Shown here in pieces: positions 1 through 64,000 of a stretch of 64,000 nucleotides of DNA (position 1 is its first letter; the number at the start of each line of letters is the position of its first letter). A program made the position numbers and the translations under genes. Source of the DNA: Cafeteria roenbergensis. Lineage: Eukaryota > Sar > Bigyra > Bicosoecida > Cafeteriaceae. The notes below the pieces were generated by a model. That model ran no database searches. It saw nothing but the letters and a program-made list of their open reading frames with translations, and was not told the origin of the DNA. The stretch lies in assembly GCA_008330645.1 (NCBI GenBank), contig VLTN01000045.1:124001-188000 (forward strand), in the 5' to 3' direction.

Positions 1-3000
1 CAGGGCACAGCCCGCCCCATTGCCGCACTTACCTCGTAGTAGGTTCGCAGGCGGGAGAGCAGCCCAACAGCTCGGGCAAGCGTGTGCAGCGCAAAGGGGC
101 GGACGATGTGGTCCGGCACGTGCGCCACGATGGCCGTGATTCGCTCTCGCGGCTTGAGGGCCTTTTCGGCGATGAGCTGCAAGAGTGGGGTTGGGGGGCA
201 GGGGGGTTGGAGCACCGAGAGCAACGCGGAGCGTCATACCGCGACTCGCTGCACCCTTTGCCTGGGCCGCGACTTGTGCAACCTTCCCGGCTTGCGGCCA
301 AGCCGCGAGTCGACGCGCGATCGGGAGCCGGTGTCTCACCGTTTCTGCCATGTCGTGATACCGGAGCAACACCTCCAGCTGCAAGCCTCGAAGGGAGGCA
401 ATGGCCTCCCAGTTAAGCCGCCTGCTCGGAGATTCGCCGTCTGCGTCCAACGAGGTTTCATCGCCCCCGCCCGGCCACCTCTGAGTCCCCATCTCCCCCG
501 GTGGGGCCACAGACGCTGCCGTGACGTCCTGCATGTCGCTCGTCGCCCTGCGGTGGCCCATGCGACGCTGTGCAACTGGATGCGCAACAGGTGACGCAGA
601 ATCGCTACTCAGCGTGGACGCACGTGCCTGCAGTTCCTTGCGGACGGGCCTGCCTCGCGCCGCGCGCCCCTCGATGGCTGGGCGGTCTGCTCCCTCCAAC
701 CAGCTTCCGGATTCGTCCTCCAGCGCTGGAAGCCGGCCGTCCCTTTCAAAGCGCGACGACTGCTGCGGCAGCGGACTGCGCTCCCCGCTCGACCCGCCCG
801 AGCTGAACGCATCCAGCGCGTCGGCAGCGTGCGAAAGCACCGCCCGCTCAGCGTGCTGCTCCGCCTCGCGCGACAGCGTCTCCTCGCGCACCGTCACGGG
901 CAGCGATAAGACGCCGAGCACTCGCACTCGCCCCTGCGCGTCAACCACCTGCCGCATGCTCGACTCCAGCCCGCCGAGCACGTCTACAACGGCCCTGGAA
1001 CGGGCTGAAGCCGTCAGGCGCACGGGTGACGCAGTGCGCGCGAGGCTGGCCGCCTCCGGAGACGTCGGCCCGATTCCCGCCTGGGGCTCCGGGCTGACCG
1101 GTCCGGAGTTGCGCCCCCTCCTTTCTCGCCGCCGCGGCGGGCTGGCGGAGCGCCCATCGGCCGCATCCAGCGAACCGCGGGGGGCGTCGCCGCGGACACT
1201 GTCTCCGTCAGCGAACTCCACACGCTTTCCCGGCGCCTGCGGCGCCGTCTCAAGGCCTGCTGGGGCCTCGTCAGCAGCGGTATCGCCGCTCGAAGGGTCG
1301 TCGACGGGACCTGCAGGGTTGGACCTGTCCAGAGGACGCGCGTCGGCTGGCGCTGGGGTGGGCGAGCCCTGCTGCAGCGGGCTGCCGCGCGACCTGAGCG
1401 ACCCAGGCGACGTCACGGCAGTGCGCTCCGACCGCCCGTCGGACCGCACGGTGCCCGGGCTCGCAGCCGATTGGCGGCGCACCGCGCCGCTTCCCCTCCT
1501 CCCGCGCCCGCCACGTGCCGCGCCCTCGCCCTCGCTCTCGCCCTCGCTGTCCTCGTCGTCGTCCGACGCAGCGCTTTCCCCAGAGCCGGATCGCAGAGAG
1601 CCCGGGGAGAGGGCGGCCGCGCGCCCCGAGCTGCTGGCCCTGCTGCTGCCCGCCGGCGACCTCAGGGGCGACGCGGGGCGGCTGCCGGCCAGGGCCTTCA
1701 TTGCTTCCAGCGTCTCCCACGCCTGCAGGCCGACCTCCGTCTCGATTGGCTCCTCGTCCTCCCTGGCAAGCTTGCGATGTGCCCACTCCTGCCTCGCCCG
1801 CATCTGGGCCGACCGCACCCGCGCCGACGACGCCGACGCGCGCGGAGGCGGCGCAGCGGACCGTGGCTGCACCAGGGAGTTGCCCCAGCGCCTCGTCACG
1901 CCCGTTTCGTCCTCGACCCCCGGCGGCAGGATTCCAATCGGCACGGCCTGGCGGCGTCGCTCGTCCTCGGCGATGCGTCGCTCGGCCTGCGCGCGCTCCA
2001 GCAGCCGCTGGGCCGCAGAGCGCGACTGCCCGCGACTGCGGGACGCCGAGGCAGCCAGGGCGTCCGAGAACCCGCCCTCGCCGTGCTCGGCCCTGACCTT
2101 CCGGCTGCCCAGGGTGAACATGGCCCACGCGTGGATGGCCAGCTGGATCTTGCGCCGGCGCGCCCTGCTCTTGCTCTCGGCCAGCAAGGGCGACAGCTGG
2201 CCCACGCCGAACACCCCGGACGTGCGAGAGGAAGCCAGCACGCGTGCCACCGCTGACTTGGACACCGGCTGGGCTGGCCTTGCGCCGACTCCGCTGCTCC
2301 CGCCAAGAGTGTCGAGCTCGCCCCCGGCGGGCCGCACCGGTGACGCGGGGGGCGTCTCGCGCGTCGCGGCGCCTGTGGTGGACAGCCCTGGCGAGGCTGG
2401 CGCGCTGCCTGCGGCCCTGACGGCCTCGCTCCGCCAGCCCGCCGCGGCAGCAGCCCCGGCCTCGGCCTCCTCGTCCGCTCGCCGCCTCTGCGCGCCCTCG
2501 TGCGCCATGGAGAGGAGCCGCTTGGCGTCCAGCACCTCGTCGGACCGAAGGTCCATCAGCTCGCGAAACCGCGCCTCCGACCTGGCCTCCGCAAGCCGCA
2601 CAGCCATGCCCGGCCGGCGCCTCGCCCGCTCCAGGCGAAAGGCTTCGGCGGCGCGCTGCTCGCGCTCAGCCTCGTCGCTGCCCGCCGAGGGGGCGGCGCC
2701 GGAGCTGCCCGCGTCGCTGCTGGTGACGCTCCCGCCCTCTCTGCTCTCACTGCGGCTGCGATGGCTCTGCCGGCGGCTGCGGAGGCTCTGCCGGCGGCTG
2801 CGGTCCTCCGTGAGGGCTCTGCCGTCCGCTGCGTCCGAGCTCGCTCGCCTGGCCGCCGCAGGGCGGGGCGCCGCCTCCCACCCGCCGCCGCGACGCTCCC
2901 AGCCGTCGGCCGGGCCGCCATCGGGCCCGAGGCCGGGGCGCCGGCCCCCCACGCTCCCCGCCTCCCGGGCTCTCCTCGCCTCCGCCTCCGCCTCCTCGCG

Positions 3001-6000
3001 GCGTCGCGCCTGGTCCCGGTAGTAGGCCGTGCCGGTTCGCCGCTCCCGCTGCCGGAAGGCGAAGAGACCAGTCTTGGCACGCACGAGCAGCGCCTTGGCC
3101 CGGCTCGTCCCCGCGCCGCCGCCTCCCCCAGGCGCCCGCGCCCGCCCCCCAGCCGCCCCCGTCGACGTCGCCCTTGCCCACCCTCCCGGAGTTGGCTCCG
3201 TCGCGAGCGGGCTGCGCCCCGAATCGAGGCCCCCGCTCCCCCCGCTGAGGCGGGCGAGGGACTCGCTGCCCCCGAGCCCCCCCTCCGCCGCGCGGTCTGC
3301 AGCCTCGATGGCGTCGCCGTAGCCGTAGAACCGCGACGGGTCGTCCGGATAGCGAGTCGCTCCCGTGGCCAGGGCCTGGCGAAACCGCTCGACTGCCGTC
3401 AAGGGCGGGAGAACCGGCCCGGCCGTGAGGGCGTCGCTCTCACGCCGGCTGGAAGAAGGGCTGGTCGAGCCGCTGCGTCCCGTGAAGCCGTCCGGCGCAA
3501 AGCCCGCTCGTGACGCGGTGCCCGTCGCGGCCGAAGCCTCCGAGGGCCGCCTCTGCATGGTGGGCGCTCGGTGCGCCCGCAGGGCAGCCAAGGCCTCCCG
3601 CCGAATGGCCCTGTCCGCCCGGAGCACGTCCACCGCGTAGCGCTCGGGCGGGCGGATGAGGCCGCACGCGGCCAGCGCCCCGCCTCGCGTCCGCCCCTGC
3701 TCAGCCAGGCACGCCTGCTGGTACGGGGTGAGGCGCGCGCCGCTGGCCAGCGCCCGCATGGGAAGGCCCTCGACGGAGTACACGCTTGCCTGCGGCTCCA
3801 GGCCGCCGCCCGGCGCGGGGGCCGACGACGTCGCCCTGGCCATCGCGGTCAGCTCTGCGTTGGAAGGGACGCTCCGCTCCAGGAGACCGTGCAGCTCGGA
3901 CAGGCCGAAGGAGGCGCCGGCCTCGTCCAGCGCCGCCAGCTGCCGCAAGCCGCTGCCCTCGCCGTCGCCGTCGCCCAACTGCATCGAGCGGTGAAGGCCC
4001 TGGCTCGACGGCGGGGGCGCGCGGATATGCCCGGCGGAGGCCTGGCCGGCGAGCGCCCCCTTCCCCTCAACGGGCGGCAGCGTCTCGCCCACCCGGACAG
4101 GGGCCGGCGCCCTTCCGTCCCCGCGGCGCCACATCGGCGTCACCGTGGCCGAGGCCCTGGGCGCGGGGTAACCCAGCCGCATCGGCGCAAAGTCGGCCCG
4201 CCGAACCGGCTCCTTTCGCTCCGCGTCGTATCCGATCCGCGCGTCGTCCTCGCCCACGCCCACGCTGTAGGTGCCAAACGGGGTTGAGACCACCACTCTG
4301 GCGTCTCGCAATCCGGAGGTCTCGCTGCTGTGCGCGGCAGACATGCTCAGCGCCCGCGCCATCGGAGGAGCACCCCCGGCTCCCCAGCCCTCCGCGTCCT
4401 CCTGGCCCCGATCGCCAAAGCTGCCGGCGCCTTCGGCTTCGTTCCAGCCCCAGCCCGCCGCGTGGCGACCGCCTCCGGCGCTCGCGAGGCGGTGGTCTCC
4501 CGCCCCCTGCGCTCCGGCCCGCGGCCACCCCACGGCGAGCTTCCCTTCGCGGCCCGCCTCCGTCCTTGCCGCTCGCAGCGCCGCGTCGTGGGCCCGCCGC
4601 GCGCTGTCCACGTCCACTCTGAAGTACGTTGCCAGAAGCGACAGCTCGGCGGCCTCGTCCACGGTCTCGCCGGTGCCTAGCTCGCGCTCCAGCTGCAGCC
4701 GGAAGGACTGCGGCCCCCCCTGCCCGGCGCCTGCAACTGCCCGCCCGTGCCTGTACCGCGGGTCCCCTGGCACCACCGGCGTGACGCGGTGCTCCGACCC
4801 GCCCGTCCGCTCCCGCCGCTCGATCTCCTCCTGCAGGGCAAGGTGGTAAGCCTCCAGCACGCCGGGCACCCAGTACAGCGGAGTTGGGTCCTCCAGCAGC
4901 GCGGTGATGGCCCTCGCCATGGAGGCGGCGCCGCCCTGCGCCGGCCTGAACGCCTCAGCGCGCACAGGCGCCGGCAGAGCCTCGCTGGCGAAGAGCGCGG
5001 CGGACACGGCACGAAGCTCCGCCTGGGCGCACTTCGCAGCGTCATGGCTGCCACGGCGCCTGCAAGCGTGGCGCTCGAGGGCATCCGTTCGGCCGGCAAG
5101 GCTGCGAGGCAGCGGCGGAGGAATGTATCCCCGCAGCCAGGCGATGCGATGCTGTGCGTTCTGCAGCATGGCTGGCACCAGCCCGCCAGAGAGCATCACG
5201 CGCTTGATGCGGCGGTCGAACAGAGCGGCTTCGGCCATCGCACCCACGAGCTCTGCCCGCCGGAGGGCTGTCGCCGCCGCCGCCACAGACGCCTGGAACC
5301 GGCGCACGACCACGTCCGCTCGAGCCAGAGACCCAAAGTCGGTGTCATCCCGCAGAGCGGAGGGCTCCTCCTTGTCGTCATCGCCAACCGCCTCCCCGTC
5401 GCGCTCTCGCTCGCGACTCGACGCCGACGCGGACCGATCGCTGCCGGAGCCGGAAGCCCGGCGACCCCGGCTCCGTCCCCGGCCCGGCCGCTTGGGCGCG
5501 CTTCGCCTGCCCCGGACCCTGTCGCTCTGGCTCCAGCCGGCCGAGTCACCACTGGTGCCGCTGTCGCCGCTGTCGCTGCTGCCGCCGCTGTTGCTGCGGC
5601 TGCGCGAGGCAAAGCGGCTGCCTCCCGGCGCGCGCGGGCAAGTTTCCTGGTCCTGCAAGCGCGGCATGTGGTGCCCGCGCCCAATGTCCACACGCACGGC
5701 CAGCGGCAGCCCGCGGTGCGCCCGTTCCCACCCAGCGGCCCACGCCGAGGCCACGTGCGCTGCGAGCGCTCCGCCAGCATCGAATGCGTACACGTCCAGA
5801 GCGACCCCACCGGAGAGCCAGAGCTCGACATGGCGCGTTCCCTTCCTGTACCGCTCTTCGATGAATGCGGGAGACGTGGGCCGGGCGCGAACGCCAAGGA
5901 CCTCGGTCCAGGGGCGTCGCAGGACTCGCTGCGCGCCGTTGGCAAACAGCGACGGCTCCACCAGGCAGAACGACACCTCGCTGACAGCCATTGCCATTAG

Positions 6001-6313
6001 CACTGCGGTGCCGCAAAGCCACACAGAAGCAATGGAAGTGGAGCCCGCGGCTCGCGCGGCCTCGCGGGCGGCCGTTTGAGGCTAGGCTCAGCAACTCGCC
6101 GCGCGTCGGCGTCATTCGCGCTCACTGGCGCCCACCCTGGCGTCCAGGGCGCGCTCGGCGGGAGTGGCAATGCTCACCAGGCACGAAGGCCGCCGCTTGC
6201 TCTGGCGGGGGGAGGTTCGCGAACACCATGCGGGCGTGCCTGAACGACTCCCTCTCCGGCTGAGTCATGCATGACCAGGCGACCCACTTGCCTTGCAAGC
6301 GATTCGACTGCAT
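1..6313 (-). CDS. very large uncharacterised protein, 3' end beyond the left edge
   Basis: The minus frame is open from about 6076 to base 1 without a stop. My model is ATG at 6313-6311, exon 6313-6178, intron 6177-6003 (GTGAGC to GCAG), exon 6002-340, intron 339-177 (GTGAGA to GCAG), exon 176-33, then a strong donor GTAAGT at 32. All phases agree and give at least 1981 residues. The intron at 339-177 is supported because splicing yields a helix-like stretch (LIAEKALKPRERITAIV) while reading through gives low-quality protein. An N-terminal folded-looking part is followed by Ser/Arg/Gly-rich disordered stretches, a helical block near residues 250-450 and more disorder. I recognise no domain and assign no function. 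The first exon is less certain; an in-frame ATG at 5997 is the alternative start. Confidence 0.7.
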
Positions 6314-6797
6314 TGCCAAGCCTTTTTTGGTTCGTTCACGGCCCCACGCCCGGCAGGTCCCGGCGCCTTTGCCCTCCGGACGCCGGGCCAGGTGCTTGCG
6401 CAGCGGCAACGCCTTCAGCAGAGCTGCTGCTGTGGCTCGAGTGCCCCGGCTGCTCGGCTTCGACAACGAGGAGCTGGCGGCGCCGCCTCCTGTGATGACT
6501 CTCGACAATGGGCAAACTTCTGCATCTGCTAGGTCCGCCAGCACAACACTCATTCTGCGCCTTGGAGGCGCAATGCCCGCGGCGCCGCACACAACAACAA
6601 AACAACGGCTTGGTATCCAGAGCTGCCCAGGCCTCGGCAGGCGACGACTTGCGAGAGCAGTGGACACCGGGACGTCTGGTTGAGGTGGCCAGCGTGCAGA
6701 CTGAGGTATTGAGCTTTTGAGCGTTTCCACCGCCTCCAACAGCCTCAGGGGACTTTGCAAACGACGTCGCTCACATGGCGGTGTCCCTGGGCAGCCA
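6314..6797. other. intergenic, no gene seen
   Basis: This 484-bp stretch lies between the stop of the TPR gene and the proposed start of the large gene; both run on the minus strand. It is less GC-rich than the flanks. Short open frames on both strands lack domain or composition support. It should hold the 3' UTR of the TPR gene and the promoter of the next gene. Confidence 0.5.
6418..6424. promoter_or_regulatory. GCAGAGC candidate promoter element
   Basis: GCAGAGC on the + strand, 105 nt upstream of the proposed start (6313) of the minus-strand gene. It belongs to the recurrent GCTCTGC/GCAGAGC set but is one of the more distant members. Confidence 0.3.
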
Positions 6798-9700
6798 TCA
6801 CGACTCCACCCCTGCCTCAGTGGATGCCTCGCGTGCACGAGTCACGTCTCGAAGCTGCGATGTGATGTCCAGGCTGGCGGTGAACGACGTCAAGTGAACG
6901 CACAGCCTTGACGCAAACCTGTCCTTGCGGAGGTCAAGGTCCTTGAAGAACGTGCCAGCCACTGCGTCAAGCTCGGGCATGCTCGGCCGCGCCGCCTCCT
7001 CCCTGAGCCTCTTTAGGGCCAGCTCGGTCAATTTCAAAGCGGGGTGGCTCGGCCCCAGGCTTTGCTCCTCAATGCCCGCGCATCGAACTAAACACTGTTC
7101 GGCCTCGCCTCTATTCCCGTTCATGCGATGGCACCGTGCCAAAGTGAACAACACAGCTGCGTATGTTGGATGATCCTCACCCAGAGCTGCGCTGAAGATT
7201 GCTCGACAGTTCTCGATGATCTCCAGCGCCTCCCTCGGCTGGCCCAACTGCAAGCAGCACTGTGCCTTTCCCTTGAGCGTGTTCGCCAGGGCAGGGTGGT
7301 CCTTGCCAAGGGTCACGCCCTCGATAAGTGCGGTTTCGTCCAGCAAGCGCTTCGCCTCCTCAGGGCTCTCCAGCTCAAGATGGCAAAAGGCCATCAGATA
7401 CAGCCCGCTTGCTCGCATTGGGTGGGCGTTGTCCAAGTGCTCGTGGTAGGCCTCCTCGTTGGCTTGCAGGAGCTTTAGTGCGCCCTGAAAGTCTCCTCCT
7501 GCCATGCGGCAAACTGCTTGCAGTCGCTGCGTGTTGGCCAGGCCAGGGTGAGACCTGCCCAGCGTGGCCACCTCAATTTTCGCGCACTCGCCAAGGAGCC
7601 GTTCCGCAATGGCAACACAGCCCAGGCAGAGCTGGCACTCGGCGGCTCTGAACATTGCCCCCGCCACCAAGAAGTGGCCTGGGCCCAGGGTTTTGGAGAA
7701 TGCTTCCCTGCACTTGAGCAGGATGCGCAGCGCTGCCCGAAGGTGTCCTTGCGCCATCAGGCACAGCGCCAACTCCTTCCGGGTGCTGATGAATGCAGGG
7801 TGCTCCTTGCCCAGCCTGTGCATTTGAATTCCAGCACATTTGCCGAGCAAATGCCGTGCCTGGTCGTAGCGACCCAGCAGGCGTTCGCACTGCGCCATCA
7901 TGTAGAGCGTGGCTGAGAAGTCTGGGTTGTCCTCTCCCGTCGTGGGGCTCTGGGCAGCCATGCAAGCCTTGAGAAGCTTCGCAGCATCCTTCAGCCGCCC
8001 TCTGACCATGCAGCACTTCGCTTCAATCCGCCAAGCACCGACCATTGCTAAGAGCTGGTCACCAGGAAGCTGCTCCTGGGCTTCCTTGAAGGACGACGGA
8101 ATTTGCGCCGCCTCGGTAAACTCGCCCAGCTCGAGATGGCAAAGGGCCATGTTTGCCAGAGTCAGCGGTAACGAAGGGTGCTTGCAGTGCGCTTGCCCTT
8201 GCGTTCCCTCGAGGATGCGTCTGCACTCCTGCAGCAGGCCCAGGGCGATGCGAAAGTTCCCTCTGGCCATTTCGCACTGGGCCTGCATCCTCTTTGTGTT
8301 TGCAAGCCCCGGATGGTCAGGGCCAAGCGAGGAGGTCTCGATGTCGGCGCATACACAAAGCAGTTCCAGCGCCTTGGTGGTTTCGCCCTTGAGACGGTGG
8401 TATTGGGCCAGCGTGTACAGCGCAGCGGCATACAGGGGGTGCCGTGCCCCAAGAGTTTCCTCGTACACTCGCTTGCAGCTCTCCAAGTCGTTGAACGCGT
8501 CTTCGTAGAGCGCCACGGCCAACTTGCATTGTGCCTGCAACCGAAGCGTGTTGGCGTAGCCAGGGTGGTTCGGCCCCAACGCCTGAGCCTCAATTTCCCG
8601 GCACTGTTGCAGGCATCTGATTGCCGAAGAGTAGTCGCACTTGTCCAGGTGGCACTGGGCCATGGCATACAGAGTCCTGGCGTAGCTTGGATGCTTGCAC
8701 CCTAGGGTCTCCTCTTGGACGTCCAAGCACTTCTGCAGCAACGCCAGGGCCTCGTCAAACTTCCGCTGGTGCCGAAAACACTGCGCCATTGCGCACAGCC
8801 TGCTAGCGACTCGAGGGTGTGCTGTATCGAGCTTCCACGCCTGGATCCGCTCGCAGCGCACGAGCAAATGCATGGCTTGGTCGAAGTCGCGCAGTGCAAG
8901 GGCACACTGGGCCATTCGGACCAGGTGCCGGCCAACCTGGATCGACTCAGGCCCAAACGACACGGCCAGCGTGCTGCAGCACCTTCCCAGTGCGTGAAGT
9001 GCATTGCCGTACTGCGCCAGCTCGATGTAGCACTGTGCTTGCTCTGCCAATGCCTCCGCGACCGCGGGGTTTGCGTGCCGCGTCGCCCTCGGCAGCACGT
9101 CCACCGCAAGCTTCGCCGACAGCAGACCCTCGGCGTATCTGCCCTGCTGCCTTTGGCAACGAGACTTGTTGGTGAGCACCTGGGAAGCTTGCGCGGTCCA
9201 CGAGGCTCCCTGTTTTCGGCAGACGGACTCCACTTTGTCCAGCAGATCCAGCGCGAGAGCGTTGTCCCCCTGCAGCCGGTGGCAACGGGCAGAGAACATG
9301 CGCCATTCCGCAAGCTGGGCGCTGCTCACCTCCGAGGCTGAATGGCAGTCGTCGAGCAAGCTCGCTTCGTGCGTTTGGTCGAGCGCTTGCTGGTACTGAC
9401 CCTTGCAGGCGAGGCACTCGGCCACTGCGAACGTTGCGGAAAGTCTCGAGCAGGGATCAGTCGCGGCCCCGAGCCACTCCCTGGCCAGATCCTCGGCGTT
9501 GCTGGGCTCTCCCAGAACACATAGCTGCCTGGAAAACGTGCGGCAGGCGGCCTGGCGCGTCGGAGAGCTGCACTTGGAGCACCGGGCGGCCAGCGCACGA
9601 TTGCCTCTTTCGATAGCCTGTTTCGCGGCTCTGCGATTCCCCTGCTTGGCGTAGCACTGGGCCAGCTGGGTGTAGACCGCGGCAGGGAGAGACAGGACCG

Positions 9701-12700
9701 TTCCCAGCTCCAGCGGGTCGGTACAGCTGCGAGAGACGCTCGAGAACATTTCCAATGCAGCACAGCTGCGGTTTGTCTCCGCGTAGCATTGGGCTATGCA
9801 GAGCCGGGCAAACGTACTGTTGTGGGCAGCGCAGTGCCGCTGCAGCAGCTCGAGCGCCAGCGCAAAATTCCCTTGCTTCATGTGAATGCGTCCGAGCCTG
9901 AACCAGTCGGGTGTTGGCACAGATGACTCTGCTGATGAGTTACCTCCCTCGGCGACTCTGCGCAGGTGTGCCACCTGTGCGAGCTGCGGGTGGTCGTGTC
10001 CACCCGACTCCCTGAGTGTGTCTTCGCACTCTTTTAGGAGCCCCTCCGCGTCGGCGAGAGACCCCTCGTGCACTTTGCACTCTGCCAGCAGGAGCACCAA
10101 GTCCACGCAGTCGGGGTGCTTGGAGCCGACCACGGGTTCCAGACCCAGCTTGCATTTGTCGAGTAGCTCGGTTGCTTCACCCCAGCGACGGAGTGCCATG
10201 AGTTGCTCCGCCTCGAGGACTTGAATGCCAGCCCATTGCTGCTTTGTCAGACTCGGAAGCAGCGCCGCCATTTCCTTGCTGCGGCCCACCTGACTGAGGG
10301 CCAGCTCGTGCTTTCCTTGCAAGCTCAGGCAGTGGGCTTGCACAAGCGGGAGCCTTGGCTCAGAGCAACGCCAGCAACATCCAGCTTTGGCGCCGCAATC
10401 GGGGCTGCCGCGACGAATCCCCACGGGTCCAGGGTGAGCCGCGCTACCTTTGGGGGTCTGCGTTCCAGCCAGAAGGCCTGCTTCCTGAAGCTGCCGCAGG
10501 GCTTCCTCGGCGTGGCCGCAGTGGGCGAGGAACTCTGCATACCGCAGAACGGGATGAAGGGCCCCGCAAACCGTCGGGTCGGGTCCGTTCTGCAAACTCA
10601 GCTTGGCGAGCACGCCCCGGAGCTCATGCTCCTGCTCCAAGTCCTGGGGACGGGCAGTGAGTTGAGGGAGGATCTGCTCGATGCGCGAAATGAGGCCGAC
10701 TTTGTTGCCCTCCTTGAAAGAAGCGTGCGCCAGCGCTAGGGTTTCCTCGCGAAACGCAGTCGCAGTGCTGCACGTGCCAAACTCTTTCGGGCTGAGAGAG
10801 AAGACTTGTCCAGGGGCCTTGACTCTGGAGCGGACGGTCAGTTGGTGGGACGCCCACACTTGGAGCACCGCTTCCCCTCGGTCGATGAGCAGCTCCCCAA
10901 GGCGCGCTGTTTGCGCACTTGTGAGGTAGCCGCCCTTGACTGCCATCGCTCTCGCTGCGGCGCAGGCCAAGGGCCAGCTCAAGTTCTCGGCCTCCTTGTC
11001 GAGCGCGTCGCCAGCACTTCTGATAAGCGCCTCAATCGCCGATGCAGCCGGCGACCCAGGGGAGGGGAAGCATGTGCACAGCAACGCAAGCTCAGCGCTG
11101 GGCGTCGGGACACGGCTGTCGCCCTTTCCAGAGTGCGATCGATCACCCAGTAGGTCGGATAGAACACGCGCGGAATGGCGAAGCCCGAGGCCGCACGAGT
11201 GAAGGGCCGCTTTGGCACTGTCCCGCACTCGTAGCACACAATCCGCTTGGCCAGGTGAACTCAAAGCAGAGGTGGCTGCCATGACGGACTTTCGCGCGAG
11301 GCCCAAGTTCTCAGATCCCAGTAGGCATTCGGTAGCCGCTTCCAGGGCTTTGCTTTCCTTGGCCTTGAAAGCGTCGTCGGGGGAGACACGAGCAGCCTCG
11401 ACGCGCCTCAACACCTCTGCTGCTTCCGGGCGAAACGTCGCAGTTAAGTGAGGGTGTAGCCAGTAGTCCGAAGCGCGTGCCAGCAGGACCCGAACGCTCC
11501 CGCAAACAGACTCGACGAGAGTCACCCCAGTGCGGCCGCAGAAGGCCTTGGTGTCTGGGCGCCACTGGACCGATTCCATTGCAGGGAGAGCAGGGGGGAA
11601 GGCCACAGTCTCTGAGTCTGCTGTCGCATCCGTGCTGCCGGGCGACGGAGCAACTGCTTTGGACAGTGCCTCGCCAGCCCAAGTCAGCGCATTGGTGCCC
11701 GTCCCACCAGCCTCTGCGACGTCTGTACCCACATCGAGGTCCACAACCCTCAGTCTGCCCTTGCCGTCTTGGCACCGCATCCAGACAACAGCGGTAATGT
11801 GGTCTGTCCTGGCCTTGCCAGCTTCCGGAATGCAGAGACGTGCGGCGTCGAGCAGCAACAGTGAGCCATCGGGCAAGGCATGCAGCTCGACGTCGAAGGG
11901 CAAGGCTCGGCTCGCCGGACCGAGTTTGGAGTCTGGAACTTCTCTTTGGCTGTGGAAGTAGCCGCAGCGTAGCAGCTCCTTGCCCGCGCCCCTGGTGTAG
12001 TAGTGAGCCACATTTTTGATCGCGGGTCTTGTGCTTGGACTGAGGTGGAGCAGCTTCGCAACTTTCCCTGCAACTTCTTCTGCAGCTGCGCAGCTGTGCA
12101 TCGTTTTGCCGCCGTCGCTCGAGCCCACCCTCAGCGAGTCGTCGCTGACTTGGTGGAACGGCTGGCACACCACGCGGACCACAGTGCCTGGCTCGCCATG
12201 TTCGCCCCCGACGGTTTCGTCGACGATGACAGCCGAGTGGGAGGAGAGGCATTCCAGGCCCTTTTGTTGACTGAGCCAGGCCACCATGCCCAGCTCTTGT
12301 TTGGCAGACTTGCCCGCCATGGGATCCTTGCCGTGGAACAGCTCGGGGACGATGGGCACCTTGAAGAACTTGCCGGTTGTTGAGTCCGCCAGTTTGAGAC
12401 CGCCTGCGAGTCCCTTCTCAACCACACGCAGCCCTTCCGCCGACGAAGAGTGATCTATGGCCTCGCTTACCGCATCCACCCATGCTTGTCGGCTTGTTTG
12501 GGGCTCGGGCAGCGCCAGGATGCGTGCAAGGAGGGGCGCCGCGGCTGTCGCAACTCGGCGCAGAGCATCGCAAGCCGCGGAACGCTCAAACATGGCTTGG
12601 CGCTCGTCGGCCCGCTTCCATGCGTGGCTGTCGACAGCAGGCAGCCTGACCTCGGTCTCGGCAGCTGCTGGCGCGTCTTGGCGCGGACGTGTCTCGCCTG

Positions 12701-13007
12701 CGGGCTCGGGGGGGGGCTTGCCAAAAATTCGTTCGATTGCGGTTGTAGCACTGTCGACGAGGCTGCTCGCCGGCTGCCAAGTCATTCCGGCGCGGCCGGG
12801 TACACGGGCTGCTACAGGCAGGCCGCTCTTCCGCTTGCGGCTGGAAGAGGTGCTTGGAGCTTCTCCGCGTGCCAAGGCGCTCGCCTGGACGTACGCAGTT
12901 GAAGCTGTCGTTTGCTGCGGCAAGCTCGCTCGATGCCGCCCTGCTGAGCACAGCCCCCGCTCGTAAATGGATGGCGCTTGCGGAGTGCGTTCATCGGGGG
13001 CATTCAT
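6798..13007 (-). CDS. CLU-like N-terminal domain plus long TPR array (kinesin light chain-type repeats)
   Basis: Single-exon frame of 2069 residues from ATG 13007 (context GCCATGA); a longer version would need a GTG start at 13055 and crowd the neighbouring promoter. Residues 1 to about 170 are disordered. Residues about 190-420 resemble the central domain of clustered-mitochondria (CLU/TIF31) proteins: VGSSDGGKT, a KLLHL helix, and the FDVELHALPDGSLLLLDAAR block. The C-terminal half is a tandem array of about 20 TPR units of about 42 residues with the recurring pattern MAQC..x..G...AL.LL..C..I....LG..HP, as in kinesin light chain and CLU C-termini. A role in protein or RNA scaffolding is inference. 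GC content and synonymous choice are clearly lower than in all neighbours, and there is no intron in 6.2 kb. Confidence 0.85.
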   Translation of the reverse strand: MNAPDERTPQAPSIYERGLCSAGRHRASLPQQTTASTAYVQASALARGEAPSTSSSRKRKSGLPVAARVPGRAGMTWQPASSLVDSATTAIERIFGKPPPEPAGETRPRQDAPAAAETEVRLPAVDSHAWKRADERQAMFERSAACDALRRVATAAAPLLARILALPEPQTSRQAWVDAVSEAIDHSSSAEGLRVVEKGLAGGLKLADSTTGKFFKVPIVPELFHGKDPMAGKSAKQELGMVAWLSQQKGLECLSSHSAVIVDETVGGEHGEPGTVVRVVCQPFHQVSDDSLRVGSSDGGKTMHSCAAAEEVAGKVAKLLHLSPSTRPAIKNVAHYYTRGAGKELLRCGYFHSQREVPDSKLGPASRALPFDVELHALPDGSLLLLDAARLCIPEAGKARTDHITAVVWMRCQDGKGRLRVVDLDVGTDVAEAGGTGTNALTWAGEALSKAVAPSPGSTDATADSETVAFPPALPAMESVQWRPDTKAFCGRTGVTLVESVCGSVRVLLARASDYWLHPHLTATFRPEAAEVLRRVEAARVSPDDAFKAKESKALEAATECLLGSENLGLARKSVMAATSALSSPGQADCVLRVRDSAKAALHSCGLGLRHSARVLSDLLGDRSHSGKGDSRVPTPSAELALLCTCFPSPGSPAASAIEALIRSAGDALDKEAENLSWPLACAAARAMAVKGGYLTSAQTARLGELLIDRGEAVLQVWASHQLTVRSRVKAPGQVFSLSPKEFGTCSTATAFREETLALAHASFKEGNKVGLISRIEQILPQLTARPQDLEQEHELRGVLAKLSLQNGPDPTVCGALHPVLRYAEFLAHCGHAEEALRQLQEAGLLAGTQTPKGSAAHPGPVGIRRGSPDCGAKAGCCWRCSEPRLPLVQAHCLSLQGKHELALSQVGRSKEMAALLPSLTKQQWAGIQVLEAEQLMALRRWGEATELLDKCKLGLEPVVGSKHPDCVDLVLLLAECKVHEGSLADAEGLLKECEDTLRESGGHDHPQLAQVAHLRRVAEGGNSSAESSVPTPDWFRLGRIHMKQGNFALALELLQRHCAAHNSTFARLCIAQCYAETNRSCAALEMFSSVSRSCTDPLELGTVLSLPAAVYTQLAQCYAKQGNRRAAKQAIERGNRALAARCSKCSSPTRQAACRTFSRQLCVLGEPSNAEDLAREWLGAATDPCSRLSATFAVAECLACKGQYQQALDQTHEASLLDDCHSASEVSSAQLAEWRMFSARCHRLQGDNALALDLLDKVESVCRKQGASWTAQASQVLTNKSRCQRQQGRYAEGLLSAKLAVDVLPRATRHANPAVAEALAEQAQCYIELAQYGNALHALGRCCSTLAVSFGPESIQVGRHLVRMAQCALALRDFDQAMHLLVRCERIQAWKLDTAHPRVASRLCAMAQCFRHQRKFDEALALLQKCLDVQEETLGCKHPSYARTLYAMAQCHLDKCDYSSAIRCLQQCREIEAQALGPNHPGYANTLRLQAQCKLAVALYEDAFNDLESCKRVYEETLGARHPLYAAALYTLAQYHRLKGETTKALELLCVCADIETSSLGPDHPGLANTKRMQAQCEMARGNFRIALGLLQECRRILEGTQGQAHCKHPSLPLTLANMALCHLELGEFTEAAQIPSSFKEAQEQLPGDQLLAMVGAWRIEAKCCMVRGRLKDAAKLLKACMAAQSPTTGEDNPDFSATLYMMAQCERLLGRYDQARHLLGKCAGIQMHRLGKEHPAFISTRKELALCLMAQGHLRAALRILLKCREAFSKTLGPGHFLVAGAMFRAAECQLCLGCVAIAERLLGECAKIEVATLGRSHPGLANTQRLQAVCRMAGGDFQGALKLLQANEEAYHEHLDNAHPMRASGLYLMAFCHLELESPEEAKRLLDETALIEGVTLGKDHPALANTLKGKAQCCLQLGQPREALEIIENCRAIFSAALGEDHPTYAAVLFTLARCHRMNGNRGEAEQCLVRCAGIEEQSLGPSHPALKLTELALKRLREEAARPSMPELDAVAGTFFKDLDLRKDRFASRLCVHLTSFTASLDITSQLRDVTRAREASTEAGVES

Positions 13008-13075
13008 GGCGGGAACACCCGCGGCTCTTCGGCTCGGGAGTGGCGCAGCCCGCACAGCCTGTGCAGCAGACGGCG

Positions 13076-13082
13076 GCTCTGC
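13076..13082. promoter_or_regulatory. GCTCTGC element in the TPR/NDUFA2 shared promoter
   Basis: Core of GGCTCTGCCGG (13075-13085). It ends 80 nt before the NDUFA2 start codon and lies 69 nt upstream of the TPR gene start, midway in a 154-bp head-to-head intergenic region. Confidence 0.45.
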
Positions 13083-13161
13083 CGGGCGTGCCGAATGGCC
13101 TCAGAGCAGCAGCGTCGGCACGAGCGCGGGCGCCACCAGGCTCGCTGCTGCTGCTGCCGCC

Positions 13162-13845
13162 ATGTCGTGGCGCGGGTACGTCAGCCGCAGCGTGCGCAAC
13201 GTGCGCTTCATCGTGGACAATGCCCAGATGGACAAGGGGGGGTCCTGCTTCGGCGTCAGGTGAGCGGGCGCCGCGAGGCGAGAGGCCGTGGGACGGTCCG
13301 CGAGCAGGCCCGACGGGCCCGGGGCTCTCCCACCCGCGCCGGCGCGCCTCCCCCTCCCCCCGCGAGCCGCAGGCAGTGGTACGAGTCGAACCTTGCGACC
13401 ATGGCCGAGGTGAACCCACATTTCACGTTCATGCTCCGGGGCTTCGACTTTGCCGAGCCCTCGCTGCTGATCTCCTTCAGTGAGCCCCAGTCGCTAGTTG
13501 TGCCGCGCTGGCGGGCGGCCTGCGCGCCCCCTTGCCGCCCGAGTGCTGCTGCGATCGCTCGCAGAGGCGCTCGGCGCAGAGCGCGGGGTTCGCGGTGTGC
13601 GCGGGGCAAGGCGCGCTTCGGCGAGCCTCACGCCTGCGCGTCCGGTCACGCCCGCCGCCCCGGGTGCGCCTCGCTTTGTGCGCCCTCCACCGCCCGCAGA
13701 CGACGGGACTGCCCGCATTGAGCCCCTTGCCCACAAGACGCCAACGGATATCGATGCCTACCTGCGGCAGGCGGTGGTGGACGCCGTCAAGAAGAACCGG
13801 GACGAGATTCGCGAGACTGCGACGCTGCCTCACATTGAGCGCTAA
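13162..13845 (+). CDS. NDUFA2: NADH:ubiquinone oxidoreductase B8-type subunit (L51/S25/CI-B8 fold)
   Basis: Three exons, 13162-13259, 13373-13479 and 13700-13845, with GTGAGC donors and GCAG acceptors, encode 116 residues. The N-terminus MSWRGYVSRSVRNVRFIV matches the MxWRGxLSxNLKELR start of plant and protist NDUFA2. It continues with GVRQWYESNLATMAEVNP (the R-x-F-x(6)-L-x(3)-NP region), then MLRGFDFAEPSLL, aligning with the LIREC..VEPQLW segment. NDUFA2 is a thioredoxin-like accessory subunit of the complex I matrix arm. The related mL43 and mS25 ribosomal proteins share the fold and are the alternative, but the N-terminal match favours NDUFA2. It is transcribed divergently from the TPR gene. 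Confidence 0.8.
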
Positions 13846-14214
13846 TTTGCGGCGTTGCCGTGCTTCCCCGTGCTTGCTTGGCGGGCAGCTTGCGTGCGTG
13901 GGGTGTGGTGGCGTGCTCCCGTGAATCGATTGCGGCTGTCGGCAGGCGGGGCGCGCGCCAGGGTTGCGCCACGCACAGCGCGAGCTTCCACCCACCCGCT
14001 CTCAATCGTCTGCGCCCCCGCGATCACCACGCAAGACGCAAGGGCAGCCGAACAGCCTGTGCCCGGACCACGCGCATGCCGGGGGCAAAGCACGAAGCCG
14101 GGACGGGCTCGGGCGCAATTCGGCGCGAGCCGGCGCGACACTGAGCATCAGCGCCTGGGCGGCGGATGCGAGGGCGCGGCGCGCAGCGGCCCTCTGGGTC
14201 AAGCGGCCCTGCGA
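13846..14214. other. convergent 3' intergenic region
   Basis: 369 bp between the stops of NDUFA2 (+) and PXMP4 (-). No gene, RNA or repeat is recognised. Confidence 0.5.
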
Positions 14215-15000
14215 TCACGGCCGCGCTGTGCCCGCAAGCACGCGGAAAGCGTCGGCCAGCGCCGCCCTGCCGCCGTTCCGCCAGGCCCACGCCATGGTGA
14301 AAGCCGCCACGGCGCACCACATCGGGGACGGCAAGAAGTCCGCCGACGTTGCGGCCGGCTCGTCAAAGTGGTAGAGGCCTTCCATGGAGCGGCGCATAGA
14401 CCCCTGCAGCAGGTCGGGGCGGAACTCGAACAGCACCATCACGGCGGCCCAGGCCGCAGCAGCCAGATACGGGTACGCGGCCGGGAAGGTCGGGGAGACA
14501 GAGGCCGGCAGCGCCTTCTCCGCGACCAGGCGGCCGAGGGACACAACGACCCTGGCCATCACGTACAAGAGAATCTGGTAGTTGATGTGCGAGAAGCGAG
14601 ACCACACGAGCGCGGACGCCACCGCTGCAGCCGCTGCCGCCTGCAGCGGGTGCGACGGCCGCGCGGAGAACACCCCGCCGGAGGGCTTCCCCGCCGCCTC
14701 GACAGCCGGAAGGCCCGCTGCGTCCCATGCCACCCTCGCCAGGTACACCAGCAGCTTGTATGCAGTGGCGAAATACGCAAGGTTGCGCGAGTGCACCCAG
14801 GTGTCGCCTGCGACCGCCACAAGGTTGGCAGTGAGGCCACGGCGCAGCTTGAAGAGCACCGCGATGACGCTCGCGTGCGGAAGGCGCACCCGGGTGCCGA
14901 ACACCGCGCCCTGGCGCAAGGTGCGGCCGAGGACTCTGGCAAGCCGAACTCCATGCTGCCCCACCTGCGAGGTCGCTGCCTTGCTAAAGATGGCTCCCAT
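14215..15000 (-). CDS. PXMP4: peroxisomal membrane protein 4 (PMP24) homologue
   Basis: Uninterrupted frame of 261 residues from ATG 15000 (MGAIFSKAATSQV). Key family stretches are present in order: R.PHASVIAVLF, the HSRNLAYFATAYK block (human HSRNLACFVFTYK), INYQILLYVMARV (human INSQINMYLLSRV), LGRLVAEK, and an AAWAAVMVLFEF hydrophobic segment followed by SM..LY. The family belongs to the Tim17/22/23-like integral membrane proteins, mostly of peroxisomes. The human protein has 212 residues; this one carries a longer loop near residues 110-135 and a short C-terminal tail. The frame stays open upstream, but the composition before Met15000 looks non-coding. Confidence 0.88.
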   Translation of the reverse strand: MGAIFSKAATSQVGQHGVRLARVLGRTLRQGAVFGTRVRLPHASVIAVLFKLRRGLTANLVAVAGDTWVHSRNLAYFATAYKLLVYLARVAWDAAGLPAVEAAGKPSGGVFSARPSHPLQAAAAAAVASALVWSRFSHINYQILLYVMARVVVSLGRLVAEKALPASVSPTFPAAYPYLAAAAWAAVMVLFEFRPDLLQGSMRRSMEGLYHFDEPAATSADFLPSPMWCAVAAFTMAWAWRNGGRAALADAFRVLAGTARP

Positions 15001-15132
15001 CCATCCACGCCTGCCCGCTTGCCGGGCGCGCTCGACGAAGAACCCTCCCCCTTGCTCGTCGACGGCGAGGCGCTTGCTGCCGAGTGGCAGTGTCGCGCCG
15101 TCGCCATGGCACCGGCCGCCCAGCAGGGCGCG

Positions 15133-15139
15133 GCTCTGC
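15133..15139. promoter_or_regulatory. GCTCTGC element upstream of the RPAP2-like gene
   Basis: Ends 73 nt before the RPAP2-like start codon, within the 211-bp head-to-head region shared with PXMP4 (133 nt from that start). Confidence 0.4.
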
Positions 15140-15211
15140 CGCGGGAGTGTGCTCCTCGCAGAAGCCTTCGCAGGGCCGGCCCGCACTCGGCGCTCGGGCG
15201 AGCCGTCCGGC

Positions 15212-18200
15212 ATGTCCTCCCGCCGGCGCGAGTCGGTGCCCCTCGAGGCGCAGCGCCGCCTTGTTGCCACGTGCTCGCTGCCGGAACTGCAGAAGCTGCT
15301 TTTCATTCTGACCGTGAGCCGCATGTCGTGGGCTTCCCGCGGCCGAGGCTGCCGCAGCTGCAGTCCGGGCGGGCGTGGGTCCCTGTCGCAACAGGCTGGC
15401 CTCTCGCGGCGGGTGGTGGCGGCGGGCCTTGCGCACCGGCCGCTCCGCTGGCCATTCCGCTTGTTGCTCTGCGCCGCGTGTCCAACATCCGCAGCCGGCC
15501 CAGCTGGGCGCAGTCGTTGTGGAGCGCGCGGCAGGCGCGGGGCTTTGCGGCTACCCGGCCTGCCGGCGGCCCACGGCGCTGACGGTGCATGGCGAGTCGG
15601 TGCTGATGGGCAAGCGGCGGCCAGGCCCGGCGGGGCTGCTCGGCACGCCGTCGGCGTACTGCTCCGAGTTCTGCCGCCGCGCGTGCCGCTTCCTCGCGGG
15701 TCAGATGTCCGAGGCCGGCGCTGCAATGCGCAAGTACGAGGTGCTGGCGGCGCGGGGCGGCGCCGTCGGCCCGGGGCTCGCGCTGCCGACGGGCTCCCAG
15801 CTGGCCACGGAGCCGCTCTGTCTCTACGAGTCAGTCTGCGGCGCGGAGGCGGTGCCAGAGTGGTCCCAGGCGTACAGGGGAGAGGGCCCTGCCAAGGGCA
15901 CCCACTCTGCCGGCAGAGACGGGCGTGTTCCCGCCGAGGCGGCGGCGGCCCACCGCCCAGCTACCGCTGCCGATGCCGCTGCGCTCGCGGCCCCTGTGCC
16001 CGCCGGCCTGCTCAGCGCGTCGGGGCCCATCGTCGAACGGGGCGGGCTGGCTCCTGACGGCGTCGGCTCTGCCGGTGGCACTTCCCACGGAGTCCGTGGG
16101 AGGGATTCCTACAGGCCTGCGGTGCCGGGGGAGCCAGGCACGCAAGTGCACTTGCCCGCTGGCAGAGCTCGCGCCCAGCCGGCCGCCGCGACGCCGTCTG
16201 CTCCTGCGAAAGCAGTGGCAGCGGCAGCGGCAGCGGGTGCCAGCGGCACCGGCGTCGCCGAGGCTGCCGGGTCGCCCGCCAGGCCCGATGACGGCTGTGC
16301 AGCGCTGCGCGAGGCAGGTATGGACCCTTCCCAGCTGGTGTCACTCAGTGCGGCGGTCAGTGGGGCGCCGGAGGGCGCAGCGGGGCAGCGCGCGACCGCG
16401 GCCGGCCTCGCCGCGCGCCTCCAGCGGCTGCAAGCGGCCCGGGAGGGCAGGCTTGCCGCTGCTGCGAGAAAGGCCGCGTCGCGGGGCAGCCGACAAGGGC
16501 GAGGGGCCGGTGCCAGGCAGCCGGCCCGTGAGGGTCGCACCGGCCGGGCGCCCAGCACGGCACCTTCCGACGCCGGTGCGCCAGGGTGCGCTGGGCGCGA
16601 CCGAGCGCCGACGGGCGCCGCCGCCGTCGCCACCGACGCAGCCGCCGCTGCCGCTGCTGCCGCTGCTACCGCTGCTACCGCTGCCGCTGCTGCTGACGTT
16701 GATGCTGCTGGTGCTGCTCCCGGGGCCGGCGGGAGCGGTGGGGCATGCGATGCTTCTGGCCCCGCCGGCGCTGGCTCTGGTTCATCTGGCGCGGGCTCGG
16801 ACCTGCCTGTGTCTGAGGCGGACGCAACCGCCGCCCTCATCCAGGCCGTCGCTGAGCGCGCCCAGCAGCGCGAGGCCTGGCTCCGTACCAGGGCCGAGGA
16901 GGCGCTGGACGGCCAGCTGAATCATGCGATCATCCGCGGCACGCCGGGTCTCATGGCCGCTGTTGACGCGCTGCGCGCTGAGCGGGAGGCTGCGGCAGCA
17001 GCTGGGGCAGCCACAGGCGCCGGGGCACCAACGGGCCCAACGGCTGCTCCAGCCTCGCAAGGCGCATTGCCGCGCTCAGCGTTCGGCTCCGTCAGCAGCG
17101 TGGACGCGATCCCGCTTGCGACCACCACTCTCACAGCCGACATGTTCCGCCCAGCCGACGCAAGCACGCCTGCCGGCACGAGCCCGCGGGGCGCGCAGTC
17201 GGGGGGAGGCCCCGCCAGGCCCGGCAGGCTGCCCGTGCTCCGGGCCTCCAAGGCGGAGCTTGAGGCACTGAGGGCCAGTCGCAGGCGCCAGCGGGCGGAG
17301 GGCAGAGCCGCTGCTCAGCGAACAGGGGGGGCGGCGGTTTCAGCTGCGGTTCCGGCGGCGGTTTCGGCGAAGGCGAAGGCTTCTGCAGCAGCAGCCTCCG
17401 CAGGCGCGGGGGCCAGCCCCGCAGCCGCGACGACGGCGCCGGCCACGGCTGCGGCTTCGACCAGCAAGGTTGAACTGCCCCCCCGTCTCGAGGCGCACCC
17501 TGGGCTTGCAGCGCAGAGTGAGAGCAAGACGGCCTCGCCCAGGCCGGCCGGTGATCCGCGCCCGACCAGCCCGCCCGCCGCGCAGCCCAAGCCTTGCGCC
17601 GCGTCCACCGGTGCCTTGGAGAGGTCGGCGATCGCTGACACGGAGGAGCCAGCTCTGCAGGCAGAGCCCGTGTTTCCCGCCTCGGCCCGGGCTGCAGCTG
17701 CTGCCGACGACGCTGCTTGCGCCGATGCGCAGACGGTCGAGGGGCAGCCTGCCTCGCCCGGCCTAGGCGGTGCCGGGCCAGATGCTGCCGTCCAGCCAGC
17801 TTCCGCCGCCGCTGCAGGGGCCGCTGCGTCGTCAGATCACTGGTCGTTCAGCGACGAGGAGGACGAGGAGGATGACGCGCCGGGCGCCGGATCGCTTGGC
17901 GACTTGATGGGCATTTGGCTCGACGAGCCGGTGACGTCGACCGAGCCGCGGGGAGACAGCGCCGTGCCTGCCAAGCCAGCACACGCAGCGGCGCCGCAAC
18001 CGGCTCGGGACGGCCCAAGGCCGGCCTCGTCCGGCGCCATGTCGGGGGCAGGGGGGCCGGTCGCGAGACCTTCTACCGGCATCGTTGGCCCGCGGGCGAC
18101 GAGGCGGTCCGTGGGCACGGGGCCGGCGTCGCGCTTCGCTGCGGCGGCGGGCGCTGGCGGTGATGCGGAGGCCGCGCGACCGGCAGAGCTGTCTGGCCCG

Positions 18201-19643
18201 CTTCTGGGGGGTATCGTTGCGGCCCTTCCGGGCTCCGCCCGGCCGGAGGAAGTGATGGCGGCGGTGCGTGAAGCCAACGCCATGCTGGCAGCGGGGGAGG
18301 AGGGGGAGGAGGAGGAGGAGGGGGAGGGGGAGGAGGGCGAGGCCGGGGACGTTGCCGAGCGAGGCGAAGGCAGCCCGGCCGGAGCCGAGGCCGAAGCCAA
18401 GGACGCCGGAGAGGCGCTCGGCGAGGCGGGGTCACGAGCGCCGGCAGCGGCGGGCGCGGGGGACGATGCTGGCGTCGCCGCCAGTGCCGCGACCGAGCTC
18501 TTGGCCGAGCGTGGCGAGGCGGAAACCGAAGCGGCGGTCGCGGCTGCCGCCCGCGGCAAGGAGTCCACCGCCCGCGGGGCTGATGGAAAGGCGACGGAGC
18601 GCGCGCCGGCTCGTCCGGCGCCGCGGGCTGCAGGATCGGCCGCCGCCTCTCTGGCCGCGGGCAAGCCTCCGCGGCCAGCAACTGCCGCCGTCGCGTTGCA
18701 GCCCAAGGCGGCTGCAGCGCCACCGCCCGGAAGCGGCGCGCCCCGGTCGCGCGGGCCTCTCATCGAGCCGCCAGAGGTTCGCGCCGAGTGGCAGGGCGTT
18801 TTCCAGCGCGCCCTGGCGGCTGCCACTGCGCTCGCGACTTGCGAAACGCTGTGGCTGGTCGAAGCGGCGGCCGAGGGCGAGGCTGCCGCAAAGGCCGGCG
18901 AGATGGTGGTGGCCGCCCTGGAGAGGAGGGCCAAGGCCGCCACGGCCGCGCCCGTCCCGGGCAAGCCGGCGGAGGCAGCGGCAGGGGGCGAAGGCGCTGC
19001 CGCCAGGCCGGCATCCGCGTTGCGCATCTTGCCCCGGCACGGCAGCCCCGCAGACGCTGCTGCGATGGCGACCGAGGTGCGGCGCCACCTCCGCCTGCTT
19101 GCCCGTGACGCGAAGCTGCCTTCTGCCGTGGGCCCAGCCGTGGACGGGGCGCTAGCACGGCTTTGCTGCACGTTTGATGTGACGCGCGCGCCGGTGACGG
19201 CCGCGCATGGCGCGGGATCCGCGCTGCGGCTGACCACGCCGCAGTGGCGCGCCTTTGCGGTTTGCGTGGGGTGGGTGTGCCGCGGGCTCGCGGGCGCGGG
19301 GGCAGGCCCGGCAGCTTACGCGGCAGGGCCGGTGCCGGCGCTCTCTCCGGACGAGCGCGCCGCGTGGGGAGCGGCCATCGAGGCGCAGGGCCTGACCGCC
19401 GACGAGTTTCGGCACGTGTGCGAGGTGCTTCGCGGCGGGGTGGTGCGGCCGCGCGAGGGCGCCGCGGCGGTCAGCGCGCCAGCCATGGCGGCCGAGGGCG
19501 ACTGGGCGGCCAAGGCCGCGGCGGAACGGGTTCGCGCCGCGCGCGCCGGCGAGCTCTCGGACGCAGAGCGCGAGCGCGTTGCCGAGGTCCGCATGCAGCA
19601 GGCGCTTGCAGCTCGCGTGATGTCCCCCGCGCGGAGGCGCTGA
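15212..19643 (+). CDS. RPAP2: RPAP2/Rtr1-type RNA polymerase II CTD phosphatase, greatly extended
   Basis: Exon 1 is 15212-15313, the intron 15314-15494 (GTGAGC to GCAG, 181 nt) and exon 2 15495-19643; phase 0 joins ELQKLLFILT to PAQLGAVVVERAAG, giving 1416 residues. The Rtr1/RPAP2 zinc site is clear: LCGYPACRRP followed by YCSEFCRRACRFLAGQ, matching the family pattern of paired CxxxxC and CxxxC. Family members dephosphorylate the RNA polymerase II CTD and help import the polymerase. Human RPAP2 has about 612 residues; here residues about 200-1130 are Ala/Gly/Pro/Ser/Glu-rich disorder, followed by a helical C-terminal region from about residue 1130. Long homopolymeric Ala and Glu runs are present. 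Confidence 0.85.
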
Positions 19644-20325
19644 ACTCAGCCACGTCCAAACTGAGCAACGCGCCGTGCACGCGAAGCCATCGGCAAAGGG
19701 ACGCTCGCGGCTCGCTCGCGCGCCGGCCTCTCTCCCCCGATCTACCTCGCAAGGCTGCCCGCCGCGCCCCATGGGCCCAGGACCGGGCGGACCTAGCGCT
19801 GACGAGAGTGGCTAGATGTTGGCGACGGGCCGGGTCCAGCAGATCGAGAGGGTTCAAGTGCGGACACTGACTCTGCGCGGTTTGGCTTGCGAGGTTCCTC
19901 GCCCCCCCCCGACTCCCCGGACGCGAATGCATCGCCGCCGCGGCGGCCCCACCCGAGAGAACAAGGCAAATAAAGCCAAGGGCCAGGGTAGAAGCGCGGA
20001 GCGGGCCCCGTCCGCGCGCAGGAGGGCCGCAGTTGCGGCTCGGCGGTCGAAGTCGCCCCGAGCTGTTGCCGGGCGTTGCATTTGCTTGTGGCCAGTTGGG
20101 GCTTGTGGCGTGCGCCCCGACGCCCGCCCCGCCCCCTCCCCCGCCCACACAGCCCGCCCACACACCGCATGATCCTGCCAGGCCGGGCAGACGTCCACGG
20201 CAGCGCCCTGCGGGCGCGCCAGGGGGCAGAGCGCAGAGCGGTAACGTCGGCAGCAGGGCACGGCGAGCGCGCCGAGCCTGCACTCTTGGCTCTCGAAGCA
20301 CCCTAGGGACCTCCTTTTCCCCGGT
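19644..20325. other. intergenic, 682 bp
   Basis: Lies between the RPAP2-like stop and the P-type ATPase start, both on the + strand. Open frames across it on both strands lack homology or coding-like make-up. No tRNA fold was convincing. It carries two abutting GCAGAGC copies near the ATPase. Confidence 0.5.
20226..20239. promoter_or_regulatory. tandem GCAGAGC element upstream of the P-type ATPase
   Basis: Two abutting copies (20226-20232 and 20233-20239). The nearer one ends 87 nt before the start codon. Confidence 0.4.
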
Positions 20326-23300
20326 ATGCTCGAGCGCTTCGATGCCTTGGAGGTAACAGAATGCGCAACGCGTCTCAAGACGCTGGTCAACGCTGCAGCC
20401 GTGTCCCGAAGCGAGGGACTCACCCCTGCGGAGGCGGCCTCCCGGCTGGCGGAGCACGGGCCCAACGCCCTTCCCGCGCCCAAGGAGCGGCCCGAGATCG
20501 TCAAGTTCCTCTGCAAGATCCTCGACCCGTTCTTGGCCATGCTCCTGGGCGCCGCGATCCTTTCCCTCATCCCGTGGATGGCAGGAGTCGGCACCAACGT
20601 GATCGATCTTTACCTTGCAGGTGAGCGAGGCGAGCGCCCCCGACTGCCGCCGCTTTTCCGCTCTGATCGCTGTCGCTTTCGCGGCCCGGGCCGGGACAGA
20701 GGCAATCGCCTGCCGCGCCGGGCCTCAGCTCTCGCGCGGCAGCTGTCGTTGTCGCGTGTCGGGGCCAGAACACTCGCGGCGGCCTTCTGGGAAGTGCGCG
20801 CGCACTTTGTCGACAGAAACTGACTCTCGGAAACGCTCGCCGCTCCACCCTTCCCCTGTCCCTCCCTCTCTCTCTCTCTTTCGCCCCCCTCCCGTTCCCG
20901 CACAACCCCGCCGGCACTGAGCAGGCGTGCTTGGTCTGGTGGTCATTATCAACGCGGCAATCGACTATGCCCAGGAGGCCTCCAGCTCAGCCCTGATGCG
21001 GAAGCTGGCCGATATGCTGCCCCGCGGCGCACTCGTGCGTCGCAACGGCGAGTCAGTCACCGTGCCCGCCCCCGAGCTCGTTCCTGGCGACATCGTGCTG
21101 CTCGCGACTGGAGACACGGTCCCGGCCGACGTCCGTGTCATTGAGAGCACCGGTCTCCAGATCGAAGCGGCTTCCATCACCGGCGAATCGGCGCCGTACG
21201 AGGCATCCACCGACGCTTGCGACGTTGCTGACATCACCGACGCGCGCAATGTCGCCTTCTCGTCGTCCCACGTTGTCGACGGCCGCGGCGTTGGGTTGGT
21301 GACGGCCACCGGCCCCGACACGCTCATCGGGCGCCTGGCCGTCCTCTCCGCCGGGCCCCGCCCCACGAGCACTCTCAACAAGGAGACCAACCGCTTCGTC
21401 AAGGTCATCGCCGTCACTGCCATTGTGCTGGCCGTCACCTTCTTCATCGTCGGCCTGGTGCAGGGCCGCGAGCCCTTCAACCTGTTCATCACGGCGTGCA
21501 TCACCCTCATCGTGGCCTCCGTCCCCCAGGGGCTCCCCGCCACCGTCACCTCCGCCCTCAGCGTGGCCGCGGGCCGCATGAAGCGTGCCAACGTGCTCGT
21601 GAAGCGGCTCGACGCCGTGGAGACGCTCGGCGCCGTGACAGTTGTGTGCTCGGACAAGACCGGCACGCTGACGACCAACAACATGACCGTTCGCTCCATC
21701 TTCTTTGCCGGACAGCCCGTGGCGGGCGGCACCCGCCTCTTCGCCGACAAGCCCAAGACCGAGCGCGTGCAGGGTGTGGACGTCCCAGTGCCCGTGTGGC
21801 GCCCCGAGGTGGGCAACTGCCTGGGCGCCGACTCCGCCGCTGCTGCTGATGCCAAGCCCGCATCCGAGGACAGCGACAGCGCCGCTGATGGTGCCGCCCC
21901 GGCCGCGGCGCCGGCCGAAGACGAGGGCGGCGCCGCCGCTCGCCCCGCAACGGACGCCCTGCGCCGAACCATGCTGGCGCCGCTGCGCGTGCCGGAGGCG
22001 GCTGCCGGCCAGCTCCGCGCCAGCGCCATGGAGATCTCGCGGTCGGCCTCCGGATCGGTCCGCCGCGCGCACACCCTGCACGCCGTGCGCGACTGGTACG
22101 CAGCCGTGTGCGAGCCGGCGCTCCTGGTGGCGCTGGTGTGCAACGCCGCCTCGGCCGAGCGCGCCATGCCCGTCTCGGCTCTGACGGACCGCACCGACGC
22201 CGCGATGCTCAAGCGCGCCTCCAGCATGCCCCGCGAGGTGGCCTCGCCTCGCGCTGCCTCCGACGAGGAGGCCGACGACGGCAAGGTCTGGCGCGCGGTG
22301 TCGGCCATGCCCACGCACAAGGCGAAGGTGGACGATATCACGGTGTCTGTGGCCCCCCAGGAGCGGACCAACGTGGCCCCGCCTGCGGCCAACGGAAACG
22401 CCTCTGACATGGCGCTGCTTCGCTTCTGCTCCACGCTGGCGGACGCCCAGGCGGTGCGCGACACGTTCGCCACCATGGCCGAGGTCCCCTTCTCGTCCGC
22501 CCGCAAGTGGGCGGCCGTCGTGGTCGCGGCGCCGGAGTGGGAGCGCGCCTCGATGAACAGCTCGGCGGACCCGGACCCCCGCCCCATCGTCCACGTGCTC
22601 GTCAAGGGCGCCCCCGAGAAGGTCCAGGACATGTGCGACACGCAGCTGGACCGCAACGCCGACGGCGCGCTCGTCTCTCGCGAGATGGACGGGCTCCACA
22701 AGGCCCACGCCGCCCGCGCGTACAAGGCCTACGCGGCGGAGGGGCAGCGCGTCCTCGGCCTCGCGATGGCCTCGTGCCGGGTGCCGTCCGACGCCACGTC
22801 GCAGCAGGTGCAGGCGCTGGTGAACGCAGCCGTGGCCGCGCCCGGCGGGCTCAGCGGCCTCACGTTCCTGGGCCTGGTCTCGCTCGTCGACCCGCCCAAG
22901 GCCAGCACGGCAGGCACCATCGCGGCGGCGCGCAGCGCCGGCGTCCGCGTGTTCATGGTCACCGGCGACCACGCCCTGACCGCCGGCGCCATCGGCCGCG
23001 AGATCGGGCTGATCCGCGGCGAGACCCGCGCCGACGTGGCGCTCGCCCGCGGCGCAGCGGTGACCGACATTCCGTGGTCCAACGAGGAGGTCACCTCCGC
23101 CGTGGTGCGCGGCTCCGAGCTGGACCACTTCACGGACGAGGACTGGACAGCGGTGCTGCAGAAGCCCGAGGTGGTCTTCGCCCGCACCACGCCGGAGCAC
23201 AAGGCCGAGATCGCACGTCGGCTGCGCGACCTCCAGAACATCGTGGCCATGACGGGCGACGGCACCAACGACGCGCCGGCCATGCGCGCCGCCGACATTG

Positions 23301-24181
23301 GCGTGGCGATGGGCCGGCCCGATGCCAGCGACGTGGCCCGCGAGGCCGCCGACGTGGTGCTCCTGGACGACAACCTGGCCTCCGTCGTGGCGGGCGTGGC
23401 CGAGGGCCGCGTGCTCTTCGCCAACCTGCGCAAGACCATCGCCTACACGCTGGGCCACCTCCTGCCCGAGATCGCCGCGGTGGTGCTGAACCTCACGGCG
23501 GGTCTGCCCCTGGGCCTGGCGCCGCTGCAGGTGCTGTCCGTGGACCTGGGGACGGAGCTGCTCCCCGCAATGTCCTTCGCCTTCGAGGCGCCCGAGGACG
23601 CCGTGATGGAGGTGCCGCCCCGCGGGCCCGACGACCACCTGATCGACACCGGCATCATGGCGTACAGCTACGCCTTTGTCGGCTTGCTCGAGTCGCTCGC
23701 GTGCATCGGCGCCTACGCCTGGGTGTTCGCGGACGCCGGCCTGTCGCTCGGCTCCATCGTCGGCAAGTCAGAGTTCTACTTCGAGCCCGGCGCGCCCATC
23801 CTCTACACCGACGCTGGCGTGCCCCTCAGCGGCGAGGAGCAGCAGGACATCCTTTGGCGCGCGCGCGCGGCCTGGCACCTCAACCTCATCGTCGCCCAGC
23901 TCTTCCACCTCATCGCCTGCAAGACCACCGTGTCGTCCGCCCTGCGCGCGGCGGTGGACCTCAGCAAGTTCAACCTCGTGGCGGCGGCTGGCGGCCTCCT
24001 CGCCGTGGCTCTCGTCGTCGTCTTCGTGTACGTCCCGGAGATGCAGCCGATCATGACCACGCGCGGCGTCCCCCTCCTCATGATCACCCCCGCCCTGGCC
24101 GCCGGCGTGCTCATCCTCGGCCTGAGCGAGCTCTACAAGTGGCGCCTCGCAAGCCGCGTTCGCACTGCCAAGGAAGACTAG
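20326..24181 (+). CDS. P2C-type (Na+/K+-ATPase-like) P-type cation ATPase
   Basis: Exon 1 20326-20620, intron 20621-20924 (GTGAGC to GCAG), exon 2 20925-24181; 1183 residues. Visible features are the N-terminal cation ATPase domain, the TGES actuator loop (near 183), the TM4 PQGLPATVT motif, the DKTGTLT phosphorylation site at Asp342, VTGDH, the hinge GDGTNDAP and a C-terminal six-helix region. The ending from DPPKAS through YTLGHLLPE and VDLGTELLPA follows Na+/K+-ATPase alpha more closely than SERCA or plasma-membrane H+-ATPases. A disordered Ala/Glu/Asp insertion lies in the N-domain around residues 405-450. Several ion-site residues differ from animal pumps (see findings), so the ion carried is open. 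Confidence 0.88.
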
Positions 24182-24286
24182 CGCGAGCGCGGCTGCTGCT
24201 GCCCCAGTCGCGCACCCCGCCGTCGGGCGCGCCGTCTATCGCACCACTGCGCTTTAGCTGTGAGTGCTGTATTGACTGACCCCCCA

Positions 24287-24301
24287 CCCCCCCCCCCCCC
24301 C
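24287..24301. repeat. homopolymer C15
   Basis: Run of about 15 C in the 267-bp convergent region between the ATPase and the dynein light chain gene. Confidence 0.8.
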
Positions 24302-24448
24302 TGCTCCGGCGAGCGCGCGCTTCAACGCTGCGCCCCGGGCCCCAGGCCGCCTCTCGCGTTGCGGCACGCACACTCGATCATTCACGCACGCTCGCCAATG
24401 CAGTCGCACAAATGCCACACGCAGCCGGTACGAGCGCAGTCGGCCTGC

Positions 24449-25274
24449 CTAGCGGCTGAACAGCGCCATCCCGCACACGGTGACGATGCAGTACATGGAG
24501 GCGGTCTCGCGCGCTTTCTCCGTGGGCCACGTGATGGCCACCAGCCCGTCGCTGACGCCGTCAAACGAGGCAACCGGGGTGCTGCTCACGCCCGCGCCTG
24601 TGTCTTGCATGATCACGCACGTCACTGCGAGGAGCCGGGGGCAGGCAGTGCTCGAGCGGCAGGCCGGGTCAAGAGCGCAACTTGCTCCCTGGGTCGCCCG
24701 CTGCAGCTGTGGACGCCCGGAAGCACGGCCCCACCCCGCCCCGCGCGCTGGCCTCCGTACTGTCCACGCTGGTGACCTCACCCAGGTACTTGAACGGCTT
24801 GCCCAGGTCCGCGAGCGCCTCGGTGGACTTTTCCGTGATGCTCGTCATCCAGCCGGCAACCTTGTCCTCTTCCCACTCCTTCTCGTTCAGCTCGTCGTGG
24901 ACGATCTGCGGGAACCACCGCCGTGCGCGTGCCACTCGTTGCGCGATCGAGTGGGCGGGTTGCACGGGCGTGGCCCGGGCTTGGACGGCCCGTTTGCAGC
25001 GCGTCAGCCTGTGCCCCACCCAGCCTGCTGGCAATGCTCACCTTCCCCACGACGCCCTCAACCTCCTCGTTCACGAATGCTGACTGCAAGGAGCGTGGGG
25101 AGGAAACGCGGCACGGGCGCGGGGCGGGAAGGCAGCCGTCGCGTCGGGCACGGTGGCGGGCGGCCGTTGCATCCGCTGCCCGCTCGGGCGTGGTATGGCT
25201 GCAGCGGCCCCAGGGCCGCGGCAGCAATGCAGTGTGGCCCTCACCTCATCGCCCCCACCGCCGATGTCGTCCAT
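24449..25274 (-). CDS. DYNLT1: Tctex-1-type dynein light chain
   Basis: Four exons (25274-25245, 25083-25042, 24905-24782, 24624-24449) join in phase to 123 residues. The protein matches DYNLT1 along its length: SAFVNEEVEGVVGK, a variable helix, W.TSITEKSTEALADLGKPFKY, then VTCVIMQDTGAGV (animal VTCVIMQKNGAGL) and ETASMYCIVTVCGM. The human protein has 113 residues. It is a subunit of dynein complexes that binds the intermediate chain and also serves axonemal dynein. Exon 3 to 4 joins precisely inside the conserved KYxVTCVIMQ segment, which confirms the splice model. Introns are 161, 136 and 157 nt. Confidence 0.92.
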
Positions 25275-25705
25275 CCGGTTTTGGAAGGGCCGGGAGTGGG
25301 GCCTCGCAGCCCGGCCGCCCGGGGGAACTATCCGCTCGATTTCAACCTTGACTTGGACGAGAGTTCAAGACCCACAGCACAAATGGCAAGTTGTGAGACT
25401 GGTGCGGGGTGCAGCGCCCGAGGCAAGCAAGCGCTCCTTCACAGGGCAGCGCAACGACACAGACGTCACACACACACACGCACACACACTCACCCGCACA
25501 CATACCTGATGGGCGAGTGGGTGCGCGCAAGGGCGCAGCAGGTCGCCAGCAAGCACGTGCCGACGGCTGGCGGCTCGACGAGCAGGCACCCGCAGCGGTG
25601 TGCTCGAGGGAGGCCAAGCCTGGCCCCACTGGCGCGACCACTAGCAGCAGCGCGAAGGCACCGCGGGCGGTGCGGGGCGAGTTCCACAGGCGGAGGCGAA
25701 GAAAA
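25275..25705. other. intergenic with a CA-type microsatellite
   Basis: 431 bp upstream of the dynein light chain gene and downstream of the mS38-like gene. It contains an imperfect (CA)n tract at about 25467-25503. No gene is seen. Confidence 0.5.
25467..25503. repeat. imperfect (CA)n microsatellite
   Basis: Repeated CACA units interrupted by single G or T bases, between two minus-strand genes. Confidence 0.8.
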
Positions 25706-26347
25706 TCACTTCTTCTTCTGGTTCTCGCCGCCAATGTTGCGCATGCGCTTGCGCAGCTTGCGCAGCTTGTGCTTGTTCATCATGCGCCGGCGCTTGCGGT
25801 GCGTGGAGTCGAAGCGGGCTCCCGACGCCCCGAAGGCCTCCATCGCGGGCGCGCGCGCGAGAGCGCTGATGGCGCCCACGCGGGTCGTCGACACTGTTGC
25901 CTGGCCTGCGCAAGCTCGGACGAAGCAGTGCGGCGGAAAGGGGGTCACCCAAGGAAAGGGAGCGGATGCGAAGCAGCCCTTGCTGCCTCAAACGGAGGCC
26001 AGGCCGCCCACCGCGCCCGGGGGCGGCGGCCACAAGCGCTGCTGCGTGAGCAGAAGGCCGAGCTGTGAGCCGCATGCCCGCGCGCCAGCGCTGCTCGGCG
26101 GCAGCAGCAGTCCGCACGGCAGGCCCAGCAGGAACGCGCGGGCTTCCGCCGTGGCCAGGCGCGGCAGCGGCGGCGCAGCGTGGTCCTGGCACACGGAGGG
26201 GCGAGCACGGTCGGCGCGGTCTGCCTCGCGTGACGCGGCAGGCAAAGCCCCTCGGCGGCGCCGAGGCCCGCGGGAGTGTCGCAGCGGAGCCGCGAGCAGG
26301 GGCTCACGAAGGCAGGCGGACACGGCTGCCCTGACGGCCACGTTCAT
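25706..26347 (-). CDS. mS38/COX24 (AURKAIP1 C-terminal domain)-like mitochondrial ribosomal protein
   Basis: Proposed exons are 26347-26308 and 25905-25706 with a 402-nt intron (GTGAGC to GCAG); the product has 79 residues. The first exon plus the start of the second reads MNVAVRAAVSACLRQATV, an Arg/Ala-rich, acid-free presequence typical of mitochondrial import. The C-terminus (HRKRRRMMNKHKLRKLRKRM) matches the short basic KxKMxKHKxRKxRK motif of COX24 and AURKAIP1, which in mitoribosomes is the small-subunit protein mS38. The 3' exon is strong; the first exon is inferred from phase agreement and the targeting signal. Confidence 0.7.
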
Positions 26348-26645
26348 CGCGGCAAGGCCCTCCGTGGGCGGGTGGCGGCGGCGGCGGCCGTGCCTGGGCG
26401 CGCTGGCCAGTCGCGGGCCGGCAGAGGCTCTGCCGGCCGAGGCTTTGCGCGTCGATCGCGAACGCGCGGCCGCTCGCTGCACTCACGACCCGCTTCGAAG
26501 CCTCCGCTTCGTGCTTTTAGCGCCCTCTCGTCCTTGTATGACCCGCGTCTTCGAGGACGGTTGCCAGCATCACTCTCTGTGATACTTCTGCGAGCCATCC
26601 AGCTCGCGCCCAACTGAATCAACTCAAAACTCTCTTCCCTCAGCC
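26348..26645. promoter_or_regulatory. head-to-head promoter region (mS38-like / inositol phosphate synthase)
   Basis: 298 bp separating two divergent start codons. It contains the perfect palindrome at 26416-26438. Confidence 0.45.
26416..26438. promoter_or_regulatory. palindromic GCTCTGC element
   Basis: GGCCGGCAGAG, one G, then CTCTGCCGGCC: an 11-bp perfect inverted repeat with a 1-nt centre, starting 69 nt upstream of the mS38-like start. It combines both orientations of the recurrent GCTCTGC motif. Confidence 0.5.
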
Positions 26646-28850
26646 ATGGCTGACTCTCTCTTCAGCGCTGCCCCCCTGGACGTTCGGGGGAGCAACGTCA
26701 AGTACACGGACGAGGCGATCGAGTCCACGTACGACTACACCACGACCCGCGTGGTCATGACCGAGGCGGCCGGCGGAGCGGCGGCGGCGGCAGCTTCCGG
26801 TCCGACGGTGCGCGTGGAGCCCGTGACGACCCGCATGACGATCCGCACCGAGCGGAAGGTGCCCAAGGTGAGCAGCAAAGGAGCAGCTGTCGCGCTGTGG
26901 CCGAGCCGCAGGGTGCACGGGGCGCGCTTCGCTGCACCGCCGCGTTTGCTCCCGCAGCGCCGCCGCCGCGTGTGCGTGCCCCCATCCCCGCTTCGGCCTT
27001 TCCCGCAACTGTTCCTCCCGCGCGCCTTTCCCCGCCTCTTCCCGCCGCCCCCCCTGCGTGCCCGCCCCATCCCGTTTCGCTCTCTATCTTGGTCTCTTCC
27101 CCCGCTACCTGCCCCTCGTCTGCGCAGGTGGGCGTCATGATGGTCGGCTGGGGCGGCAACAACGGTTCGACCGTGACCGCCTCGCTGCTCGCGCACAAGA
27201 TGGGAACCACCTGGCGCTCCCGGACGGGCCTGCACAAGCCCGACTTCTTCGGGTCGGTGACTCAGGCCTCTACCATCCGGGTCGGCGCCGACGCCGCGTC
27301 GGGCCGCGACGTGTACGTGCCCATGACTTCCGTGGTCCCGATGCTCGACCCCACCGAGGTCGTCATCGGGGGCTGGGACATCTCCTCGGCCGACCTGGGA
27401 GCCTCCATGGAGCGCGCCGCCGTGCTGCCCTACGACCTGCAGCGCCAGCTGCGCCCTGCCATGGACGAGCTGCGCCCGCTGCCCTCCATCTTCGAGCCCG
27501 ACTGGATCGCCGCCAACCAGGCCGACCGCGCCGACAACGTGCTGCCCGGCACCAAGCGCGAGCGCCTCGACGCCGTTCGCGCCGACATCCGTGGCTTCAA
27601 GGAGGCCAACGGTCTCGACAAGGTGATCGTCCTGTGGACCGCCAACACGGAGCGCTTCTCCGAGGTGGCCGCCGGGCTGAACGACACCGCCGCCGCGCTC
27701 CTCGCCTCCATCGACGCCGGCGCCGAGGAGGTCTCCCCCTCCACGCTCTTCGCCGTGGCCTCCATCCTCGAGGGCTGCACCTACATCAACGGCTCGCCCC
27801 AGAACACCTTCGTGCCGGGTGTGGTCCAGCTGGCCAGCGAGAAGGGCGTGTTCATCGCCGGGGACGACTTCAAGAGCGGCCAGACCAAGCTCAAGAGCGT
27901 GCTCGTCGACTTCCTCGTCAGCGCCGGCATCAAGCCCCGCTCCATCGTGAGCTACAACCACCTGGGCAACAACGACGGCCGCAACCTCAGCGCACCCAAG
28001 ACCTTCCGCTCCAAGGAGATCTCCAAGAGCAACGTGGTGGACGACATGGTCTCGTCGAACCGCCTCCTCTACGCTGAGGGCGAGCACCCCGACCACACCG
28101 TGGTCATCAAGTACGTCCCGCACGTGGGCGACAGCAAGCGCGCCATGGACGAGTACTCGAGCGACATCTTCATGGGCGGCGAGAACACCCTCGGTGAGAC
28201 CCTCCCCCCCTGTCCGGGAACCGGCCGCGCAGCGCGCAGTCTGCTTGCATCTCGTTGCCCCCCCCCGCAACCGCTGGCTTCCGGCCCCCTCTTGCTCAGC
28301 AGCCGTGCCCTCGCCTCCAGCGGCTGCTTGCGCCCCCTCCTCCGCTGCTCCGTCTCGCGCGCTCCGATCCAACTCCAGAGTCCCCATTGCGCCCGCGACC
28401 GTGCATCCCCTCCCCCCCTTCCCCCCCTGGCCCACCCTCCTCGTCCCCGCAGTGATCCACAACACCTGCGAGGACAGCCTGCTGGCCGCGCCGCTCATCA
28501 TCGACCTCTTCGTCCTGGCAGAGCTCTGCGAGCGCGTCACCATCCGCCGGGACGGCGAGGCCGCACCCCACCGCCTCCACCCGGTGCTCTCTCTCCTCTC
28601 CTACATGCTCAAGGCGCCCATGGTGCCCCCCGGCACGCCCGTGGTGAACTCCCTCTTCCGCCAGCGCGAGGCCATCGGCAACTTCCTCCGCGCCTGCGTC
28701 GGCCTCGCGCCCGAGTCGCACATGCAGCTCGAGCACCGCTTCCACGACGCTGGAACCGTCTGGACCGACTCCGCCGCGGCTGCCTCGGCTGTCCCCGCAA
28801 AGGCCGCTGACGCCACGCTCGCCGACGAGGAGGGCAAGGTGGACGCCTGA
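26646..28850 (+). CDS. ISYNA1: inositol-3-phosphate synthase
   Basis: Exons 26646-26867, 27128-28193 and 28453-28850 join in phase (0, then 1) to 561 residues. The enzyme uses NAD+ to convert glucose 6-phosphate to 1D-myo-inositol 3-phosphate, the first step of inositol synthesis in the cytosol. Signature stretches are [12 protein letters not shown] (dinucleotide binding), [68 protein letters not shown] and [24 protein letters not shown], all canonical. Length equals that of fungal and animal enzymes. Introns of 260 and 259 nt begin GTGAGC and GTGAGA. It is divergent from the mS38-like gene. Confidence 0.97.
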
Positions 28851-29347
28851 TGGCGCCGCCGTCTGCTGCCTGGCTCGCCGAGGCTGCTGCGTGACCCGCG
28901 CGCTGCGGGAGCGACGCGGTTCTCGCGCCCCCCGCCGTCACTGGCGGGGGCTGCGAGACCGACGTTGGTCCTTTGCCGTCGCGCCTGGCCGCGCAGCCCG
29001 CTTGCCGGGAGTGCTTGCCCGCCCGCGTGGTTTTGCGAAACGATTTGGCACGGCCCTGAGCCCCAATTTTGCCCCCGGAGCTCGAACGACTGCACCACGC
29101 ATTCGGCCATTCCGCTTTCGCAACATACGCGCGCCGTCCCGCGCGCCCAGCGTTGGCACGCTCGATGGGGTGTGGGCTTGGCCAATTCGCCGAGGGTTTG
29201 CGCCTGCAGAGCCGGTACCGTCGGGCGTGCCGTCGCGGCAGCTTTGCCCGGAAATCGCGCGGCCGGCCGCTCGCGGGCCATGCACACCCAGGGCCAGTCG
29301 CTGCAACGACTGCGGCACGAACCCGCCTGAGCGTGGTGGCTTGGAAG
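28851..29347. other. intergenic, 497 bp
   Basis: Between the synthase stop and the carboxypeptidase start. The carboxypeptidase frame is open back to 29069, but the composition before 29348 looks non-coding. GCAGAGC occurs at 29206-29212, 136 nt before the start. Confidence 0.45.
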
Positions 29348-32300
29348 ATGCGCCTGGCCGGAGGGGCTGCGGCGGTGGGGATTCTTGCAGCTGGGGCGTT
29401 GTTCCTGCTGCCGCTTTCGGTCGCGGTGCGCTCAGCCCCGGAGCCCGGAGTGGGTCCCGCGCTCCCAATCAACAGTGTTCGCGGCAACCCAGACCTCGCC
29501 GATGCGGTCGTGTTCCTGGAGGGCCTTGTGGTTGCGTACCCGGAGCTCGCGGCCGGACCGTTCCACCTCGCGCGCACGGAGGGCAAGGACCGGCAGCACA
29601 ACGTCATGGCATTTTGCCTTGGTCAGTGCCCGGCCGCGGCCCCGGTGGAGGGCCTTGGCAACGGGGCCAGCCTGACCCGCGACGACGTTCCCGACGTCGC
29701 CAGCGTGGAATCGTTGAGCGGCGCGACGGCCTCACGCTCGGCCGGCTTGGAGGTCCTCGTGGACGGGATGCACCACGCCCGCGAGGCGCCCGGCCTTCGC
29801 ATGGTCGTGGAGGTGGCTTCCCAGCTGGCGGCAGGGTGGGCGGCGGGCCACCCGGACGTTCAATCGCTGCTTGCCACTCGCGCGGTCTGGCTGGTGCCCT
29901 GCCTCAACCCTGACTCGTACGTCATCAACGTGGCCAGCGTCATCAAGGCCAACGGTATAGTGGAGCCGTCAACGGTCGTCCCTGCGCTGGAGGGCGCCAT
30001 GCTGCGCAAGAATCAGCACTTTTATGATTCGCAATCTAAGTGTCACACTACTGGCGACAGCGCCTCGTACGGCGTCGATCTGAACCGGAACTACCCCGTA
30101 GGCTGGGACGCGCCTGACGAGTTCGACGGGAACGTCTGCGACGAGTCGTACCACGGGCCCTCCCCCGCCTCCGAGCGCGAGACGCAAGGCATCCAGGCGC
30201 TTGTCGCCGCCCGCAATTTTTCCGTTGCGCTGAACCTGCACACATTCGGCAAGTCGATCAACACGCCCTACGCGATGAGCGCGGACAACAACGGCGGCGG
30301 CACCCTGCCGCGCTTCGCGGAGGGCAGCACCAGGCGGCTCGTCGACGCGCTTGCGGCGGGCATGGCGGGGGCGCTGCAGGTGGAGGAGGAGGAGCCGTGG
30401 GAGTGGGGCCCCGCCGTGCAGATGGTGGGGTACGCGGCGCCAGGCGAGGCCGGCGACTGGATGCTGGACGCGCACGGCGTGGCGGCCTTCGCGCCGGAGC
30501 TCGGACCCCGCTTCGTCCGCCCCGCAGAGCCGTGCGTCATCGGCGGCGGGTTCCAGGGCCGCGACGTGTACGCCCCCTGCTTCTGGCCCGAGCCGCACGC
30601 GGTCGACCGCGTGATGAGCGACGGCGTGCCCCTCGTCTGGTTCGCGCTCCACGCCGCCGCGCCGCTCCTCGACCTGCAGCACGCCGCTGAGACGGCCGTG
30701 ACTGTGGCATGGAGCGGGGGCGCCACGGGCGAGCCCGGGGAGGCGGGCGCGTGCACCGCGGCCGTGCTGCCTCTGCAGCTCGTCAACGCCGGAGCGCGCG
30801 CTGCACGGGGCACCGTGCACGTCGTGTGGGCCACGGGAGAGGCCGCCAGCCTGGCCGCCGCCTCGGCGACGGACCCCGCCGACCCGGCAGTCGGCGGGTC
30901 TGGAAGCGTGGCGTCACAGCAGCAGGTTCGCCGGTGGCTCACGGCGGGCACGCACGCGGCAGCCGCGCCGGCTCTGTCCCCCGGCAGAGCCGCGCGCGCC
31001 CTCCGCATCCAGCAGGAGCTCGCGAAGCTGCCTGCCGACGAGCTGCTGGCGCCTCGGCGGCGCAACCTGGCAGAGTGGGCTGCTCTGCCTGAGCGCATGG
31101 CCAGCTCTGCAAGGGGTCTGGCAGGATCAGCGGCTCTGCCGGAAGACAGGCTCTCTGTCTCGCTGACGGCGAGCGGCGTGCCCGTGGACGGCGAGGGGCG
31201 CGCCAGCGACGGCGCGGAGGCGGCAGGCCCGGTCTCGTGGATGGGGGTGTCGCGGGTGGCTGGCGTGCGGGAGGCGACGGCTCTGCCGGCGAGTGATGCC
31301 GTTGCAGCGGCGGTGTTTCTCGGCGCCGACTGCGACGGGTCGGGGCGCGTGCGCGCGGCGGGGGGGGCGGGGGGCAGCTCCGGTGGCAACGCGCAGCGGA
31401 GGCGTCGGCTGACGCCGCTCCGTGGACGTCGCGCCGCCGCAGCCGGCGGCATTCCGCTCACAGCACCGGTGGCCCTGGCAGTGGTGAGCCTGTCGGACAA
31501 CCTTTGCGCGGTGTACAACGGAACGCTCTCAGTGGACGGCCAGCTGGCGCTGGGCGACCCGCGGCGCGTGGCGGCGACCAGGGGCGAGGGGCCTTGTGCC
31601 TTGTTCGTGGCGGCGGCCGAGGAGGCGGACGACCCGTCGCCGGCCACCCAGCGGCTGTGGAGCGGAGGGGCGTGGGTCCCAGCAACACCCAGCCCCTCGC
31701 CGTCCGCGGGGGCGTCGCCGTCCCCCCTGCCGTCGGCCTCCCCCTCGGAGCCGGCCACGGTCGTGTCCCCCGGCCCCTCGGCGGCGAGCAGCCCGCCAGT
31801 CGACGTGGCTGGCGCCGGGGAGGCGCAGCAGTGGACAGCGGGCGCCGTGGCGGCCGTCGCGGCGGTCGCCGCGGTGGCCGGCGGGGGAATGTGCCTTGCA
31901 GTGGGCATCTACACAGGGGTGCAAATGCGGGTGTGCGGGTGCGCGCCGGAGGACAGGCCCAGAGGCCGGACAGGCTTCACCCGGGTGCGGACGACCGAGG
32001 AGGGCGAGGAGGCCGCCGGGGGCGAGGGCGCGGGCAGCGGCGGGCGGGATCGGCGAAAAGTTGCTCCGACCGGCGGGGCGGATGCAGGGGCGGCGGCGGG
32101 GCACCTGTCGGAGGAGGGATCAGACACCGACGGGGACGACGCCCGAGGCGGCGGGCAGGGGTCTGGGCAGGCAGCGGTTGCCGGCGGCGCCGCTCCAGGG
32201 GCCGGGGCAGCCCAGCACGCCAGAGGGCGGCGCTCGGGGCGCTCGTCGTCCAGAGGCTCCGCCGGCAGCAGGGGGGGGCTGCTGGAGTCTAGCGGCTCCG

Positions 32301-32446
32301 AAGGCGGCGGGAGCGTGTCGGGGGCGAGCGAGGACGAGCTGTCCGCGGGCGAGGAGCCGATTCTTGTGGACGGGGATGCTGCCGGCGCGAGGCGGCTGGA
32401 GTTCGCGAGCGATAGCGACAGCGAGGCGGGCAACGCTGCTGTGTGA
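29348..32446 (+). CDS. membrane-anchored M14 zinc carboxypeptidase
   Basis: Uninterrupted 1032-residue frame. The start at 29348 gives an immediate signal peptide or anchor (MRLAGGAAAVGILAAGALFL). M14 features are the zinc ligands in HHAREAP (His143, Glu146), NPDSY, the GVDLNRNYP substrate-binding arginine region, the third zinc ligand in LNLHTFG (His298) and the catalytic-type glutamate in FAPELG (Glu384). After about residue 480 comes a variable region. Near residue 840-855 a hydrophobic stretch (GAVAAVAAVAAVAGGGMCL) forms a membrane anchor, followed by a Gly/Ser/acidic cytosolic tail. It is probably a surface or vacuolar exopeptidase removing C-terminal residues; substrate class cannot be told. 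No introns seen. Confidence 0.88.
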   Translation: MRLAGGAAAVGILAAGALFLLPLSVAVRSAPEPGVGPALPINSVRGNPDLADAVVFLEGLVVAYPELAAGPFHLARTEGKDRQHNVMAFCLGQCPAAAPVEGLGNGASLTRDDVPDVASVESLSGATASRSAGLEVLVDGMHHAREAPGLRMVVEVASQLAAGWAAGHPDVQSLLATRAVWLVPCLNPDSYVINVASVIKANGIVEPSTVVPALEGAMLRKNQHFYDSQSKCHTTGDSASYGVDLNRNYPVGWDAPDEFDGNVCDESYHGPSPASERETQGIQALVAARNFSVALNLHTFGKSINTPYAMSADNNGGGTLPRFAEGSTRRLVDALAAGMAGALQVEEEEPWEWGPAVQMVGYAAPGEAGDWMLDAHGVAAFAPELGPRFVRPAEPCVIGGGFQGRDVYAPCFWPEPHAVDRVMSDGVPLVWFALHAAAPLLDLQHAAETAVTVAWSGGATGEPGEAGACTAAVLPLQLVNAGARAARGTVHVVWATGEAASLAAASATDPADPAVGGSGSVASQQQVRRWLTAGTHAAAAPALSPGRAARALRIQQELAKLPADELLAPRRRNLAEWAALPERMASSARGLAGSAALPEDRLSVSLTASGVPVDGEGRASDGAEAAGPVSWMGVSRVAGVREATALPASDAVAAAVFLGADCDGSGRVRAAGGAGGSSGGNAQRRRRLTPLRGRRAAAAGGIPLTAPVALAVVSLSDNLCAVYNGTLSVDGQLALGDPRRVAATRGEGPCALFVAAAEEADDPSPATQRLWSGGAWVPATPSPSPSAGASPSPLPSASPSEPATVVSPGPSAASSPPVDVAGAGEAQQWTAGAVAAVAAVAAVAGGGMCLAVGIYTGVQMRVCGCAPEDRPRGRTGFTRVRTTEEGEEAAGGEGAGSGGRDRRKVAPTGGADAGAAAGHLSEEGSDTDGDDARGGGQGSGQAAVAGGAAPGAGAAQHARGRRSGRSSSRGSAGSRGGLLESSGSEGGGSVSGASEDELSAGEEPILVDGDAAGARRLEFASDSDSEAGNAAV

Positions 32447-32672
32447 GGGGCGCGCTGTCGGGGCGCGGGGCTGGCCGTGAACGCGCTTCCAGCGGTCGGA
32501 ACGGCGGAGAGCAGCAAGCCCATATATCCACGCAAGCACGTACCACAATAGAAACGCGGAACGCAAAACGGTCGGGACAGTGTGCACTGGCGCCGGCTGC
32601 GAAGCTGACCGCGGCCAGCGCCGACGCACGAAGCGGCCAGGGCTTGCGCGCTGGGCGGACAGGATTGGCGCA
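32447..32672. other. convergent 3' region
   Basis: 226 bp between the stops of the carboxypeptidase (+) and the J protein (-). No feature is recognised. Confidence 0.4.
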
Positions 32673-33413
32673 CTAAGTGGCCACAGAGAAGGAGGAGGAA
32701 GAGGAGGAGGCGGAGGAGGACGGCGGCGGCACTGCGGGGGCGCGAGAAAGGCTCTCGACGAAGCGAGGGGGCAGCTCCGCCGCGAGGACGGTGGCGGTGC
32801 CGGAGGCGCGGTCCTGCTCGGCCAGGCTGGTCAGGCGGCGAAGCACTTGCTGCTCCTGCTGCTCGAGCGGCAGCGAGGCGAACGCCGTGTCATCTTCAAA
32901 CGCGCTCCCCTCTCCAGCGCCCCTTCGGGCCGCTGTACCAGAGGAGGGCGCTGTGGGCGCCAGGGGAGTGCCGTCAGGCGCCTCGCCGCGCCGCCGCCGA
33001 GCAAGCGCCAGCTTGAACGCTCGCAGCCCCGCCTTGGCCTCGGCGAGGGCAGAGTCCGCTGCTGCCCGCTTCATCGCCTCGTGTTGGGCTGCCTGCGACG
33101 CGCTCGCCTCCTTGGCCCGCAGGTGCTCGCGCATCGCGCGCCGGTCCTCGCCCTCGCGGTCCTCTCGCTCCTTGGCGAGGGCGCGCCGGCTGAGGACGCC
33201 ATCGAACGCGGCGCGCTCCGTTGGGTCCAAGAGCACGTCCCGGGCTCGCTTTGCTGCTCCGAATTTCGTCGCTGCGTGCGGGTCGTCGCGGTTCTTGTCC
33301 GGGTGCAGGATGCGCGCTTTGGCGCGGTACGCCGATGTGATTTGGCCGTCGTCCGCCCCCGGAGCGAGCCCCAGAATGGCATAATAGTCCTCAAAGTCAT
33401 CCGATTCGGCCAT
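32673..33413 (-). CDS. DNAJC17-like J-domain protein
   Basis: 246 residues from ATG 33413 (MAESDDFEDYYAILG); the frame stays open upstream to 33608, but that part is less protein-like. The J domain starts almost at the N-terminus: DYYAILGLAPGADDGQ, then YRAKARILHPDKN with the HPD motif that activates Hsp70, and KRARDVLLDPTERAAFD. It is followed by a charged coiled-coil-like helix (REDREGEDRRAMREHLRAKE) and a C-terminal EQQEQQVLRRL helix. This layout fits DNAJC17 (splicing-linked nuclear J protein), although the RRM of animal DNAJC17 is not visible, so the assignment is to subfamily only. Confidence 0.8.
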   Translation of the reverse strand: MAESDDFEDYYAILGLAPGADDGQITSAYRAKARILHPDKNRDDPHAATKFGAAKRARDVLLDPTERAAFDGVLSRRALAKEREDREGEDRRAMREHLRAKEASASQAAQHEAMKRAAADSALAEAKAGLRAFKLALARRRRGEAPDGTPLAPTAPSSGTAARRGAGEGSAFEDDTAFASLPLEQQEQQVLRRLTSLAEQDRASGTATVLAAELPPRFVESLSRAPAVPPPSSSASSSSSSFSVAT

Positions 33414-33494
33414 GGCCTGGCGTGCGCGCCCTTCCGCAGCCCCCTGCGCGCGCCGTTGTGCGGAAACCATCGAGTGGCGGAACGACTCAGGCAG

Positions 33495-33501
33495 GCTCTG
33501 C
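33495..33501. promoter_or_regulatory. GCTCTGC element upstream of the J-protein gene
   Basis: Lies 82 nt upstream of the J-protein start codon (33413), in the 182-bp gap before the next minus-strand gene. Confidence 0.45.
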
Positions 33502-33595
33502 ATCGCGGCGACCATTTGTGGGGCGACGCTGCACCTGCGCACACTCTGCCGGTACACAGCAACGGGGCTGCCGGCACAACGGCACCACAGCACAT

Positions 33596-35785
33596 TCACT
33601 TCCGCCAAGACGCAGGGGCGCGCCAGCCCGAGGCGACACCCTTGCGCGCGCGCGACGCCGCCACGGACGGCCGCAAGCGGATTGGACCGGGTCGCTGCCG
33701 CGCGGCCGGCGCAGTCGCTGCGAGACCGCTGGCGCCAGCACTCGGTCCCGGAGCCGGCGCCCCGGCTGCAGCTGCTGCGCTGCCCCCTGCTTCCGGCTGC
33801 TGCTGCGCCGTGGCGAAGAATGGGTGCTCAAGGGCGTCCTTCACGCTGATGCGCAGCTTGGGGTCAACGCACAACATGCGCTCGAGCAAGTCCTTCAGCC
33901 GCAGAGCAGCCCGCCGCTCGTGGCCCTGCAGCGTGGCCGGCACGAGCCTGGAGGCCAGGTCGCCCCACGGCTTGGTGACCCGTACCGAACGCGCCACCGG
34001 CTCGCCGGTCACAGGGTCCCGCCCGTGCCGAATGAACCGCAGCGACTCGTCGAACAGGGGGTCCATGCCGGTTTCCGCGCACTGCCTCAGGTGGCTGCGG
34101 ATGGTCTTGTCGCTGACAGGGCCCTGCAGCGCCATGATGCGCCACAGCATGTCCGAGTTGTCCGCCCCGTCGAAGAGCACCGAGCCCGTGTACATCTCGA
34201 AGAGCACGCAGCCCAGGCTCCAGAGGTCCAGCGCGGCGGTGTGCTGGAAGCCCAGGATCACTTCGGGCGCCCTGTAGAACCGCGACACCAGCAGAGGGGC
34301 CGGCACGTTGTCAGGGCCGTCCACGGCGAACGCGCTCCCCAGGTCGCACAGCTTGCAAGAGGTGCGGTCCGAGTTCACGACGATGTTCTGCGGCTTGATG
34401 TCCGCGTGGACGATTCCCTGGCGCTCAAGCAGCCGCAGCGCGATGAGCAACTGCCGGCCGAGCGCCCGGACCGCTGTGGCTGCCAGGCCGACATGCTTTC
34501 CGAACCGGTCAATCAGCTGCGAGCAAGAGGCGGGTGTGGGGGGAAGGGGAGAGTGGCGGGGCAGGGGTTGCCTGGGTGGGCAGGCAAACGAGCCGCGGGG
34601 CGAGCGAGGAGCCTGCAGAGCTGCTACGCGGGGGGAGGTGGTGGGGAGGGCGGTAGCCTGCGCAGTGCCGACTGGCAGCGACGCGTGGCTTCCGCTGCCA
34701 GCACGGGTTGGAGCCGAAGAGCTCTCTGCCGCAGGGCTCACTTCGCGCAGGTTCAGCTGCATGGCCTCGAACACGAGGCAGAGGTGCCGCCTCCACTCGA
34801 AGTAGCCTCGCAGGCGGACCACGTGGCAGCGGTCCTCGCTGTCGGCCGCGGCCAGGGACGCCAGAATGCCGGCCTCCTTCATCGCGGTCTTGCGCATCAC
34901 GTCGTTGGCCCTGGCCACCTTGATCGCCACGGTGCTGCCGGCGGCCCCGGGGATGGCCTCCACCGTCGAGAGCTCCACGCTGCCCCCCTCGCGCTCTGCC
35001 GCCGCTGAGGGGCCCGTCCTGTCCTCGCATATGGCCACTGACGCGAAGACACCCTTCCCTGCCACCCGGGCCACAACGAACCGACCGCCCGTCCCGACGA
35101 CGTCGCCTGGCCTCAGCTGCATGTAGCCCTCGCTGTCGTCCGTCACCTCCGCGTCCACGTCCAGCGAGGCGCTGGCAGCCGCCTCCCGCCCGCCAGCGTC
35201 GCTGGCGAGCGCAGTGCCCTGCGAGCCGCTCCCGCCACTTGCCCCCGTTGCCGCCGCCGCTGCCGCCGCCGCTGCCGCAGCGGCAGTGCCATGGGCCCCG
35301 CCCCTCCCGGGGCTGCCGGCCCCGCCGTTCTCCGCGTCGCTTCCCTCGGCGAACAGGTCGAAGCTGCCGCCGCTCTCATACCCGTCGAGCAGGCCTGAGG
35401 CCTCAAGGGTCCCAGGCAGCGCGGCCGGAGCCGGGCTCGGAACGGGTGGCAGAGCTGCCGGCTCGGCCTGCGCGGGCGGCAGCGCTGGCGCCGGAATCGC
35501 CCGGGCAGCGCGCTCGCGCCGCCTGGCGGCCTCCCGTGCTGCCTCTGTGTCGGCAGGGCCCCCACCGAGCAGCACGGCTTCCAGCGACTTGGCGGCAGCG
35601 ACGTCCTGCGCGCTCTCTCGCGGCATTGCGCCTGCGCCCTTGTCACGGGTCCCTGCTCCCACGGCCGCAGCCGAGCGGGCTGCAAGCGCGCGGTCCTCGT
35701 CCCGGCCAGCAGGCGGCCTGGGCGCGGGGCTTGCCGACCACCGCCCTGCCGCTTGGGCAGGCGGCCCTTGGCGGGCTGGGCGCAT
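33596..35785 (-). CDS. PRPF4B: PRP4-type (PRPF4B) splicing protein kinase
   Basis: Exons 35785-34742 and 34516-33596 flank a 225-nt intron (GTGAGC to GCAG). The join restores LNLRE-LIDRFGKHVGL, equal to MNLREVLKKFGRNIGL of human PRPF4B. The kinase domain shows GKGVFASV (glycine loop), VAIKVARANDVM (Lys), IVHADIKPQN (catalytic loop), CDLGSAF, LVSRFYRAPE, LDLWSLGCVLFEMYTGSVLF and NSDMLWRIM, all specific to the PRP4 subfamily of the DYRK/CLK group. PRP4 kinases phosphorylate the U4/U6.U5 tri-snRNP during spliceosome activation. The N-terminal 300 residues are disordered Ala/Pro/Glu-rich. The start is uncertain: ATG 35785 gives 654 residues and ATG 35626 is the alternative. Motif variants are noted in findings. 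Confidence 0.88.
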   Translation of the reverse strand: MRPARQGPPAQAAGRWSASPAPRPPAGRDEDRALAARSAAAVGAGTRDKGAGAMPRESAQDVAAAKSLEAVLLGGGPADTEAAREAARRRERAARAIPAPALPPAQAEPAALPPVPSPAPAALPGTLEASGLLDGYESGGSFDLFAEGSDAENGGAGSPGRGGAHGTAAAAAAAAAAAATGASGGSGSQGTALASDAGGREAAASASLDVDAEVTDDSEGYMQLRPGDVVGTGGRFVVARVAGKGVFASVAICEDRTGPSAAAEREGGSVELSTVEAIPGAAGSTVAIKVARANDVMRKTAMKEAGILASLAAADSEDRCHVVRLRGYFEWRRHLCLVFEAMQLNLREVSPAAESSSAPTRAGSGSHASLPVGTAQATALPTTSPRVAALQAPRSPRGSFACPPRQPLPRHSPLPPTPASCSQLIDRFGKHVGLAATAVRALGRQLLIALRLLERQGIVHADIKPQNIVVNSDRTSCKLCDLGSAFAVDGPDNVPAPLLVSRFYRAPEVILGFQHTAALDLWSLGCVLFEMYTGSVLFDGADNSDMLWRIMALQGPVSDKTIRSHLRQCAETGMDPLFDESLRFIRHGRDPVTGEPVARSVRVTKPWGDLASRLVPATLQGHERRAALRLKDLLERMLCVDPKLRISVKDALEHPFFATAQQQPEAGGSAAAAAGAPAPGPSAGASGLAATAPAARQRPGPIRLRPSVAASRARKGVASGWRAPASWRK

Positions 35786-35967
35786 GGCCTCGCTTGGCGC
35801 GCAAACGCCGGGCCTGGCCAACAGTCTACCGCAGCCGCAGGCCCCTTGCGCAGCGGAACGGCAGCGGCGCCGCGCCCTGGTGCCAGGCAGCGCAAGGGCC
35901 GCGTGTTGCCTTGGCTGCCAATGTTCGCCAGCGCGCAAGCATGTCCGCGTTGCTCGGGAGGAGCCTT

Positions 35968-35974
35968 GCAGAGC
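35968..35974. promoter_or_regulatory. GCAGAGC element upstream of the mS45-like gene
   Basis: Ends 93 nt before the start codon at 36067, in the region shared with the divergent kinase gene. Confidence 0.35.
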
Positions 35975-36066
35975 TGAGGCTGGCGGGACTGGGAGCGCAG
36001 CGGCCGATCCCTTTTTCGCGCGCAGCCGGCCCACTGCGGCCCCTGGCAGGGTAGCGCCCGGTGAAC

Positions 36067-37605
36067 ATGCTCGCTCGGATCGCAGTGCGGTCCCAGGGGG
36101 CTGCCTCCCGGACGGCCGTCCGCACCGCGGGCCGTGCGGCGGCGACGGACGCTCCGGTGGCAGCGCCGCCCGGTGCCGGCATCCCCGCGCTCGCCACAAG
36201 CGCGCGCGCCGGCGACTCGGCCCCTGCTCGCGGGTTCCGCACCGGCCACGCGGCGGCTGCCGGCAACAGCGGCGACGGCTTCCAGCACGACGAGAGCCTG
36301 GGGCGACTTCGCAACATGCCCGGCATGGGCGGCCCGGTTGACGAGAAGAAGAAGAAGCCGGAGGACCTGGTCCACGCTAGTGCCATGGAGGCGCTCGAGG
36401 AGGGGATGCGCGCCGCTAAGGGCAAGGATGCCGGCTTCATGGAGCTGGCCAAGCGCCGCGCGCTGCTGAAGCATTTTGCAATCGCAGCCGGCGACATGGG
36501 CGCCGAGGACGAGGAAGGCGAGGCCCAGGATGGGCAGGAAGACCACGACTCGGACGAAGACCCGGCCGTGTTCGAGGACCCGCGCTGGGACGCCATCCTG
36601 GAAGGCAACGAGGACGTGGGCATGACCAACGTGTTCGAGCCGCTCTCCATCATCGACGGCTCCATCAACTACTCGCAGGACGACGACGCCGAGGGCCCGC
36701 CCTTCCGGCAGCCGCGCCCGACCCCCGGCCCGCTCAAGGCCGGCGCCGAGCGACGCCTCTCCGCCCTCCGCGACGGCCCCATCGCCAAGGCCGCCCCCGC
36801 CTTCCTCGACTACCTGGAGCACGAGGCGTGGATCGACCGGTACCGCGACGGCGACAGCGGCGGTGCCTTCATGGACCGCACCATCGCCCCCTGGGACGAG
36901 TTCTGCGAGGAGGACGCCTTCTACCGCAACGTCCTCACGGACGACGAGTACAACGTGCCCGAGGACTACGAGGAGCCGGTGTACGTGCCCGACCGCATCC
37001 GCTCCCAGATCTACTTCCAGTGGGCGTACAAGGGGCTCTCCATCGGCGAGCTGGCCCAGCGCTACAAGCTCCGCTCCGAGCGCGTGGCCGCGTTCATCCT
37101 GTTCAAGCGCACCGAGCCCGAGTACCTGGCCCGCGGCATGGCAAACTACGACAACGACCGGCTCATGGAGGGCCTCTACGGCGCGGAAGCGCAGGGCAAG
37201 ACCCCGCTCAAGGACTGGGACGGCGACGGCGACGACCACGACGCTGGTCTCGACGTGGCCCTGCTCCGCGACGCGCAGGTGCCGGAGGACTGCTTCCCAG
37301 TCATGAAGTTCCGCGGAAACCGCCTCCGCGGCGCCTTCCCGACCCACACCCGCCCCCCCATCCCCGTCAAGGAGCGCAAGTTCCACAGCCGGTACGCCAT
37401 CCGCGACGTGTCCTCCGGCGACGGCTTCCCGGAGCAGCGCCGCGCCCGCCACATCGTCGTCGACTACGACGGCGAGCGCAGGCCCGCGACTAAGCGCGAG
37501 GAGCTTGCCCGCGGCAACCGCCTGCGCCGCGCCTACCCCAAGCGCGTCGGCTACGGCAAGTTCAACCTGCCCTTCGAGGACATCGAGCTCGATCAGGCCG
37601 CCTGA
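36067..37605 (+). CDS. mitochondrial mS45-like (eukaryotic mitochondrial regulator family) protein
   Basis: 512 residues in one exon. The start at 36067 yields MLARIAVRSQGAASRTAVRT, an Arg/Ser/Ala-rich presequence for mitochondrial import. The central DRIRSQIYFQWAYKGLSIGE plus LAQRYKLRSERVAAFILFKR resembles the helix-turn-helix-like motif (IREKIYE...S..ELS.K.GLS.ERV.AI..LK) of fungal mS45/EMR-family small-subunit proteins. The rest is acidic (GDMGAEDEEGEAQDGQEDHD) and a Tyr/Arg-rich C-terminal part. If correct, it is a mitoribosomal small-subunit protein. I rely on one motif and the targeting signal, so family membership is moderate. It is convergent with the ankyrin gene downstream. Confidence 0.62.
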   Translation: MLARIAVRSQGAASRTAVRTAGRAAATDAPVAAPPGAGIPALATSARAGDSAPARGFRTGHAAAAGNSGDGFQHDESLGRLRNMPGMGGPVDEKKKKPEDLVHASAMEALEEGMRAAKGKDAGFMELAKRRALLKHFAIAAGDMGAEDEEGEAQDGQEDHDSDEDPAVFEDPRWDAILEGNEDVGMTNVFEPLSIIDGSINYSQDDDAEGPPFRQPRPTPGPLKAGAERRLSALRDGPIAKAAPAFLDYLEHEAWIDRYRDGDSGGAFMDRTIAPWDEFCEEDAFYRNVLTDDEYNVPEDYEEPVYVPDRIRSQIYFQWAYKGLSIGELAQRYKLRSERVAAFILFKRTEPEYLARGMANYDNDRLMEGLYGAEAQGKTPLKDWDGDGDDHDAGLDVALLRDAQVPEDCFPVMKFRGNRLRGAFPTHTRPPIPVKERKFHSRYAIRDVSSGDGFPEQRRARHIVVDYDGERRPATKREELARGNRLRRAYPKRVGYGKFNLPFEDIELDQAA

Positions 37606-38053
37606 GCGCCGAGCCGCGCCCTGCCCCGCGCGCGCTGCGCTTCCCACCCAGGCAGCGTGCGTCGCGGCCCCTCTTCTCTCCGCAAAAATGGCCCTCCCTG
37701 CCGGGCCCTCTGCACGGCGACCTGTTGGCCCTGTCGTTCTCCGGCGCAGCGTGGTTGTGATTTCGTGCCCTGTGCGCGCTTCAGCCGAGTGCTGGGCGAC
37801 CCTTCCAATCCAGAGACAAAACTCCCGAAACGCACTGCCAACCTCGTCAGCGCATGCGCCTGGCTCGCACGCGGAACGTGGGCCCTTTGCAGCTGTGGAC
37901 GCGCTGCACCTGCCGCCCACGGCCCAACGCGAGCGGCCCGGCAACGCCACCCGCGCAGAACACGCCGCGTTTCACGCCAATGCAGGGCGCGCGCCGCCCC
38001 CGCCCAAACACCACTCACGCCCACAGCCGCACGCACAAGGTTGCCTGTCGCGC
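37606..38053. other. convergent 3' intergenic region
   Basis: 448 bp between the mS45-like stop and the ankyrin-protein stop. GC-rich, no gene or repeat recognised. Confidence 0.45.
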
Positions 38054-39499
38054 TCAGAGCATCGCGATCCCGGGCTGGTCGCTCGGCCGCGGCCGCCGCT
38101 TCGTCGTGCTTCGCTTCCGGGCTTTCTTGCCCACCACCGGCGCGCCATAGGCGGCTGCTGCAAGCTTCATCGTGGTCCGGCCGGTCGGGCGCGGCTGCCG
38201 CTGCGCTCCTCCCGGCGGCGGCCCTGCGGCCGAGCTTGCGCCGATGCCCATGCCGGTGATTCCGCCCGTCAGGCCCCCAAAGTCCCCCGGCGCGGCCGAC
38301 CCGGCGGGCCCCAGGCTCTGGAGCACGCTGGGCGCAAGGTCGGGGAGCGGCCGTTCCTCCTCCCCGGTTTTGCGGCGCATGCGGTGGTTCCGGATCCGGG
38401 CCTCGATACGCGCCTCAGCAGCCCGCTCCTTCTCCAGCCTCTGGAGGCCAACGCCGACCCAGCCCCCCGCGGCCGCGCCCGCAGCCGCTGCCGGCGACCC
38501 AGCCTTGGGCGCCTGGGCAGAGGACGGCGTCGGGTGCGGCGACGCCATCCACATCCCGCCGCTGCCCCGACCGGTCGCCATGGCGGCCTTGCTCTTCCGC
38601 CTGACGATGGGCTCTGCCGGTCGCCCCCTGGCAGAGCCGTCGCTCTTGGCGGCGGAGGGCTGGCGAGCCTGCTGCGCGGCGGCCTGCGCCCTTGCGCGCT
38701 CGACCATATGCCGGGACGCCTGCTCGCGGGCCCGGGCGGCAGCGGCTGCCTCGGCGCCTGCGGCCGCCCGACTCGATTCAGCGCGGGTGGAGCGAGGGCC
38801 GGCGGAGGGGTGCCGGGCCGGGGGAGCGACGGCAGCGCCGCCGGCGCCGGTGTTGCGCCTGCCCGGCGATCCGCTGGGCAGGGACACGGGCGACCTGGGG
38901 GCGTCTCTGCGCTCGCCGTCGTCGGTCCAGGCGCCGCCTCCCCGCGGTGGGGTGCGTGCCCCGTGCCGAGGCACCGGGACCTCCGCCGCGCCGAGCGGGG
39001 GCGAGTGCCTTAGGCGGGTCGCCGCCGCGTCAGCCGCCGCGAGCGCCTCGTCGGCGTCGGCGAGGACGCGATCGGCGAACGTCATTGCTTTCCGCGAGGA
39101 GGCAGCGGCGGCGGCAGCGGGCTCGGCGCGAGACGGAGCCGGAGCAGCCGGAAGCGCCGGCTGACGAGGGCGTGAAACAGACTGCATCGGCGACGACTGC
39201 CGCACGACTGGCACTGCGTCGTCGTGGGGGGACATCTGAGCGCTGGGCGCGGGGGCATCGGTCGCCTGGCCGCCCTCCCCACGAGCCAGGCGCTCGAAGT
39301 AGGCGGCTCTGCTGCTGCGCACCTGCGCAGCAGTGACCGGCGAAGCTGCCGCGGCAGGGTGCCGCTGCTTGTGGGGCGGGATCGGCTGCATGGGGGGCCG
39401 GGCAGCAGGGCCCTCGCCGCCCAGAGGGGAGGTCCCGGCGACGAGTGGGGAGTGGCGGCCTGACGCTGCCGGGCCCGCGGCAGGAGCGGCATGCGGCTC

Positions 39500-39531
<32 letters not shown>

Positions 39532-41420
39532 GTGCTGCGGGCCGCGGCGACCTTTCGCCGGCGGCAGGCGAGGTGTTCCCTCCAGCCAGTCTCTTGGTGC
39601 CGGCGGCGGTCGCGGATCCCGCAGCAGCGACATCGGCGTCAGTGCGTGCCTCCGCTCCCGCTGCCGTGCGTACCCCTGTGGCACTGCCGCCTCGGCTGGT
39701 GGCCTCGGTGGAGCGGCCGTCAGCCGCGTTGGAGCGCGGGGAACGCTCGGCCGGCGCGGTGGCGCCGCGCAGCCCAACAGCCTCGCTCTTCGTGCGACGG
39801 ACGGGCACGCGAGGCTGTGGGATGTCCAGGCCGAGCTTGCGGGTGCCGGAACGGTCGAGGCCGGCTGTGGGCTGGGCGGGAGGGCGGCCGCGAAGGCCCG
39901 CCCGGCCGTTGGACGCCGCCCGCCTGAGGGGGACCTTGCTCTGGCCGGCAGCGCCGCTCCCGGCCCCGGCCCCGCCGCCGCCCCGCGAGGCTGTCGAGGT
40001 CGACGCCGAGCGCGCAGGCGCAGCTGGCGCCTTGGGCTGCTGGGCGCTCACCGGCTCGCCGTCGGAACCGACCCGAACCACCGAGGCGCCGCGCATGGGC
40101 ACCGAGGGGGCCCTGGCCCTGGGGCGGCTGCGGGACCGGCGCTCCTTGTCCTTGGCCTCCGCCTTGGCCTTGGCCACGGCGGCCATCTTCTTCAGCTGCT
40201 TGATGCGGTTGTCGATGTCGGCGGCCGCGGTCCCCTCCTCCGCCTCCTCGTCCTCCTCGTCCCCGCCGTCGCCGTCCTCGCCGCCGGCGCCGTCCCCATC
40301 GGCGTGCTGGTCGCCCATGAGGCGCCTGATGGCCGCTGCCTGCTTCTTCGCTCTGCCCTTCTTGGAAAGGCCCTTTTTGCCCCAGCGCCGTAAGGCCGCC
40401 GCCTCCTCGATGCGGCGAGCTTCGATGGCGTCGAGCCTGCACACGTGCCGGTCCAGCAGGTCTGCGAGCGTACAATGCCAAGGGCGGGGAGGGGCGGGGC
40501 GGGGCGGAGGTGGTGGGCGGGTCAGACGCCACCAGCTGGGTGCGCGTCGCGTCGGTCGCTCGCGTTGCGCGGGGAACCGGCCGGCACGGGACCCGCAGAG
40601 GCTGCAGCCCCTTGGAGGAGAGCAGAGGGGCGCTGAGGACGCACGTGCACAGCTGTGGGGCAGCGCGCCGGTGACTCACCGATGACCTCCCGCTTGCCAC
40701 TCTTCTTGGCAACGTGCAGGACGTCCGTGCCGAACTTCGTCTGCTGCCGCAGCTGGTAGACTGTTGTGTAAGGCAGGAGGGCCTCGATCACCGCCAGCTT
40801 TCCCTTCTCCACAGCGCCGTACAGAATGGTCTTGCCTCGCTTCGTGGCGATAGTGTGGTCCGCCCCCGCGGCAAGCATCACCGACACGGCGTCGGCACGG
40901 CCCGCCATTGCCACGATGAACAGCGCCGTGTAGCCGGAGTGGTCGATTGCGTTCACGTCAATGGTGGGCCTGCCGAGCATCGCCCCTTGGTGGCAGAGCA
41001 CTCGCGATCGACGAAGGAGCGACTCCAGCCGCCGGCCGAGCAGAATCTTGAGGCGGCGCCAAGGCTCCGGAACCCCCTGCGGGGGGCAGCCGTGGGAGGG
41101 AAGGGAGTGTGTGTTGCGGGACAATGGGGGGGGTGGCAGCGGTGTGGAGGGGCACCTTGAGCCGCTGAGGGTGCGGCGGCGGGGCCGGAGCCAGGAGCGG
41201 GGAAGGGGCGTTGAGGCATCACAGTGCAGCGCACCAGGCGGCCGCGGGCGCGAGCTTGCCAGCGCACCTTTGCAAGAGCCACGATCTGAGATCGAACATC
41301 GACGCAGCTGTCCAGAATGGGCTCTTCTGCGGCGCCCCGTTGCCTCCTCGCCTTGAGCCCGAGGGCTCTGAGGCGGGGCTTGTCTTTGGCCGCAAGCTCG
41401 CGCTCCCACTGCGCGCGCAT
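38054..41420 (-). CDS. ankyrin-repeat protein with long disordered C-terminus
   Basis: Exons 41420-41268, 41076-40680 and 40461-38054 join in phase (0, then 1) to 985 residues; introns of 191 and 218 nt begin GTGCGC and GTGAGT. The N-terminus (MRAQWERELAAKDKPRLRAL) is a charged helix. Ankyrin units follow: DHSGYTALFIVAMAGRADAV, then LAAGADHTIATKRGKTILYG, AVEKGKLAVIEALLPY and GTDVLHVAKKSGKREVIDLL. After a basic LRRWGKKGLSKKGRAKKQ segment and an acidic block, about 600 residues are Ala/Pro/Ser/Arg-rich disorder; a KTGEEERPLPDLAPSVLQSL segment near the end may be a short structured motif. Function unknown. Ankyrin repeats mediate protein binding. Confidence 0.8.
39503..39533. repeat. hexanucleotide repeat (GTTGCT)n in coding sequence
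   Basis: Short GTTGCT tandem encoding an alternating Ala-Thr run in the disordered part of the ankyrin protein. Confidence 0.7.
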
Positions 41421-41450
41421 GCTGCGGGGCGAGTTGGAGGGCGGGGGCAG

Positions 41451-41475
41451 GGGGGGGGGGGGGGGGGGGGGGGGG
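41451..41475. repeat. homopolymer G25 (C25 on the gene strand)
   Basis: Uninterrupted run of about 25 G, 31 nt upstream of the ankyrin-gene ATG. On the gene strand it reads as a C tract ending in CCCCGCAG just before the ATG, so it may be the pyrimidine tract of a 5' UTR intron. The exact length in a run like this can be a sequencing artefact. Confidence 0.75.
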
Positions 41476-41648
41476 AGAAATAGCAAAGGAAGAGGGCTTG
41501 CCAGTGCGGGGCACAGCGCCCGTACAAACGTGCAACAATAGCCGTGGGGCACAGCCAACCGTCACCAAGCAGCCAGCACCAGCGCTTGCGGCAAGCGAGC
41601 AAAGGCGCTGTCCCAGCGAGTCGGGCAGGCGCCACAGCGGGCGAAGTC

Positions 41649-44600
41649 TCACTTGGCCAGCGCCTCAGTGTCCACCTCGCTAGCATCCACGACCAGCGCG
41701 GCGGGAAGCTCCTGTGCTGCTCGCGAGGCGCGTTCCGCGGCCCTCTGGGCCTCCACCATGCCCAGCACGCGGCGGAGCGCGGGCACGGCCGACACCCGCG
41801 AAGCAGCTCCCCGCAGCCCCGCCGACAGTTCCTGTGCCTGCTGCGTCGCGTCGGCCCAGTCCTGAAGCAGACTCGATCGGCCCTTGGACGGGCCGCAGGC
41901 GGCAGAGGGCAGCGTGTCAGGGATGTCCGCCAGCGCCACGTCGCAAGCCTCGGCCTCCGCGCCGTCGCTGCGGGGGGAGGCGCGCTTTGACGCGGCGCTG
42001 ACCGCGCCTCCAGCAGCGCCCGCGCCCGGCCGCCGACGCCCCAGCAAGATCTCATCGAGCTCGCGCTTTGCGCTGGCAACCTCTGCCGCGGCGCCTTGCT
42101 CAAGCGCAGCCTCGGCATCAGCGACGAGGTCCAGCCCCGCCCCGGCGGTCGCAGCCGCAGCGGCCTCGCCGCCGGCTTCAGCGGCCGCGGCCGCCTCCCC
42201 GCCCCCCTTGGCCATTTGCTTGCGCGTGGCGTAGCTCTCTCGGATGCGGGCGATCTCAGCGTCCACCGCGGCTGCACGGTGCCTGGGCAGGCCCGCCCTC
42301 AGGAGGATCGAGAGGATATGGTCGTGGCCGGCGAGCGCAGCGGTGATGAGGGGCGTCTGGTCCTTGAAGCCGGCCTGGTTCAAGTCCGCGCCAAAATGGA
42401 CGAGCAGTGAAACGAGGCGGCTGTCGCCGCGCGAGCAGGCGTCGCTCAGCGGTGTGGCCAGGCCGCTCGGGTGCATGTTCGGGTCTGCGCGCCGGCGGCG
42501 CTGCAACACCATGGAGCGCACCAGCTGCGGCACCGCCGCCTCGCAGTCCCCGCCACAGCCGGCAGCTGCCAGCGCCACGTCCTCGGCGGTCGGGCGGGGC
42601 GGCTGGTCCTGCGACGTGTGGATAGCCTCCGGGGCGGGGACGGTTGCGTGGGCGTCGCCGTCCGCCCCGCCGTGGTCCTCGTCGTCCCCGTCGGCTGCGG
42701 CCGCCCCGCCCTGCTGCACCGGCGGCGGCGGAAGCGGGGGCGCGTCGCCGGAGAGGACGAGCGACGGGTCGTGGTGCGAGAGGAGGAGCATGGCCACCTC
42801 CGCCCGCCCGTTGCGCACGGCGAGGTGCAGCGGCGTGCGGCCATCGGGCGGGGCGTGGGCGTTGAGCCGAATGCGGCGGCCAATGACGAATCCAGCCGAC
42901 GCCCCCTCGTCGGCAGGATCGGGGAGGCGCGGGTGAATCACGCGGTGGTCGCGCCGCCGCGCCAGACCGTCGCCAACGGAAACGCCAAAGGCAGCGTCGT
43001 GCAGGTGGAACGCCTCGCGCAGGCCGCCCAGCGCCGCGCGAAATACGCGGACAGCGCCCTCCTCGCCGGGGCGCAAGACCCCCTTGCGCCAGCGCCGCGT
43101 CATCGCCTCGCCGGCAGCCCGCTGCGCCAGCCCGGGGACGCGGCTCTTCGCCCAGGGCGGCTGCGACTGCACCAGAAGCGACCGCATGTCCTTCACGTGA
43201 GAGCGGAAGTTCGCGTTGTCGGCCTGGTCCGCCGTGCGCTCCGCCGTGTCCAGCATGGCCTCGGCCGAGGGGGCACTCGACGTCGCAGCTGCCGCGGCCG
43301 CAATGGCCTCCGCCCGAGCCGCTGCTTCGTTGGCGGGCCCTCCTCTGCCCGAGGCCGCGCCAGCCCCTTCCTCCTCCTCCTCGTCGTCGTCGTCCTCCTC
43401 GTCGTCACCGTTGGCCCCGACGCCGCCGCGTCCAGGCGCGGCACCGCGCGCCGACGCCAGCGCCGCGCCGGGCGCTGCCTGGCCCGCTGCAACCTCTCTC
43501 GCGTCGTCCACTGCGGTGTCGTGCACCGACCAGAACGTGCCGCAGTCGAGTCCGTCGCACCACCGATGAAACCGCGCGTCGCCGAGCGCCAGGCGAATGT
43601 TCTCCAAGCGCGGGTTTCGCGAAGCCACCGCAGCCGCGGCGGGGCCGCCAACGGCAGCGACAGCAGCTGCGGCATCGTCGTCCTTTGCCGCGGCTCCAGC
43701 CGAGCGCGCAGCCAGCGCGGCCTCGGCGTCCCGCGCCCCGACGGCCCAGGCAGTGTGGGTCCCGATGCCGGGAGCGACCGCCCTGACGAGGCCGAGGCGG
43801 CGCGCGATGTGCCGGGGATGCGCTGGAGGCCGCAGCGGCGCCCGGCCCAGGAGCGCCTCCACGACGGCGACGTTGCCTGCGGGCAGGTGGGGCGGCGAAA
43901 TCGGGCGCGGAAGCGGGTGACGAGCATGGGCGAGGCTTCGAGGGAGTCGCTGCGTCTTGAACGCGGTCGAATTCGCCGCCGAGCGGGCTTGGCGCTGGCC
44001 CGTAAGGCAGCCTGTGCCCCAGCCTGGGCAGGCACGGAAGGGCGCGCACGGCTGCGCGTCTCACCCTGCTCTGCTGCGATGGCGAGTGGTCTGTGGCCGG
44101 CCTTGGTTCGGGCGTTGGGGCTGTCCCCGAAGAGCAGGAGGAGGTGCACTGCAGCGGCGTTTCCCGTGGCCGCTGCCTGGCACAGTGGCGTGGTGTATCC
44201 CCACTCTGGGTGGTACGATGCCTGGGACTTGTAGTGGAATAGGGACCGTTCGTCATCCGTCAGGTCCTGCCACACGTCGGTGTGCATGGGGCCGTACAGC
44301 CCCCCCGGCACGCCCAGCTGCAGGCGCACTCGGTCCCGCAGCAGCAGTAGGTGGTGCAGGTAGGGAAGCATGTCTGCGGGCGCGAGGGGGGCACGGCGGG
44401 CGGGGCGCCCAGCAAGCGCAGTGGGCGACGGCGGTTGCGGCGGCGAGCCGGATGCCGAGACACTGGCAGCCAACGCTCTAGCCAGCGCGGGCCCCGCCGG
44501 CAGGCTGACTGGCTGGCCGGCCGGCCGAGGGGGTGCAGGGCGCCACCACGTCCTGCTGGCTTACCAGTGCGGCTGGCCGCCATTGTGAGGAGGAAGGGCA

Positions 44601-45299
44601 TGGAGGTGGGCGCGGTGGGGGTGCGCACGCGCCGAAGGAGGAGGAGCTTCGAAATGCGAGAGAGCGTCGCAGGCGCCGCTGTGCCGGTGCGCTCGGCAAA
44701 CTCGCGGTGGTAGCTGCGAGGACGCGCGCGCGTGCAATGGGTGAGGGGGTGGGGAGGGGTGGGAACTTGGAGGCTGGGGTCCAGGCAGTTGCGCTTTCGG
44801 CAGGGCTCGACGACGCGAGAACAAGCCGGGCTGCAGCGCGATGGCGGTTGCCGAGGCGGGCGAGCTGATGGCATAGCTCCCCTCGCCGGGTGCCAGTCAA
44901 GAGAGCAAGCGCATCCAGCACACTGGGCGCCAGGGCGATCGGAGATGTCAGGGGTGCGCGCCGCGGTGGCTCACGTCTTGTCAACCAGCACAACCCATGC
45001 CTTGCACACCGCGGAGCTGTTGGCCAGGTCTGACACCGACAGGAACGAGAACCAATGCAGCTGCGTTTCAGGAGCAGGTTGGGGCACGCAAGCGAAGCGA
45101 TGGCGGTGCATCCCCGATGCTCGGTCTGGGGCGCCAGCTGCAATTCGCCGTTCGCAAGTGCTGCGCGGCGACAGGCAGCCCCATGGAGCAGCGCGTGCCG
45201 CATGCACCGAGAGGCGCGCACCTTGACGTCGATGGGGATCCACATCTTCCGTGGGGCGGGCGCGTAGAGACGCCCGCCGGGCGGCTGCGGCGCTGCCAT
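41649..45299 (-). CDS. F-box plus ankyrin-repeat protein
   Basis: Six exons: 45299-45222, 45060-44975, 44922-44767, 44713-44565, 44373-44065, 43876-41649. All phases agree and total 1001 residues. The F-box spans exons 1-2 (IPIDVK joined to LHWFSFLSVSDLANSSAVCK, then AWVVLV), matching the LP.x(4)..FSFLxxxDL...S.VCK.W pattern. Exon 4 reads YHREFAERTG; ankyrin units follow: GYTTPLCQAAATGNAAAVHL, KAGHRPLAIAAEQGNVAVVE, DGRTPLHLAVRNGRAEVAML and DQTPLITAALAGHDHILSIL. F-box proteins recruit substrates to SCF ubiquitin ligases and the ankyrin part would bind the substrate. Introns 2 and 3 are only 52 and 53 nt. The 3' exons are firm; a shorter gene starting at ATG 44583 without the F-box is the alternative. 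Confidence 0.68.
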
Positions 45300-45796
45300 C
45301 GGCAGCAGCGATTGCGGACCGAGCGTTGGGCTCGCCCTCCCACGCCTCCAGCGCCCACCCGTCCAGCAGCAGGCAAGTTTGCTGCCTAATGGGCCAGGCA
45401 CCGCCCTGCAACGCCGGACCGGGCTGGCCGAGGGAGTCAGCGGGCCGACTTGTGCCGTAGCGCCCGACCGTTGCCGCGAACTCTGCCAGAGCCAGCGACT
45501 CGTTGATGCCCCGCGACAGTGGACGAGCGGCCGCAATGGCACTTTGTGCTCCAAAGGCCGGCGGGTGAGCCCTGCCGCAGTGCGATGCGGGAGTGCCACT
45601 GGCAAGGGGGCTCTTCAGCCGGGGCAGCTTCGTGCAGCGGTCGTGGTGCTCGCTGTGCGCATTCCCGTTGGCCGCCCCCCCGGCTCCACGGCCAGCCTGC
45701 TGGCTCGCCTTCCAAGCTCCCGAGCGTGCCGTGATTGTTTGCGCTCGCTGACGCTCCGCAGACGTGCGGCTTAGCCAGAGCTGAGGAGCCGCCGAG
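45300..45796. other. head-to-head intergenic region
   Basis: 497 bp between the starts of the F-box gene (-) and the zinc-finger/CAP-Gly gene (+). It contains CTCTGCCAGAG at 45481-45491, a degenerate palindrome of the recurrent motif. No gene is seen. Confidence 0.4.
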
Positions 45797-48700
45797 ATGC
45801 CTCCTCCCGTGTTCGTGGTTTGCGAAATCTGCGGCAAGAAGTTCAGCAAGCGCTCCCTTGGCATCCACCAGAAGCAATGCCTCAAGAAGGCGGAGTCGTC
45901 CATGGTGAGCGCGCTCGTCGCGGCGAACGTCGTGGTCCGGCTTCCTCGTTGCGGGTCGCTTGCGACCGTTCAACCGGCTTGCACCCCCAGCTGCCCTCCC
46001 CCGCAGACTCACTGCACCATCTGCGGGCTGCCTGTCTCAAAGGACGAGTACTCGGCCCATGTTGATGACTGCAAGCGACACAACCCGGAGATGGCCCGGG
46101 CCGCGGCCAAGGGGAAGGGCAAGGCGGCGCCGCTCACATCCGTGGTGCCTCTCCACGTGAAGAAGCGAATCGAGTCAGGCGGCGCAGCGACCGGACCCCC
46201 CGTGAGACAGTCTTGTGTGTATGCGTGTGCGCGGTTTTTGTGTGTGTGCGCGCGCGCGTGCATGGAGGGCCGATCGTCGGTTCACGGCGGACTCGCTCCC
46301 CTTTTGCGAGTCGTGGTGCTGCGCCCGTGTCGCGCAAACGGACCCGTCACCTTCGGCCGCGAGCGGCGGCCAGGCGTCGCGCGCAGATGCGACTTGGGGT
46401 CGGTCTCGCTTTGCGTTGTGGAAGCCTTCCCGCAGAGCGCGCTGGACATGCCCACCAAGGCCGTGCACAACATGGAAATCCCAGCATTTGTGCCGGAGGA
46501 CGGCGACGAGGAGGACGGGCGCGTCGCCTGCCGGGTGTGCGAGCGCAAGTTCAAGCGTGACCGCATCGCCAAGCACCAGCTCATTTGCGCCAAGGTGTCG
46601 AAAAAGGAGATCATCCGGAAGCGCAAAATGAAGGTCGTGTCGGGGGAGGAGCTGCGACTGCGAGGAACCGACTTTGAAAAGTACAAGGACTCACGCACAG
46701 ATGTGAGTTCCATCTCTGGCTGAGGTCGGCCTCGACTAAGCCCCGAGAAGCTCACGTCGAGCGACGGCCATGCAAACCGCCCCCCCGCCCGTGCTGCTCC
46801 GCGGGTTGCCGCCTTGCCCCGCGCCCTGCCCTCAACAACCCATTGGATGCAATTCCGCGGGCCGTGGGGCCGGGCTGCGGGACCTGTTCCAGCGTTGCGC
46901 TGTGCCTTCCATACTTGCTGCCACTGCGCGCTCGCGGCACCCCCACCAATCCTCGGCCCACCTCGACCCACCACACACCGATCTCTGCAGGCGGAGTGGG
47001 TGTCCCGCTGGCGCGAGGAGCACGACAAGATCCAGGCCGTGGCCGAGGCCAACAAGGAGGCGGATGCCGCCGACGCCGCCGCAGCCGCCGCAGCCGCCGC
47101 AGCTGCAGGGGGCTCGGGGGCGGCGGCTGCTGCCTCTGGAGCGGCGGCAGCAGCAGCCTCGTCTGGCGCAGGAGGGGGGGGCGAAACCGCCGAGGAGATT
47201 TCCGAGATCGTTCGCGTGGGCGACCGCGTGAAGCTGGATGACGGCCGCAGCGCCATTGTGCGCTTCAAGGGGCCGGTGTTCCTCATGAACAAGGGCACGT
47301 GGTTCGGTATCGAGCTGGAGGACGCCACAGGCAAGCACGCGGGCGAGCACAAGGGTGAGCAACTGGCTCGGCTGCGCGATCGCCAAGCCCGCCCTCTCCG
47401 CCCCCGTCTCAGCCCAATGGCTGGGCATTGCGCGTGAGGCCTCACCATGCCCCCGTTGACAATCGCTCCGGAGCATGTCCGCCCGGCCGGGCAGTCGGCC
47501 GCCCTCCCGGCTGGCTGGAAGGCACGATTCGCCGGCCGCAGCGCCGGGCGCGACGCCGGCCGCTGCGCCGGGCGCTCCACCACATACCGCCTGCGCCAAT
47601 CCTGCCAAGCGCGCCCTGCCCCCCGCAGGCACCAGCTACTTCGACTGCCCTGAGGGCCACGGCCTGTTCGTGAGGAAGAAGCGCTTCGTGTCCGTTGAGA
47701 AGGACGGACCGCCGCCCATCGACGAGGTGGAGAAGGCAGCCATCGCCCGCGCCGTGCTCTTCGGCTCTGCAAGCCTCGTGGTGGAGTCCCCCGCCGCAGC
47801 TGTGGCAGGGTCCGCAGCAGCGGCAGGGTCCGCAGCAGCGGCAGGGTCCAAAGCGGCGGCAGGGTCCAAAGCGGCGGCAGGGTCAGCAGCCAAGGCTGGC
47901 GCAGCTGCCCGAAGGGGAAGCGAGACCAAATCAGCGTCTCAAACCCCAGCAAAGGCTGTGGCCAAGGGTCCGCTGGCCGCAGCGGCTGCTTCGGGGGCGC
48001 CGTCCGCTGCCAAGGCGCAAGCCTCGGGTCCGGCATCGAGCCGGGCTTCAAGCAAGCCGAGCTCTGCACGCGGGCTTGGTGGGGCCAAGACGGGCGCGCC
48101 TGGGCCAGGCTCGGCTTCCGCTTTGTCAGGGAGCAAGCCTGGGGCGCGGGCAGCGGGCAGCGCCGGCCGCCTCGCCAAGGAAACGAGCTCGGCTGCAGCG
48201 GCTGCGGGGTCGACGGCTGCGGCAGCGGATGCGGCTACGGCAGCGGGGTCGCCGGCTGGGGCGAAGGCAAGCTCTGCAAGCGCACCAGGCTCTGCCAGAG
48301 GGGCGGGGGCTGGCGCCAGCGCCAGAGGAAGACCTGCCGCCGCGGCCAGAAGCCCCCGAACCGGCGCGAGGGAGGCGGGCGGCGGCTCTGCCCGGAGACA
48401 AGCCTCTTCTGCTGGAGCGGGAGCAGGGGCAGCAGCGGGGCTGGCCGGCGGACCAGCCGCAGCGCCCAAGCGGCGAGGGTCGGCCACCGCTGCGTCGTCA
48501 CGGATGGGGCGTCTCGGACTGGGTTCCGCTGCGTCTGCCGGCTCCGGCGGGTCCAAATCGCCGCGTCAGGTGCCCCAGACGGCCCGGACACACCGCGAGG
48601 GCGGTTTCGTGTCGCGGCTGCGGGCCAACGTGGCTACCCCTGCCGACGCCTCCGAGGCTGCCAAGGCGGCTCCACGGGGGTCGGGGGTGCGCGCAGTGCG

Positions 48701-50003
48701 GGGGCTGGCGGGGCCCGCAGCGGCGAGGTCGAAGCCGGCGGGGGGCGCTGCGGGGGGGCGTGGGGCGGGTCGGGGCCGGGGGCCGGTGAAGGCAACAGGC
48801 CCCCTCCCCGATGCCGTGAAGCTCCCGCCAGTAGGTGTCGCCGGGGCCGCCGCCGCCGCCGCCGAGGGAAGTGGCACGGGAGCCCGCACGAGCCTGTCAG
48901 CGCGCGGCCGGGGCGGATCCTCCTCCGCGTCGCTCTCGGGAGGCAAGCCTGCGCGAAAGAGACCCCTCTCAGGCGGCAGCACGCCCTCGGACGCGTCGGC
49001 GGTTCACCGGTCGGCGGCGGCAGCGGCGGCGGCAGCGGCCGCTGAGAGCCGGTCCGCCAAGAAGGCGCCGTCGTCGGCAGGGGGCGGTGCTGCTGCCGGG
49101 CGCGCGGGAGCGGGACGGGGCGCGGTAGCGCCCAAGCGACTGGGGCCGGTGGGCTCTGCCGCCGCTGGCACGGCCGGCGCATCAGCCGCTGCGCGCAAGA
49201 CGCATGCTGCAGCCGGGCGCGGAGCCGCAGGCGCTGCGAGAGCGTCGGCTGCAAGTCCCCGCGACTCTGCCAAGCCTGGGAAGCGCAGCGCCCCCTCCCC
49301 CTCCCCCCGCACGGAGAGGGGCGGCGCTGCGTCGGGCGGAGCTGGGCCGACCGCGAGCGGCGGCGCCATGGCGGCGAAGCGAAGCGGCAAGGCGATCAGC
49401 GGGGGCCAGCTGCGCGGCGGGAGGGCGTCGGAGGCGGAGCGGCGTGCCGGCCCCAGGGAGGGCGAGTCCGAGCACGAGGCCGCCAAGCGCCGCGACATCG
49501 ACGACATGGTCGACTATCTCAAGGTGCTTGCCGGGGAGAAGGCCACGCTGAACGCGCGCCAGCCCACGGAGCAGGAGAAGGCGGCCGCGCGCGCGGCGAG
49601 TTTCACAGGGTCGGCGCAGAAGCTGGGGGCGCCCGCGTCCGCGCCCGGGTCTGCTGCGAAAAAGCCGGTGCGAACCGCAGCGTCGCCTGCAGGACGAGGC
49701 GCCCGCGCGCCAGGGGCAGTCTCCGGCGGGCGCGTGAGCGGGTCGCCGGGCAGCGCCCGAAAGGCCGGCGGGCCGGCTGCCGGGGGGGCAGCTGCTGCTG
49801 GCAAGACCCGCGCTGCAGGTGGAACGGGGAGCCGTCCGTCCAGCGGCTCGAAGACGAGCGCGGCTGCAACCGCGGCGCGGGAAGCGCGGGCGGCGGCGGT
49901 TGAGGCCCGTCTTGCGAAGCAGGACGCTGAGAGGGCTCGGGAGGCGGCGGCCAAGCGGAAGGCGGACGCTGCCGCTGCAGCTGCCGCTGCCGCTGCGGAG
50001 TGA
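45797..50003 (+). CDS. three C2HC zinc fingers fused to a CAP-Gly domain and a long basic tail
   Basis: Exons 45797-45904, 46007-46201, 46436-46702, 46991-47354 and 47629-50003 join in phase to 1102 residues. Three ZC2HC1-type fingers are visible: CEICGKKFSKRSLGIHQKQC, CTICGLPVSKDEYSAHVDDC and CRVCERKFKRDRIAKHQLIC. After a helical Ala-rich linker comes a CAP-Gly domain split over two exons: VGDRVKLDDGRSAIVRFKG, NKGTWFGIELEDATGKHAGE, then GTSYFDCPEGHGLFVRKKRF. CAP-Gly domains bind EEY/F ends of tubulin and EB proteins. The last 700 residues are Ala/Gly/Ser/Arg/Lys-rich and strongly basic, suiting direct microtubule binding. A cytoskeletal role is likely; the combination of domains is unfamiliar to me. 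Introns 1 and 2 are multiples of three without stops. Confidence 0.87.
46213..46262. repeat. (GT)n / (GC)n microsatellite in an intron
   Basis: Alternating TGTGTG and GCGCGC tract inside intron 2 of the zinc-finger/CAP-Gly gene. Confidence 0.75.
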
Positions 50004-50168
50004 CGGCGCGCGTCCTGATTGAGGCGGGCGCCCGTTGTGATGTGCTGCTTGTGGCTGAAGGCTGCCTTCCTCGTGATTTGACCGCTGTTCGCCGCGACCA
50101 CCCACAGCTTTGTGCGTCTGGGCTCTGCTGCACTCCGAAGCGCGCAGACATCGGGTTTGCCGACCCGC

Positions 50169-51824
50169 TCAAACCGAAGACGCCGCCGCCGCTGCTGCTG
50201 CCGCCGCCGCCGCTGCTGCTGCTGGTGCTGGTGCTGGTGCTGATGCTGCTGGGCCCCGTTCCCGCTGCCGCTTCGGGGCTCTCGCCTGCTTGGCCGGTTC
50301 AGAGCCATCAGCCCCTTTTTCGGCCCTCGCGCGGCGCTTGGCTGCCTTGGCAGCTCTCTCTTGAGCAGCGAAGGCCTCGATGGCTTGTTGCATCGGCTCC
50401 GGCAGCTCCCTCCGGAACGCTGGCAGTTCTGCTGCAAACAGGACGCAGTGCGCCCATCCTGCGTGGTCGCCGAACCGGTCTCTGCGGTTGAGAGCGTGAG
50501 CTCCGAAACAGACGGCGCGAGCAAAACTGGACGGTTGGGGGCCGTGAGCAAAAGACCGCCTGGCCCTCATCGAAGGACCGCACTGCGCTTGCTTGCAAGG
50601 CTGGCTCACGTGAAGAGCTGAACGACGCGGTCGTATATCCTGGGCGTCAGGCTCTTGGCGGCTTTCAACGTCGGGTCCATGTCGCGGCACGCGATGGCCC
50701 AAACGTGCGTATCGACTGGAATTGCAGCGGCCTGGTCCAGGCTGAAGAGCGCAACGCAGTCGGCAACCTTGGGTCCCACGCCAGGCAGTGACTGCAGCGC
50801 CGATGTAGCTTCCTGCCGTGTCGTGCCGCGAAGGGAAGCCAGCCACGCCTCGCCGCCCAACGACTGAACACGCTTGGCTGTGTTGATCACAAACTTGGCG
50901 CGATACCCCATTCCCAGAGCGCGAAGGTCAGCCTCCTTTGCCGCCGCAAGCGTCTCGGCAGACGGGAAGGCCGCGAACGACAGTCCTCCCACCGGCGGGA
51001 GAGGGCGGCCGAACCTCTCTCTGCGGGGAAAAAGGGTGTGAAGACCAGCCGCGAGGCGATCGACCGCTGAGCCGCCACAGCAAGCCCGGCATTCGGCAGG
51101 CCGTAAGCTCGCCCTGGATTCACACCCGTGAGCTCCCCGGCGCCCCTTGAGCTGAGGGGGCGCTGCGCTGCGGCAGGAGGACTCACCGAAGGGCCGCCAG
51201 CATCTGCATAATGCGCGCGATGTTGTTGTTGCTGCTACAAATGAAGGATACGAGACACTGCCACGGGTCCTGGCGCAGCACGCGGAGGCCGGGAAGCGCC
51301 TTGCAAATGGCCGCCACCGCCGGGTCGGCCGCGCCCCAGGACGCCATCAGAGGCTTCATATCGACAGACGCTCGCAGCAGGTCCTTGGCAGCCGCAATGG
51401 CCCGCTCCGGCGGCCCAGTTCCGGCGACCACAGCAACCTCCGCCACACCTGGCGACGGCCTGTGGTCCCGCGAGAAGCGGAGCTGACCGCTGGCCGCGGG
51501 CGCCCCAGCGCCGTCGGACCCAAGCTCGGCTATGCCGTCCACTGCTGCTGGCCTCGCTGCCGAGGTCGAGCTGCTCCTGGTGTCGTCGGACGACGCGGCC
51601 GCCCGCACTGCAACCACAGACTCCCCGATGACGCCCAGGTAAGTCGGCGATGGGTGCGGAAACTCCTCCTGGGGAGCTTCGCGCCACTCAAACACCTGCC
51701 CGCTCTCGAACGTGAGCCGGCAGTCAATCACGCACGTGGCGGGCATTGGCACGAATGAATGCGCAGCAGCCACCGGCGCGCGCGCCGCTATCCTGGCAGC
51801 AGCGGACGCCGCCCTCCCCGACAT
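50169..51824 (-). CDS. OGG1: 8-oxoguanine DNA glycosylase/lyase
   Basis: Exons 51824-51187, 51020-50610 and 50481-50169 join in phase 2 twice, giving 453 residues. OGG1 removes 8-oxoguanine opposite C in base excision repair. Seen are ESGQVFEWRE (N-terminal domain), [20 protein letters not shown] (human [20 protein letters not shown]), LGMGYRAKFV, the helix-hairpin-helix LPGVGPKVADC with catalytic Lys297, IPVDTHVW with Asp316 (spacing of 19 equals human K249/D268), and HAGWAHCVLFAAEL. Human OGG1 has 345 residues; extra length comes from an insertion in the N-terminal domain and a basic plus poly-Ala C-terminus, where nuclear signals such as KRRARAEK are likely. Confidence 0.95.
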
Positions 51825-52325
51825 GCCCCCGATCGATGAAGGACTGTGCGATGGACTTTTGCGCGTGCAGCCGCCCCTCCGGGAGGCTCAGAGTGGTGCC
51901 GGACGGTCGAGATGCGGCCTGCGGACGAAATGTTTCACTTTCAGCAAGCAAAGCGTGGCTGTGGCGCCCCCGCCCCATGCCCGGATGGATGAAGGGCCGA
52001 ACGATGTGGGCGCGTTCGCGGCTTTCTTGCTGTGGCAAAGCCGCTCGAATGCGCGCCTTGCCTCACGAGCACGGCCAGCTGAGTCGGCAAGCGGAAATCG
52101 GCGCGTGCCTGCGTCGGCGCGCCCTGCACCACGACTTGGCCGACGCGCTGAGCTCCACGGCGCCCATAAAGTCATGCATATCCCCGACGAATGGCTGCAG
52201 CTTCCGAGCTGGCTGCTCGCGCAGCGGATGCAGCCCGGTCGAGCTGCAGAGCGCGCGCAAGATTACAAAGCGGTCCTGCGCAAGTGTCGCACTCAAGCAG
52301 GCGCGGCTCGCAGGCGCCGACCGCG
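51825..52325. other. head-to-head intergenic region
   Basis: 501 bp between the divergent OGG1 and PhoD-like starts. It carries GCAGAGC near the PhoD side. Open frames here show no domain. Confidence 0.45.
52246..52252. promoter_or_regulatory. GCAGAGC element upstream of the PhoD-like gene
   Basis: Ends 74 nt before the start codon at 52326. Confidence 0.45.
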
Positions 52326-55253
52326 ATGGGGAGGCGCATTCTACTGGCAGTGGCTGTGGCATGGATGGCCGCCTCTGCGCTGGGGCAGCAGGGCTCTCGC
52401 CTGCCCGTCGCAGACTGGCGGCGAGGCCTGCTGGTCATGGGGGCGGTCACTCGCACCTCAGCCCGCTTCATTGCTGAGGCGGCCAGCACCGCCCCAGACG
52501 GCGCGGAGTACGACCTCACTGTTGTGGAGCTGGATGCCTCGAAGGAGGACACCAGCGGCCTGGACGGCACGCTTGAGCAGCTTCCCGGCGCCGTGGTGCT
52601 GCGCACTTCGGGCGTGCGCCTTGCGCACCGGCCGCGGGTGAGCCTTGCACTGCGAACACGCACCACATCTCTGCCTGATCATGATCCTGTTGCGCTTGGG
52701 TGGCTGCCTTGTTTCGCCGCGAGCGGGCCTGTCGCTGTTCCGCCTCGAAGTCGCATTCCGTTCGCAGGCGATCGAGTTGCAGCAGCTGAGCCCTGACTCA
52801 TGGTACCAGGCTTGCGTCTCGAGCATGGGTTGTGTTGTGTTCAAGACGTTTCCCGGCGAGACCAAACAGCCTGCCCCGCGCACGTGCCGAGGCGGGCTGG
52901 CCTGCGGACAGCACAGCACTTTCTTCGTCAGTTGCGACCGCTGGGTTGAGGACGGCGACGACGATATGTGGGCCACGTTCATCGGGAAGGAGCAGCTTGG
53001 CCCGGGCAGCATCCGCAGCGTGAACCGCACCGCGGCGGCGCCACAGGACACGCCTGCGCTTGCGTTTGTGCACCTGGGAGATCAGGTGTATATGGACGGA
53101 GTCGTCGCGGCAGCGCTCGCTTCCACAGAGTCGCTCCCCCTCGATGCTCTCGTAGAGCGCTTCCGGGCATTCTACCGCGCCTCCTGGGGCCGCCCTGCCA
53201 TGCGGCAGGTGCTGCGCCGCGGCGCACACTTCTTGTGAGGGTTGTGCCGGGACCGGCCGGCAGCAGGCACGCGCACGCAGCCCTGCACCGTCAGCGGCAA
53301 CTGGGCCGCAGCCCTCGAGCACCAACGCTGGGGTGCGGTCGCCCCGTGGCTGCCCCGCGCTGACTGCCGTGCCCCGGCTGTGTCTCACCGCAGCCGTTTG
53401 TGTCGGCCGGTGCCCCTCAGTTGCCTCCAGGGGCGGGCAGCCGAGATGGCTGCTCTGCCACCCCCCTCCGCCCTGTCCCCTCAACTTCTCTCACCCGCTC
53501 CCTGTTCAACCCGCCCTTCCGCAGCCTGGCCGATGACCACGACTTCTTCAACAACGCCCGCGCCGACCACCGGAGCCTCGCTCACGAAATCGCCGGCGAG
53601 CACGATGCCCGCCTCTTCATCCGCCACACCGTTAGCGGCAACGTGCACTTCAACGATATTGCTTTGGCAGGATACATTGCGTTCGCAGAGTACCAGCTCC
53701 AGACCCAGCGCGACATCTCTGGGCTTGACGAGACCCAGCCACGGACGCTGTATGTGACCGTTGGCTCAACGCCCGCTTCAACACCAGCGTCCATCCCAGA
53801 GGCAGACGCCGGCGCCGCCCCCGAGGCCCTTTCCACAGCGGAGGCAGATTCGGTCTTCAACTCCTCTCTTCTGGACGCCGAGATCTTCCGGCACGTCACT
53901 GACACGTACAACCTCACGGGCACGGGGGAGGCAGCGGCCGAGTTCACCATGGCGCCCGAGACGGCGCTCGCGCCGTCCGAGACCAGCCACTCCTTCCAGC
54001 TGGGGACCACCGCCTACCTGCTGATGGACTCGCGGATCCCCCGCCTCTTCGCGTCCGACCCCAACGGGGACGAGCACCCCATCCTTTCGAACGCAACGCT
54101 GCTGGCCGTGCTGCGCGAGCTGCGCGCGTTCGAGCAGGACTCCGCCGTGTCGGAGGTGGTGGTGGCCGCTTCCATCCCGCTGGTGTGGATGGACGAAGTG
54201 TTTGCACAGCTCGCAAACTTTTGGGAGAAGGAGCGGTACACTGCCCACCCGGTCGAGCAGGCGGGGTTCGTAGCCCTTCTGGAGCTGCTGGCCGCATCGT
54301 CCAAGACGCACCTGCTCGTGGGAGGAGACGTGCACGTGCAGGCTCAGTCCTGGGCCTGCCGCAGCAGCTCCGTGCTGATGGATACCCCCGTGTACGCCAA
54401 GGCCGCGGCGCTCTTGGCGGGCGTGCTCCGGGAGGCTGGCCACAACTCGGCGGCCGCTGCGGTGGCGGCGTCGGCGACCAACCCCGACGCGGTGCTCGCG
54501 GCTGTGGCTGGCGTGATGGCTGGCCACCCCGTCCGGCCCCGCAGAGACGCGTGCCTCACGCAGGTGGTAACCAGCGGTGTCACAGTCGGCAGCTCCACCC
54601 GCGGCGAGCACATCGTGGCGCTCTACAACGGCGCCCTCCGCTGGGTCAACCACATCCGTGTCGGCCCGTGGGCTGGAAGGCTGTCTGACATTGCAATGGT
54701 CAACAACTACCTTCGTATTGACTCGGGAGACGCCGCCACAGAGGCCGCGGTGCGCAGCGAAACGAGCCTGTGGTGGAGTCCAGCCTCCCCAGACAGCGCT
54801 GCCCCCGCCCGGTGGGAGAAGAGCGAGCTGTACTCGCCGCTCTCTTGCACAGCTCTGCGGTCCGGCCCCGAGGGCGCTGCGGTGGCCTGGATCGGTGCCG
54901 CCAACGCCTCGGCGCCGCGGTTCGACGGCTCGGTCGAGGAGTGGGAGCGAGCCCTGCGCCTCCAGGCCAGCAGCGTGCGTCATGCGCAGGGCGTGAACGC
55001 GGTGGCCGACGACCAGGACGGCGTCGAGTGCGACTGCGGGGCGGTGCCTGCCTCCAGGGTCACTCTGTCCTCCTGCCGGCGTCGCTCCAGAACCGACGAG
55101 AACATGGCGCAGGACCTGGTGGACTTTAGCAAGCCGGTGTGGACCAACATCGGGATCATCCTGCTCGTGGTCGTCGTCGTTGCGTACCAGGCCGTGTGGT
55201 TTGTCCTTGCTCGGGTCGTGGCTGTCGCTGGAGCTGCGACTGGTGTGTGGTAG
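52326..55253 (+). CDS. PhoD-like metallophosphatase, secreted and membrane anchored
   Basis: Exons 52326-52637, 52768-53234 and 53525-55253 join in phase to 835 residues. A signal peptide (MGRRILLAVAVAWMAASALG) is followed by an N-terminal PhoD-type domain and the phosphatase core: AFVHLGDQVYMD, ADDHDFFNNARADH and the C-terminal metal motif LLVGGDVHVQAQSW. PhoD enzymes are Ca/Fe-dependent phosphodiesterases or alkaline phosphatases that release phosphate from organic esters. Near the C-terminus a hydrophobic segment (IGIILLVVVVVAYQAVWFVL) should anchor it, leaving the enzyme on the outside. Several NxS/T sites lie in the core. A phosphate-scavenging role is inference. Confidence 0.87.
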
Positions 55254-55728
55254 CGGGGAGGTGTGGCATGCTGGCTGTGCTGCAGCTGGAGGCGCTGGGG
55301 AAGCGCGCGTTGGGGGGGGTGGAAGGAGGCGATAAAGGCCCGCCTTTGCACGGGTCGGGTTCGCTTGCAACGAAGTGGGGAAGGGGGGAGGGATGGGGGG
55401 GGGGGGTGCTGCCAGAGAGGCGAGTGATGCGCCGTCCCGCGACAGACCACTGATGCAGTTTTACTGCAGCGACAGCCTTGTGTGTTCGTGTGTGTGTGCG
55501 TGCGTTTGTGGTAGTTGAAGCAGCGTGGGGTGCTGACGCCACAAGCGCCCGGCTGGCGAGACTGCATACAGCCCCGATTCGCAAACTGCCGCTGCACACA
55601 GGGGTTTGGCCGGTCGTCCGACCGTGGCCATGCGTGCTTCCCCACCACCGCGCCAGAGCGGCGGCCGGCCATGGCTGCACGCCTGCAGATGCACGCTTGA
55701 CCAGGTCGGGACGCGTGCCAGCAAGCGC
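55254..55728. other. convergent 3' intergenic region with G and GT tracts
   Basis: 475 bp between the PhoD-like stop and the gamma-SNAP stop. It contains short G runs and an imperfect (GT)n stretch near 55478-55510. No gene is seen. Confidence 0.5.
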
Positions 55729-56017
55729 TCAGAGCAGATCGTCATCAAAGTCCCCCTCGTCGTCCGCCGTCGGCTTGTCGGCATCCGCAGCCGGCGCCTC
55801 GTCGTCAGCAGCGGGCGCCTCGTCGTCGGCAGCCGGCATGTCATCGTCGGCAGCCGGCGCCTCGTCGGCGGCGGCCGGCTCCTCGTCGTCAGCAGCTGCA
55901 GCGGCACCGGCCGCCGGCTCGTCGGGAGATGCTGCGAGCGCGGCGTCGTCGGCATCGAGCTCCAAATCGCTGTCATGGGCGTTGAAATCGTCGTCCTCGC
56001 CCTCGCCCTCGCCCTCG

Positions 56018-56052
<35 letters not shown>

Positions 56053-57656
56053 CGGATCTTGGCGAGCTGCGGGCTTTGCTGGCGCGGCAAAGAGGGCTGC
56101 ACGCGCCTCTCTGTCCTCCGCCTCAGCAGCAGCGCTGGCAGCGGCCCCTGCGCCGGACGACGCGGCTGCCGCACCGGCGCCGAACTCCGTCACGGTGACG
56201 GTGCCAAGCCCTTCGATCTCCATTGTGCGGGTCCCGCTCGCCGCGACCGCCGCGCCAGTCGCGCTCTGTCCCTTGGCCGCTTTCATGGCTGCGGCCCTGC
56301 GGTCAGCAGCGGCGTCGGAGCGCGACGCTGCGCCGGCAGCAGCCGAAGCAGCCGCGCCACCGCTGGCCGTGCCGGCGTCGTCCGCAAGCTCGTCGTGACC
56401 CTCTGGCTTGAGCGCGCGGGCCAGCGTGGTGATGCTGTGGTCGAGGTAGCCGAATGGACGCTTGCTAGTGACCTCGCGAAGCGCCTTCTCGTCCATCGAC
56501 TTGTACGCCTGCAGCGGCAACGGAAGAAGGAGAGGGGAGCGGAGGGGAGCTGGAGGGGGCGGGAGGGGGGTGCAGTGGCAACAGTGCGTCCGCTGGCCAG
56601 GCGGGGCGTGTCAGGGGGAGCACAGCGGCCCCACCACCACCAGGGAGCATGTGACGCGGAACGGTCCGTGCAGCGGGTCGCTGGCGCTGGCTAGTGCAGA
56701 GCGGGCGAAGCGGCGGCACGCTGGAAGCGCCCGCAACTCACCGTGATGAGGTCGTCAGCGAGCGCGCCGTCGCGGCCGTGGAGGAAGCCCTCAATTGAGA
56801 GCCCCGCCTCAAACTCCTGGCGGGCGGCCACCTCGTCGCCGGCGTGCAGCAGCAGCACCACCCTGGAGAGCACGACGGAGTGCTGGTTCTCCTTCTGCCC
56901 GAGCCGGCCGTAGAACGTCAGCAGCCGGGCATACACCGCCATGGCCCCCTTGTGGAAGCCCAGCTTGACCAGCTCGTTCGCGCCCTCGCGCAGGGGCTTG
57001 GTGGCGTAGGTTGCCCGGTCGGGCTTGGCGTCGAAGAGGTCGGCGGCCGCCAGGTACTGGCGCTCGGCCTCAGCCGCGTTGCCGGAGCGCGCGCTTGCCC
57101 GAGCAGCCATGGCCATGCTTTCCGCCGCGCGAACCAGGTCGGGCTCCTTGAGGTACGCCGCGCTGACCTTCTCGAACAGCACGGACGCGCGAGCCTGCGC
57201 GTCCTTGCCTTCCATGGAATCCATGGCCTTTGCTGCCTTGCCCAGGTTCACGGCTGCCGAGGTGAGCTGCCCGTCGGCCGAGGCCGCGTCGGCGGCAGTG
57301 ATCCAGCACTCAACCGCATCCGCGGGGCGCCTTGCGCGCTGGAACGCGTCTCCTGCCCTGCCGTAGGCCGATGCGGCGGCCAAGAGGTCCGGCTTCCACT
57401 TGAACAAGCCCGTCGACATGCTGTGAGACAGGCAGTGAAGGCAAAGCGCCCGGGCAACAGGCAAGCGCATTGGAGCCAGCCAGCAGGCGCACGAGACCCA
57501 CGCGGCCCGCACCTGTTGCAGCAGGCGCCGCGCGGCGCAGTGTTCGAGGGCTTGCAGCTTGTTCCGCGGCGCCGTCGCTGCCCCCGACCATTCGGCCCCC
57601 GCCGCTCACGCCTGGGCGCCACGCTTGCGCTCGCTCTCTGCCTCTGCGAGGGCCAT
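55729..57656 (-). CDS. NAPG: gamma-SNAP with long acidic tail
   Basis: The two main exons, from about 57420 to 56742 and 56508-55729, flank a 233-nt intron and follow gamma-SNAP: TGLFKWKPDLLAAASAYGRA (human TGFLKWKPDYDSAASEYGKA), the TPR-like helical solenoid, then DDLIT-AYKSMDEKALREVTS and TTLARALK (human LLQAYDEQDEEQLLRVCRS and AISLK). SNAPs load NSF onto SNARE complexes for disassembly. The 5' end is unresolved: ATG 57656 (MALAEAESERK) is the best start, and a middle exon near 57540-57600 reading NKLQALEHCAARRLLQQ matches helix 1, but the splice sites there are not certain. About 150 C-terminal residues are an added acidic, repetitive tail absent from the 312-residue human protein. Confidence 0.82.
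55797..55905. repeat. 21-bp tandem repeat in coding sequence (about 5 copies)
   Basis: Degenerate units like GCCTCGTCGTCGGCAGCCGG encode repeated Pro-Ala-Ala-Asp-Asp-Glu-Ala units in the gamma-SNAP tail. Confidence 0.75.
55996..56040. repeat. hexanucleotide repeat (CCCTCG)n in coding sequence
   Basis: About six CCCTCG/GCCCTC units encode an alternating Glu-Gly run in the gamma-SNAP tail. Confidence 0.8.
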
Positions 57657-57990
57657 GGTCCTCTCTGCTGGAGTGCAGCGAGTGTGGGTGGCGGGCGATT
57701 GCTCACGGCTTGCGCGCCATTCCGCAGCGCGGCTCTGCTGCAGGCTGCAGTTGAAGCATCGAGTGCGCCGTGGGCGAGCGCGCTGCCTCGCCCGAAGGCA
57801 CGTCAGCGGCCGCCCGCCAGCAAGACACTGCGGCCTCGCCACAGCCACGGCCTGGGACCACACAATGCGCCGAATGGCCACGCAGCCAGAGCCGCAGACC
57901 CCGGGGATTTCGCGCAGCCCCGGAGCAGAGCGGACGCCAGCCAGGGCAACCAGCGGACCGAGCCCTGCGCCTCCGCAGGTGGCCGGCCCC
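57657..57990. other. intergenic, 334 bp
   Basis: Between the EttA-like stop and the proposed gamma-SNAP start, both on the minus strand. It holds the GCTCTGC element at 57732; nothing else is seen. Confidence 0.4.
57732..57738. promoter_or_regulatory. GCTCTGC element upstream of gamma-SNAP
   Basis: Lies 76 nt upstream of ATG 57656; this spacing agrees with the other genes and supports that start. Confidence 0.4.
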
Positions 57991-60591
57991 TTATGTGAAG
58001 TTCTTGGCGGCGGCGGAGCGCTGGCTGCCGTCCAGGCGCGCCTTGGCTCTGGCGTGAAGCTCCGGGTGGTTCTCCTTGCGGTAGCGCTCGTACGCGGAGA
58101 AGGAGCCGGGGAACCAGACGACGTCGCCCTCGCCCTCGAACGACACTGTGTGCGTGCAGATCCTGTCGAGGAAGAAGCGGTCGTGGCTGACAATGAACGC
58201 GCAGCCGTTGTACTCCTCGAGGGCCTCCTCCAGGGAGCGCAGGGTGTCGACGTCGAGGTCGTTGGTCGGCTCGTCCAGGATGAGCACGTTGCAGGGGCGC
58301 TTGAGCGTGCGTGCCAGGTGGACGCGCGACCGCTCGCCGCCCGACAGGGCCTTGACGGGCTTCTTGGCCATGGGGCCGAGGTTGAACTTGGACAGCCAGG
58401 CCATGACAGGGACGGGCCGGGAGAGGCCGACATCAATCTCCGTCAATCCTTCCGAAATGACCGACCCGACTGACTCCTCGGGGGGCAAGTAGCGAGACTG
58501 CTCGACGTGCCCGAGCTGGACGAGCTTGCCAACCTCAATCTCGCCCGAGTCCGGCTGCAGCTCCCCGGCGATGAGACGCATCAGAGTTGACTTGCCCGTG
58601 CCGTTGGGCCCCACCACGCCGACGATGGACCCGGGGGCCAGGTTGAACGACAGCTTCTTGATGAGCGTGCGCCCGTCCGGGATGGTGACGCAAATGTCCT
58701 TCATCCGCACGATCGGGGAGCCAATGCGCGGGGCGGGCGGGATCGCGATGGCGCCGGACAGGAAGCGCTTCTCGGACCGCAGGCGCATGTCGTCCTCCTT
58801 GGCGGTCTCGAACGCCTTGATTCGGGCCTTGCTCTTCTTCTGCTGGCCCTTGGTGCCCTGCGAGCAAGCGGGCGCATTGAGAGGGGCAGCGCGGGTTCAG
58901 ACGGCGGCGCGGATACGGTCGGCGGCGCGGATCCGGTCGGCGGCGCGGATCCGGTCGGCGGCGCGGATCCGGTCGGCGGCGCGGATACGGTTGGCGGCGC
59001 GGATACGGTCGGCGGCGCGGATACGGTCGGCGGCGCGGATACGGTCGGCGGCGCGGATACGGTCGGCGGCGCGGATACGGTCGGCGGCGCGGATACGGTC
59101 GGCGGCGCGGATACGGTCGGCGGCGCGGATACGGTCGGCGGCGTGAATAAGGTCGGCGGCGTGAATACGGTCGGCGGCGCGAGGCAGGGCGGATACGGTC
59201 GAGCGAAGCTCATCGCCCCGGCCCGGCCCACCCCCGACAAGGGGCGCAAGCCGAGCCCTCCCGCGTTCGCCCCCGCAGCGCAACACCTTGTCCCCTGCCC
59301 CCCCCGCCCCCCCCGCCTCTGGCCCGGGGCCTTGGCGCGTCGCTCACCTGGCGAATCCACTCGAGCTCCTCCTGCATGGCCCGCACTCGTTTCGCGTCCG
59401 TCTTTGCCTCTAGCGCCATTCGCTGCTGCTTCTTGTCCAGCCAGGTGGAGTAGTTTCCGGCGTACGCAAAGAGGTTCGCCCTGTCCACCTCCAGGATCCA
59501 GCCGGCGACCTGGTTGAGGAAGTACCGGTCGTGGGTGATTGCGAGCACGGTGCCCCTGTAATTCCCCAGGTAGTCCTCGAGCCAGCGAACGCTCTCGGCG
59601 TCGAGGTGGTTGGTGGGCTCGTCTAGCAGCAGCACGTCAGGCTGCTCCAGCAGCAGGCGGCACAACGCCACTCTGCGCTTCTCCCCGCCGGACAGGCTGG
59701 CGACGTCGGCCGAGTCGTCCGGGACGTTGAGCGCCCCCTTCGCGATGGCGACGAGGTGGTCGAGGCTCCAGCAGTCCAGGGCGTCGATCTGCTCCTGGAC
59801 CTCGGCTTGCTCCGCCATCAGCTGCGGGGCGGCAAGGCAAGGCAAGGGCGGGGGCGGGGGCGAGCAGGGGAAGTGGCGCCGCGGCGGGGGCGAGCAGGGG
59901 CACGGCCGCGGCGAGCAGGAGCACGGCCGGGATGCGCGGAACGGCAGCACGCGCGAGGCAGGCGGCTGGGGCGCTCGGCAATTGCAGGCGCGGCCGGGCG
60001 CGACGGCCGTCGCACCTTGTCGAAGTCGGCGTCAGGGTCGGCCATGGCCTCCGAGATGGCGTTGAAGCGGTCCAGCAGGTCCGTCTTGAACCGCAGGCCT
60101 TCCATGATGTTTCCGTGCACGTCCTTGGTCGGGTCCAGCTCAGGCTCCTGGGCCAGGTGGCCGATGCGCAGGCCGTCTTTGCGCCACACGTCGCCGTCGA
60201 ACTCCCTGTCAGCCCCCGCGAGCATCTTGAGCAGCGTCGACTTGCCCGCGCCGTTAGGGCCCACGATGCCGATCTTGGCACCGTCCAGGAACGACGCCGA
60301 CACGTCCTTGAAGATGACGCGGTCGCCGGGCAGCACCTTGGTCACCCCGTTCACTGTCATGACCTGCTCCGTGGACGCGTACGTCGGTTGCGCGCCCCCG
60401 GCCCCGCCCGAAGCCCACCTCGCATGGGCACCCCCGCTTCCCGCCTCTCCCCACACCGCAGAGGCCAGCCCAAGCAGGCTGGTCGCTGCGGCGGGCGCAA
60501 AAGTCGGCCGGGCAACTCGCGCACACCGCAAGCGGGCGGCCTGAGCGGCACAGCCGGCCCGCGACCCGGCGCGCGCCGCTGCTCGGAGCAT
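57991..60591 (-). CDS. ettA: EttA-type ABC-F ATPase with mitochondrial presequence
   Basis: Exons 60591-60016, 59821-59348 and 58857-57991 join in phase 0 to 638 residues. After about 75 residues of presequence (MLRAAARAGSRAGCAAQAAR, Arg/Ala-rich) the two ABC domains follow bacterial EttA closely: GPNGAGKST near 111-119, PDADFDK, LSGGEKRRVALCRLLLEQPD, LLLDEPTNHLDAESVRWLED, ITHDRYFLNQVAGWILE, ELEWIRQGTKGQQKKSKARI, GPNGTGKST, LSGGERSRVHLART and DEPTNDLDVDTLR. EttA binds the ribosomal E site and gates entry into elongation according to ATP level. Here it probably acts on organellar ribosomes. The frame open beyond 60591 would need a GTG start. Introns are 194 and 490 nt; the second carries a minisatellite. 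Confidence 0.93.
58903..59200. repeat. 18-bp minisatellite, 15 full copies, in an intron
   Basis: Unit GGCGGCGCGGATACGGTC repeats without gaps from 58903 to 59172, with variants (GATCCG in copies 2-4, GTGAATAAGG and GTGAATACGG in copies 14-15), then a degenerate copy to about 59200. It lies wholly within the 490-nt second intron of the EttA-like gene. Because 18 is a multiple of three, it is open on both strands (a repeated Ser-Ala-Ala-Arg-Ile-Arg reading), but splicing of the conserved host frame shows it is intronic. Confidence 0.92.
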
Positions 60592-60913
60592 ACCGGCAAG
60601 CCCGCCGCCTGCAAGTGGGCTCTGGTCAGCCCCCGAAGGCACCGGCGCACGCGCTTGAGCAGGGAACTGCAGAGCTCATGGGCAATCGCAGCCGCGGCAA
60701 CCCGTGTCCGACGGCCAGCTTGTCGCCAGCGCGCTGGACGCGGCACAGCAGTGGGCTTAACCGACCCACAAGTGGCCGCCCCTCCCCAACTGGACTCGGC
60801 CGGCGCCTTTGCCTGGCCTCGCGCCCCGCTGGCCGCGTCCCCAGCCAGCACTGCGAAGGTGCAAGCGCGCGCTCCGAGTCTCTCGCGGGCAACGACACAA
60901 GCGCTGGTCCAGC
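60592..60913. other. head-to-head intergenic region
   Basis: 322 bp between the divergent EttA-like and histidine kinase starts. It holds GCAGAGC at 60669-60675. No gene is seen. Confidence 0.45.
60669..60675. promoter_or_regulatory. GCAGAGC element upstream of the EttA-like gene
   Basis: Lies 78 nt upstream of the EttA-like start codon (60591). Confidence 0.45.
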
Positions 60914-63900
60914 ATGCCACGGCTGTTTCAGCTCCTCGACGACACGTGGCCCAGCACGATTCACTCGCTCGATGAGGATGACGCAGCCGGCGGGTCGATC
61001 AAGGGCAAGAAGGGCCGGTGCTGGTCGCAGCCCGTCGACCTCTCGCGCGCCGACTGGTTCCTCATCGGCACCATCGCCTCGCTCGCTCTCCTCTACGCGA
61101 CGGCGCCCCTCCGGTTCGCGGACAGCCAGTACTACTCGTCCAGGACGCAGCCCACAGTCGCGGCGCGTGCCTGGCTGACCGCGGAAACGGATGCCCGGTA
61201 CGGGATGGCGCAGAACGCGTCGTCACCTGAAGGCGTTGCTGGGGAAGCCGCTCTCGCGCTCAACCATACCGGCGTGCTGGGCGCCATGGAGGCGGCAGCG
61301 TACTCCACCGTGGTTGCGGAGGTTGGAATCTTCGCTGCCTCGCTGGCGGGCGGGTGCTCGGTGCTTCTGGCGCTGATGCACGCGGCGCTCGCATGGGGAG
61401 CGCTTGCTCCGGCGGCTCGCGGCAGGATCATCGTCTTTGCGGTGGCAGTGGGCATGCTTGTCATTCGTGGCATCTTCCTGAACAACGTCACGCGCACGCT
61501 GATGCGGTGGCCGTTCGCTCTGGACAACTGCATCCTGACGAGTACCAACAGCCACCAGCTGTATGTCACTTCGATCGTGTCGTACGTCTTCCTCTGCGTG
61601 TGCCTACTGTACAAGACCGTTCGAGGGGAAGTGGAGAAGCGCAAGCGAGCCGCGGCGGCTCAGGGCCTCGCGGCCCACGGCGGCATGGAGGTGGCCAGCC
61701 AAAGCGAAGCTGCCTTGCTGCAATGCCCGTCCGAAACGCCCGACATCGACTTGCGCCGGGAAGCAAGTGGCCAGGGGCCCTTCCCCGCGCCTGCCGACGG
61801 GTGTGACGACTCCCCGCAACGGCCGGGCGGCGCCAGTGATGTGCTTGCGCCTCACACGGAGGGCCGGGACAGCACAACGGGCAACGCGATGCCCGCCGAG
61901 GACAGCGAGACTACGGAGCAGCAGGCAGTTCCGCTCCTGCCGCCGCGCCACTTCTACCTGCCAGCGCTGGCCGCCTTTTTCGTCCTGGACCTCCTCGCGG
62001 TGCACCCGTTCCTGGGCGAGGCCTGGGCCGTGACCGTCGCCCGCTGGATCGGCATTGTTTCGTTTGCATTCATGCTGCTGGGCGTTTTCGCGGCTTTCGC
62101 AACGATCCGTTACGAGGTCGACGGCCCCATCTGTCCGCTGCTGTGCGCAGCGCTCGGCTTCGCGGGGCCATCGGGCCTGAGCTGTGCTGGAGCGTGCTGC
62201 GTTAACCTGGCCAAGAGCTGTTGCAGCACGAGGTCGAGGATGCGGCGACCCATTCTGCCCAGCGCGGGGACGCCGGCGGCCAGCAGCAGCGCCGGCGACT
62301 CCGGGGATGGCCTGCACGAGCACAGTCCGCGCCAGGGCCGTTGCTGCGCGCGCAGCAGTCCCCACTGCTGCGTGAACCTGATGCACATGGTGGTCTTCCC
62401 GGCTGCCATCATCCTTCCCAACCTGCTCGTCCACTCCCCCGACGTCGAGTGCCCCGCGTGGCTCGCAACGGGCGGGGGCGGTCTCGAGGGCTCGCCCGTC
62501 ACCGGCCCACCCGCTGGGAGCGTGTGGCCCGCGGGCCTGAACGCGTCCTCGGCCAACGACCGGGCCATCGTGGTGGGCAGCCTCATGTTCATGTTGGGGC
62601 AGGTGGCCGCCGCGTCAGTCCTCGCCGTGTTTGTGAGCGGCGCCGTGATCCTCGACGGCCAGAGCGAGCTGGCCGCCCGCCGGCGCGACGCCGCCGCCGA
62701 TGCTGCCGACACGCTCCGCCGGGCCATCGGGTACATCAGCCACGAAGCCAGAGGCCCGCTCAACGCCGCGGTGCTCAGCCTTGCGCTGCTTGAGGACGTC
62801 GACGAGGAGGAGCAGGAGCTGGCCGCTGCCGGACACCACATCTCGCCGACCAGCCCCATCGGCGACGACGAGCTCTCCTCGGAGCGGCTGCTCGGGGACC
62901 TGGCCACCAGCATCAACGCCTCGAAGCGCCACTTGGACGACCTGCTCCTGTGGGAGCGGGCAGGCGCAGACGGCGACGTCGGCGGGCAGGCGCGGTGGGT
63001 GTGGACGCGGCCTCGCGAGGGCTGGCTCGAGGCGGTCGAGCGCGCGTTCAGGAGCACGTGCGAGGCCGAGGGCATGGCCTTTGACGTGAAGCAGCTGATG
63101 TTCATCGCCCCGGACGCCGGGCGCGTGGCGCGGTTCGTGCCGGGAGGCGGAGGGGCCGTGAGGCGGCACCGCCGGAACACCTCGGGTCAGGACAGCGCCG
63201 GGCGGGGGGGTCCGGAGCCAGCCGCCCAGGCCGGCGCCTGGACCGACGGAGCGGGACCAGCTGGCCACCGCGGCGGTGGACCGGGGCCGCGCCCCAGCAA
63301 CGGCGGCGGCGGCAGCGGCGGAGGCGGGTGGGAGCTGCCGCGTCACGCCGGCGACAATTCCTCGCGCAGTTTGGCCGTGAATGCGCCCGAGGGCTTGGAG
63401 GTGTTCGTGGACGCGGACCGTATCCTCGGGGTGGTGACCAACGCCGTCTCCAACTGCATCAAGCACACGCCGGGCGGAGGCGAGGGCCTCGTTTCCGTCT
63501 GCTGCACTGTCATCGTGGGGCGCGCGGCTTCGGGGCTCGGGCTCCAGTCGCCGGCGCAGAGTCCCCCGGACGTCCTGTCCGGTGGGGGGAACAGCAGGTG
63601 GAGGCCACTCTGTCTGCCGGGCACGGGCGCCGCAGTGGAGCCTTCGCAGCGTGGCCGCAGCGCGCAGGCCACAGCACCTGCCGCCGCGGGCACTGCGACT
63701 GCTGCTGCCGCTGCCTCGTCTGCAGTCGCGACTGCTGGGTCCGCTGCCAGCGGCGCGTACTTCCGGGCCAGGCGCACGGCGCCAGGCCGCGAAGGCGAGC
63801 CCAGGCCGCTGCCGAGCCCTCGCAGCATCGCCGCCGCTGCCGCTGGCATGCCCGTTCCAGCTTCCAGGGCCGGCGCCACCCCCTCTGATGGCCAGGGTTC

Positions 63901-64000
63901 CGGTCGCAGTTCTGCCGACGATGGCGACGGTGATGTCGTCACGTTTCCCCCAGAGCGCGGCGTGCTCCAGATCGAGGTGCGGGACAACGGCCGCGGCATC
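60914..64000 (+). CDS. membrane sensor histidine kinase, 3' end beyond the right edge
   Basis: Open frame of 1029 codons from ATG 60914 to the window edge with no intron. The N-terminal half has several hydrophobic spans in two clusters: one near residue 50 and three to four between about 120 and 230, then a second set from about 345 to 580, with a Cys-rich loop between. A cytosolic part follows: the phospho-acceptor H box GYISHEARGPLNAA (His610), a loop, and the HATPase_c N box VVTNAVSNCIKHTPGG near residue 845, then the G1 box IEVRDNGRGI at the edge. A low-complexity insertion of about 160 residues separates the N and G1 boxes. A receiver domain may lie beyond the edge. Ligand unknown. Confidence 0.88.
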   Translation, partial: MPRLFQLLDDTWPSTIHSLDEDDAAGGSIKGKKGRCWSQPVDLSRADWFLIGTIASLALLYATAPLRFADSQYYSSRTQPTVAARAWLTAETDARYGMAQNASSPEGVAGEAALALNHTGVLGAMEAAAYSTVVAEVGIFAASLAGGCSVLLALMHAALAWGALAPAARGRIIVFAVAVGMLVIRGIFLNNVTRTLMRWPFALDNCILTSTNSHQLYVTSIVSYVFLCVCLLYKTVRGEVEKRKRAAAAQGLAAHGGMEVASQSEAALLQCPSETPDIDLRREASGQGPFPAPADGCDDSPQRPGGASDVLAPHTEGRDSTTGNAMPAEDSETTEQQAVPLLPPRHFYLPALAAFFVLDLLAVHPFLGEAWAVTVARWIGIVSFAFMLLGVFAAFATIRYEVDGPICPLLCAALGFAGPSGLSCAGACCVNLAKSCCSTRSRMRRPILPSAGTPAASSSAGDSGDGLHEHSPRQGRCCARSSPHCCVNLMHMVVFPAAIILPNLLVHSPDVECPAWLATGGGGLEGSPVTGPPAGSVWPAGLNASSANDRAIVVGSLMFMLGQVAAASVLAVFVSGAVILDGQSELAARRRDAAADAADTLRRAIGYISHEARGPLNAAVLSLALLEDVDEEEQELAAAGHHISPTSPIGDDELSSERLLGDLATSINASKRHLDDLLLWERAGADGDVGGQARWVWTRPREGWLEAVERAFRSTCEAEGMAFDVKQLMFIAPDAGRVARFVPGGGGAVRRHRRNTSGQDSAGRGGPEPAAQAGAWTDGAGPAGHRGGGPGPRPSNGGGGSGGGGWELPRHAGDNSSRSLAVNAPEGLEVFVDADRILGVVTNAVSNCIKHTPGGGEGLVSVCCTVIVGRAASGLGLQSPAQSPPDVLSGGGNSRWRPLCLPGTGAAVEPSQRGRSAQATAPAAAGTATAAAAASSAVATAGSAASGAYFRARRTAPGREGEPRPLPSPRSIAAAAAGMPVPASRAGATPSDGQGSGRSSADDGDGDVVTFPPERGVLQIEVRDNGRGI

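Follow-up and report, generated by a model that had tools for sequence, protein, structure and literature searches.

The closest parallels to the motif discussed here come from yeast, where the general regulatory factors Reb1, Abf1, Rap1 and Cbf1 recognise short, sharp sites that lie upstream of transcription starts, in either orientation, and are common between divergent genes; several such factors divide the task. Cafeteria roenbergensis, a marine unicellular predator with a genome of 36.3 Mb and 70% GC, is a bicosoecid, and we know of no promoter study in that group. It serves as host to CroV and mavirus, and as a model in the study of giant viruses and virophages. Among stramenopiles, promoter elements called INR, FPR and DPEP have been described in oomycetes, where TATA boxes were not detected, according to the sections of PMC3599244 that treat them. 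The same sections describe INR (YCAYTYY) and FPR as AT-rich, give DPEP as SAASMMS, and report that the elements are forward-biased, are located either at the start site or some 26 nt beyond it, and occur each in 7-18% of genes, with an orientation bias of 1.8 for FPR and DPEP and of 5.9 for INR+FPR (PMC3599244). In Cafeteria itself, the promoter motif of CroV late genes and of mavirus (type 4 EMALE) is the AT-rich TCTA of viral genes, as stated in the part of PMC8547959 that concerns it.

The motif studied here is GCAGAGC, or GCTCTGC on the opposite strand. Of its 21 single-base variants, GCAGAGT alone remains enriched, which gives the consensus GCAGAGY. It resembles the sites of the yeast general regulatory factors in being short, sharp, present in both orientations and frequent between divergent genes; unlike them, a single word covers 31 of the 34 sampled divergent promoter regions of Cafeteria. 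The yeast-type word TTACCCG itself is found in 2 of the 34 divergent regions and in none of the 31 tandem ones. Proximal boxes of the CCAAT/NF-Y kind are likewise used upstream and in both orientations, with a different sequence, and CCAAT is not enriched in the promoter regions of our sample (8/34 divergent, 9/31 tandem and 9/34 convergent regions). As in oomycetes (PMC3599244, in the sections cited), these are TATA-less stramenopile promoter regions: TATAWA occurs in none of the 65 divergent and tandem ones. GCAGAGY matches neither YCAYTYY nor SAASMMS as these are given there, and differs from the AT-rich FPR (PMC3599244). Counts of YCAYTYY within 60 nt of 103 ATGs are 8 sense and 4 antisense, with 1, 2 and 4 sense copies in the later bands; it is present in 27/65 promoter regions vs 9/34 convergent ones (p = 0.10), and the related TCANTYY in 18/65 vs 2/34 (p = 0.008). 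GCAGAGY and the TCTA described in PMC8547959 are both promoter-type motifs from one organism, with different sequences. TCTA is not enriched in the host promoter regions sampled (6/34 divergent, 6/31 tandem, 8/34 convergent), and, near the 103 ATGs, has 6 sense copies at up to 60 nt vs 0 at 61-120 nt.

The analysis covers a window of 64 kb (the whole stretch presented here) and 27 readable stretches of 10 kb taken from other parts of the same genome, picked without regard to GCAGAGC; the DNA analysed in letters amounts to about 0.33 Mb, less than 1% of the genome. Genes were called by a home-made gene finder trained on these sequences, which handles both strands, introns and splice signals, and is blind to the motif. 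Its start codons are partly wrong: of the eleven starts assigned by the sequence-only reading, it reproduces six (ATGs at 15212, 20326, 26347, 33413, 36067 and 57656) and differs on five, namely those of the left-edge gene (6229), the TPR and NDUFA2 genes, the PhoD gene (52365) and the EttA gene (60360). In what follows, starts and names are “read” when they come from the sequence-only reading, and “called” when they come from the gene finder. The called genes beside divergent regions are largely genuine; when the longest exon was scanned in 40 of the 54 genes that flank these regions outside the window, 23 of the 40 had a Pfam match at E <= 1e-4. Two earlier predictors had been discarded: a one-strand gene finder with loose intron penalties, which over-fused genes, and a codon model without introns, which misplaced about half of the window starts, judged by eye, and matched just three of the eleven read starts (20326, 33413 and 36067). 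Tandem pairs were dropped as a source of clean single promoters, some of them being probably split gene calls.

The eleven motif-to-ATG distances given by the sequence-only reading were all confirmed, with an ATG in place each time. At the left edge of the window, GCAGAGC at 6418..6424 (plus strand) lies upstream of a minus-strand gene whose start is called at 6229 and read at 6313, 105 nt from the latter. GCTCTGC at 13076..13082 (minus strand) stands between a divergent TPR gene (13007, minus; TPR repeats by Pfam) and a gene read as NDUFA2-like (13162, plus), 69 and 80 nt from the two; the gene finder mis-started both. The copy at 15133..15139 (GCTCTGC, minus strand) separates a gene starting at 15000 (minus), with a sub-threshold Pfam match to Tim17, from a divergent gene read as RPAP2-like (15212, plus), at 73 nt from the latter. 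Two abutting copies of GCAGAGC at 20226..20239 (plus strand) precede the P-type ATPase gene (20326, plus; Cation_ATPase_N match) by 87 and 94 nt. GCTCTGC at 26427..26433 (minus strand) lies between divergent genes read as mS38-like (26347, minus) and MIPS (26646, plus), at 83 and 215 nt (80 nt from mS38-like as read), and GCAGAGC at 29206..29212 (plus strand) is 136 nt upstream of an M14 carboxypeptidase gene (29348, plus; Peptidase_M14 match). The J-domain gene (33413, minus; DnaJ match) has GCTCTGC at 33495..33501 (minus strand), 82 nt upstream, and a second copy in the variant form ACTCTGC at 33543-33549. GCAGAGC at 35968..35974 (plus strand) lies between a protein kinase gene (35785, minus; Pkinase match) and a divergent mS45-like gene (36067, plus; sub-threshold Bot1p match), 93 nt from the latter.

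In the right half of the window, the variant ACTCTGC (GCAGAGT on the minus strand) at 45480..45486 stands between a divergent ankyrin gene (45245, minus) and a C2HC zinc-finger gene (45797, plus). GCAGAGC at 52246..52252 (plus strand) is flanked by OGG1 (called at 51746, minus; OGG_N match) and a divergent PhoD-like gene (plus; read at 52326, called at 52365), 74 nt from the read start of the latter. GCTCTGC at 57732..57738 (minus strand) precedes the gamma-SNAP gene (57656, minus; SNAP match) by 76 nt, with a second exact copy at 57925-57931 in the same intergenic region. Finally, GCAGAGC at 60669..60675 (plus strand) lies between an EttA-like ABC protein gene (minus; read at 60591, called at 60360; ABC_tran match) and a divergent gene read as a histidine kinase (60914, plus), 78 nt from the read EttA start. 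The motif had been thought to be confined to about half of the genes; this does not hold, as MIPS, OGG1, the histidine kinase and one ankyrin gene share a copy, or a GCAGAGT, with their divergent neighbour.

On the sampled stretches, the motif is enriched and is concentrated in the regions that hold gene starts, where it usually stands in single copy, in either orientation, with sharp base specificity and no TATA boxes. In the window, both strands together contain 65 copies of the exact word, vs 35.9 +/- 5.8 in 100 dinucleotide shuffles. Outside the window, it is found in 23/27 divergent, 12/25 tandem and 2/28 convergent regions and in 13/137 introns, a concentration between divergent starts and a rarity between convergent ends that uphold, on independent stretches, the earlier suggestion of a promoter element. 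With the window included, the fractions are 29/34, 17/31, 3/34 and 19/179 for the exact word, and 31/34, 20/31, 5/34 and 21/179 for GCAGAGY, so that 3/34 divergent and 11/31 tandem regions are without it. The comparison is stable: among regions matched in length (100-600 nt), GCAGAGY is present in 26/29 divergent vs 4/30 convergent ones, and six alternative settings of the gene finder give 19-20 of 24 divergent vs 3 of 23-24 convergent regions for the exact word outside the window. Density per kb upstream of starts is 0.50 at 1-50 nt, 3.85 at 51-120 nt, 2.52 at 121-200 nt and 1.49 at 201-330 nt; elsewhere it is 0.72 in coding sequence, 0.51 in introns and 0.19 between convergent genes, and control 7-mers made of the same letters stay at about 0.3 everywhere. 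Divergent regions contain one copy of GCAGAGY in 24 cases out of 34, two in 6, three in 1 and none in 3.

A de novo EM search of 82 upstream regions in the other stretches, a check suggested beforehand, yields gGCAGAGCcg, from the seed CAGAGC as well as from dissimilar seeds such as CAGGCC and CGCTGC; on the stretch further upstream, no such motif appears among the seven best. When 7-mers are ranked by position (60-110 nt vs further upstream), GCAGAGC comes 5th under a scoring that gives an advantage to rare words. On held-out halves, the positional rise is only modest in a loose 7-bit PWM scan, which blurs the signal. The dyad GGC-AGA-GCC was considered as the true site and rejected: its flanks are weak, the GCAGAGT variant breaks its right arm, and the full GGCAGAGCC is present in just 11/34 divergent regions.

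According to the sequence-only reading, the motif precedes about half of the starts by 70-110 nt, with eight of the eleven clustered at 69-82 nt. The enrichment replicates; the proportion does not, since outside the window only about 20% of starts (17/82) have the exact word at 69-110 nt. Other 42-nt bands there contain 0 (0-41 nt), 8 (27-68), 9 (111-152), 8 (153-194), 7 (195-236), 2 (237-278) and 5 (270-311) of the 82, and in the window the gene finder gives 7/21 starts at 69-110 nt, including one that it wrongly placed within the TPR frame. The motif proves far commoner when the unit of counting is the promoter region rather than a band of distance. A fixed spacing of 69-82 nt was dropped, as nothing singles it out: distances to the nearest start, computed without a 160-nt cut, have a median of 115 nt and quartiles of 79-202 nt, and the motif centre falls at 66-86 nt for 13 of the 66 copies. 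Counts of the motif relative to any ATG over the whole genome give 13,769 at 63-87 nt vs 13,080 at 163-187 nt, an excess of 5.3% or 689 copies for a Poisson standard deviation of about 164. This excess is supportive but weak, because the near/far counts of a reversed nonsense pattern are 662/691 and 684/558, one of the two control pairs deviating as well; such raw counts are too diluted to decide.

One rival reading makes GCAGAGY a directional core promoter element, of the Inr or TSS-anchored type, that the basal transcription machinery would recognise at a constant distance from the site of initiation. Copies do peak at 60-104 nt from the ATG, with few in the final 45 nt, and neither TATA nor CCAAT is enriched in the same regions. 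There may be a mild preference for one orientation: relative to the nearest start there are 33 GCAGAGC for 21 GCTCTGC, and 31 sense vs 16 antisense copies at 61-180 nt (about p = 0.04), a size comparable to the 1.8 given for FPR and DPEP in PMC3599244. However, both orientations are in use, as had been noted, and any overall bias is small, if there is one (p = 0.13); for INR+FPR the same source gives 5.9 (PMC3599244). Moreover, the broad quartiles do not fit a fixed distance, and the aligned copies show, two flanking bases aside, only weak single-position signals at offsets -99, +63, +66 and +74, of at most 0.21 bits. We regard a core element as unlikely.

A chromatin boundary, insulator or replication-origin site, merely located in promoter regions and with no action on initiation, would account for the usual single copy whatever the number of genes served (24/34 divergent regions) and for the two orientations. 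The motif's presence in tandem upstream regions, at 61-122 nt from the downstream start in 9/25 of those outside the window, and its scarcity at the boundaries between convergent genes make such a site improbable. The 3' splice consensus of this genome ends in CGCAG, which contains GCAG, and the motif might therefore act at the RNA level, in 5'UTRs or in the acceptors of 5'UTR introns; with both orientations present and background densities in the 50 nt before the ATG and in introns, we give this very little credence, and a splice-acceptor origin was dropped on these densities. There is, lastly, the possibility of chance, combined with the selection by eye, in this window, of the best among many 7-mers and distance bands. 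The word is indeed frequent in coding DNA, as had been remarked (171 copies in 239 kb), and the discarded codon model showed no enrichment outside the window, with the 7-mer at 60-110 nt of 5/74 starts, at 160-210 nt of 4/74 and at 260-310 nt of 1/74, and with the motif absent from the top words printed. Yet in stretches chosen blind to the motif, GCAGAGC ranks first of all 7-mers for divergent vs convergent regions (p = 2.2e-9, runner-up 1e-4), and it is recovered there de novo: chance is already refuted by this replication, and its remaining probability is close to nil.

The motif is present in about one copy in most of the sampled divergent gaps and seldom where genes end, so it probably serves as a docking site for some protein by which gene starts are marked. 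Our main reading, to which we give a probability of about 70%, is that RNA polymerase II promoters are marked genome-wide by one sequence-specific DNA-binding protein, with GCAGAGY, in either orientation, as its putative site. A single protein would recognise the word, mostly present once per promoter region and most often with about 65-200 bp between it and the nearest start codon downstream. This protein would act in the manner of a general regulatory factor, clearing a nucleosome-free stretch and helping to set where initiation occurs, to one side of the motif or to both, with transcription starting between the motif and the ATG; one copy would usually serve both genes of a divergent pair.

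It is tempting to go further, and to conjecture that nearly every protein-coding promoter, and essentially all divergent ones, would be defined by a single GCAGAGY and one lineage-specific general factor that replaces TATA and CCAAT, with one site firing both ways and much of the genome organised as bidirectional promoter units. We hold this stronger statement tentatively, at slightly less than even odds. A text search of open papers in PMC turned up no report of GCAGAGC/GCTCTGC as a promoter motif, and the papers there that combine GCAGAG with promoters do not, by title, concern protists. A single widespread element, if true, would provide an anchor for gene annotation, and would make host promoters separable by sequence from the viral ones, with their TCTA. 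The manner in which a protist genome of 70% GC, with no TATA boxes, marks the starts of its genes would then become directly testable.

Gene arrangement is a stronger signal for the presence of the heptamer GCAGAGC (reverse complement GCTCTGC) than distance to the start codon. Outside the window, the exact word is present in 23 of the 27 regions between divergent genes, in 12 of the 25 tandem and 2 of the 28 convergent regions, and in 13 of 137 introns; with the window included, the counts become 29/34, 17/31, 3/34 and 19/179. At the density of coding DNA, chance alone would place it in 8.7 of the 34 divergent regions. When all 7-mers outside the window are ranked by their presence in divergent versus convergent regions, this one comes first, with p = 2.2e-9, and the runner-up stands at 1e-4. 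With the gene finder run under six alternative settings and genes under 300 nt dropped, the exact word is in 19-20 of 24 divergent regions outside the window, versus 3 of 23-24 convergent ones.

Cafeteria roenbergensis strain BVI now bears the name C. burkhardae. The genome sampled here, of which the window is G000:C45:124001-188000, totals 36,303,456 bases in 167 contigs; an excerpt of PMC6972860 gives the BVI assembly 36,327,047 b in 170 contigs, 70.1% GC and 8,483 proteins. For replication, 28 stretches of 10 kb were picked, by position only, on 20 other contigs, and 27 were analysed: one, L017 (G000:C15:30001-40000), is entirely N and was left out. The letter-level analysis covers less than 1% of the genome, and its gene starts are predictions of a two-strand gene finder that models coding, intron and splice states, was trained on the 27 stretches and the window, and does not have the motif as an input. 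It learned by itself a tight splice consensus, GTGAG...CGCAG (donor GTGAG, acceptor CGCAG); among its introns of up to 400 nt, the median length is 168 nt. Divergent regions outside the window are flanked by 54 predicted genes, of which a subset of 40 was scanned by longest exon: 23 of the 40 match a Pfam family at E <= 1e-4 (7, 6, 4 and 6 in batches of 10), although one of these matches, to ubiquitin, is under Pfam's own cut-off.

The word tolerates very little change. Compared with convergent and intron DNA, it is enriched 4.0-fold in promoters (54 vs 23 copies), and 20 of its 21 one-base variants are at or near background, with ratios of 0.0-2.0. The sole enriched variant is GCAGAGT, at 4.6-fold (12 vs 4 copies); since it behaves like the original, the word is better written GCAGAGY. 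In this form, and with the window included, it is found in 31 of 34 divergent, 20 of 31 tandem and 5 of 34 convergent regions, and in 21 of 179 introns. The difference holds in regions of equal length (100-600 nt): 26/29 divergent vs 4/30 convergent, or 20/23 vs 3/24 outside the window only.

Position also carries a signal. Outside the window, 17 of 82 starts have the exact 7-mer 69-110 nt upstream; other bands of the same width hold it in 0, 8, 9, 8, 7, 2 and 5 of 82 cases. Comparing 60-110 nt with bands further upstream, again outside the window, ranks CAGAG first among 5-mers, CTCTGC second among 6-mers and GCAGAGC fifth among 7-mers (19 vs 7 and 4), with a score that favours rare words. 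The density of the exact word is 0.50/kb in the last 50 nt before the start, 3.85 at 51-120 nt, 2.52 at 121-200 and 1.49 at 201-330; CDS has 0.72/kb, introns have 0.51 and the regions between convergent genes 0.19, and control words of the same letters stay at about 0.3/kb in every compartment. The sequence-only reading would have fallen with a density as high at 200-300 nt as near the start: the density at 201-330 nt is in fact far below the near-start one, yet above that of coding DNA. De novo discovery, which that reading had also proposed, returns the same word: expectation maximization (EM) on the 82 outside regions (-160 to -30) yields gGCAGAGCcg, best from the seed CAGAGC and also from CAGGCC, CGCTGC, GCTGCC and CGGCGC, and in the control stretch (-310 to -180) gGCAGAGCcg is not among the seven best motifs. 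For 66 copies, the median distance to the nearest start is 115 nt, with quartiles at 79-202.

A whole-genome count compared words with any ATG at 63-87 nt with those at 163-187 nt, most ATGs not being starts. It gives 6,881 vs 6,599 in one orientation and 6,888 vs 6,481 in the other, an excess of 689, or 5.3%, over a far band that is itself not motif-free in promoters; nonsense-control pairs give 662/691 and 684/558. The sign is right and the size, by estimate, of the order that local densities would give; the count lends weak support to promoter proximity.

In the window, the word occurs 65 times, against 35.9 +/- 5.8 in shuffles, and much of these copies is coding, as the sequence-only reading had warned. 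That reading placed the word 69-110 nt upstream of 11 of about 21 starts, and all eleven of its motif-to-ATG distances are present. The gene finder recovers its ATG for six starts (15212, 20326, 26347, 33413, 36067 and 57656) and differs for five (left edge, TPR, NDUFA2, PhoD and EttA). The left-edge start at 6313 is questionable: the gene finder favours 6229, and the frame from the 6313 ATG runs for only 63 codons. Pfam backs the TPR, P-type ATPase, J-domain, OGG1, gamma-SNAP, ABC, kinase, M14, ankyrin, CAP-Gly and C2HC genes; matches are sub-threshold only for the mS45-like (Bot1p) and Tim17-like genes, and the names NDUFA2, RPAP2, mS38, MIPS, PhoD, Tctex-1 and histidine kinase are those of the earlier reading. 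The TPR gene (6798-13007) sits where the GC content of the window is lowest (0.626 at 8001-12000) and is mostly unrecognised by the codon model; it may thus be of recent or foreign origin.

Counted per promoter region rather than per distance, GCAGAGY is present in all seven divergent pairs of the window: TPR/NDUFA2 (13076), Tim17-like/RPAP2 (15133), mS38/MIPS (26427), kinase/mS45 (35968), ankyrin/C2HC zinc finger (45480, the variant), OGG1/PhoD (52246) and EttA/histidine kinase (60669). The region that the gene finder assigns to TPR/NDUFA2 (12484-12970) falls within the TPR frame and is a miscall; it also holds a copy, so that correcting it leaves the divergent count unchanged. MIPS, OGG1, the histidine kinase and an ankyrin gene had been listed as lacking the motif, but each shares a copy with its divergent neighbour, by a reading of the gene map rather than a new statistical test. 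Further copies lie in the promoters of the left-edge gene (6418), the P-type ATPase (20226 and 20233), the M14 carboxypeptidase (29206), the J protein (33495) and gamma-SNAP (57732). The minus-strand gene at 24449-25274 has no GCAGAGY in the 431 nt upstream.

Copy number tracks the region, not the number of genes served: the 34 divergent regions hold one copy in 24 cases, two in 6, three in 1 and none in 3. Elsewhere, a tandem repeat at G000:C1:513842-516297 has six near-identical matches about 475 bp apart, with GCTCTGC in each. Read with respect to the nearest start, the exact word is GCAGAGC 33 times and GCTCTGC 21 times (p = 0.13), and at 61-180 nt upstream GCAGAGY is sense in 31 cases and antisense in 16; both orientations are therefore used, perhaps with a mild sense preference, in keeping with the mixed orientation first noticed.

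Flanks aligned on the motif show only weak single-position signals, at offsets -99, +63, +66 and +74. In the 65 divergent and tandem regions, TATAWA is absent, and neither CCAAT nor TCTA shows enrichment. The oomycete INR word, YCAYTYY, occurs 8 times in sense within 60 nt of 103 ATGs, versus 1, 2 and 4 times in later bands; on these few copies, it is a possible initiator signal. Another INR-like word, TCANTYY, is found in 18 of 65 promoter vs 2 of 34 convergent regions. A second promoter-enriched word, CGATCGA, occurs 14 times in 29.0 kb of promoter regions, against 7 times in 50.0 kb of convergent and intron DNA and 24 times in 239 kb of CDS; 8 of 13 CGATCG-motif pairs sharing a region are spaced 10-38 nt. 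CA/TG-repeat-like words are convergent-enriched (ACACAC outside the window: 15/28 convergent vs 1/27 divergent regions, p 3.5e-5), possibly as a 3'-end signal.

The nearest described stramenopile elements that we found are INR, FPR and DPEP of oomycetes, which an excerpt of PMC3599244 describes as forward-biased, near the start site and each in 7-18% of genes; GCAGAGY is none of these three. The same excerpt mentions unnamed Phytophthora motifs that lie 75-300 nt upstream and favour neither orientation, and the promoter motifs in an excerpt of PMC8547959 concern only the viral elements of Cafeteria. Our searches of open-licence PMC papers found no prior description of GCAGAGY as a promoter motif.

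The overall pattern is closest to the site of a general DNA-binding factor, with the general regulatory factors of yeast as the most familiar parallel. A single factor would bind GCAGAGY and hold the promoter region open, with initiation proceeding on both sides of the bound site. A zinc-finger protein would suit as a candidate binder, because the motif consists of two adjoining triplets, GCA-GAG, and one more base. In kind, GCAGAGY is a proximal promoter element of this organism, and probably a general one.
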